Assembly (NCBI GenBank): GCA_937920275.1 | Contig: CALGVD010000100.1 | Coordinates: 1-34,249, forward strand | Reading direction: 5' to 3' | Length of the DNA: 34,249 bases | Source: an uncultured Pseudomonadota bacterium | Lineage (GTDB): Bacteria; Pseudomonadota; Gammaproteobacteria; Steroidobacterales; Steroidobacteraceae | Shown: positions 1 through 34,249 of the stretch, in pieces | Position numbering within the stretch: the stretch's first letter is position 1 | How the letters are laid out: the number at the start of each line of letters is the position of its first letter | The notes under the pieces: generated by a model | Told to the model about the DNA's origin: nothing | Seen by the model: the letters and a program-made list of their open reading frames with translations, nothing else | The model's database searches: none | Program-made: the position numbers and the translations under genes

Positions 1-320
1 ACCGAGACACTGGACTGTGCGTAGTCGATCGCGCCCCACTCGCGCACAACGGCATAGGGCGCCGCGTTTTGGAGTCGCGCAAAGCGGAGATTCGGTGCGG
101 CCGGCACCGCCAGTGACGGAAGATCTAGCCGTGCCTTGCCGGTGGCGATATTCACCCCATTCGGGTCGCTCTCGACACGAAGCGGCGAGATGGTCTCAGG
201 CAGTCCCTCTTGTGCCTGCGCCAGCGATGGCAGTACGCCTACGACCACCAGCGCACCGGCGATGACCCAAAGTCGGGAGGAGCCTTGAAACGTAGGTCTT
301 GCCCATCGATTAAGGTTCAT
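1..320 (-). CDS. RHS/YD-repeat secreted protein, N-terminal part only
   Basis: An open frame runs from ATG at 320 off the window edge (106 codons visible). Residues 1-36 form a signal peptide: basic start, hydrophobic stretch around 18-30 (VIAGALVVVGVL), probable cleavage after AQA. The mature part begins QEGLPETISPLRVESD and contains NGVNIATGKARLDLPSL, which resembles the start of large exported RHS-repeat proteins from memory of the family; no repeat is yet visible. A GGAG lies about nine bases before the ATG. It follows the small YD-repeat gene at 375-782 on the same strand after 54 nt, so the two probably form a unit. RHS proteins form large shells and often carry a variable C-terminal effector, but that end is outside the window, so no toxin role can be claimed. 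The start and export signal are well supported; the RHS assignment rests mainly on the neighbour and the N-terminal pattern. Confidence 0.72.
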   Translation of the reverse strand, partial: MNLNRWARPTFQGSSRLWVIAGALVVVGVLPSLAQAQEGLPETISPLRVESDPNGVNIATGKARLDLPSLAVPAAPNLRFARLQNAAPYAVVREWGAIDYAQSSVS

Positions 321-374
321 TACGAGTGCTCCGACGGAATCCGAGGTGAATAGACGGATCAGTGAGATCCGGGA

Positions 375-782
375 TCAGCGTTCTTTGGTATTGCGGACGG
401 CGGGTATAGCCACCTCGATGGTCGGTGATGACAACTCCTCTAACGACGCCAAAGGCGCTCGCAAGTCCTCGCCGAAGTTGAGCATCTCTGGCAAGTCATC
501 GACCGCCGCCCGCCGCGAGCCCGGCCGTGGATCACGCTCCCTCGGTCTCGATGACGGGGGCGGCTGCCCCGTCCCTCCGACGATCACTTGACGACGGTTC
601 CCGGCGGGGTCGTAGATAAACACCCGATTTCCGTTACGCGTATCGGTCACGAGAACCAACCGTCCGAGTTCATCGTAGGTGTAGTTTGTGACGTCGGCCT
701 GCACCCCAACGACAGGCGCAGTGAGACCTATGAGCAGAAAAGCAGCCTTGTATCGCCCTTTGAGATCATTCGGTCGAGTCAT
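375..782 (-). CDS. small secreted YD-repeat protein (135 aa)
   Basis: ATG at 782 is chosen because GGAGGA lies about seven bases upstream; a longer frame from 842 lacks such support. Residues 1-29 look like a signal peptide (KAAFLLIGLTAPVVGVQA). Residues 31-65 hold the only recognisable domain, a YD repeat pair: YTYDELGRLVLV, then YDPAGNRRQVIV. The rest (about 70-135) is proline- and arginine-rich, then acidic, with no known domain. YD repeats are the unit of RHS shells, normally present in dozens; one pair alone cannot form a shell. It is first in a probable two-gene unit with the large RHS-type gene at 1-320, so it may be an accessory or orphan repeat module. Its exact role is unknown. Confidence 0.75.
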   Translation of the reverse strand: MTRPNDLKGRYKAAFLLIGLTAPVVGVQADVTNYTYDELGRLVLVTDTRNGNRVFIYDPAGNRRQVIVGGTGQPPPSSRPRERDPRPGSRRAAVDDLPEMLNFGEDLRAPLASLEELSSPTIEVAIPAVRNTKER

Positions 783-904
783 GATGTCGTCCTCCGGGTA
801 GGGGAGCTCAAATGACGGGCAGCCGCGTGCCGCCGACGACACTGAGGTGCTCGGAGACAGGCGGACGGGAAATGGGAGAGCAGAGCCGGAGCCGGCTCAG
901 CGTC

Positions 905-931
905 AGAGAGAGAGAGAGAGAGTAGAGAGAG
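905..931. repeat. GA dinucleotide tract
   Basis: Nine AG units (905-922), one T (923), then four AG units (924-931). It reads as CT repeats on the coding strand of the YD-repeat gene, about 120-150 nt before that start codon, so it may lie in the leader or the promoter. Short tandem repeats of this kind can change length by slippage. Confidence 0.85.
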
Positions 932-983
932 TTGGTGCTATCCGGTCAGCACGTGCGCCGGGCAACACGTCTGCCCTGACTAA

Positions 984-1083
984 AATCCGATGATTTCCAA
1001 AATATTTCATCCCACTTACTAATACGATGTGTGTCGATCAACAGGGACACCACTCCAAGAAATATTTTGTCCACTATCGGATT
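984..1083. repeat. imperfect 25-bp inverted repeat with 50-nt loop
   Basis: Left arm 984-1008, right arm 1059-1083. The right arm read on the minus strand matches the left at 20 of 25 positions: the outer 8 (AATCCGAT) and inner 11 (CAAAATATTTC) are identical, and five of the six central bases differ. Two conserved blocks around a variable centre resemble paired operator half-sites or the ends of a tiny mobile element. No target-site duplication is obvious. Confidence 0.7.
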
Positions 1084-1120
1084 CCTGTAGCATGGGGCAT
1101 GGTGTGTCAACGTAGCGGTG

Positions 1121-1717
1121 TCAAGCCGCCGTCTTACGCTCCGCGAACCGGATGACCGCCATGGCCAGCAGCACCGACAGGACGATGTCGCCGAAGCTCG
1201 TATAGAACAGCCAGGTGTCCTTGGAGAAGAACTGGGCCACGCCCCAGTTCACCACGGCCATCACCACCCCGAGCGTCGCGAGACCGGCTGCCATGCGCCG
1301 GTGGTCGATGGGGTTCGGCATGAAGCGCGCGAGCCGACCGCCGAAGTAGTTCCCGCGGTTGAAGATCGCATCGCCGAACATCACCGCGGCTACGGCGCCA
1401 CCGACGAGGGTGCTGCGCATCTTGATCGCCCAATCATCCTGGAAGAACCAAGCGAAGGCCGCCGAGACGCAGAGCACGGCCACGCCGAACAGCGCGAGGC
1501 CGCCGAGCAGATCCACCTTCACGAAGCGCTGGACGATGATCAGCGCAAGCCCCGCACCGGCACAGACCAGCGCCGGCGTGACGAGACTCTCCGTCATCTT
1601 GCCGACCACGAAGAACAGCAACGCCATGCCGAGATCGACGGCGATGGTCCATTTGTTCCGCTGCCACTGCGCGCGGGCGCGTGCGTCGGCGTCGTCCGCC
1701 GGAATCTCGGTGCTCAT
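1121..1717 (-). CDS. yciB: YciB/IspZ-like inner membrane protein (intracellular septation protein A family)
   Basis: A 198-residue polytopic protein with five or six hydrophobic segments (about 25-42, 48-64, 70-91, 103-115, 142-163, 172-190). The C-terminal WLFYTSFGDIVLSVLLA and the central GNYFGGRLARFMPNPID fit the septation protein A family from memory, although the protein is divergent. Family members sit in the inner membrane and are linked to cell-envelope synthesis and septation; their biochemical role is not settled. The ATG at 1717 has no Shine-Dalgarno but has TAGGGT (1729-1724) exactly six bases upstream, suggesting a leaderless mRNA. It stands alone, diverging from vapB. Confidence 0.65.
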   Translation of the reverse strand: MSTEIPADDADARARAQWQRNKWTIAVDLGMALLFFVVGKMTESLVTPALVCAGAGLALIIVQRFVKVDLLGGLALFGVAVLCVSAAFAWFFQDDWAIKMRSTLVGGAVAAVMFGDAIFNRGNYFGGRLARFMPNPIDHRRMAAGLATLGVVMAVVNWGVAQFFSKDTWLFYTSFGDIVLSVLLAMAVIRFAERKTAA

Positions 1718-1723
1718 CGGCGC

Positions 1724-1729
1724 ACCCTA
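1724..1729 (-). promoter_or_regulatory. putative -10 box for a leaderless yciB mRNA
   Basis: TAGGGT lies six bases before the ATG at 1717. TGGGCA (1752-1747), 17 bases further upstream, matches TTGACA at four of six positions. No Shine-Dalgarno is present. Confidence 0.5.
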
Positions 1730-1773
1730 GCAGGCGCGCCCGCGGGTGCCCAACCGCCCAAACCGGTCCCGGA

Positions 1774-1802
1774 TTGCATCACTGCATCAGATGTCATAGC
1801 AT
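1774..1802 (+). promoter_or_regulatory. putative vapBC promoter with repeated GCATCA
   Basis: TTGCAT (1774-1779), a 17-base gap, then TAGCAT (1797-1802), seven bases before the ATG at 1810. GCATCA occurs at 1776-1781, 1784-1789 and 1799-1804, and GATG (1790-1793) gives an inverted half. Such short repeats over the promoter are typical operators for autoregulating ribbon-helix-helix antitoxins. Confidence 0.55.
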
Positions 1803-1809
1803 CAACCTC

Positions 1810-2058
1810 ATGCGCACTACACTCGATATCGACACCCCGGTGCTGGATGCCGTGAAAGAACTCGCCCGGCGAGAGGGCCGCACCGCAGGCGCCATCGCCT
1901 CGGACCTCATCCGTCGCGCGCTGTCGCAGCCGATGACGGCCCCGGGCGTCCAGGAGCCCGCCGCCCGATACGGCTTCCGGCCTTTCCCCGCCGCGCCCAC
2001 CGACGACCGCGTCACCAACGAGCAGGTCAACCGGCTGCGCGACGACCTCGGCATCTAG
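1810..2058 (+). CDS. vapB: VapB-type antitoxin, ribbon-helix-helix (CopG-like)
   Basis: An 82-residue protein. Residues 1-40 (MRTTLDIDTPVLDAVKELAR, then AGAIASDLIRRAL) fit a ribbon-helix-helix DNA-binding fold: one beta strand and two helices. The C-terminal part, ending VTNEQVNRLRDDLGI, is the expected toxin-binding tail. It neutralises the PIN-domain toxin encoded 15 nt downstream and probably represses the shared promoter. The ATG at 1810 is chosen because the RHH strand begins there; the longer frame from 1681 is low-complexity and overlaps the yciB promoter. No Shine-Dalgarno is visible, and a -10-like TAGCAT lies seven bases upstream. The pairing with vapC makes the call firm. Confidence 0.87.
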   Translation: MRTTLDIDTPVLDAVKELARREGRTAGAIASDLIRRALSQPMTAPGVQEPAARYGFRPFPAAPTDDRVTNEQVNRLRDDLGI

Positions 2059-2073
2059 GGCCGCCCTCGGACC

Positions 2074-2514
2074 ATGCGCGCCCTGCCGGACGTCAACGTG
2101 CTCATCGCGCTGCTCGATGCCGGGCATGTGCACCACGGCGCGGCGACGCGCTGGCTCGGCGAGCACCTCTCGACCGGCCCGGCCGCCCACTGGGCATCCT
2201 GCCCTCTCACGCAGAATGGTTGCCTGCGCATCCTCTCCAACCGAGCCTATGTGCGGCCGCAACCGCTGGCGGCGGTGGCAGCCCGACTGGCCGAAGCGAC
2301 GGGAACAGCGCACCACGAATTCTGGCCAGACGACCTCTCGGTGCTCGAGCCCTCGCACTTCGCGCACGATCGCTGGCTCCACTCGAGGCAGATCACCGAC
2401 GCCTACCTGCTCGCCCTTGCCGTACATCGCGACGGCGTGTTCGTGACGCTCGACCGGGGCATCGATATATCTTTGGTCAAGGGCGCGACGCCGCGGCATC
2501 TGGTCACGCTCTGA
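2074..2514 (+). CDS. vapC: VapC-type toxin, PIN-domain ribonuclease
   Basis: A 146-residue PIN-domain protein. PIN nucleases use clustered acidic residues to hold metal and cut RNA, often tRNA or rRNA. Visible here: D6 in PDVNVLIALLD, D109 in ITDAYLLALA, D127 in TLDRG. In the usual second-acid region the sequence is CPLTQNGCLRIL, so residue 47 is Gln where many relatives have Glu; Gln is also found in this subfamily as far as I recall. Full length and directly downstream of vapB, so this is a complete type II module. The RNA target cannot be read from the sequence. Confidence 0.88.
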   Translation: MRALPDVNVLIALLDAGHVHHGAATRWLGEHLSTGPAAHWASCPLTQNGCLRILSNRAYVRPQPLAAVAARLAEATGTAHHEFWPDDLSVLEPSHFAHDRWLHSRQITDAYLLALAVHRDGVFVTLDRGIDISLVKGATPRHLVTL

Positions 2515-2547
2515 GCGCCGACCAGACGCCGCATCGTCGCGGTCACA

Positions 2548-4590
2548 TCACTTCAGCGCTGCCTCGAGTCCCGGCGTGTGTTGCACGCCCACCGGCACCT
2601 TCGCAGACGACTTCTTGACCGTCTCGCCGATCGGCTCGGCGCGCCCCTTCAGGCAACCGGCGAGGAAGTTCTCGGTCACCGCATTGAAGGCGATGTTGTT
2701 CTCGGGCCGCGCGAAGCCGTGGCCCTCGTCCGGGAACAGCACATAGGTCACCGGGATGCCCTTGGCCTGCATGGCCGAGACGATCTGATCGGACTCCGCC
2801 TGGTTGACGCGCGGGTCGTTCGCGCCCTGCCCGATCAGCAGCGGCCGCAGGATGTCGCCCGCCTTGTAGAGCGGCGAGCGCTCCTTGAGCAGCGCGAGGC
2901 CGTCCGGCGTGTTCGGGTTGCCCATGCGCTGGTGGAACTGCTCGATGAGCGGCACCCAGTACGGCGGGATGGTCTTGAGCAGCGTCTCGAGGTTCGAGGG
3001 GCCGACGATGTCGACGCCGCAGGCGAAGGTCGTCGGCGTGAAGGTGAGCCCCGCGAGCGTGGCGTAGCCACCGTAGGAGCCGCCCATGATCGCGACCTGG
3101 TCGACGGGCGCGACGCCGCGCTTCACCGCCCAATCCACCGCGTCGATGAGGTCATCGTGCATCTTGCGGCCCCACTCAAGGTCGCCCGCCGAGATGAAAG
3201 CCTTACCGAAGCCCGTCGAGCCGCGGAAGTTCACCGCGAGCACGGCATAGCCGCGGTTGGCGAGCCACTGGTGGTAGGAGTTGTAGCCATAGTCATCGCG
3301 CGCCCACGGGCCACCGTGCACCAGCAATACCATCGGCACGGGCGACGCCGGCACGCCGTCGCCGTCCGCATCGCTGCCCGGCGGCAGCGTGAGGTAGGAC
3401 GGCAGCGTCAGGCCGTCGCGCGATCTGATCTCGACCGGATGCATCGCCTGCAGCGGCGCGCCGACGAGTTCGGGTCGTGAGACATAGAGCTGCTTCAGCG
3501 TCTTGGCCTGACGCTCGTAGAGGTGCACCGAGGCGGGCGCGACCACCGGGTCGACCGCCACGGTCCACAACCGGTCGTCGAGGGTGCGCGAGGTGACGCT
3601 GATGTCGCCCTTCAGCTCCTTGCGCAACCACTCGAGGTCGGCGCCGATCTTCGGGTCGAGCGAGGTCCACTCATCGCGCAGGTAGGTCACGGCGTAGGCC
3701 TCGACCTCGCCCGTGCGCGGGTTCGACATCGCGTTGCTGATGTCGGCGCGGGCGTTCTCACCGATGATCCGCGTGCTGCCGGTCGCGGCATCTTGGGCCA
3801 CGAGCGCTGCGGTGTTGCGGCCGCGGCTGTCGATCCAATAGAGCGTCCTGCCATCGGTGGTGAAGCCGACGGGCTGCGTGGTCAAAGAATCATCGAGACC
3901 GGTGGAGGCGACGGGCTTGTCGGCCACCTTCGGGCCGGCCGCGGTGCTGCTGACGGTGAAGTAGTCCATGCCGCCTGCGGCATTGGGGCGCAGCGCGAGC
4001 CGCAGCGCGTGGTTGGCGTCGGCCACGAAGCCGGCGTAGCCATCGGCGCGCAGGATCTCGGTGAGTTTGCCGGTCTTGAGGTCGAGGCTATGGATGTCAT
4101 GCCACTGCGGGTCGCGGTTGTTGAGACCGACGAGGATGCGGTCCTTGATGAGCGGCGAGACGCTCACGACCTGCACGCGCGTCTTCTCGAACGGGGTCAG
4201 CGTGCGCTCGGCGCCGCTCTGCACATCGATGCCATAGAGCAGGAAGTTCTCGTCGCCCGCCTTGTCCTGGATGTACATCACCATCGAACTGTCGGGCGCC
4301 CAGAACATCTGGCGGATCGGCCGATCCTTTGAGGCCGTCAACGGCTTCGCGGCGTCGAGCTGGTCGATGGGGGCGACCCAGATGTTCATCACACCGTCAC
4401 GCGGCGCGAGCCATGCGAGGTGCTTGCCGTCCGGCGCGAGCGAAGCGCCCGCGCGGCTCGGGTTGCCGAAGAGCTTGGCCCGCTCGATGAGCGGGGCGGC
4501 CTGTGCAGCGGCCTGGGCGGCCGGCGACAGGGCGGATGCGGCGGTGGCAGTCATGAGGACTCCGACGAGGATGGCGTTGAGGATTTTCAC
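2548..4590 (-). CDS. secreted S9 family peptidase (acylaminoacyl/dipeptidyl peptidase-like)
   Basis: A 680-residue serine peptidase with a signal peptide (1 to about 28, ending AAQAAA), hence probably periplasmic. Residues about 35-360 form a beta-propeller gate (repeats such as LAPDGKHLAWLAP and WAPDSSMVMYI). Residues about 385-650 are the alpha/beta-hydrolase domain: nucleophile S505 in GGSYGGYA, D592 in GANDPRVN, H624 in DEGHGF. This is the S9B/S9C layout that removes dipeptides or acylated residues from short peptides. The start is GTG at 4590, with GGAG about ten bases upstream. It follows the XRE and membrane-protein genes on the same strand, but a TTGACA promoter and a 22-bp palindrome lie immediately upstream, so it can be controlled separately. 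Substrate specificity is not predictable here. Confidence 0.9.
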   Translation of the reverse strand: MKILNAILVGVLMTATAASALSPAAQAAAQAAPLIERAKLFGNPSRAGASLAPDGKHLAWLAPRDGVMNIWVAPIDQLDAAKPLTASKDRPIRQMFWAPDSSMVMYIQDKAGDENFLLYGIDVQSGAERTLTPFEKTRVQVVSVSPLIKDRILVGLNNRDPQWHDIHSLDLKTGKLTEILRADGYAGFVADANHALRLALRPNAAGGMDYFTVSSTAAGPKVADKPVASTGLDDSLTTQPVGFTTDGRTLYWIDSRGRNTAALVAQDAATGSTRIIGENARADISNAMSNPRTGEVEAYAVTYLRDEWTSLDPKIGADLEWLRKELKGDISVTSRTLDDRLWTVAVDPVVAPASVHLYERQAKTLKQLYVSRPELVGAPLQAMHPVEIRSRDGLTLPSYLTLPPGSDADGDGVPASPVPMVLLVHGGPWARDDYGYNSYHQWLANRGYAVLAVNFRGSTGFGKAFISAGDLEWGRKMHDDLIDAVDWAVKRGVAPVDQVAIMGGSYGGYATLAGLTFTPTTFACGVDIVGPSNLETLLKTIPPYWVPLIEQFHQRMGNPNTPDGLALLKERSPLYKAGDILRPLLIGQGANDPRVNQAESDQIVSAMQAKGIPVTYVLFPDEGHGFARPENNIAFNAVTENFLAGCLKGRAEPIGETVKKSSAKVPVGVQHTPGLEAALK

Positions 4591-4624
4591 AGACAGTTCA
4601 CTCCAATAGGGCCAACGGTTTGAT

Positions 4625-4646
4625 GTGTTATATATAAATATAACAC
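4625..4646. promoter_or_regulatory. 22-bp palindromic operator candidate over the S9 peptidase promoter
   Basis: GTGTTATAT, four bases, then ATATAACAC: a perfect 9-4-9 inverted repeat in an A+T-rich patch. It covers the putative -10 and start-site region of the S9 peptidase promoter, as a repressor operator would. The regulator is unknown; the XRE protein two genes upstream is one candidate. Confidence 0.6.
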
Positions 4647-4660
4647 CAATACAGTGTCAA
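4631..4660 (-). promoter_or_regulatory. sigma-70-like promoter of the S9 peptidase gene
   Basis: A perfect -35 TTGACA (4660-4655) is followed after 17-18 bases by TTATAT or TATATA (4637-4631). The -35 overlaps the TGA stop codon (4659-4657) of the upstream membrane-protein gene. The predicted leader is about 35 nt. Confidence 0.62.
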
Positions 4661-5178
4661 GCTTCGGGTTGTTCAGAGGGGAGGCTCCAGGCCAACACCA
4701 TGGCCGGCAGGGCAGCCGCGGCCATCACGAACGCAAGGATGAGACTCCCGCGGCCAGCGAAGAGGTCGTCCGTGTCGCTACCGAACGGCAGCAAGATGTG
4801 CAGGAAGAACGCAGCCACGCCCACGAACGCGAGTCCGCGATAGGCGACGGTGTAGGCCGCATCGCGCGCCGCGATCTGACGCTCGTCGAGCAACTCGTTC
4901 GGCGCATCGGAGATATGTCGCACCGCCTTGCGCAGCATGAGATACAGCCCGAGGGTGACCGCCAGCAGGGCGACCTCAAGATAGGACTGCAGTTTGGGCT
5001 GCGCCACCAAGGCGATGAGCGGCATGACGAGCAATACCAATGCATTCGCCCAGACCAACACCCGCCGCGACCCCTGCTGCCGCAGGCGCGAGGGCTGGGT
5101 GTCGTTGAGGCTGCGGACCACCTCCGCCTCGGTGACACCTTCGAACCAGAAGAACTTGCTGCGGCGCTTGGCGGTCAT
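4657..5178 (-). CDS. four-helix membrane protein paired with an XRE regulator
   Basis: 173 residues. Four hydrophobic segments (about 42-60, 66-82, 117-136, 150-167) with a cytoplasmic-looking basic start (MTAKRRSKFFWFEG). Between helices 2 and 3 is NELLDERQIAARDAAYTVAYRG, which recalls the DER...K/R...AY pattern of small membrane proteins (DUF2178-like) commonly encoded beside short XRE regulators. Function is not established; membrane stress sensing or control of the regulator is a guess. The ATG at 5178 is one base after the XRE stop, and its AGGGAG Shine-Dalgarno lies within the last XRE codons, so translation is coupled. Its stop codon lies in the -35 box of the S9 peptidase promoter. 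Confidence 0.65.
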   Translation of the reverse strand: MTAKRRSKFFWFEGVTEAEVVRSLNDTQPSRLRQQGSRRVLVWANALVLLVMPLIALVAQPKLQSYLEVALLAVTLGLYLMLRKAVRHISDAPNELLDERQIAARDAAYTVAYRGLAFVGVAAFFLHILLPFGSDTDDLFAGRGSLILAFVMAAAALPAMVLAWSLPSEQPEA

Positions 5179-5179
5179 G

Positions 5180-5413
5180 TCATCTCCCTTTCTTGAACGG
5201 CTTGATGGAGAACACCTCGGGCACCTCGGCCTCGAGGGCTGCGACGATCTTGAGCGCGAGCACGAGACTCGGGCTGTATTCGCCCCGCTCGAGGTAGCCC
5301 ACCGTCTGGTAGTGCACCCCGACCGCATCCGCGAGTTGCTGGCGCGTCAGCCCCTTGGCGAGACGCAGCTCCTCGACGCGGTTGAAGACGGGGTCTTCTT
5401 TCTGGCGACTCAT
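5180..5413 (-). CDS. short XRE-family (HTH_3) transcriptional regulator
   Basis: 77 residues, almost entirely one Cro/CI-type helix-turn-helix: RVEELRLAKGLTRQQLADAV, then recognition helix VHYQTVGYLERGEYSPSL and the closing LALKIVAALEAEVPEVFSI. There is no effector domain, as in the YozG-like class of compact regulators. ATG at 5413 is preferred over in-frame ATGs at 5419 and 5440 because TATGCT lies six bases before it and the 5440 start would put the operator inside the gene. It is encoded one base upstream of a four-helix membrane protein, a frequent pairing. A 12-bp palindrome over its own -10 suggests autorepression. Confidence 0.83.
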   Translation of the reverse strand: MSRQKEDPVFNRVEELRLAKGLTRQQLADAVGVHYQTVGYLERGEYSPSLVLALKIVAALEAEVPEVFSIKPFKKGR

Positions 5414-5419
5414 GGACAT

Positions 5420-5448
5420 AGCATATATGCTTAATAGCATTCATGCAA
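5420..5448 (-). promoter_or_regulatory. xre promoter with overlapping palindromes
   Basis: Minus strand: TTGCAT (5448-5443), 17 bases, TATGCT (5425-5420), six bases, ATG at 5413. The perfect palindrome AGCATATATGCT (5420-5431) overlaps the -10, and a related inverted repeat GCAT-TC-ATGC lies at 5437-5446 over the -35. Two similar half-site pairs are consistent with an autoregulatory operator. Confidence 0.6.
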
Positions 5449-5454
5449 CATCTT

Positions 5455-5483
5455 TTCGCAGCCCGGCGGCTGCGTGGTAACTT
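5455..5483 (+). promoter_or_regulatory. putative amn promoter
   Basis: TTCGCA (5455-5460), 17 bases, TAACTT (5478-5483), seven bases, then ATG at 5491. No Shine-Dalgarno is visible. It diverges from the xre promoter. Confidence 0.4.
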
Positions 5484-5490
5484 CACGCCC

Positions 5491-6267
5491 ATGAAGACCA
5501 AGCAAGAGATCGTCGACAACTGGCTGCCCCGCTACACCGGCACCGCCCTCGGGGACTTCGGCGAGCACATCCTGCTCACCAACTTCGGCAACTACCTCGA
5601 CTTCTTCGCCGCCCAGACCGGTGCGCCCATCGTGGGCCGCGACCGCCCGATGCCGAACGCGACCGCCGACGGCATCACCATGATCAACTTCGGTATGGGC
5701 AGCGCGAACGCCGCGACGGTGATGGATCTGCTGTCGGCGATCACGCCCAAGGCCGTACTGCTTCTCGGCAAATGCGGTGGCCTCAAGAAGAAGAACCAGC
5801 TCGGCGACCTCGTGCTGCCGATCGCGGCGATCCGCGGCGAAGGCACCTCGGACGATTACCTGCTGCCGGAGGTCCCCGCCCTGCCCGCCTTCAGCCTGCA
5901 GCGTGCGGTGTCGACCATGATCCGCGATCTCGATAGTGATTATTGGACCGGCACGGTGTACACCACCAACCGCCGCGTCTGGGAGCATGACGACGAGTTC
6001 AAAGAATACCTGCGCGAGACGCGCTGCATGGCGATCGACATGGAGACCGCGACCATCTTCGCCGCGGGCTTCGCCAACTCGATCCCGTCAGGCGCGCTGC
6101 TGCTGGTGAGCGACCAGCCGATGGTGCCGGATGGGGTGAAGACCGAGGCCTCGGACAAGCGGGTGACGGATGTCTTCGTGGAGAAGCACATCCGCATCGG
6201 CATCGAGGCGCTGCGCCTCATCCGTCGTCACGGCAAGAGCGTCAAGCACCTGCGCTTCGACGAGTAG
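5491..6267 (+). CDS. amn: AMP nucleosidase (short form)
   Basis: 258 residues of the nucleoside phosphorylase/hydrolase fold. Family members cleave AMP to adenine and ribose 5-phosphate in the cytoplasm, for purine balance. The start MKTKQEIVDNWLPRYTG and the segments ILLTNFGNYLDFF and GKCGGLKKKNQLGDLVLP are close to proteobacterial short AMP nucleosidases as I recall them. The catalytic region has AIDMETA (E185) and LVSDQP (D208), the usual purine-binding Glu and acid Asp. E. coli Amn is much longer, with an extra N-terminal regulatory domain absent here. ATG at 5491 is chosen because homology begins there; the in-frame ATG at 5443 would overlap the xre promoter. Confidence 0.86.
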   Translation: MKTKQEIVDNWLPRYTGTALGDFGEHILLTNFGNYLDFFAAQTGAPIVGRDRPMPNATADGITMINFGMGSANAATVMDLLSAITPKAVLLLGKCGGLKKKNQLGDLVLPIAAIRGEGTSDDYLLPEVPALPAFSLQRAVSTMIRDLDSDYWTGTVYTTNRRVWEHDDEFKEYLRETRCMAIDMETATIFAAGFANSIPSGALLLVSDQPMVPDGVKTEASDKRVTDVFVEKHIRIGIEALRLIRRHGKSVKHLRFDE

Positions 6268-6291
6268 CGCACCGGGGCGCGTCGCGATCGG

Positions 6292-7029
6292 TCAGCGGAA
6301 GACCTTCGACCAGAACGCCTTCATGTCTTCCCAGGATTGCCGGTCGGCCTTCTCGTCGTAGGCGAGCGGCAGGTTGTTCTTCTTGCCCTTCTCGGTGGCT
6401 TCCGGGTTCGTGAAGCCGTGCTTGGCGTCGGGGTAGGAGACGAACTGGTAGTCGACGCCGAGCGCCTGCATCTCCTTGTGGAAGTTCGCCTGGTCCTCGG
6501 CGGGCACGAGGCCGTCCGCCTCGCCGTGGCAGATGAGCACGGCGGGCTTGAACTCGCCGGGCTGCGCCTGGTGCGCGGCGGTGAGCGCGCCGTGGAAGCT
6601 CACGACGCCGCGCAACGGCATGCCGAGACGACCCATGTGCAGCGACAACGCGCCGCCCAAGCAATAGCCCATCGCGCCGATGCGCTCCGGGTCGACCTGC
6701 GGATGCGCGCGCAGCTGCTCGTAGGCCGCACGCAAGCGCTCGTTCAAGGCCGGGATGTCGGTGAACAGGCCGCCCATCAGCGCACCGGCTTCGGCGGCGT
6801 CAGCGGCCTCGCGTCCATCGCCGTAGACATCCACCGCGAGCGCGGCGAAGCCGAGCCCGGCGAGCTCGCGGGCGCGCCGTCGCGCATAATCATTGAGCCC
6901 CCACCATTCCGGAAGCACGAGCACCCCCGGGCGCTGGCCGTCGCGCGCCGGATCCCAGGCGAGGTAGCTGGCGAGTTCGCGGCCGCCGGCGACATAGCGC
7001 AGGATTTCAGTATGGGAGGCATCAGGCAT
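6292..7029 (-). CDS. dienelactone hydrolase family protein
   Basis: 245 residues, an alpha/beta hydrolase with the dienelactone hydrolase triad: C123 in GYCLGG, D172 in GEADGLVP, H204 in DAKHGF. E41 in LPEWWG is the conserved Glu that holds the cysteine in its inactive state. The family opens lactones such as dienelactone in chloroaromatic breakdown, but most chromosomal members have unknown substrates, and no aromatic-degradation genes are nearby. ATG at 7029 is the only start that removes a low-complexity upstream extension; no Shine-Dalgarno is seen. Converges with amn over a 24-nt gap and diverges from trmB. Confidence 0.88.
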   Translation of the reverse strand: MPDASHTEILRYVAGGRELASYLAWDPARDGQRPGVLVLPEWWGLNDYARRRARELAGLGFAALAVDVYGDGREAADAAEAGALMGGLFTDIPALNERLRAAYEQLRAHPQVDPERIGAMGYCLGGALSLHMGRLGMPLRGVVSFHGALTAAHQAQPGEFKPAVLICHGEADGLVPAEDQANFHKEMQALGVDYQFVSYPDAKHGFTNPEATEKGKKNNLPLAYDEKADRQSWEDMKAFWSKVFR

Positions 7030-7050
7030 GGCGAGGATCCGTTGGAGGCG

Positions 7051-7070
7051 AGTTGCGCGGGGGCGCAACT
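7051..7070. promoter_or_regulatory. perfect 8-bp stem-loop between DLH and trmB genes
   Basis: AGTTGCGC, loop GGGG, GCGCAACT, with three more pairs after a small bulge. It lies 21-42 nt before the ATG of the dienelactone hydrolase gene, so it would sit in that leader if transcription starts further upstream. It is not positioned as a terminator for any gene and could equally be an operator. Confidence 0.5.
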
Positions 7071-7134
7071 TTCGCAAGTAGGCCGGATTTCTGCAAGCCT
7101 TGCGTGGTCCGCTTGCTGTCATACTGACCGGTCG

Positions 7135-7944
7135 ATGGACCACGATCCGGACAAGCCCCACAGGCGTCGCAGCATCCGCAGCTTCGTGCTGCGCGCCGGA
7201 CGCATCACGCCGGCCCAGGAGCGGGCGTTGACCGAGGGCTGGCCGCGCTTCGGCATCGATCCACCGCTGCAGGACGCCGATCGCTCCGCAGCCGTTGCGT
7301 CCCTTGACTTCACCGCCCGCTTTGGCCGACGCGCAGCCTTGGTCGTGGAGATCGGCTTCGGCAACGGCGAGAATCTGCTGGCGCTCGCGATGGCGCATCC
7401 CGAGAAAGATTTCTTGGGGATCGAGGTGCACCGCGCAGGTGTCGGTCATCTGCTGCTGCGCGCCGAAGAAGCCGGGCTCGGCAACCTCCGCGTGATGCAG
7501 CACGATGCGGTGGAGGCCTTCGAGCATCAGATCGCTCCGGGCGCGCTCGAGGAAGTGTTGGTGCTGTTCCCGGACCCTTGGCACAAGAAGCGCCATCACA
7601 AACGCCGCCTGGTGCAGCCCGACTTCGTGGCACTGCTCGCCTCGCGCCTGCGCATCGGTGGCCGTCTGCAGCTCGCGACGGACTGGGAGCCCTACGCTCG
7701 ACAGATGTTGGAGGTGCTGTCGGCCGAACCCTCACTTCGCAACTGCGCGGTCACCGCAGACACCGCAGGCACCTCGAGCGGCGTCGCAACCGGAAGCGTG
7801 GATCCGGGTTTCGTGCCGAGGCCCACCTGGCGCGCGCTGACCCGTTTTGAGCGCCGCGGCCACCGCTTGGGGCACGGTGTGTGGGACCTGTCCTTCGAGC
7901 GGGTCGCTGCGCCGACCGACAGGCCGATCAACCCGGCAGCGTGA
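7135..7944 (+). CDS. trmB: tRNA (guanine-N7)-methyltransferase TrmB
   Basis: 269 residues. Methylates N7 of G46 in the variable loop of tRNAs using S-adenosylmethionine. The SAM site is VEIGFGNGEN (71-80), and FLGIEVHRAGVGHLL carries the acidic ribose ligand. PDPWHKKRHHKRR (147-158) is the TrmB signature. The N-terminal SFVLRAGRITPAQERAL is the usual family lead-in, supporting ATG at 7135. No Shine-Dalgarno; a CATACT nine bases upstream could be a -10 giving a leader of only a few bases. The last 17 nt overlap the end of the convergent marC gene. Confidence 0.94.
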   Translation: MDHDPDKPHRRRSIRSFVLRAGRITPAQERALTEGWPRFGIDPPLQDADRSAAVASLDFTARFGRRAALVVEIGFGNGENLLALAMAHPEKDFLGIEVHRAGVGHLLLRAEEAGLGNLRVMQHDAVEAFEHQIAPGALEEVLVLFPDPWHKKRHHKRRLVQPDFVALLASRLRIGGRLQLATDWEPYARQMLEVLSAEPSLRNCAVTADTAGTSSGVATGSVDPGFVPRPTWRALTRFERRGHRLGHGVWDLSFERVAAPTDRPINPAA

Positions 7945-8569
7945 TCCCGAAACTCGCCCGTACGCCGTCCACCACGAACTGCACCGCGAGCGCACCGAGC
8001 ACCACGCCGAGCAGGCGGTTGATGACATTGGTACCGGTCACGCCCAGCAGCCGCGTCAAGCGGTCGGCCCCCAGCATCACGGCGAATGAGATCGCGAGCA
8101 CGGCGAGCGCGGCGGCGAGCAGCGTCGCGAACATGAGCGGATCCTGCACCACCGACACCGGACCGAACCAGAGCAGGATGGTGGTGAGGGCGCCGGGACC
8201 TGACATGAAGGGAAAGGCCAGCGGGAACACGGAGATGTCGGCACGGCGGCGGCTCTCGGCCTGTTCGTCCGACGAGGTGCGCGTGCCGGATTCGCGGGCG
8301 AACACCATCTCGAGCGCGACGAGGAACAGCAGCAGACCGCCGAAGATGCGGAACGAGTCGATGCTGATGCCCATGGCGCCGAGGAAGCCTGCGCCGCTCA
8401 ACGCGAAGCCGATGATGATGCCGGTCGCGACCAGCACCGACTTGACCGCCATGCGCCTGCGATAGGCCGCCGTCGCGCCCTCGGTCAGACCCGCGAACAC
8501 GGGCACGAGCGCGATCGGATCGACCACGACGAAGAAGACGACGAAGAACTTCAGGAACTGTTCGAGCAT
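7928..8569 (-). CDS. MarC family membrane protein
   Basis: 213 residues with six hydrophobic helices. MLEQFLKFFVVFFVVVDPIALVPVF at the N-terminus and FPLAFPFMSGPGALTTIL in the middle are the MarC/UPF0056 signatures. MarC lies next to the mar locus in E. coli but is not needed for multiple antibiotic resistance, and its role is unknown. ATG at 8569 begins directly with helix 1; a longer in-frame extension overlaps ampG. It is ten nt downstream of ampG on the same strand, probably the third gene of an xth-ampG-marC operon. Its 3' end overlaps trmB. Confidence 0.88.
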   Translation of the reverse strand: MLEQFLKFFVVFFVVVDPIALVPVFAGLTEGATAAYRRRMAVKSVLVATGIIIGFALSGAGFLGAMGISIDSFRIFGGLLLFLVALEMVFARESGTRTSSDEQAESRRRADISVFPLAFPFMSGPGALTTILLWFGPVSVVQDPLMFATLLAAALAVLAISFAVMLGADRLTRLLGVTGTNVINRLLGVVLGALAVQFVVDGVRASFGITLPG

Positions 8570-8579
8570 GTCGGACCGG

Positions 8580-9923
8580 TCAGCGGCGCGATTCAGGCGC
8601 AGCGGGCGCCGTGCCGTCCGATGCGGGCACTTCGCGTCCTGCCGTACCGAGCGCCTCGTCGACGACACCCCGTCGCCACATCCACCAGAAGAGTAGCACG
8701 CCGGGCAATGCGGCGACGGTGGTCAACAGGTAGAACTTCACATAGCCCAAGGACTCGATGAGACCGCCCGCCGTGGTGCCGGTCAACAACCGGCCGGCGA
8801 CGCTCGCGGCGGCCGACACCAAGGCATATTGCGCAGCGGTGTAGCGAAGGTTGCAGAGCGCGGACAGGTAGGCGACGACCACCACGCCACCGTAGCCGCT
8901 CGCGAAGTTCTCGAAACCGATCGCGGCGGCGAGGCCGAGGTTGCTGTGCCCGACTGCGGCGAGCCCCGCGAAACTCAGGTTGGAGACGCCCATCAGCACC
9001 AGCGCGAGCAGCACCGCGCGCGCGAGACCGAGACGCGCATAGAGCAGACCACCGACGAAGATGCCGACGAGGAACGCCCAGAACCCGACGCCGATGTCGT
9101 AGACCGCGATCTCGTCGTTGCTGTATCCCATATCGTTGAACAACAGCCGCAAGGTGAGGTTCGCGAGGGTGTCGCCGACCTTGTGGACCAGCACGAAAGT
9201 GAGCACCAGCACCGCACCGGGCCGCGTCAGGAAATCGCGGAACGGGCCTTCGATGGCGCGCCAGACCTCGCCGATCCCGCGTTGCCGCGCCACGATCTCG
9301 CGTCGCCGGGGCTCACCCACCACCCACGCCGTCAGCATGGCCGGCAAGGCGAAGGCCGCGCAGGCGATGTAAGCCGCCTCCCAGCCCGAACGCGCCGCGA
9401 TCAGCAGCGCCACCGCGCCGGCTGCAGCGGAGCCGATGCGCCAACCGTACTGCGACATCCCGGAGCCGATGCCGAGCTGCGCAGGCTGCAGCGTCTCGAT
9501 GCGATAGGCATCGATCACGATGTCGAAGGTGGCGCCCGCGACGCCGACCAGCACTGCCGCGATGATGGTCGCCTGCAAGCCCGCCTTCGGATCGACCAAG
9601 GCGAGGTTGATCACCGCGGCGATGACGAGTGCACCGGCAAACAACATCCAGGACACGCGCTGCCCGAGACGGCCGAGCAGCGGCAGCCGTACGCCATCCA
9701 CCATCCACGCCCAGAAGACCTTGAGGTTGTAGGCGAGGAAGGCCAGCGCGAACGCGGTGATCGTCTTCTTGTCGATGCCGTCCTGCGCGAGCCGCGTGGT
9801 GAGCGTCGCGCCGATCATCGCGTAGGGGAAGCCGGAAGAGATGCCGACGAAGAACGCCGCCAACGGTTCGCGCGCGAGATAGGGCCGGATGGGTGCCAGG
9901 GCCTTTCCCAAGATGCGTCTCAA
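8580..9923 (-). CDS. ampG: AmpG-like muropeptide permease (MFS)
   Basis: 447 residues with about 12 transmembrane segments. The N-terminal FFVGISSGFPYAMIGATL and YNLKVFWAWMVDGVRLPLLGRLGQR match the AmpG lineage of MFS proteins, which import anhydromuropeptides for wall recycling. No suitable ATG precedes helix 1. A TTG at 9923 overlaps the TGA stop of xth as TTGA, so I take it as the start with coupled translation. The C-terminus ends in a soluble tail (about 425-447). AmpG versus another permease of the same family cannot be separated with certainty, and no ampC/ampR gene is nearby. Confidence 0.78.
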   Translation of the reverse strand: MRRILGKALAPIRPYLAREPLAAFFVGISSGFPYAMIGATLTTRLAQDGIDKKTITAFALAFLAYNLKVFWAWMVDGVRLPLLGRLGQRVSWMLFAGALVIAAVINLALVDPKAGLQATIIAAVLVGVAGATFDIVIDAYRIETLQPAQLGIGSGMSQYGWRIGSAAAGAVALLIAARSGWEAAYIACAAFALPAMLTAWVVGEPRRREIVARQRGIGEVWRAIEGPFRDFLTRPGAVLVLTFVLVHKVGDTLANLTLRLLFNDMGYSNDEIAVYDIGVGFWAFLVGIFVGGLLYARLGLARAVLLALVLMGVSNLSFAGLAAVGHSNLGLAAAIGFENFASGYGGVVVVAYLSALCNLRYTAAQYALVSAAASVAGRLLTGTTAGGLIESLGYVKFYLLTTVAALPGVLLFWWMWRRGVVDEALGTAGREVPASDGTAPAAPESRR

Positions 9924-10687
9924 AGGTCGTAGTCCATGACGAGCGGTGCATGGTCCGAGAAGCGGCTCGCCTTGTGGATGTGGGCGGCGCGTGCCGCACC
10001 GGCGAGTCCAGCGCTCACGATCTGATAGTCGATGCGCCAACCGACGTTCTTCGCCCAAGCCTGTCCGCGGTTGGACCACCAGGTGTACTGATCGGGTTCC
10101 GGCACCACCTCGCGGAACGCATCGACCCAGCCTGACTCGCCGAACAAGGTGTCCATCCAGCCGCGCTCCTCGGGCAGGAAGCCGCTGTTCTTCTGGTTGG
10201 ACTTCCAGTTCTTCAGATCGATCGCCTTGTGGGCGATGTTCCAATCGCCGCAGAGGATGTACTCGCTGCGGCGTCGGCGCAGCCCTGCCAGATGCGACGG
10301 GAACGCTTCGAGGAAACGGAATTTCGAGGCCTGCCGCTCCGGGCCCGATGACCCCGAGGGAAGATAGAGCGACACCACCGACAAGGCGCCGAAGCGTGCT
10401 TCGAGATAACGACCCTCGCGGTCGAACTCCTCGACCCCGAATCCCCGGATCACTTCGCTCGGCTTGCGCTTGCAGTAAAGCGCCGTCCCCGAGTAGCCGG
10501 GACGCTCGGCATCGCAGAAAAAGCGGTGATAGCCCGGCAGTTCGATGTCATGGCCGACGAGCTGGGGTTCGTGTGCCTTGGTCTCCTGCAGGCAGACCAC
10601 ATCGGCCGCCTGATCCCTCAACCAGGCGAAGGCCCCCTTGGCGGCAGCGGAACGGATGCCGTTGGCATTCAAAGTGATGACGCGCAC
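9920..10687 (-). CDS. xth: exodeoxyribonuclease III family AP endonuclease (first copy)
   Basis: 255 residues of the EEP fold. Removes blocked 3' ends and cuts DNA at abasic sites. Catalytic residues are all visible: N8, E35 (LQETK), Y108 (LYLPSG), D148 and N150 (CGDWNIAHK), D220 (WRIDYQ), D245 and H246 (SDHAPL). GTG at 10687 is chosen because the family begins V/I-ITLN-NGIRSA exactly here and TATGAT lies six bases upstream; a longer ATG frame at 10741 would run into pyrE. Its TGA overlaps the TTG of ampG. Pairing with pyrE is common in gammaproteobacteria. A second family member is encoded at 25241-26017. Confidence 0.9.
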
Positions 10688-10692
10688 CGGGG

Positions 10693-10699
10693 TATCATA
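10693..10699. promoter_or_regulatory. overlapping bidirectional -10 element for xth and pyrE
   Basis: The plus strand reads TATCATA. TATCAT (10693-10698) lies six bases before the pyrE ATG (10705). The minus strand reads TATGAT (10699-10694), six bases before the xth GTG (10687). The whole intergenic gap is 17 bp, with no room for a Shine-Dalgarno on either side. No good -35 is visible for either gene. Confidence 0.6.
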
Positions 10700-10704
10700 G
10701 CGGC

Positions 10705-11373
10705 ATGAAGCCTTACCAACGTGCCTTCGTCGAACTCGCACTGTCGCGCAACGCCCTTCGTTTCGGACGCTTCACGCTCAAGTCCGGCCGTGAGAGCCCG
10801 TACTTCTTCAATGCCGGCCTGTTCGACGACGGCGCCGCGCTCGCCAGCCTCGGCCGCTGTTATGCCGCGGCGCTCGCGGACTCGGGCGTCGTCTGCGACA
10901 TGCTCTTCGGACCGGCCTACAAGGGCATCCCGCTGGTCGCGGCCACGGTCGCGGCGCTCGCCGAGCATCACGACCGCAACCTGCCCTGGGCGTTCAACCG
11001 CAAGGAGGCCAAAGACCACGGCGAGGGCGGACGCGTGGTCGGGCGCGCGTTGTCCGGCCGCGTCGTGATCGTCGACGATGTGATCACCGCCGGCACCGCG
11101 ATCCGCGAATCCGTCGATCTCATCCGGGCCGCCGGCGCCGAGCCGGTCGCGGTTCTGCTCGCGCTCGATCGACAGGAGCGCGGCCGCGGTGAACGCTCCG
11201 CCGTCCAAGAGGTCGAGGCCGACCTCGGCCTGCGCTGCGTCAGCCTGCTGACCCTCGACACCCTCATCGACATCCTCGCGAACCCCGTGGACGGCGCTGT
11301 CGCGCCTGCCGCGGAGCATCTCGCTGCGCTGCGCGACTATCGTGCGCAGTACGGTGTGACCGCCTCCCTCTGA
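10705..11373 (+). CDS. pyrE: orotate phosphoribosyltransferase
   Basis: 222 residues. Converts orotate and PRPP to orotidine 5'-monophosphate in pyrimidine synthesis. [16 protein letters not shown] (26-40), [11 protein letters not shown] (68-78) and the PRPP loop [13 protein letters not shown] (120-132) are diagnostic. Length and start match the family. No Shine-Dalgarno precedes the ATG; a -10-like TATCAT lies six bases upstream, implying a leaderless message. gabD follows after 22 nt on the same strand. No attenuator of the E. coli pyrE kind fits in the 17-bp upstream gap. Confidence 0.96.
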
Positions 11374-11395
11374 CCCCCCCCTCCGGAACATCACC

Positions 11396-12853
11396 ATGCA
11401 CCTCAAAGATCCCTCGCTGCTCAGATCGGATGCGTTCATCGACGGTGCGTGGTGCAGAGCGGACGACGGCGCCACGGTCGACATCCGCAACCCCGCCGAT
11501 GGCAGCGTCGTCGGCACCGTACCGGTGATGCGCGGCGGCGAGACGCGCCGTGCCATCGAAGCTGCCGCGCGCGCGCTGCCCGAATGGTCGAAGCGCACCG
11601 CCAAGGAGCGTGCCGCGGTGCTGCGCCGCTTCGCCGAGGCGATGATCGCCAACGCCGATGACCTCGCCATCATCATGACGAGCGAACAAGGTAAGCCGCT
11701 CGCTGAAGCGCGCGGCGAGATCGGCTACGCCGCCTCCTTCCTCGAGTGGTTCGCCGAGGAAGGCAAACGCGTCTACGGCGAAGTCATCCCGACCTTCCGT
11801 GCCGATGCGCGGCTGATGGTGCTGCGTCAGCCGGTGGGTGTCGCCGCTGCGATCACGCCTTGGAACTTCCCCGCGGCGATGATCACCCGCAAGCTCGGCC
11901 CGGCACTGGCCGCGGGCTGCACTTTCGTCTGCAAACCTGCGCCACAGACCCCGTTCTCGGCGCTGGCGCTCGCCGAACTCGGCCGTCGCGCAGGCCTGCC
12001 CGACGGCGTGCTGAACATCGTGACCGGCGACGCCCAAGCGATCGGCGGCGAGCTCACCGGCAATCCCTTGGTGCGTAAGTTCAGCTTCACGGGTTCGACC
12101 GCGGTCGGCAAGACACTGCTCGCGCAGTGCGCCGGCACGGTGAAGAAAGTCTCGCTGGAGCTCGGCGGGAACGCGCCCTTCATCGTGTTCGAGGACGCCG
12201 ATCTCGAGGCCGCCGTGCAGGGCGTCATGGCGAGCAAGTACCGCAACACCGGTCAGACCTGCGTCTGCGCCAACCGATTGTTCGTGCACACCAGCGTCTA
12301 CGACGAGTTCGCGGCACGGCTCGTGACAGCGGTATCCGCGCTGCGGGTCGGCGCAGGTCTGTCCGGCCCGACCGATCAAGGTCCGCTCATCGACGAGCGC
12401 GCGCTCGCCAAGGTGGAATCCCATGTCGCCGACGCCCTCGCCAAGGGTGGACGCGTCGCGGCAGGCGGTAAGCGCCACGCGCTCGGCGGCAACTTCTACG
12501 AACCGACCGTGCTGCTCGATGTGACCCCCGGTATGCGCGTCGCGCGCGAGGAGACCTTCGGCCCGGTCGCACCGCTGATCCGTTTCACCGACGAGGCCGA
12601 GGTCCTGCGCCTTGCCAACGATTCGGCCGCGGGTCTCGCCGCCTACTTCTACACCCGTGACCTCGCGCGCAGTTGGCGCGTGCAAGAGGCGCTCGAGTAC
12701 GGCATCGTCGGCGTCAACACCGGCATCTTCTCCACCGAAGTCGCCCCCTTCGGCGGCGTCAAAGAATCCGGCCTCGGCCGCGAAGGCTCGCGCCACGGCA
12801 TCGACGACTACACCGAACTCAAGTATGTCTGTGTCGGCGGCCTGTCGCAGTGA
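11396..12853 (+). CDS. gabD: NAD(P)-dependent succinate-semialdehyde dehydrogenase
   Basis: 485 residues, an aldehyde dehydrogenase closely resembling E. coli GabD along its length (GEIGYAASFLEWFAEEGKR, ITPWNFPAAMITRK, EALEYGIVGVNTG). Oxidises succinate semialdehyde to succinate, the last step of GABA breakdown. General base E255 (LELGGNAP) and nucleophile C289 (NTGQTCVCANR) are present; the adjacent second cysteine C291 is typical of GabD. No GABA transaminase is nearby, so the aldehyde source is unknown. It follows pyrE by 22 nt, and its TGA overlaps the GTG of the MFS gene (GTGA). Confidence 0.92.
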   Translation: MHLKDPSLLRSDAFIDGAWCRADDGATVDIRNPADGSVVGTVPVMRGGETRRAIEAAARALPEWSKRTAKERAAVLRRFAEAMIANADDLAIIMTSEQGKPLAEARGEIGYAASFLEWFAEEGKRVYGEVIPTFRADARLMVLRQPVGVAAAITPWNFPAAMITRKLGPALAAGCTFVCKPAPQTPFSALALAELGRRAGLPDGVLNIVTGDAQAIGGELTGNPLVRKFSFTGSTAVGKTLLAQCAGTVKKVSLELGGNAPFIVFEDADLEAAVQGVMASKYRNTGQTCVCANRLFVHTSVYDEFAARLVTAVSALRVGAGLSGPTDQGPLIDERALAKVESHVADALAKGGRVAAGGKRHALGGNFYEPTVLLDVTPGMRVAREETFGPVAPLIRFTDEAEVLRLANDSAAGLAAYFYTRDLARSWRVQEALEYGIVGVNTGIFSTEVAPFGGVKESGLGREGSRHGIDDYTELKYVCVGGLSQ

Positions 12854-14067
12854 TCGATGACGGCGTGCCCGCCGCCGAACCTGCCTCGCGTGGGCTCACG
12901 GCGTTGTTGGCGGCCGCCAGTTCGCTCGGACCGGTCTCGTCACTGATGCTGATGCCGGCGTTGCCGGCGATCCGCGCTGACTTCGGCGACACCATCGCAG
13001 CCACCCAAAGCGTCATCAGCGTGTTCCTGATCGTGTTCGCCATCGGCATCCCGCTGGCCGGCCCGCTCTCGGACCGCTATGGACGACGCCCGCTCCTGAT
13101 CGGCGGCATCTTCATCTTCCTCATCGGTTCGTTGCTCGGCGCCCTCGCGCCGTCGCTGGAGGTGCTGGTGTTCGCCCGGGCGCTGCAGGCCATCGGCTGT
13201 GCCGCGACGGCCACCGTCGCCCGTGCCGTGCTCGGTGATCTCTACCCTGACTGGCGGCTCGCCCGCGCACTCGCACGCCTCACCTTGGTGATGATGACCG
13301 GTACCGCGATCTCGCCTTGGCTCGGCGGTCTGATCACCGAATCGATGGGCTGGCACGCACCGCTCGCGCTGATGGTGGTGCTCGCCGCGATCATCGGGGT
13401 GGCGGCGTTCGTCGCGCTCCCCGAGACGCGTGCGCCGAGCGGCCGCTCCTCCTTCCACGAACTCGGCGAAGCCTCACGCGTGGTGCTGCGCAACCGCATC
13501 TTCCTCAGCTGCGTGATCGACGCCGGCGTGATCTACGCGGTCTATCTCGGCTTCATCTCGATCGCGCCCCACATCATGAGCGAGATGTTCGGGGAGCCCG
13601 CCACGAGCTTCGGCCTCTATCTACTGCTGCTCTCTGCCGGGTACTTCCTCGGCAACATGGTCGTCACACGGCTCAAAGGTCACGCCGACCTCGACCGTGT
13701 GGCGCGCTTCGGGATCTGGCTGCAAGCGGGCTCTGCCGCGCTCGCGCTCGCATTCGTCCTCGCCGGATTCACCCACCCGCTGTTCTGGTTCGGGCCGATG
13801 CTGCCGCTCGCCTTCGCGCAAGGGCTCGCGCTGCCGCACATCACAGCGACCGCCGTCAGGCTCGCACCGGGCTACGCCGGCGTCACCGCCGGACTGATCG
13901 GATTCTCCCAACAGTCGATCGCCGCGGCGGCGGTCCAAGGGCTCGGGTTCGTCCGCACCGACACCCCGGTGCCGGCGTTGGCGGTCTGTGCCGCACTCGC
14001 CTGCGTATCGCTCGGCGCGATGCTGTTGATCGAACGCGCCTTACGGGCTCAACCGGTCGCGGGTTGA
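12850..14067 (+). CDS. Bcr/CflA family MFS drug-efflux transporter
   Basis: 405 residues with about 12 transmembrane helices. The motif GPLSDRYGRRPLLIGG after helix 2, and MLMPALPAIRADFG in helix 1, place it in the DHA1 Bcr/CflA group, which exports drugs such as bicyclomycin and chloramphenicol or natural metabolites using proton force. FARALQAIGCAATATVARAV is the usual helix 4-5 pattern. GTG at 12850 is chosen because it overlaps the gabD stop (GTGA) and leaves a normal short N-terminus. Co-translation with gabD suggests export of a compound tied to that metabolism, but the substrate is unknown. Confidence 0.85.
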   Translation: MIDDGVPAAEPASRGLTALLAAASSLGPVSSLMLMPALPAIRADFGDTIAATQSVISVFLIVFAIGIPLAGPLSDRYGRRPLLIGGIFIFLIGSLLGALAPSLEVLVFARALQAIGCAATATVARAVLGDLYPDWRLARALARLTLVMMTGTAISPWLGGLITESMGWHAPLALMVVLAAIIGVAAFVALPETRAPSGRSSFHELGEASRVVLRNRIFLSCVIDAGVIYAVYLGFISIAPHIMSEMFGEPATSFGLYLLLLSAGYFLGNMVVTRLKGHADLDRVARFGIWLQAGSAALALAFVLAGFTHPLFWFGPMLPLAFAQGLALPHITATAVRLAPGYAGVTAGLIGFSQQSIAAAAVQGLGFVRTDTPVPALAVCAALACVSLGAMLLIERALRAQPVAG

Positions 14068-14176
14068 CCTGGCGCCGGCGGCTGCCGCATCGCTGGGGCT
14101 ACGGGCCTGTCGGCTTCGGGGGTATTATGCAGTCGACCCTTCTCTTGGTTTCCCGATCTGGAGCACTCGTGCCGCC

Positions 14177-16339
14177 ATGTCCCATCATGACCGTCCGCTC
14201 AAGTCCTTTTCCGCCGTGCTACTCGGCGCTTTGCTCACGCTCGGCAGCCTGCCGGCCATGACCGCGCCCGCCCCATCGACCGCCGACGGCGCGCCGCTCG
14301 CGGAGCGACGACCGTTCATGGTGACCTCCCCGTTCGGCGCCCGCCCCGATCCGTGGTACTGGCTGCGCGACGACAAACGCAGCGACCCGGACATGCTCGC
14401 CTACCTCGAAGCGGAGAACGCCCACCTCGCCAAGGCGATGGCCCCGCATCGGGCGCTGGAGCAGAAGGTCTACGATGAGATCGTCGGCCGCATCAAGCAG
14501 GACGACGCCTCGGTGCCGCAGCGTCGCAACGGCTGGTGGTACTACCAACGCTACGAGACCGGCAAACAGTACCCGATCCTGGCACGGCGCAAAGGCAGCC
14601 TCGAAGCACCCGAGGCGATCATCCTCGACGGCAACGAGCGGGCCAAAGGACACGATTTCTATTCAGTCGGCAACCTCGAAGTGAGCCCTGATGGCCGCTG
14701 GGCCGCGATCGCCGAGGACACCGTCGGCAGGCGTCAGTACCAGATCCGCATCAAAGACCTGCAGACCGACGAGTGGCTGCCTACCGTGTTGTCGGACGTC
14801 GAGGCCTCACTTGCTTGGGCCGACGACAACGCCACGCTCCTTTACATCCGCAAAGACCCGCAGACGCTGCTCGGCGATAAGGTCTATCGGCACCGCCGCG
14901 GCACCGATCCCGCGCAGGACACCCTCGTCTACGAAGAACAGGACGACAGCTTCTACATGGGGCTCGCTCGCTCGAAGTCCGACCGCTTCCTGTTCATCAC
15001 GGTGCAGAGCACGGTGTCCGCGGAATGGCGCTATGCCGACCCCGCCGACCCGGCGCTCAACTTCAAGGTCGCGGTGCCGCGCGAACGCGACCACGAATAT
15101 CAGTTGGAGGACGCCGGCGACCGGTTCGTGCTGCGCAGCAACTGGCAGGCGCGCAACTTCCGCATCGTCGCTGCACCGATCGACAAGATCGCGGACCGCA
15201 GCGCATGGCAGGATGTCATCCCGCATCGCGCCGATGCGTTCGTCGAGTCCTTCGAGGTCTTCGACGATTATCTCGCCGTCAACGAGCGCTCCGGCGGATT
15301 GTCGAAGCTGCGGGTGCGAGGCTGGAAAGACGGACGGGACTTCCTGCTCGATGCCGCCGACCCCGCCTACACGATGGGGTTCGGCTCCAACACCGAGACC
15401 GCCACACCGCTGCTGCGCTACATCTACACCTCACCGACCACACCGGCGACCACCTACGATTACGACATGCGTACCGGCGAGCGTCGCGAGCTCAAGCGGG
15501 AGCCGGTGCTCGGCGGTTTCGACTCCGCGGATTACACCGCCGAGTTCCGCTTCGCCGCGGCGCGTGACGGCACGCGCGTACCGGTGACGCTGCTATACCG
15601 TCGCGGCACGAAGCTCGACGGCACGGCGCCGCTCTACCAGTACGCCTACGGGTCCTACGGCTACTCGACCGACCCGACCTTCCGCTCGGCGGTGCTGTCG
15701 TTGGTCGACCGCGGTTTCGTCTACGCGATCGCACACATCCGCGGTGGACAGGAGATGGGCCGCGACTGGTACGAAGACGGCAAGCTGATGAAGAAGGTCA
15801 ACAGCTTCAACGATTTCATAGATGTCACACGCTTCCTCGTCGCCGAGAAGGTCGCCGATCCGCGGCGGGTGTTCGCGATGGGCGGCAGCGCCGGCGGGCT
15901 GTTGATGGGCGCCATCGCCAACCTCGCGCCCGGCGATTACAAAGGCATCGTCGCGCATGTGCCGTTCGTCGATGTGGTCACGACCATGCTCGACGAGAGC
16001 ATCCCGTTGACGACCAATGAATTCGACGAATGGGGCAACCCGGTCTCGGGCAAGGCGGTCTACGACTACATGCTGTCCTATTCGCCCTACGACCAGGTGT
16101 CGCGGCAGGCCTATCCGGCGATGTTGGTGACGGGCGGCCTGTGGGACAGTCAAGTGCAGTACTGGGAGCCGGCCAAATGGGTGGCGCGTCTGCGCACCTT
16201 GAAGACCGACAGCAACCCGCTCTTGATGCGCATGAACATGGAGGCCGGCCACGGCGGAAAATCCGGGCGCTTCGAGCGCTACCGCGAGGTCGCTGAGGAG
16301 TATGCGTTCGTGCTGTGGCAGGCGGGCATCGATCGTTGA
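14177..16339 (+). CDS. ptrB: oligopeptidase B-like S9A peptidase with signal peptide
   Basis: 720 residues. Cleaves short peptides after Lys/Arg. The PDPWYWLRDDKR start of the propeller cap and the VPFVDVVTTMLDESIPLTTNEFDEWGNP-type region (given here by its key part DESIPLTTNEFDEWG) are oligopeptidase B signatures. Triad: S571 (GGSAGGLLMG), D657 (GLWDSQVQYW), H692 (EAGHGGKSGR). Unlike the roughly 690-residue cytosolic E. coli enzyme it carries an N-terminal signal peptide (about 1-30), so it is probably periplasmic or secreted. ATG at 14177 has only a distant GGAG; TATTAT at 14123-14128 may be the -10. Its TGA overlaps the TTG of the following VOC gene. Confidence 0.9.
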   Translation: MSHHDRPLKSFSAVLLGALLTLGSLPAMTAPAPSTADGAPLAERRPFMVTSPFGARPDPWYWLRDDKRSDPDMLAYLEAENAHLAKAMAPHRALEQKVYDEIVGRIKQDDASVPQRRNGWWYYQRYETGKQYPILARRKGSLEAPEAIILDGNERAKGHDFYSVGNLEVSPDGRWAAIAEDTVGRRQYQIRIKDLQTDEWLPTVLSDVEASLAWADDNATLLYIRKDPQTLLGDKVYRHRRGTDPAQDTLVYEEQDDSFYMGLARSKSDRFLFITVQSTVSAEWRYADPADPALNFKVAVPRERDHEYQLEDAGDRFVLRSNWQARNFRIVAAPIDKIADRSAWQDVIPHRADAFVESFEVFDDYLAVNERSGGLSKLRVRGWKDGRDFLLDAADPAYTMGFGSNTETATPLLRYIYTSPTTPATTYDYDMRTGERRELKREPVLGGFDSADYTAEFRFAAARDGTRVPVTLLYRRGTKLDGTAPLYQYAYGSYGYSTDPTFRSAVLSLVDRGFVYAIAHIRGGQEMGRDWYEDGKLMKKVNSFNDFIDVTRFLVAEKVADPRRVFAMGGSAGGLLMGAIANLAPGDYKGIVAHVPFVDVVTTMLDESIPLTTNEFDEWGNPVSGKAVYDYMLSYSPYDQVSRQAYPAMLVTGGLWDSQVQYWEPAKWVARLRTLKTDSNPLLMRMNMEAGHGGKSGRFERYREVAEEYAFVLWQAGIDR

Positions 16340-16980
16340 GCGAGCGGCTGCCGCTCGGGCGGTTCCACGAGATCAGCCTCAGCACCGGCGACCTCGCTGC
16401 CTCGATCGGGTTCTGGCACGAGCAAGGCTGGACGCAGGCGAAGGTCCGACCGGTCTGGCCCCAGCCTTATGCGGCGCTATCGTATGGCGCTCTCGTGATC
16501 GGTCTGCACGAGTACCGGTTCCCCTCACCGTCGGTGACCTGCGTGCACCCCGACATCGCCGCCGCGCTCGAGGAACACCGGGATGCCGGCATGGTCATCG
16601 CCTTCGCAAAGACCGGCCCGGGTGTTTTCAATGAATTCGGCTTCCGGGATCCTGCCGACCAGATGATCACGCTGCTGGAAGCCGTCACCCACGATGCATT
16701 GCCGACGAGCGACCGCGCGTTCTTCAGCCTACCCTCGCCCGACCCGGAACTGAGCCTGCGCTTCTGGGGACTGCTCGGTGCAGTTCCGGACGGCGTCGCA
16801 CCCGAAGATTGGCCCTGCACGCGGCGCACCGCGGGTGGGCTTCCGCTCGCCATCCACCACCAGGACGACCACGACGGGCCGGCGATCGTCCGGACCCTGA
16901 GCAGCGGCGATGTCCGCGTGCAGGCGCGCACGGTCCTCGAAAGCCCGGAAGGGGTGGCGTGGGTGACCGTCGGCGGCTGA
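16336..16980 (+). CDS. VOC-fold (glyoxalase-like) two-module protein
   Basis: 214 residues starting at a TTG that overlaps the stop of the oligopeptidase gene (TTGA); an in-frame ATG at 16315 would overlap more. Residues about 8-115 (GRFHEISLSTGDLAASIGFWHEQGW, quoted here only as the core FHEISLSTGDLAASIGFW) form one beta-alpha-beta-beta-beta module, and about 124-214 (FFSLPSPDPELSLRFWGLLGA) a second. This is the vicinal oxygen chelate fold. The full set of metal ligands is not evident, so it could be an enzyme or a binding protein. Function unknown; co-translation with a peptidase gives no clear hint. Confidence 0.72.
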   Translation: MSERLPLGRFHEISLSTGDLAASIGFWHEQGWTQAKVRPVWPQPYAALSYGALVIGLHEYRFPSPSVTCVHPDIAAALEEHRDAGMVIAFAKTGPGVFNEFGFRDPADQMITLLEAVTHDALPTSDRAFFSLPSPDPELSLRFWGLLGAVPDGVAPEDWPCTRRTAGGLPLAIHHQDDHDGPAIVRTLSSGDVRVQARTVLESPEGVAWVTVGG

Positions 16981-17010
16981 TGCCGCGACCACATCACTGC
17001 GTCACGGCGG

Positions 17011-17061
17011 CGGTTCAACCCAGCCGACGGTTCAACCGAGCGGGCGGATCAACCAAGCCGG
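17011..17061. repeat. three tandem copies of a 17-bp repeat
   Basis: Units at 17011-17027, 17028-17044 and 17045-17061 share CGG(T/A)TCAACC followed by a more variable GC-rich tail; the first ten bases of units 1 and 2 are identical. Units 1 and 2 contain GGTT-C-AACC, a short dyad. The third unit includes the stop codon and last codons of the ATP-grasp gene (ends 17049). The array fills the convergent gap with the VOC gene. Confidence 0.8.
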
Positions 17062-17921
17062 CGGACGACGGCATCGACCAAGCGCTGCAGCGCCACGGGC
17101 GACTGCGCGAGGAATAACGAGGGTTCGATGAGTTCGAGCTCCATCACCACCGGGGCGCCGTCCGCACCGGGGGCGACATCCACCCGCGCGTAGAGCAACT
17201 CGGACTCGAGCCCCGCCAAGGCGGCGGTGCCGAGCGCATGTTCCGCCGCGCTGATCGGCAGCGCCTCGGAGACCTGTTCGACGCCGTCGGCGAACCGTGG
17301 CGTCTTGCGCACCGCATGGGTGAACTCGCCGTCGATCCATACCAACGCGCGCTCGCCATGCCCTTCGACGGAGGACAGATAAGGCTGCACCAGCATGTCC
17401 CGTGCAGCGACCAGACGCGCGCACAACGAATCAGCCTGTGCCCAAGCCGAAGGGGCGCCAGCACCGGGCCGCAGCCGATGGGTCTCGAAGGACGCCGCGC
17501 CGATCGCGGGCTTCAGCACCAGATCCTGCCATCCACGCTCGGCGGCGATCGCCGACAACCTGCGGGGTTCGCCCCTCGGCAGCAGCACCGTGGGCGTCAC
17601 CGGCACGCCGCGTGCCGCGAGTCCGAGCAGATAGCGTTTGTGCAGATTGCCGAACAACACCGCCGGTGGGTTCCACAGCGGCGCGGCCGCAGCCGCGACA
17701 CCGACCCAAGCCTCGAAGTCGTCGACGGCATGCAGATAATCCCAGGTCGAGCGCAGCAGCGTCGGCACCGGCTCCCGCCAGTCCGTGCCGCCGCCACGCC
17801 AACCGGCCATCACGGCATCGATACCCGCGGCACGCAAGGCCTCGAGCAAGAGGTCCTCGTCCTGATCGGGCTCCGGCAACGGTCGACAAGTCGCGATGCG
17901 CAACGCGGCAGCCGGACGCAT
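17049..17921 (-). CDS. ATP-grasp domain protein (RimK/DcsG-like)
   Basis: 290 residues. Residues about 8-95 look like the pre-ATP-grasp domain (LRIATCRPLPEPDQDEDLLL). From about 110 on is an ATP-grasp fold: LVLKPAIGAASFETHRL (ATP-binding lysine), MLVQPYLSSVEGHGERALVW, and MELELIEPSLFL near the end, with acidic metal ligands. Such enzymes join a carboxylate to an amine or other nucleophile through an acyl phosphate. The closest remembered group includes DcsG of cycloserine synthesis, but that is only fold-level similarity. It lies seven nt downstream of putP on the same strand. Substrate unknown. The C-terminal codons lie in a 17-bp tandem repeat. Confidence 0.78.
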   Translation of the reverse strand: MRPAAALRIATCRPLPEPDQDEDLLLEALRAAGIDAVMAGWRGGGTDWREPVPTLLRSTWDYLHAVDDFEAWVGVAAAAAPLWNPPAVLFGNLHKRYLLGLAARGVPVTPTVLLPRGEPRRLSAIAAERGWQDLVLKPAIGAASFETHRLRPGAGAPSAWAQADSLCARLVAARDMLVQPYLSSVEGHGERALVWIDGEFTHAVRKTPRFADGVEQVSEALPISAAEHALGTAALAGLESELLYARVDVAPGADGAPVVMELELIEPSLFLAQSPVALQRLVDAVVRRLG

Positions 17922-17928
17922 GACAGGC

Positions 17929-19389
17929 TCAAATCGCCGAGGGGCGACCCAGCGGCGCGCTGAGGCGGCTCACCACCAGGATGGCGAACGCGGACAGCAG
18001 GAACCCCGGTAACAGCTCATAGATCGCGAAGATCCCACCGAGGCCTGCCAGCTGCTTCCAGAGGATCACCGTCACACCGCCGACGAGGATGCCGGCGAGC
18101 GCCCCGTTGCGGGTCATGCGCGGCCAATAGAGCGAGAGGATGATCGCCGGGCCGAAGGCGGCTCCGAAGCCTGCCCAAGCCCAGGATACGAGGCCGAGCA
18201 CGGTGCTGTCCGGGTCGAGCGCCAGCACGAACGCGAGCGCTGCGATACCGAGCACGGCGGATCGCCCGACCCACAGCAACTCGGCGCGGCCTGCGCTGCG
18301 GCGGAACAGGCTGCCATAGAAATCCTGGGCGAACGCCGACGAAGCGACCAGCAGCTGCGCCGAGGCGGTGCTCATGATGGCGGCCAAGACGCCCGCCAGG
18401 CATACCCCCGCCAGCACGGGATGCAGGAAGGTGGTGGACATCACGATGAACACCTTCTCGATGTCCGCGCCGGTGAGGGTCTGCGGCAACAACAGCCGAC
18501 CGGTGAGCCCGACGATCACCGCAGCGACCAGCACGACGATCACCCAAACCATCGCGACCCGCCGCGCAGTCGCGATGTGGGCGACCGACCTCGCCGCCAT
18601 GAAACGCGCGAGGATGTGCGGCTGTCCGGCGTAGCCGAGCCCCCAGGCGACCAAAGAAAGGATGCCCACCGCTCCGAGCGTCTGCCCGCCATCGGCTGCG
18701 AACGGGTCGAGCAACGAGGCATCGAGCGCCTGGAGCCGCGTCACGGTCTCGCCTGGACCACCGACCAGCGCGAGCCCGAGCGCGGCCACCATCACCAAGG
18801 CGACGAACATCAGCGAGCCTTGCAGCACATCCGACCAGGACACGGCGAGGAAGCCCCCGAGGAAGGTATAGGCCAGCATGGCCGCAGTCCCCCAGAGCAT
18901 CGCTTCGACATAGGGCAAGCCGAAGAGCGCCTCGAACAGGCGACCGGCCGCCACGAACCCGGAACTGGTGTAGAAGACGAAGAACACGAGTATGAAAGTC
19001 GCCGCCAGCACCCGCAGCAGACGACTGCCGTCCTCGAAACGGCGTTCAAAGTAATCAGGCAGGGTCAGTGCGTCACCGAGCCGCTCCGTCGCCTCGCGCA
19101 GCGGGGCGGCGACCCAGCGCCAGTTGAGCCAAGTCCCGACCGCGAGGCCCAGCAGCAGCCAGACCGAATCGAACCCCGAGGCGTACGCGAGACCCGGCAA
19201 GCCCATCAACAGCCAACCGCTCATATCGGTGGCTTGGGCGCTGAGGGCCGTCACCCAACTACCGAGGCTGCGCCCCCCGAGGATGAAATCCCCGAGCGTG
19301 CGGGTACGGCGCCAAGCCAGCATCCCGAGACCGAGGCAGACCGCCATGTAGAGGACCATGGTCGCGAGGGTTACGGCGGAGTGTTGCAT
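17929..19389 (-). CDS. putP: sodium/proline symporter PutP
   Basis: 486 residues with about 13 transmembrane helices, a sodium:solute symporter. LSAQATDMSGWLLMGLPGLAY near residues 49-69 is the Na+/proline-binding helix typical of PutP; LGDFILGGRSLGSWVTA precedes it. Later STASAQLLVASSAFAQDFY matches the second sodium-site helix. Imports proline for use as carbon source or osmolyte. AGGAGA lies four to five bases before the ATG at 19389, a strong conventional Shine-Dalgarno. No putA is nearby. The ATP-grasp gene follows directly. Confidence 0.92.
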   Translation of the reverse strand: MQHSAVTLATMVLYMAVCLGLGMLAWRRTRTLGDFILGGRSLGSWVTALSAQATDMSGWLLMGLPGLAYASGFDSVWLLLGLAVGTWLNWRWVAAPLREATERLGDALTLPDYFERRFEDGSRLLRVLAATFILVFFVFYTSSGFVAAGRLFEALFGLPYVEAMLWGTAAMLAYTFLGGFLAVSWSDVLQGSLMFVALVMVAALGLALVGGPGETVTRLQALDASLLDPFAADGGQTLGAVGILSLVAWGLGYAGQPHILARFMAARSVAHIATARRVAMVWVIVVLVAAVIVGLTGRLLLPQTLTGADIEKVFIVMSTTFLHPVLAGVCLAGVLAAIMSTASAQLLVASSAFAQDFYGSLFRRSAGRAELLWVGRSAVLGIAALAFVLALDPDSTVLGLVSWAWAGFGAAFGPAIILSLYWPRMTRNGALAGILVGGVTVILWKQLAGLGGIFAIYELLPGFLLSAFAILVVSRLSAPLGRPSAI

Positions 19390-19466
19390 GCGGTCTCCTG
19401 AAAGCCCGCTGAAGTGTAACCGAACAGACCCTGCGGTCTTGCCGACCGACCCGGTCCGTCAGGCTC

Positions 19467-20309
19467 TCAGACCCGCGCCAGGAACCGATCGAGCGCCGCC
19501 CTGCTCGTGGGTTCATCGAGCGTCGGCGCATGACCTCGACCTTCGATGGTCTCGGCGTGCATGCCCGGCATCATGCGCAGCATGCGATGCACCGTGTCGG
19601 CCGAGAGCACATCGCTGGTCGCACCGCGCAAGCACAGGACCGGCAGACCCTGCAGGGTGGCGAACGCCGCCCAAAAATCAGGCGCCGAGACCGACGATTC
19701 GAGCAGCGCCCGACCGACCATGGGATCCACATCGCGGACGATCCGCTCCGGGGCTTCTTCACGGTAGACCGCCCGCGCGAAACGCGACCAATCGGCGTCG
19801 TCGAAATCCGGCAGCGCAGAGGCGTTCGCCGCACGGGCATCGGCTGCCGCCTCGGCCCAGCTCGCGACAGGGCGGACTTTATCCATGCCGCTCGCGATGC
19901 GCTGCATCCCGCGCGGATCGAGCTCCGGGCCGATATCGTTCATCACGAGCCCCGCGACACGCCCGCGATGACCTGCCGCCATGAACATCCCCACCAAGCC
20001 CCCCAAGGAGGTACCGATCACCACGACCTTCTCGATGTCCAGATGGTCGAGCAACGCGATCATGTCGGCGACATACACATCGAGACGATAGCGACGCCAG
20101 TCCGGGTCGCGGTCCGAGCGACCGCGGCCGCGCAGATCGGGGGTCAAGACCCGCCGACCTGACGACAGATGCTGCGCCAAGGGTCCGAAGTCGCGGCTGT
20201 TGCGCGTCAGACCGGGCAGACACAACACCGGCGCAGGGCCGGCATGGTCGCCGCAGAAGAGCGAGATCCCATCACCCACCGCGATCCGATGATCCGACCC
20301 TGATCGCAT
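19467..20309 (-). CDS. alpha/beta hydrolase
   Basis: 280 residues with the standard fold: VLCLPGLTRNSRDFGPL (oxyanion region), DLRGRGRSDRDPD, nucleophile S101 in VIGTSLGGLVG, acid D233 in GATSDVLSADT, and H260 in GRGHAPTLDEP. The set resembles esterases and enol-lactonases of the PcaD type, but the substrate cannot be set. ATG at 20309 is chosen because the fold begins soon after; longer starts run into the VOC gene. It is the last of three minus-strand genes (SDR, VOC, hydrolase) with gaps of 20 and 31 nt, probably one operon. Confidence 0.87.
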   Translation of the reverse strand: MRSGSDHRIAVGDGISLFCGDHAGPAPVLCLPGLTRNSRDFGPLAQHLSSGRRVLTPDLRGRGRSDRDPDWRRYRLDVYVADMIALLDHLDIEKVVVIGTSLGGLVGMFMAAGHRGRVAGLVMNDIGPELDPRGMQRIASGMDKVRPVASWAEAAADARAANASALPDFDDADWSRFARAVYREEAPERIVRDVDPMVGRALLESSVSAPDFWAAFATLQGLPVLCLRGATSDVLSADTVHRMLRMMPGMHAETIEGRGHAPTLDEPTSRAALDRFLARV

Positions 20310-20340
20310 GCTCACACACCGTCTCCGCGATCGACCCGCA

Positions 20341-20766
20341 TCATCTGGCGAACAGCCGTGACGGGTCGCGGAAGGCCTTGAACTCGAGCGCGTTGCCCGA
20401 GGGGTCGTACAGGAAGAAGGTCGCCTGTTCGCCGACCTCGCCGGCGAAACGGATGCCGGGCGAGATGATGAAATCGGTGCCCTCGGCGACCAGGCGTGCC
20501 GCCAAGCCTTGCCAATCCTGCCAGCCGAGCACCACACCGAAATGCGGCACCGGCACATCGTGGCCATCGACGCGGTTGCTGTGCGCGGCAGGCACGAAGG
20601 CCTCGCGCGACGGATCGAGGTGGGCGACCAACTGGTGCCCAAAGAAATCAAAATCGACCCATTCGGCGGCCGAGCGGCCCTCGGGACAGCCGAAACGGAC
20701 GCCGTAGAACGCGCGCGCGGCAGCGATGTCGTGCACCGGTATCGCGAGGTGGAAGGGTGCCAGCAT
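20341..20766 (-). CDS. VOC family (glyoxalase/bleomycin-resistance fold) protein
   Basis: 141 residues, one VOC pair of beta-alpha-beta-beta-beta modules: [19 protein letters not shown] with [25 protein letters not shown], then [18 protein letters not shown] and [16 protein letters not shown]. Candidate metal ligands are H6 in module 1 and E129 in NALEFK. The dioxygenase- or lyase-like activity is unspecified. ATG at 20766 has GAGG seven bases upstream. It lies between the SDR and hydrolase genes. Confidence 0.86.
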
Positions 20767-20786
20767 GGATGCCTCGGGAAGGATGG

Positions 20787-21608
20787 TCAGCGCCGGGTCA
20801 AGCGCGGGAAGATCTGGTGCCAACGCTGCGGCATGAAGCGCTTGAGCCACCAGAGGCCCCGGTACTTCGGCGGATAGACGAGATGCGTGCGTCCGCGGGA
20901 GGCCGCCATCAGGATCGCCTCGGCGACCTCCGGGGCCTCGAGGTTGGACCTCTCGACCAGCTTGCGGGCGGCATCGAGCACCCGTGCGGGGCCGCGGCCG
21001 TTGTCGATGATGCTGGTGCGGAAGAACGCCGGCATCACCACCATCGTGCGTACACCGTAGCCCCCGTACTCCTGCATCAGCGTCTCGCTCAACGCGATCA
21101 CCGCGGCCTTCGAGGCGTTGTAGGCCGACATCTGCGGACCTGCGCAGAAACCGGCGACGCTCGCGATGTTGATGATCAGGCCGCCCGGTCCGCGCGCCAT
21201 GTGGCGGATCACCGCCCGGCAGGAGTTCGCCACGCCGCTCACATTGATGTCGAAGCACCAATCCCAGTCCTCCGGCGAGGTCTCGTGGAAGCGGCCGGCC
21301 ACCGAGACACCGGCGCAGTGGATCGCGACATCGATCCCACCTGCGACCTCGACCGCTGCATCCACCACGGCCTGCACGGCTGCCGCGTCACGGACATCGC
21401 AAGGTGATGACATCACCTGCGCGCCATCGCGCCGGAAGCTCTGCGCGACGAGATCGAGACGCCCGGCGTCGACGTCGGTCAGGAACAGTTGCCAGCCCTC
21501 GCGGGCCAAGGACTCGGCGCAAGCAAGCCCGAGACCGCTCGCAGCTCCCGTGATGAAGGCACGGCGCTTCGGGAAGCGCTGTGTGAGATTGAGTGCAGCG
21601 GAGGTCAT
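20787..21608 (-). CDS. short-chain dehydrogenase/reductase
   Basis: 273 residues, classical [11 protein letters not shown] (20-27) for the dinucleotide, D45 after the second strand (favouring NAD), NAG-like HCAGVS (98-102), catalytic S150, Y163 and K167 (YNASK). The C-terminus has a basic, aromatic tail ([16 protein letters not shown]) that may touch membrane. Substrate unknown. ATG at 21608 has no Shine-Dalgarno but has TAACCT six bases upstream. First of a probable three-gene operon; its promoter lies in the 28-nt gap after the photolyase gene. Confidence 0.9.
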
Positions 21609-21614
21609 GGGCGT

Positions 21615-21620
21615 AGGTTA
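21615..21620 (-). promoter_or_regulatory. putative -10 box for a leaderless SDR mRNA
   Basis: TAACCT, then six bases, then ATG at 21608. No Shine-Dalgarno and no good -35. Confidence 0.5.
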
Positions 21621-21636
21621 CTACGGACCGAGGGCG

Positions 21637-23199
21637 CTACGGACGGGTCGTCGGACTGTCGGGCGAGGCGCTGCTCAGGCGCCCTCGCAGCACTGAAGCC
21701 TGCTGGCGGATGGCTTCGCGCGCCTCGGCGTCCAAGCGTCCGAGGTTGCGCACCTGCATGCCCATGCGCGGGTTGGCGGCAAGCCTCGTCTCGTGGCGCA
21801 GCAGGAAATCCCAATAAAGCGTGGTGAACGGGCAGGCCTTCTCACCGGTGGAGAGCGCCGGATCGTAGCGGCACCCACGGCAATGGTTGCTCATACGATC
21901 GATGTAGCGACCGGATGCGATATAGGGCTTGGAGGCCATCACGCCGCCGTCGGCATACTGGGACATACCGAGCGTGTTCGGCAGTTCGACCCACTCGTGC
22001 GCATCGACGTAGACCGCGAGGTACCACCGGTGTACCTCGCGCGGATCGACACCGACCAACAGCGCGAACAGTCCGGTGACCATCAGTCGTTGGATGTGGT
22101 GGGCGTAGCCGTAGCGCAGCGTCTGCCCTACCGCCTCGCACAGGCAGACCATGTCGGTGTCGCCGCTCCAATAAAGCGCCGGCAGCGGCTGCACCGCACC
22201 GAGCGAGTTGCGCTCGAGGTAATCCGGCATCTGCAGCCAGTAGATGCCGCGCACATATTCGCGCCAACCGAGCACCTGGCGGATGAAGCCCTCGGTGGCT
22301 GCAAGCGGTGCACGACCCGCCCGATACGCGGCCTCGACAGCCGTCAACACCTCGCGCGGATCGAGCAGTTTGAGGTTGAGCGCCGCAGAGATCCGCGAAT
22401 GGAACAACCAAGGCTCACCCGTCCACATCGCATCCTGCCAATCGCCGAACGCCGCAAGCCGGTGGTCGACGAAATCGGTGAGCGCCTGCAGCGCCTGCTC
22501 GCGGGTCACCGGCCAGTCGAAGTCGGCGAGCGCGCCGGGATGGTCCACATAGGCCGCCGAGACCTCCTTGAGCACCTCGCGCGTCAGTGCGTCGGGCGCG
22601 AAAGCGACCGGCGCGACGAGACCCAGCGCACCCGGTCCCTCGCGACCGAAGGCCTTGCGGTTCTCGGCATCGTAGTTCCACGCGCCGCCTTCGGGCTCAC
22701 CCTCGGCATCGAGCAGCACACCGTGTCGGCGACGCATCTCGCGGTAGAAGAACTCCATGCGCAGCTGTTTGCGGCCGCGGGCATGGGCGGCGAATCCGTC
22801 ACCCGAGCAGAGGAAATGGCGGTCCTCGCGCTCGAGCACCTGCACGCCCGACTCGCCGAGCACGCCACGCAGCGCCTCGCGCAGGCCCCAATCCCCGGGC
22901 TCCATCAACACCACGGCCTGCGGACGCAGCCGCGCTAAATCCGCTGCCAGCATCTCGGCCAGGCTGCCGCCACGACTGCGCGGACTGTACTCGACGACCA
23001 TCCCTTCATCGCGCAGTGCATCGCGGAAGTGGCGCATGCAGGCGAGGAACAGCGCGATGCGGACGAGGCTGGAGCGCAGCGGGGTCGAATCGTGAGGCGC
23101 CTCGGCCATCCACACCCGGTCCTGCGCCGGATCGAAGCCGTCGAAGGCCGCGGAGCGACGGTCGAGCTGATCGACGAGGACGAGGACCAAGTTGCGCAT
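21637..23199 (-). CDS. iron-sulfur bacterial cryptochrome/photolyase (PhrB-like, FeS-BCP)
   Basis: 520 residues. The family binds FAD, a ribolumazine-type antenna and a [4Fe-4S] cluster, and the studied Agrobacterium PhrB repairs (6-4) photoproducts. N-terminal Rossmann part: LVLVLVDQLDRRSAAF. C-terminal FAD domain: GWREYVRGIYW, YWSGDTDM, GYAHHIQRLMV, WVELPNTLGMSQYADGG. Cluster cysteines: C440, C443 and C456 (HCRGCRY...KACPF) plus C352 (or C354 in VCLCEA); their spacing equals that of C350, C438, C441 and C454 of PhrB. The C-terminal about 15 residues are low-complexity. ATG at 23199 has GATAAT five bases upstream and no Shine-Dalgarno. It may be a repair enzyme or a photoreceptor; both exist in the family. 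Confidence 0.92.
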   Translation of the reverse strand: MRNLVLVLVDQLDRRSAAFDGFDPAQDRVWMAEAPHDSTPLRSSLVRIALFLACMRHFRDALRDEGMVVEYSPRSRGGSLAEMLAADLARLRPQAVVLMEPGDWGLREALRGVLGESGVQVLEREDRHFLCSGDGFAAHARGRKQLRMEFFYREMRRRHGVLLDAEGEPEGGAWNYDAENRKAFGREGPGALGLVAPVAFAPDALTREVLKEVSAAYVDHPGALADFDWPVTREQALQALTDFVDHRLAAFGDWQDAMWTGEPWLFHSRISAALNLKLLDPREVLTAVEAAYRAGRAPLAATEGFIRQVLGWREYVRGIYWLQMPDYLERNSLGAVQPLPALYWSGDTDMVCLCEAVGQTLRYGYAHHIQRLMVTGLFALLVGVDPREVHRWYLAVYVDAHEWVELPNTLGMSQYADGGVMASKPYIASGRYIDRMSNHCRGCRYDPALSTGEKACPFTTLYWDFLLRHETRLAANPRMGMQVRNLGRLDAEAREAIRQQASVLRGRLSSASPDSPTTRP

Positions 23200-23204
23200 G
23201 GTCC

Positions 23205-23218
23205 ATTATCACCGGTGA
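23205..23218. promoter_or_regulatory. photolyase -10 box and adjacent palindrome
   Basis: GATAAT (minus, 23210-23205) matches TATAAT at five of six and lies five bases before the photolyase ATG. Partly overlapping it is the perfect 10-bp palindrome TCACCGGTGA (23209-23218). CCGGTGACGC is repeated at 23212-23221 and 23236-23245, 24 bp apart. Confidence 0.5.
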
Positions 23219-23267
23219 CGCTGTCGGCGTACTATCCGGTGACGCCGCCCGACCGCCAACGACCGCC

Positions 23268-23798
23268 ATGACCCCTGACACGACCGCGATCGTCATCGAC
23301 ACCCCCCGCCTCGCCTTGCGGGAGTTCACCGAGCAGGACGCACCCTTCGTGCTGCGGCTGCTCAACGAGCCCTCGTTCCACGAATTCATCGGTGATCGTG
23401 GGGTTCGGACGCTGGATGACGCCCGCCGCTACCTGCGCGAAGGCCCCATGGCGAGCTATCGCAGGCACGGTCACGGGCTGTTGCGCGTGGCGTTGCGGAG
23501 CGACCAGACGGTCGTCGGCATGTGCGGCTTGGTGCGACGCGACACCCTGCCGCTACCGGATCTCGGCTTTGCCTTGCTGCCTGTGGGTTGGGGGGCGGGC
23601 ATCGCGACCGAAGCCGGGCGCGCCGTGTTGGCCCACAGCCGGGACGCACTCGGCCTCACCGAGGTGTTGGCCATCACCTCGCCGGACAACACGCGCTCGA
23701 TGCGCGTGCTCGCCAAACTCGACATGGCACTGGAAGACTGCAGACCCCTCGCCGAGGGCGCAGCGGCGGTCAATGTATTCCGGGCATCCTTGCCGTAG
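23268..23798 (+). CDS. GNAT family N-acetyltransferase (RimJ/RimL-like)
   Basis: 176 residues. IDTPRLALREFTEQDAPFVLRLLNEP is the usual lead-in of RimJ/L-type GNATs. The acetyl-CoA region is DLGFALLPVGWGAGIATEAGRAV (core VGWGAGIATEA, Q/RxxGxG/A-like), followed by TSPDNTRSMRVLAKLDM. Transfers an acetyl group to an amine; the acceptor is unknown. No clear Shine-Dalgarno; a TACTAT at 23230-23235 could be the -10, giving a leader of about 26 nt. Diverges from the photolyase and converges on gor. Confidence 0.86.
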   Translation: MTPDTTAIVIDTPRLALREFTEQDAPFVLRLLNEPSFHEFIGDRGVRTLDDARRYLREGPMASYRRHGHGLLRVALRSDQTVVGMCGLVRRDTLPLPDLGFALLPVGWGAGIATEAGRAVLAHSRDALGLTEVLAITSPDNTRSMRVLAKLDMALEDCRPLAEGAAAVNVFRASLP

Positions 23799-23827
23799 AT
23801 TCGCCTCTCGTTGGCTGCTGGCGCCGC

Positions 23828-25183
23828 TCAACGCATCGTGACGAATTCCTCGGCGCTCGTCGGGTGGATCGCGATCGTATCGTCGAAGTCGCGCTTGGTG
23901 GCGCCCATGCGCAGCGCCACCGCAAAACCCTGCAACATCTCGTCGGCGCCTGCGCCGATCACATGGCAGCCGACGATGCGCTGCTCCGGCCCCACCGTCA
24001 CCAGCTTCATCTCGGCGCGGGGCTTGCGCGGCGTCAGCGCGTGGTACATCGGCACAAAGCCCGAGGTATAGACCTTCACCGCCGCGGCACCGTGATGCGC
24101 CAAGGCCTCGGCCTCCGAGAGACCCACCGTGCCGATCGGGGGATGGCTGAAGACCACGGTCGGGATGTCCGAGTAATCGAGGCGCCGGTCGGTCATGCCG
24201 CCGAACACCCGATCGGACCATCGTCGTCCCGCTGCGATGGCGACCGGCGTCAATTGCGCGCGACCGGTGACGTCGCCGATGGCGTGGATGCCCGGGATAT
24301 CGGTCTGTTGCAGCGCATCGACCGGGATGAAACCGGCCGCATCGCGCGTCACACCGACCCGTTCGAGCCCGAGACCCTCGACCGCCGGCTCGCGACCGAT
24401 GGCCCACAGCACCGCATCGAAAGGACCTGCGATCCGACCGTCCTGCAGCGCGAGCCGCAGCGTGCCGTCGGCGTCTCGGTCGAGCGCCTGCGGCGTTGCG
24501 TGATCGAGGAAGGTGACGCCGTCGTCCTCCATGATCTTGCGCAACCCCGTTCCCAACATGGCCTCGAAATTCCGCAGCACGCGGTCGCGGCGCAGCACCA
24601 TGGTCACCTCGCTGCCGAGCGCAGCGAACACGCCGGCGAGCTCTACCGCGATATAGCCGCTGCCCACGACCGCCACCCGCTGCGGCCGATCGGCAAGTTC
24701 GAAGAACCCGTCCGAGGTGATGCCGTGCTCCGCACCCGGGATCGCCGGCACCGAAGGACGACCCCCGGTCGCGATGACCACCTGCGGCGCTTCGAGCAGC
24801 GTGTCTCCGACACGGACCTCGTTCGGTGCGACGAACGCTGCATGGCCGCGGAACAGATCGACCTTGCGGTTGCCGAGGTTGCGTTCGTAGATGCCGTTCA
24901 ACCGCGCGATGTAGGCGTCACGCGCCGTCCGCAACGCCGACCAATCGTGACCGCCCAGCGTGAGATCGAAGCCGTAGTGCGCAGCATCGTGAGCGGCATG
25001 CGCGATCTGCGCTGCGTTCCACATGACTTTCTTCGGCACACAGCCCACATTGACGCAGGTGCCGCCGAGGCGTGCCGACTCCACGATCGCCACGCGCGCA
25101 CCGTACTCCGCCGCGCGCTGCGCGCAGGCGAGCCCACCGCTGCCACCGCCGATCACCACCAGGTCGTATCTAGAAGTTTGCAT
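23828..25183 (-). CDS. gor: glutathione-disulfide reductase
   Basis: 451 residues, a dimeric FAD enzyme that reduces glutathione disulfide with NADPH in the cytoplasm. FAD motif [17 protein letters not shown] (12-28); redox pair C43 and C48 ([13 protein letters not shown]); NAD(P) motif [17 protein letters not shown] with downstream arginines (LRRDRVLR) that favour NADPH; second FAD motif [10 protein letters not shown]-terminal HPTSAEE with the catalytic His-Glu pair. Length is normal. No Shine-Dalgarno precedes ATG at 25183; TAGGAT lies six bases upstream. Divergent from xthA, with 57 nt between the two start codons. Confidence 0.95.
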
Positions 25184-25189
25184 GACGAC

Positions 25190-25195
25190 ATCCTA
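25190..25195 (-). promoter_or_regulatory. putative -10 box for a leaderless gor mRNA
   Basis: TAGGAT, then six bases, then ATG at 25183. The -35 is weak and no OxyR-like site was found here. Confidence 0.5.
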
Positions 25196-25228
25196 CACGC
25201 GGTCCGCGCAGCGGGGCACGGGGTGGAT

Positions 25229-25234
25229 TAACCT
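25229..25234 (+). promoter_or_regulatory. putative -10 box for a leaderless xthA mRNA
   Basis: TAACCT, then six bases, then ATG at 25241. An earlier in-frame ATG at 25235 immediately abuts the hexamer, so this spacing favours the second ATG. Confidence 0.48.
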
Positions 25235-25240
25235 ATGGAC

Positions 25241-26017
25241 ATGGACACCTTGAGCATCGCCACCTGGAACGTGAACTCGCTGCGGGTCCGCCTGCCGCAA
25301 TTGGCCGAATGGTCTGCGGCGACCACCCCCGACATCATCGCGTTGCAGGAGACCAAGACCACCGATGCGGATTTTCCGTCCGCCGATCTCACAGCGCTCG
25401 GTTACCACAGCGCCTATGCTGGCCAACGCACCTACAACGGCGTCGCGGTGCTGTCGCGCGAGCCGATCACCGTGCTCGCCACCGAGCTGCCGGGGTTCCC
25501 GGACGAGCAGCGACGCGTGCTTGCGGTCGAGACGGCAGGGCTCACGGTGCTCGATCTCTATGTACCGAACGGACAGGCACTCGGCAGCGACAAGTTCGCC
25601 TACAAGCTCGGCTGGCTGGCTGCCTTGGCGGACTGGCTCGGCGGCGATTTCGGTCGGCGCGAGAACCTGGTCGTGCTCGGTGACTTCAACATCGCCCCGG
25701 AAGACCGCGATGTGCACGACCCGGTCAAATGGGCGGGCGGCGTACATGTGAGCCCCGAAGAGCGTGCAGCCCTGCAACGGATCGCCGACGCGGGCTTCAT
25801 CGACCTGTTCCGGCGTTTCGACCAAGCCGAAGGCAGCTTCAGCTGGTGGGACTACCGCCAAGGCGCGTTCCGTCGCAATCACGGCTTGCGCATCGACCTG
25901 ATCTTCGCCCATGCCGCCCTCGCGGCGCGCTGCAGCGGCTGTCACATCGACCGCGAGCCGCGGCGTGCCGAACGACCCTCAGACCATACGCCCGTCATCG
26001 CCGAGTTCACGCGCTGA
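25241..26017 (+). CDS. xthA: exodeoxyribonuclease III (second copy)
   Basis: 258 residues from the second of two in-frame ATGs (25235, 25241). An AP endonuclease and 3'-exonuclease of base-excision repair. Catalytic set visible: N10 (TWNVNSLR), E37 (ALQETK), Y107 (LYVPNG), D148 and N150 (LGDFNIAPEDRDVHDP), D219 (LRIDLI), D248 and H249 (PSDHTPV). IAPEDRDVHDP and the SWWDYR segment are those of the ExoIII/XthA subgroup, which differs from the copy at 9920-10687. It is divergent from gor, so oxidative damage repair and glutathione recycling share a 57-nt promoter region. Its 3' end overlaps the convergent M15 peptidase gene by 39 nt. Confidence 0.93.
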   Translation: MDTLSIATWNVNSLRVRLPQLAEWSAATTPDIIALQETKTTDADFPSADLTALGYHSAYAGQRTYNGVAVLSREPITVLATELPGFPDEQRRVLAVETAGLTVLDLYVPNGQALGSDKFAYKLGWLAALADWLGGDFGRRENLVVLGDFNIAPEDRDVHDPVKWAGGVHVSPEERAALQRIADAGFIDLFRRFDQAEGSFSWWDYRQGAFRRNHGLRIDLIFAHAALAARCSGCHIDREPRRAERPSDHTPVIAEFTR

Positions 26018-26758
26018 CACGGGCGACAGGCTCGCCATCAACGCCGCCGCCGGCGCAGCGTCCACGGCGCGGACGAAGCGCGCGTGCCAGTCGTCGATAC
26101 GCCGGTCGATCTCGCCGGCGCCTTCCAGTTCGACCGACGACAGCGCCTCACGCAGCACCGCGGCATCGAGCCGCGCCAGACAGTCCTCTGCAACGCGGGC
26201 ATGGCTGATATGCCAAGGTTCGGGCGCGACACCGCCCCGCTCGGCGGCATACGGCCGGAAGAACCCGAAGCGCGCCGCATGGCTCGTAAGCCAAGCATCG
26301 AGCCGCGCGAACGGGCCGCCCTCCCGATATTCCTCCGGCACCAACCGGGGCCGCTCGTCGGCAGGCAGCGCCGCGGCATCGTAGACATCGAGGTCGGTGC
26401 CCCAATGATGGCGGCTGGCACCGGGCAGCGCCGACCACGCGAGGATCGCCTCGATGCGCTCCGCGACCGGCAGCGACGCTGCCAAGATCACCTGCCCCGA
26501 CCGGTCGAGCAGTGGACGATCGCCGCGGAACTTCTCGTTCCAGATGAGGCACTGACGGTCGAAATCGCGGAACGACGAGGCCGGCCTGAGATCGATGCCA
26601 TCGTGTGCGGCGGCGGCGTGCAGCGCCAGGAACGGACCCGCCACGGCGGCGTGCAGCAGGCAGCGTGGCGACTCGAGCTGCAGCAGATGGGTGCGCGCTC
26701 GGCCGGTGAGTTCCTGCGCATCGAGCGGGCGGAAGCCGGTGTCGTCAAGGCGTGGCAT
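25979..26758 (-). CDS. M15 family D-alanyl-D-alanine carboxypeptidase-like protein
   Basis: 259 residues. The metal site fits the M15B (VanY/DacY-like) pattern SxHxxGxAxD...ExxH: S115, H117, G120, D124 (SRHHWGTDLD), then E180 and H183 (PEPWHIS). SSFRDFDRQCLIWNEKF is the usual substrate-side helix. Such enzymes trim D-Ala from peptidoglycan stems. No signal peptide is evident, so the location is unclear. ATG at 26758 is used; GTG at 26761 is also possible, since TATGCT (26774-26769) lies seven bases before it. The 3' end overlaps xthA. Confidence 0.83.
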   Translation of the reverse strand: MPRLDDTGFRPLDAQELTGRARTHLLQLESPRCLLHAAVAGPFLALHAAAAHDGIDLRPASSFRDFDRQCLIWNEKFRGDRPLLDRSGQVILAASLPVAERIEAILAWSALPGASRHHWGTDLDVYDAAALPADERPRLVPEEYREGGPFARLDAWLTSHAARFGFFRPYAAERGGVAPEPWHISHARVAEDCLARLDAAVLREALSSVELEGAGEIDRRIDDWHARFVRAVDAAPAAALMASLSPVSARELGDDGRMV

Positions 26759-26826
26759 CACGGGACGAAGCATACCGGATGCATCGCGACCTGCTGGAAC
26801 AGCGTCCCGCAGACCCGCAGAACGCC

Positions 26827-26832
26827 TAAAAT
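26827..26832 (+). promoter_or_regulatory. putative -10 box for a leaderless ABC-F mRNA
   Basis: TAAAAT, matching TATAAT at five of six positions, then six bases, then GTG at 26839. No Shine-Dalgarno. Confidence 0.55.
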
Positions 26833-26838
26833 CGGCCT

Positions 26839-28767
26839 GTGATCAACCTGCGCGATGTCCGCCTGCGACGCGGCCCCGAACCCCTCATCGAACACGCCAC
26901 GCTCAGCCTGTTGCAAGGCGAGAAGATCGGTGTGGTCGGCCGTAACGGCTGCGGCAAATCCACGCTGCTCGCCCTGCTGCAGGGCACGGTCGCGCCGGAC
27001 CAAGGGGACTTCGAGTGCCCGCCGGGACTGACCATCGCCGTGGTCTCGCAGGAACTGCCGCACTCGCAGCAGCCGGTGGTCGAACACGTGATCGACGGTG
27101 ATGCCGCACTGCGCAGCTGCGAGCGACAGTTGGCCGCAGCGCAGCACGCCGGCGATGGTCTCGCGCAAGCCCGCTGGCTCGGCGAGTACGATCACCTCGG
27201 GGGTTACACAGCGCGTAGTCGCGCGGCCGCGCTGCTCGATGGGCTCGGCTTCGAGGCTGCGGCGATCGATCGGCCGATCGCCGAGTTCTCCGGCGGGCTG
27301 CGCATGCGCGCCAACCTCGCACGCGCCCTGATGTGCCCGTCGCAGCTCTTGCTGCTCGATGAACCGACCAACCACCTCGATCTCGACGCCGTGTTGTGGC
27401 TGGAGCGTTGGCTGCAGGGCTATCGCGGCATGCTGCTGCTGGTCTCGCACGATCGCGACTTCCTCGATGCCGTCGTCGGCCGCGTGCTGCACATCCAGGG
27501 CGGACGCATCGATTCCTACGCCGGGGACTTCAGCCGTTTCGAGACGCTGCGCGCGGCGCGTCTGGCGCAGCAACAGGCCGTCAACGAGAAGCTGCGGCGC
27601 GAGACCGCCAGGGTACAGAGCTTCATCGACCGTTTCCGCGCACAAGCCACCAAAGCCCGCCAAGCCCAAAGCCGCATCAAATGGCTCGAGCGCCTGCCGT
27701 CGATCATCGAACAGCAAGGCGAGTCGGCGTTCGAATGGTCGTTCGCCGAACCCGCAAGGCTGCCCGAACCGCTCGTGGTGCTCGATCGGGTCGCCGCCGG
27801 CTATCCAGGTCGGGCCGTGCTCAGCGACATCCGGTTGTCGGTCCGGCCCGGTATGCGCCTCGGCATCCTCGGCCGCAACGGTGCGGGCAAATCCACGCTG
27901 GTCCGTACACTCGCAGGCGATCTGGAGCCGCTCAGTGGCAACCGCACCGCTGCGCCCGACCTCGAAGTCGGATTCTTCGCACAGCTCGAAGTCGACCAGC
28001 TCGACCCGGGCGACAGTGCGATCGGTCAGCTCGCACGCCGTGGCGGACCGGCGCGCGGATGGACCGAGCAACAACAGCGCGACCATCTCGGCTCGTTCGG
28101 CTTCCGCGGGGATCGCGTGTTCGAGCCGGTGGGCCGGTTCTCCGGCGGCGAACGCGCGAGGCTGTCGCTCGCCATCCTCGTGGCCCGCCGTCCGAACCTG
28201 CTGCTGCTCGACGAACCCACCAACCACCTCGACCATGAGATGCGTGATGCGCTGTTGGTCGCGCTGCAGGAGTTCGCAGGCGCCGTGGTGCTGGTGTCGC
28301 ATGACCGCGGGCTGCTCGGCGGCGTGTGCGATGAGTTCGTGCGGGTGCGCGCCGGCCGCATCGAACCCTACGACGGCGACCTCGCCGACTACGCGCGTTG
28401 GCTCGGTCAAGGCGAGGATGCCGCGACCAGCGTCCCATCCGGCATCGGGGGCGACACGGCGATGGATACCGCGCCGCTCACCGCCGCCGATCGCCGTGAG
28501 CAGCGGCGCCTCGACGCGGAACGGCGCAATCGTCTGACACCGTTGCGTGCAGAGATGCGCCGCATCGAAGAGGATCTCGAGCGCCGCAACACCGAGCGGA
28601 CAGCGATGGAAGCGCAGCTCGCCGACCCCGCGTTGTACGCCGCGAGCACGGACGCTGCGCGCGGACTGCCCTTGCGCCACGCGCAGTTGTCGGCGCAGAT
28701 CGAGGCGCTCGAGGAGCGTTGGCTGGCCCTCGGAGCAGAACTGGAGGCCGCGACGGCGGCACCGTGA
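26839..28767 (+). CDS. yheS: ABC-F family ATPase, YheS-like
   Basis: 642 residues with two ATP-binding domains and no membrane segments. Walker A at 34-41 (GRNGCGKS) and 345-352 (GRNGAGKS); signatures FSGGLRMRANLARAL and FSGGERARLSLAIL; Walker B LLLLDEPTNHLD twice. The linker between them is charged and helical (LAQQQAVNEKL, SFIDRFRAQATKARQAQSRIKWLERL). The C-terminal about 100 residues form a coiled coil (REQRRLDAERRNRL...). Length and sequence follow E. coli YheS. ABC-F proteins bind the ribosomal E site and ease stalled translation. The start is GTG at 26839, six bases after TAAAAT, without a Shine-Dalgarno. Confidence 0.92.
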   Translation: MINLRDVRLRRGPEPLIEHATLSLLQGEKIGVVGRNGCGKSTLLALLQGTVAPDQGDFECPPGLTIAVVSQELPHSQQPVVEHVIDGDAALRSCERQLAAAQHAGDGLAQARWLGEYDHLGGYTARSRAAALLDGLGFEAAAIDRPIAEFSGGLRMRANLARALMCPSQLLLLDEPTNHLDLDAVLWLERWLQGYRGMLLLVSHDRDFLDAVVGRVLHIQGGRIDSYAGDFSRFETLRAARLAQQQAVNEKLRRETARVQSFIDRFRAQATKARQAQSRIKWLERLPSIIEQQGESAFEWSFAEPARLPEPLVVLDRVAAGYPGRAVLSDIRLSVRPGMRLGILGRNGAGKSTLVRTLAGDLEPLSGNRTAAPDLEVGFFAQLEVDQLDPGDSAIGQLARRGGPARGWTEQQQRDHLGSFGFRGDRVFEPVGRFSGGERARLSLAILVARRPNLLLLDEPTNHLDHEMRDALLVALQEFAGAVVLVSHDRGLLGGVCDEFVRVRAGRIEPYDGDLADYARWLGQGEDAATSVPSGIGGDTAMDTAPLTAADRREQRRLDAERRNRLTPLRAEMRRIEEDLERRNTERTAMEAQLADPALYAASTDAARGLPLRHAQLSAQIEALEERWLALGAELEAATAAP

Positions 28768-28802
28768 CGGACATCCGTCGTGTGCGGTGCGTAGGCGACG
28801 CG

Positions 28803-29417
28803 CTATTGTGCCGCTGCAGCCTGACGCGTGATGCGCTCCATGGCCACACCCGCTGCCTCATCGAACGCTGCGACGATGGCCGACATCCGATCGTCGGCGG
28901 CCTGCGCTGACGTCTCGACCGTGAAGGCCGAGAGCAAGGCTCGATCGCTGCGCCGCGAGACGGTGGCATCGATGACCACCCGTACCGTCGGCGCACGCCC
29001 CTCTACGGTGTACTCCGCGTCGAAACGCCGCACGGTCAGGCGCAGCAATTCGGTCGCGGGGAGCGGCGCAGCCGCGTCATGCACCACCGACCACGCGCCG
29101 GATCCGCGCGCCGCATCCACCGCCAATCGTTCGACGACCGCGGGCAGCGCATCCGGCCAACGGCTCGAGGCGTACTGCCCGAGGCGACGATCCGGTTCGG
29201 TACGCAGGATCTCATCGCGCGCATAACCGGGTGCGACCACCACCCGCTGCACTTGCAGTGACTTGGTACCGGTGGCGGGCACGGCCACCGCCGCGACGGA
29301 CGGACGCAGCACATAGGTGACGGGAGCCGACTCGCGACTGCCGAGCAAACTGCCACAACCGCTCAGCAATGCGAGGCCGCAGAAAGCCGGTGCGGCAAGC
29401 CATGCAGATCGTGTCAT
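28803..29417 (-). CDS. PqiC-like lipoprotein of an MCE transport system
   Basis: 204 residues. Lipobox LLSGCG with acylated C21 after a short signal peptide. TYVLRPSV near the start and the later SLQVQRVVVAPGYARDEILRT resemble the ABC-type transport auxiliary lipoproteins (PqiC/YmbA, DUF330), which sit in the outer membrane as partners of MCE proteins. It is last in the operon; its ATG overlaps the MlaD-type gene's stop (ATGA). It takes the place that soluble MlaC has in the Mla system. Confidence 0.84.
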   Translation of the reverse strand: MTRSAWLAAPAFCGLALLSGCGSLLGSRESAPVTYVLRPSVAAVAVPATGTKSLQVQRVVVAPGYARDEILRTEPDRRLGQYASSRWPDALPAVVERLAVDAARGSGAWSVVHDAAAPLPATELLRLTVRRFDAEYTVEGRAPTVRVVIDATVSRRSDRALLSAFTVETSAQAADDRMSAIVAAFDEAAGVAMERITRQAAAAQ

Positions 29418-30349
29418 CGTGGCACCTCGACGCCTCGAGGCGACGGTGGATAGAGCAACTGCGAAGGATCGTCGCGCAGGGAACGGCTGAGGGCGCGCAG
29501 TTCATCGGCGGCCGCACGGCTCTCTTCGACCAAGCGCTCGATCTCTGGCAGACCGGTGCGCGTGAACTCGGAGACCGACCCGGCGTTGTCCGTCATGAAA
29601 CGGTCGAGCTGTGCGCTGCTGGAGGCGAGGTTCTCCGCCACCACACCGAGCCGCTGCACGGTCTCGCGGATGCCGGGCGCCGTCGCCTCGGTCGTCTCGC
29701 GCAGGGCCGTCGCGGCAGCGCCCAGCTCCTTGACGGTCGAGCGTAGGTCGCGCACCAAGGCGTCGGTCTCACGCATCGTCGCCGGCAGATCGCGGCCCGC
29801 ACGATCGAGATTGGCGATCAGCGTCGACAACGCTTCGATGTTCTCGTCGGCCAACACGCGGCCGGCACGCTGCGCCACATCGGACGCCCGTCCCAGCATC
29901 TCCGGCACACCGCTCAACAGCGTATCGAAATTCGAGCGTACCGAGCGGATCACCGGGAACTGCTCGCCCGGGACGGCCGCGGCGAGGCGCTTGTTGCCCG
30001 CATCGCCGAGCAGATCGATGTAAAGAAGCCCCGTGACGCCGAGCAGCGAGAGCTCCGCGACGGTCTTCTCGGCGATGGGGGTGGAGTCGTCGAGGTCGAC
30101 GATCACCTGCACACGGGAAGCCGAGCGCCGATCGATGCGGATCGCGGCCACACGACCGACATCGACGCCGAGGTAGCGCACCGTGCTGCCCACGGTGAGG
30201 CCGCTGACCGACCCCTCGAAGTAGATCTCGTGGCGCTCGTAGGAACGCGCATTTCGGGCGTCCGAGTACCAATAGACGAACGCCCCTGCGAGCGCCGCCA
30301 CCAGCAGCACGAAGGCGCCGACTGCGGTGTAGTTCGCCTCACGCTCCAT
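29414..30349 (-). CDS. MlaD/MCE-domain membrane-anchored lipid-transport protein
   Basis: 311 residues. One N-terminal transmembrane helix (about 7-28, AVGAFVLLVAALAGAFVYWY) is followed by the MCE domain (about 37-115; FEGSVSGLTVGSTVRYLGVDVGRV). Residues about 140-290 are helical and rich in Leu/Ala/Glu, as in MCE proteins whose helices build a periplasmic channel. Binds and carries lipids between membranes with the ABC partners upstream. The start overlaps the ATPase gene by 11 nt. Confidence 0.9.
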   Translation of the reverse strand: MEREANYTAVGAFVLLVAALAGAFVYWYSDARNARSYERHEIYFEGSVSGLTVGSTVRYLGVDVGRVAAIRIDRRSASRVQVIVDLDDSTPIAEKTVAELSLLGVTGLLYIDLLGDAGNKRLAAAVPGEQFPVIRSVRSNFDTLLSGVPEMLGRASDVAQRAGRVLADENIEALSTLIANLDRAGRDLPATMRETDALVRDLRSTVKELGAAATALRETTEATAPGIRETVQRLGVVAENLASSSAQLDRFMTDNAGSVSEFTRTGLPEIERLVEESRAAADELRALSRSLRDDPSQLLYPPSPRGVEVPR

Positions 30350-31133
30350 GGGACACCTCGAAGCGGCGAGCGCGGTCGCCGTGGAAATACGATTGTATCC
30401 AAGGATGCGGGTTCTCAGCGATCTCTGCGAGCGTCCCGGACACCATCTTGCGGTCGACGATCACACCGACCCTGTTGCAGGTGCGGAAGATGCTGTCGAG
30501 ATCGTGGGTGATCATCACGATGGTGAGCGCCAACTCGCGCTGCAGGCCCATCACCAGCTCGTCGAACGAGGCGGCTCCGATCGGGTCAAGCCCTGAGGTC
30601 GGCTCGTCGAGGAACAGCAGCCGCGGGTCGAGTGCGAGCGCACGAGCCAACGCCGCGCGCTTGACCATGCCGCCCGAGAGCTGTGCCGGGAACTTCCAGG
30701 CGGCCTCCGCCGGCAGTCCGACGAGGCGTACCTTCAGCATCGCGAGCTCATCGAGCGCGCGCGGCGGCAACTGCAGGTGCTCGATCATCGGCAACTGCAC
30801 GTTCTGCAGCACGGTGAGCGAGCTGAACAATGCACCGGCTTGGAAGGTGACCCCGTACTGCGCCTTGACCGCGCGCAGTTCACGGTCGGAGAGGCGGGTG
30901 AGGTCGGTGCCGAAGAAACGCACCTCGCCGCCTTGCGGCCGGTGCAGGCCGAGGATGGTGCGCAGCAGCACGCTCTTGCCGGATCCTGATCCACCGACGA
31001 TGCCGAACACCTCGCCCGGGACGACCGACATGTCGAGGCCATCGTGCACGGTCTGCGAGCCGAAACGGTTGATGATGCCGAGCGCTTCGATCGCCGGTCC
31101 GACAGCGGCCTGCTCGCCGACACCCCCGCTCAT
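30339..31133 (-). CDS. MlaF-like ABC transporter ATP-binding protein
   Basis: 264 residues. Walker A GGSGSGKS (47-54), Q-loop FQAG (97-100), signature LSGGM (152-156), Walker B RLLFLDEP (171-178), switch H210 in ITHD. FQAGALFSSLTVLQNVQLP and the SGGM signature are typical of MlaF-type ATPases that drive MCE lipid transport. ATG at 31133 overlaps the permease stop (ATGA), so it is translationally coupled; longer starts lie inside the permease. Confidence 0.93.
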   Translation of the reverse strand: MSGGVGEQAAVGPAIEALGIINRFGSQTVHDGLDMSVVPGEVFGIVGGSGSGKSVLLRTILGLHRPQGGEVRFFGTDLTRLSDRELRAVKAQYGVTFQAGALFSSLTVLQNVQLPMIEHLQLPPRALDELAMLKVRLVGLPAEAAWKFPAQLSGGMVKRAALARALALDPRLLFLDEPTSGLDPIGAASFDELVMGLQRELALTIVMITHDLDSIFRTCNRVGVIVDRKMVSGTLAEIAENPHPWIQSYFHGDRARRFEVSHGA

Positions 31134-32248
31134 ATCCCCATCTCCATGAACAGCACCGCGAACATCGCGTTGGCGAGGATCACGAGGAAGATCGCCTGCA
31201 CCACCGCCATGGTGGTGAGACGACCGAGTTCGCGTGAAGATCCGCGGACCTGCATGCCGCGGTAGGCGCCGGCACCGGCGATCAGCAGCGCGAACACGGG
31301 CGCCTTGATGATCCCGACCCAGAAGGTCCACGCGCCCACCGTCTCATGCACCCGCTGGAAATACTGCACGAAAGGCATGTCTAGGAGGCTGTAGCAGAGC
31401 AAGGCGCCACCGAGGATGCCCACCGCGTCGGCGACCACGGTGAGCAGCGGCAGGGCGATGACCAGACCGATGACCCGCGGCAACACCAGCACCTCCATCG
31501 GCGAGATGCCGATCGCGCGCAGGGCGTCGGTCTCCTCGTTGAGCTTCATCGCACCGATCTCGGCGGCGAAGGCGCTGCCGGATCGGCCCGCGACGATGAT
31601 CGCCGTGAGCAGCACCCCCATCTCGCGCAACACCGCGATGGTGATGAGGTCGACCACGAAGATGTCCGCACCGAACTTCATCAACTGTTCGGCGCTCATG
31701 TAGGCGAGGATGACGCTGATCAAGAAGGCGATCAGCGCGACGATCGGTATCGCCTTGATGCCGGTCTCATACACATGACGCGCGACCGAGATCAGCCGCC
31801 AGGACTTCACCCAAGGGATGCCGCGCAACATGCGGACAGCCGCCTCGCCGGTGAAGGCCAACCCATCCTGGAGACCGGCCCAGCGCTCCACCACCGTACG
31901 CCCGATCGCCGTGATGGGACGGAACTCCGCCGCCGCGGGACGGATGAAGTCAGGGCCCTTCCCGGTGCCGAGCGTGCCGTCCACGAGCGCGACCGTCGGG
32001 GGTGGCGCGCCACCCGTCCAGACCACGGCGAGACCGTTGGCCTCGGCGCGACTCGACAGGTCATGCAGCAACCAAGCGCCCGAGAGGTCGATCGTCGCCG
32101 CGCGGGCCGCGTCGATCTCGAGGCCATCGAGGCCTGCGAATTCGAGCGCATCGAGTTGCGGCGCGATCAGGGGCAGGGTGCTGGCGGTCCAGTCATCCTC
32201 GACGGACAGCTGCAGCACGGAACCGCTGAGGGCGCTGCGAAGATGCAT
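31130..32248 (-). CDS. STAS-MlaE fusion permease of an MCE transporter
   Basis: 372 residues. The N-terminal about 100 residues look like a STAS domain (ARAATIDLSGAWLLHDLSSRAEANGL), the role filled by separate MlaB in E. coli. From about 110 on is the MlaE permease: amphipathic helix, then five helices, with the signature GRSGSAFAAEIGAMKLNEETDALRAIG quoted here by its core SGSAFAAEIGAMKLNEE. First gene of the operon; ATG at 32248 has no clear Shine-Dalgarno and lies 29 nt after the CDGSH gene, so read-through from that gene is possible. Confidence 0.92.
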   Translation of the reverse strand: MHLRSALSGSVLQLSVEDDWTASTLPLIAPQLDALEFAGLDGLEIDAARAATIDLSGAWLLHDLSSRAEANGLAVVWTGGAPPPTVALVDGTLGTGKGPDFIRPAAAEFRPITAIGRTVVERWAGLQDGLAFTGEAAVRMLRGIPWVKSWRLISVARHVYETGIKAIPIVALIAFLISVILAYMSAEQLMKFGADIFVVDLITIAVLREMGVLLTAIIVAGRSGSAFAAEIGAMKLNEETDALRAIGISPMEVLVLPRVIGLVIALPLLTVVADAVGILGGALLCYSLLDMPFVQYFQRVHETVGAWTFWVGIIKAPVFALLIAGAGAYRGMQVRGSSRELGRLTTMAVVQAIFLVILANAMFAVLFMEMGI

Positions 32249-32277
32249 CCGGGTCGCGTCGCCGTGCGGGGTGCGTG

Positions 32278-32520
32278 TCAGGGCAGCTTCTTGTGCGCGC
32301 CATCGCAGAGCGGCGCGTTGGCGGTGCGCTTGCAGCCGCAGAACCAGACGGTACCGCTACGGGTGGCCTCGTACTTGAGCGGCGCGAACTCCGAGCCTTT
32401 GTGGGAACCGTCGCAGAACGGTTGTTTGGCGGACTTGCCGCAGGTGCACCACCAATAGGACTTGCCCTCTTCGACGTCGACGGCTATCGGGGTACGGCTG
32501 GCGATCTGCGGGTCTGCCAT
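32278..32520 (-). CDS. double CDGSH iron-sulfur domain protein
   Basis: 80 residues holding two CDGSH-type [2Fe-2S] motifs: CTCGKSAKQPFCDGSH (about 25-40) and CGCKRTANAPLCDGAH (about 61-76), each Cys-x-Cys...Cys-x3-His. Tandem-motif members are known in bacteria and may transfer electrons or clusters; the exact role is not established. AAGGAGA lies about five bases before ATG at 32520. It lies between dps and the MCE operon on the same strand. Confidence 0.93.
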   Translation of the reverse strand: MADPQIASRTPIAVDVEEGKSYWWCTCGKSAKQPFCDGSHKGSEFAPLKYEATRSGTVWFCGCKRTANAPLCDGAHKKLP

Positions 32521-32614
32521 GGGGGTCTCCTTGAGGATGCGGCTCCGGGGAGACAGTCTAGCGCGGCGCGCATGACGCCAGCCATCTGATGATGGCCGGC
32601 GCCGCGCGGGAAGG

Positions 32615-33088
32615 TCACTGCAGGTGCGCCTCGAGGAACCAGAGGTCCTTGTCGAGGCCGGCCGTGATTTCATTGAAAAGATCGGCGGTCACCTCATCGT
32701 CGAGATCGTCGGCGACCTCGATCGCCTGCCGCGACGCCTTGGCTGCGGCGGCGAGCGCATCGGCCAGCGCTGCGAGATGCTGCGGCCCCGTGAAGATGTT
32801 CTCCGGATAGGGCTTCAGCGAACTCTTCGCCGACACCACACGCAGCGTGCCGAGTGCCGTACCACCGAGCGCGGTGATCCGCTCGGCGAGGGCGTCCACA
32901 TGGCCCTCGGCATTCTCGGCGACCTTGTCGAACAGCTCGTGCAGCGCGATGAAGTTCGGGCCCTTCACATTCCAGTGGGCCTGCTTGGCCTGCATCGACA
33001 GGTCGATGGCGTCGACGAGCCGGGCGTTCAGCAGTTCGACGACCTTCTTGCGCGTCTTGGCGGGGATGTCGTTGCGGGTCTTGTGCAT
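32615..33088 (-). CDS. dps: Dps family DNA-binding ferritin-like protein
   Basis: 157 residues. Forms a dodecamer that oxidises and stores iron using hydrogen peroxide and, in many species, coats DNA. The ferroxidase residues of the family are present: H38 (QAHWNVKG), H50 and D54 (LHELFDKV), D65 and E69 (DALAER). GGTALGT, SLKPYP and DKDLWFLEAHLQ match E. coli Dps. The N-terminus is lysine/arginine-rich (HKTRNDIPAKTRKK), which suits DNA binding. ATG at 33088 has AGAGGAA upstream; an in-frame ATG at 33118 is less likely. The upstream region carries OxyR-like repeats. Confidence 0.94.
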   Translation of the reverse strand: MHKTRNDIPAKTRKKVVELLNARLVDAIDLSMQAKQAHWNVKGPNFIALHELFDKVAENAEGHVDALAERITALGGTALGTLRVVSAKSSLKPYPENIFTGPQHLAALADALAAAAKASRQAIEVADDLDDEVTADLFNEITAGLDKDLWFLEAHLQ

Positions 33089-33130
33089 GGCGGGTTCCTC
33101 TGGCGGGGGGTCGATCAATGATCAGACCTG

Positions 33131-33196
33131 ATTATCGCGCCGCCGTGCCATAGACACCAGTCGTCTATCTGCATCAAAGCCATAGACATCGACTAT
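33131..33196 (-). promoter_or_regulatory. dps promoter with OxyR-like ATAG/CTAT sites
   Basis: GATAAT (33136-33131) is a good -10 about 40 nt before the dps ATG. Over the -35 position lies ATAGAC-N7-GTCTAT (33150-33168), and further upstream ATAG-N7-CTAT (33182-33196). GCCATAGACA is repeated at 33147-33156 and 33179-33188. Such half-sites beside a poor -35 resemble OxyR-activated promoters, although the centres are 30 bp apart rather than the usual 22. Confidence 0.55.
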
Positions 33197-33225
33197 CGCG
33201 CCACGACCGTCGAACGCCCCACCGA

Positions 33226-34158
33226 TCAACTGTCGTCGCTGCGCTGCCGTACCCGGATGGCGGCGTAGACCAGTGCCGCGCCGACCGCAACGCCGATCCA
33301 AAGACCGGGGCTCGCCAGCACCTCGGGCACCGCGAACAACGAGAACTCGCTGTCCATCGACTGCGAGTGGGTCACGCTCTCCACGACGACCGATCCGCCA
33401 GCGCCATCGGTGGTCGTGGTCGTGGTGGTCTTCGCGCTAATCGAAAACAGGCCTTGGCCCAGGCCGAACAACCTGCCGACCACGAAGGCGGCGACCGAAT
33501 TGCTGCCGAGCACGACACGCTCCGCGATGGCCACCGCTAGGAACGGCAGCGTCGCCCACAGGAACGGGGCGCGCTTGGCGAGCACCGACACCAACAGCAG
33601 CCACCCGGCCACGGGCAAGTACCACAGCGCCGCAACGGCGAGCTTACCGAGCAGCGTGGCCTGCAAGGCGAGCCAATCCTCGCCGTGCCAAGTGCCGAGC
33701 GCAGCGGCCGGCGTGCCCGACACCTTGGCCGCGAGCACGCCGAAGACCACGAGCCCCACCACCAGCGACAGCGCCCAGATCCACAACGGCATCGCCACCA
33801 ACGCGACGAACAGCTTCGACAGCACCGTCTGGGCATCGGACACGGGCAGGCTCTTCCAGAAGAGGATGCTGCGGTCGCGGCGCTCGGTGAACAGGCAATC
33901 GAGCAGGTAAAAGAACACCACCACGAGGCCGACCAGCAGCTGCGGAACCAGCAGACCGACCATCAGCGTACTGAGGAAGTCGCGCAGTTCGTCGGCATCG
34001 CGCACCACCCCTGGCAGGGCAATGTCCTGCGCGGCGCCGAGCAGGCTCAGGACGATGATGGTCAACGCCATCGCGAGCGGCGCCCAGATCAGGCTGCGGT
34101 GCTCCCACAGCTCGCGGCGCACCAGCACCATGAAGGGATGGTCGAGAAGAGGGCTCAT
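33226..34158 (-). CDS. ABC-2 type exporter permease
   Basis: 310 residues with about six transmembrane segments (roughly 25-42, 68-88, 116-140, 172-190, 202-222, 282-300). MVLVRRELWEHRSLIWAPLAM is the usual ABC-2 N-terminus; LFTERRDRSILFWKSLPVSD is the cytoplasmic loop typical of this group. It pairs with the ATPase whose stop codon overlaps its ATG (ATGA). AGGAG lies about eight bases upstream. A run of seven threonines (about 243-249, SAKTTTTTTTDG) sits in the large periplasmic loop, encoded by a GGT/CGT-type repeat. Substrate unknown. Confidence 0.87.
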   Translation of the reverse strand: MSPLLDHPFMVLVRRELWEHRSLIWAPLAMALTIIVLSLLGAAQDIALPGVVRDADELRDFLSTLMVGLLVPQLLVGLVVVFFYLLDCLFTERRDRSILFWKSLPVSDAQTVLSKLFVALVAMPLWIWALSLVVGLVVFGVLAAKVSGTPAAALGTWHGEDWLALQATLLGKLAVAALWYLPVAGWLLLVSVLAKRAPFLWATLPFLAVAIAERVVLGSNSVAAFVVGRLFGLGQGLFSISAKTTTTTTTDGAGGSVVVESVTHSQSMDSEFSLFAVPEVLASPGLWIGVAVGAALVYAAIRVRQRSDDS

Positions 34159-34249
34159 TCGGTGGCTCCTGTGGCGGGCGCAGCGGCGGTGGGCGCGGCC
34201 CCGTCCTGCATCACGGCGACGAAGAGATCGGAGATGGAGGGCGTGCGCA
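34155..34249 (-). CDS. ABC transporter ATP-binding protein, C-terminal end only
   Basis: Thirty codons and a TGA are visible before the window ends. The sequence RTPSISDLFVAVMQDG is the usual end of ABC-2 exporter ATPases (PS-x-x-D-x-F-V), followed by an Ala/Pro-rich tail. The stop overlaps the permease ATG, so the two genes form a co-translated exporter. None of the ATP-binding motifs is within the window. Confidence 0.75.
   Translation of the reverse strand, partial: RTPSISDLFVAVMQDGAAPTAAAPATGATE

Follow-up and report, generated by a model that had tools for sequence, protein, structure and literature searches.

TANNNT hexamers beside start codons suggest leaderless genes in a Steroidobacteraceae-like genome

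The 34,249-nt stretch of DNA analysed here (the window) contains ten genes whose start codons are preceded at six or seven bases by a TANNNT hexamer, and the same arrangement is enriched in the genome outside it. The best explanation, to which we assign a probability of about 0.88, is that these hexamers are ordinary sigma70-type -10 elements placed for leaderless transcription, a mode that would coexist with Shine-Dalgarno initiation. We infer that transcription begins at the start codon or one or two bases away from it. The resulting mRNA would possess neither a leader nor a Shine-Dalgarno site, and the ribosome, probably as a 70S particle or as a 30S subunit with initiator tRNA bound, would take the 5'-terminal AUG or GUG directly. 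The ribosomal step is adopted from published work on leaderless messages (PMC10783764, PMC12340547) and not from this genome. The leaderless reading is supported because the positional peak is found outside the window, because the hexamers show promoter features and nearly exclude Shine-Dalgarno sites, and because they are conserved throughout the genus at most of the genes tested.

TANNNT-bearing starts in the window

Eight hexamers end exactly six bases before the start codon. On the minus strand they comprise the -10-like sequences TAGGGT (1724..1729) of yciB (IspA family, PF04279; ATG 1717), TATGCT (5420..5425) of xre (HTH_3; ATG 5413) and TAACCT (21615..21620) of an SDR gene (PF00106; ATG 21608), together with the predicted -10 elements TATGAT (10694..10699) of xth (Exo_endo_phos; GTG 10687) and TAGGAT (25190..25195) of gor (Pyr_redox_2; ATG 25183). 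On the plus strand, predicted -10 elements precede pyrE (TATCAT, 10693..10698; ATG 10705) and an ABC-F gene (TAAAAT, 26827..26832; GTG 26839), and a -10-like TAACCT (25229..25234) precedes xthA (Exo_endo_phos; ATG 25241). The two remaining -10-like sequences, also on the plus strand, lie seven bases upstream of a vapB-like gene (TAGCAT, 1797..1802; ATG 1810), for whose product a Pfam family match was not found, and of amn (PNP_UDP_1; TAACTT, 5478..5483; ATG 5491).

An earlier note had described these ten spacings, and direct reading and scripts verified them all. Its rough estimate that chance would place TANNNT at a fixed position about once in 200 starts agrees with the computed 0.62% per start and position. 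It had also seen no Shine-Dalgarno site at the eight six-base starts. Among all ten starts a Shine-Dalgarno tetramer occurs only at gor, where AGGA is located within the gene's own TAGGAT. Hexamers at six bases precede 6 of the 32 called starts in the window versus 24 of 546 outside, so the window is richer in such starts than the remaining sample.

The positional peak across the genome

Starts were assigned by our own gene caller, which takes no account of upstream signals, and the fractions given here are therefore rough; depending on which of two training settings was used, TANNNT stood at six bases in 30 of 578 or 24 of 572 starts. A 665-kb sample of this genome lying beyond the window yielded 546 computed starts; the hexamer stood at 6-8 nt in 50 of them where about 10 were expected (P 5.7e-20). 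The -10 peak at 6-7 nt that the earlier note had proposed to look for in an upstream alignment is thus present, at 6-8 nt. A whole-genome pattern count restricted to ATG gave 206 occurrences at spacing 6 versus 97 at spacing 12. The latter is an imperfect decoy: against it the ratio rises to about 1.1 in some named genomes, Pseudomonas for example, and values near 1.1 are therefore not treated as signal. The 16S pieces found in this genome measure 868 nt and 28 nt.

A peak of this kind might be thought a product of composition, since upstream stop codons (TAA, TAG) or codon bias could generate TANNNT near starts, and 15 of 55 cases do lie in co-directional pairs with gaps below 50 bp. The peak persists, however, at the 311 starts that are divergent or separated by at least 50 bp, with 21 hexamers at six bases, 11 at seven and 6 at eight, and 0-8 at 37 other positions. 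It is absent from Pseudomonadaceae of similar G+C content, where 0 of 299 starts had TANNNT at 6-8 nt, and a -35-like TTG accompanies the hexamer at a spacer of 17 bp (8/55, against 0-3 at 19 other offsets). With the peak at divergent starts, and none in Pseudomonadaceae or at decoy spacings, we reject the artefact; its probability is negligible.

The hexamers look like sigma70 promoters in further respects. Their inner bases are TATAAT-like, and G is favoured at -2 (33/56). Shine-Dalgarno tetramers were found at 1 of 55 TANNNT-type starts versus 176 of 523 others (P 2e-8). The start codons of the TANNNT type, few as the cases are (n = 55), were ATG in 50, GTG in 5 and TTG in none, compared with 418, 84 and 21 among the others (n = 523), which hints at a restriction mostly to AUG and GUG. 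The proposal that two modes of translation coexist is borne out insofar as Shine-Dalgarno starts occur beside TANNNT starts, but about 60% of starts (347/578) have neither signal, so that the two modes do not cover all genes.

A second possibility is that the promoters are real but leave each message with a leader just one to five bases long, giving near-leaderless messages. This would suit the spread of spacings (30 starts at 6 nt, 16 at 7 and 10 at 8 among 578) and the shifts between 6 and 9 nt that single genes (xthA, ABC-F, xre) show among congeners. The mode, however, lies at exactly 6 nt, the counts for 4 and 5 nt (6 and 2 among 578) stay close to background, and we regard short leaders as rather unlikely. 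Returning to leaderless transcription, the claim that many genes are of this type is supported by the sequence, although not at the level of the window, where they make up a quarter: in this Steroidobacteraceae-like genome about 7-11% of all genes appear leaderless, a rough and uncalibrated fraction.

Conservation among congeners and choice of starts

Counting the window's own copy, the element lies at 6-8 nt in 22 of 22 genus loci of pyrE, at 6-7 nt in 20 of 21 loci of ABC-F and at 7-8 nt in 16 of 18 usable loci of amn. It was found at 6-8 nt in 17 of 19 xthA loci and in 4 of 6 xre loci, the remaining two having it at 9 nt. For xth the script found it kept in 20 of the 21 loci of the genus, the exception being L156, in which the alignment begins only at residue 68; beyond the genus set, five named relatives (L003, L006, L007, L008 and L044) also have it at six bases, and L005 gave no xth match in that comparison. 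For the SDR gene the sole relative examined, the genome G006, has TAGCAT at 6 nt. The yciB element is not conserved, since of the 9 usable loci, the window's own among them, just 2 have it at 6-8 nt, and the sole copy of vapB found among 13 yciB loci was that of the window itself.

The gor element was present at 6-8 nt in 13 of 21 loci, and 4 of the 21 instead carry GTGTA-N-[CG]-AT at 23-28 nt together with a Shine-Dalgarno site. The predicted gor promoter is of the leaderless type or leadered depending on the congener, which makes this locus a natural comparison of the two forms within one gene.

Genuine -10 elements could also lie beside wrongly assigned start codons, the true starts being downstream behind a leader. 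Start choice is uncertain in GC-rich genomes, and our gene caller, while independently picking six of the eight six-base starts, missed vapB, replaced xre by an overlapping ORF on the opposite strand, and misplaced the starts of xthA and amn 6 and 48 bases upstream of those in the earlier note. At these two genes the relatives back the starts given in the earlier note; for xthA most of them have an ATG at the position equivalent to 25241 and none at 25235. The proteins of pyrE, xth and ABC-F, however, align with their congeners from residue 1, where ATG or GTG is found (xth of L156 excepted), and misassignment is a very improbable explanation. The leaderless reading suggests start-codon corrections, at xthA and amn, that a gene caller blind to the TANNNT signal misses.

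Other genomes and controls

The second genome, G006, had TANNNT at six bases in 16 of 529 starts (P 8.5e-9) and a Shine-Dalgarno site at 0 of 33 TANNNT-type starts, with a lower excess of 4-5%. In an orthologue comparison limited to 104 reciprocal pairs, 63 of which used the called instead of the homologous start, only 4 of 10 starts positive in our genome were also positive in G006. Of the six losses, two concerned pairs below 40% identity, one set gor against a 44% paralogue, and three were solid.

No TANNNT peak was found in the samples of E. coli and Enterobacterales. At gene level there was no excess in a Lysobacterales sample (30 starts) or in MAG loci of Competibacter, Chromatiales and Burkholderiales (97 starts); by pattern counts some of these genomes show one. 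Plasmid 3 of D. deserti, the intended positive control, gave a weak peak (excess 2.8%, P 0.025, 148 starts), and sensitivity is for this reason uncalibrated.

One -10 for two directions

The -10 elements of the divergent genes xth and pyrE overlap in a single palindromic TATCATA, whose symmetric core TATNATA (10693..10699) is common to the two predicted promoters. TATNATA was present at 21 of 21 among the loci listed, and the two start codons are 18 bp apart in 20 loci and 19 bp apart in L156. With the start codons taken as transcription start sites, the arrangement fits a symmetric bidirectional promoter with a shared near-palindromic -10, and the prediction is that one palindromic core drives the two genes, with transcription of each beginning at the respective start codon. 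The site offers a minimal test case of a two-way promoter whose transcripts would be translated from their very first base.

Such promoters do not form a widespread class. An exact match to CAY-N5-TANNNTA-N5-RTG exists in this genome at a single place, xth/pyrE; the pattern was counted 35 times over 24 genus genomes versus 26 for a reversed control, and 13 versus 45 times in 25 further genera of this family, which indicates one conserved site. A second overlapping pair was seen in L142, its overlap being arranged differently.

Comparison with known systems

Bidirectional promoters with a symmetric -10 usually have opposite-strand start sites 18 bp apart and a near-palindromic -10 in common (PMC10268837). 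The predicted xth/pyrE promoter shares both properties with them; it differs in that each predicted start site falls on a start codon and in that the conserved site separates a pair of protein-coding genes.

That leaderless genes should be abundant in a gammaproteobacterium-like genome had been thought notable. The lineage is new, but the phenomenon was reported before, mostly from Xanthomonadales and Legionellales: Zheng et al. (2011) put leaderless genes at 3.0-5.7% in 15 of the 239 genomes of gammaproteobacteria (PMC3160421). Among the literature matches listed for mapped leaderless starts in Xanthomonas there was no transcript map of that genus. Our genes resemble the TA-led genes of Zheng et al. 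in that the first T of TANNNT lies about 12 bp upstream of the start, in the form typical of high GC, where the middle of the hexamer holds little information, and in having Shine-Dalgarno genes alongside. They differ in the Steroidobacteraceae-like host, in a fraction of about 7-11% obtained by a different, uncalibrated method, and in being followed for conservation gene by gene.

While the leaderless kind is already known, the lineage, the gene-level conservation, the two-way palindromic -10 of xth/pyrE and the variable gor promoter are new. Leaderless expression, little described in gammaproteobacteria, would be extended to another proteobacterial lineage. It seems somewhat probable that leaderless expression is a lasting and conserved program of a whole gammaproteobacterial family that does not belong to the known leaderless clades, and that it takes in at least a tenth of the family's genes. 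Within it, single genes such as gor would switch from one form to the other, leaderless or Shine-Dalgarno, with their -10 retained, and one 7-bp palindromic -10 would be kept genus-wide for leaderless xth and pyrE. In Deinococcus-Thermus, TANNNT likewise serves as a -10 adjoining the open reading frame, and a correctly placed -35 raises expression (PMC12340547). About a third of the genes of D. radiodurans are of this type and have been tested experimentally (PMC12340547), whereas those described here are fewer and known from sequence alone.

Positional enrichment upstream of start codons

The window is contig C100 of an assembly of 2.7 Mb in 137 contigs (99.75% complete, G+C content 65-69%), and the named relative whose PyrE has the highest identity to that of the window is a Steroidobacteraceae MAG (L004, 76%). 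The genome of L004 agrees with that of a congener, G019, in its pattern counts and in its xth-pyrE sequence, so the window very probably comes from this family. An earlier note had described a TANNNT hexamer six nucleotides before the start codons of yciB, xre, xth, pyrE, SDR, gor, xthA and ABC-F and seven before those of vapB and amn; all ten sites were found as described, by direct reading and by scripts. The Shine-Dalgarno sites it had assigned to putP, dps and the CDGSH gene agreed with the sequence by eye, and its chance estimate of about 1 in 200 per start lies near the computed 0.62% per start at one position.

The note had also suggested aligning upstream regions and looking for a -10 peak. 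Such a peak was present at 6-8 nt in a 699-kb sample of the same genome (the window and 60 stretches; 578 starts usable, each preceded by 60 nt of sequence), in which genes were called by a purpose-written program using codon composition and start-codon type as inputs and no upstream signal. TANNNT occurred 6, 7 and 8 nt before 30, 16 and 10 of the 578 starts, with 3.6 expected per position. With the window left out, 546 starts remained and the counts were 24, 16 and 10, their sum having P = 5.7e-20. Under another training threshold, window included, the count at 6 nt fell to 24 of 572, so start choice matters. When any near-best start was allowed, the 6-8 nt interval contained a site in 87 of 578 genes, whereas ten other spacing triples gave 17-29, which puts the excess at about 11% of genes; for starts that are divergent or separated by 50 bp or more from the neighbouring gene, the corresponding figures were 59 of 311 and 13-23. 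Whole-genome pattern counts agree with this peak: TANNNT-N6-ATG occurred 206 times, the reversed pattern 127 times and the pattern with spacing 12 97 times. A minor second TANNNT peak, ending 30 nt before starts (12 of 578, about 3.6 expected), perhaps reflects promoters whose transcripts have a leader of some 24 nt.

At positions unused in their selection the TANNNT sites look like sigma70 promoters. The favoured inner bases of the hexamer were T, A and A, G stood at -2 in 33 of 56 sites, and TTG at a spacer of exactly 17 bp was found in 8 of 55 (0-3 at 19 other offsets). Shine-Dalgarno tetramers preceded 1 of 55 TANNNT starts versus 176 of 523 others (P = 2e-8), the single match being an AGGA within the hexamer of gor itself. 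The 55 start codons comprised 50 ATG, 5 GTG and no TTG. Neither signal was found at 347 of the 578 starts.

Conservation in related genomes

Among congeners the element lay 6-8 nt before the start at 22/22 loci for pyrE, 20/21 for xth and for ABC-F, 17/19 for xthA, 16/18 for amn, 13/21 for gor, 4/6 for xre, 1/1 for SDR and 2/9 for yciB, the window's own copy being counted for every gene but SDR and one genome (G008) twice for pyrE and xth. At each of four decoy spacing triples a gene had 0-1 such loci, except for xre (3/6 at one triple). The xth element was also retained in five named relatives beyond the genus set (L003, L006, L007, L008 and L044). Among orthologues taken without hand-picking from a second genome, G006 (104 reciprocal pairs), 10 genes were own-positive and 4 of them were positive in G006 too, against 2 of the 94 own-negative ones (P = 0.0006). 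A Shine-Dalgarno tetramer was present in G006 at 4 of the 6 losses, so some genes keep the element and others have had it replaced; three of these six pairs are doubtful orthologues.

No relative of the small vapB-like ORF was found among 13 yciB loci fetched. This ORF, named in the earlier note and matching no Pfam family, precedes a PIN-domain protein (PF01850) in a toxin-antitoxin-like pair at 1810-2514. Nearer the window's beginning, and seen by eye, lie a short YD-repeat-like protein mentioned in the earlier note (375-782, minus strand) and beside it a GA-rich simple repeat (about 904-930). Two exonuclease III-like proteins (9920-10687 and 25241-26017; both PF03372) are encoded in the window, each with its own conserved promoter of predicted leaderless type.

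The genes xth and pyrE are divergent, with start codons 18 bp apart and one palindromic TATNATA common to both. This core was present in all 21 xth/pyrE loci listed; the distance was 18 bp in 20 of them, L156 having 19 bp. Another divergent pair, with both starts predicted to be leaderless, overlapping -10 hexamers and 21 bp between start codons, lies on contig C60 of the same genome (L142, about 5154-5179). At gor, 12 of 21 loci carry GTGTA-N-[CG]-AT with its hexamer 6-8 nt before the ATG; in L176, L177, L181 and L183 the distance is 23-28 nt, and a Shine-Dalgarno site precedes the ATG.

Occurrence in other genomes

With the same pipeline E. coli (150 kb), Enterobacterales (20 loci) and Pseudomonadaceae (16 loci) showed no excess. 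An excess of 7% was obtained for 128 starts from seven related MAG loci. Plasmid 3 of D. deserti, chosen as positive control, showed a weak excess, so absolute fractions are rough. In pattern counts, spacing 6 exceeded spacing 12 in all 24 genomes of the genus, the window's own among them, and in 17 of these the difference was larger than three standard deviations of counting; the corresponding numbers were 25 of 25 and 14 for the family's other genera, and 30 of 31 and 6 for other families of the order. Seven of 39 named genomes passed this three-deviation mark: L003, L004, L008, the Lysobacterales MAGs L061 and L064, a 'Chromatiaceae' MAG (L041) and a 'Burkholderiales' MAG (L082). In the genome of the last (G118, titled Burkholderiales MAG SJ632) the counts for spacing 6 and spacing 12 were 148 and 86, an excess as strong as that of many relatives of the window; the PyrE encoded there shares 62% identity with the window's, and the Burkholderiales label merits checking.

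Comparison with known systems

Of 239 gammaproteobacterial genomes, Zheng et al. 2011 (PMC3160421) report 15 with such genes, at 3.0-5.7%; most belong to the Xanthomonadales and Legionellales. Literature joining 'leaderless' and 'Steroidobacter' yielded nothing on topic, judged by title and start of abstract, so on sequence grounds the predicted leaderless initiation is a known mechanism in a new lineage. A search joining 'leaderless', 'bidirectional promoter' and 'divergent', judged in the same way, likewise gave nothing on topic. The xth/pyrE and gor loci should be useful as tests of the mechanism. Symmetric bidirectional promoters usually have start sites 18 bases apart (PMC10268837), and the xth/pyrE region, although its 18 bp are counted between start codons, resembles them.
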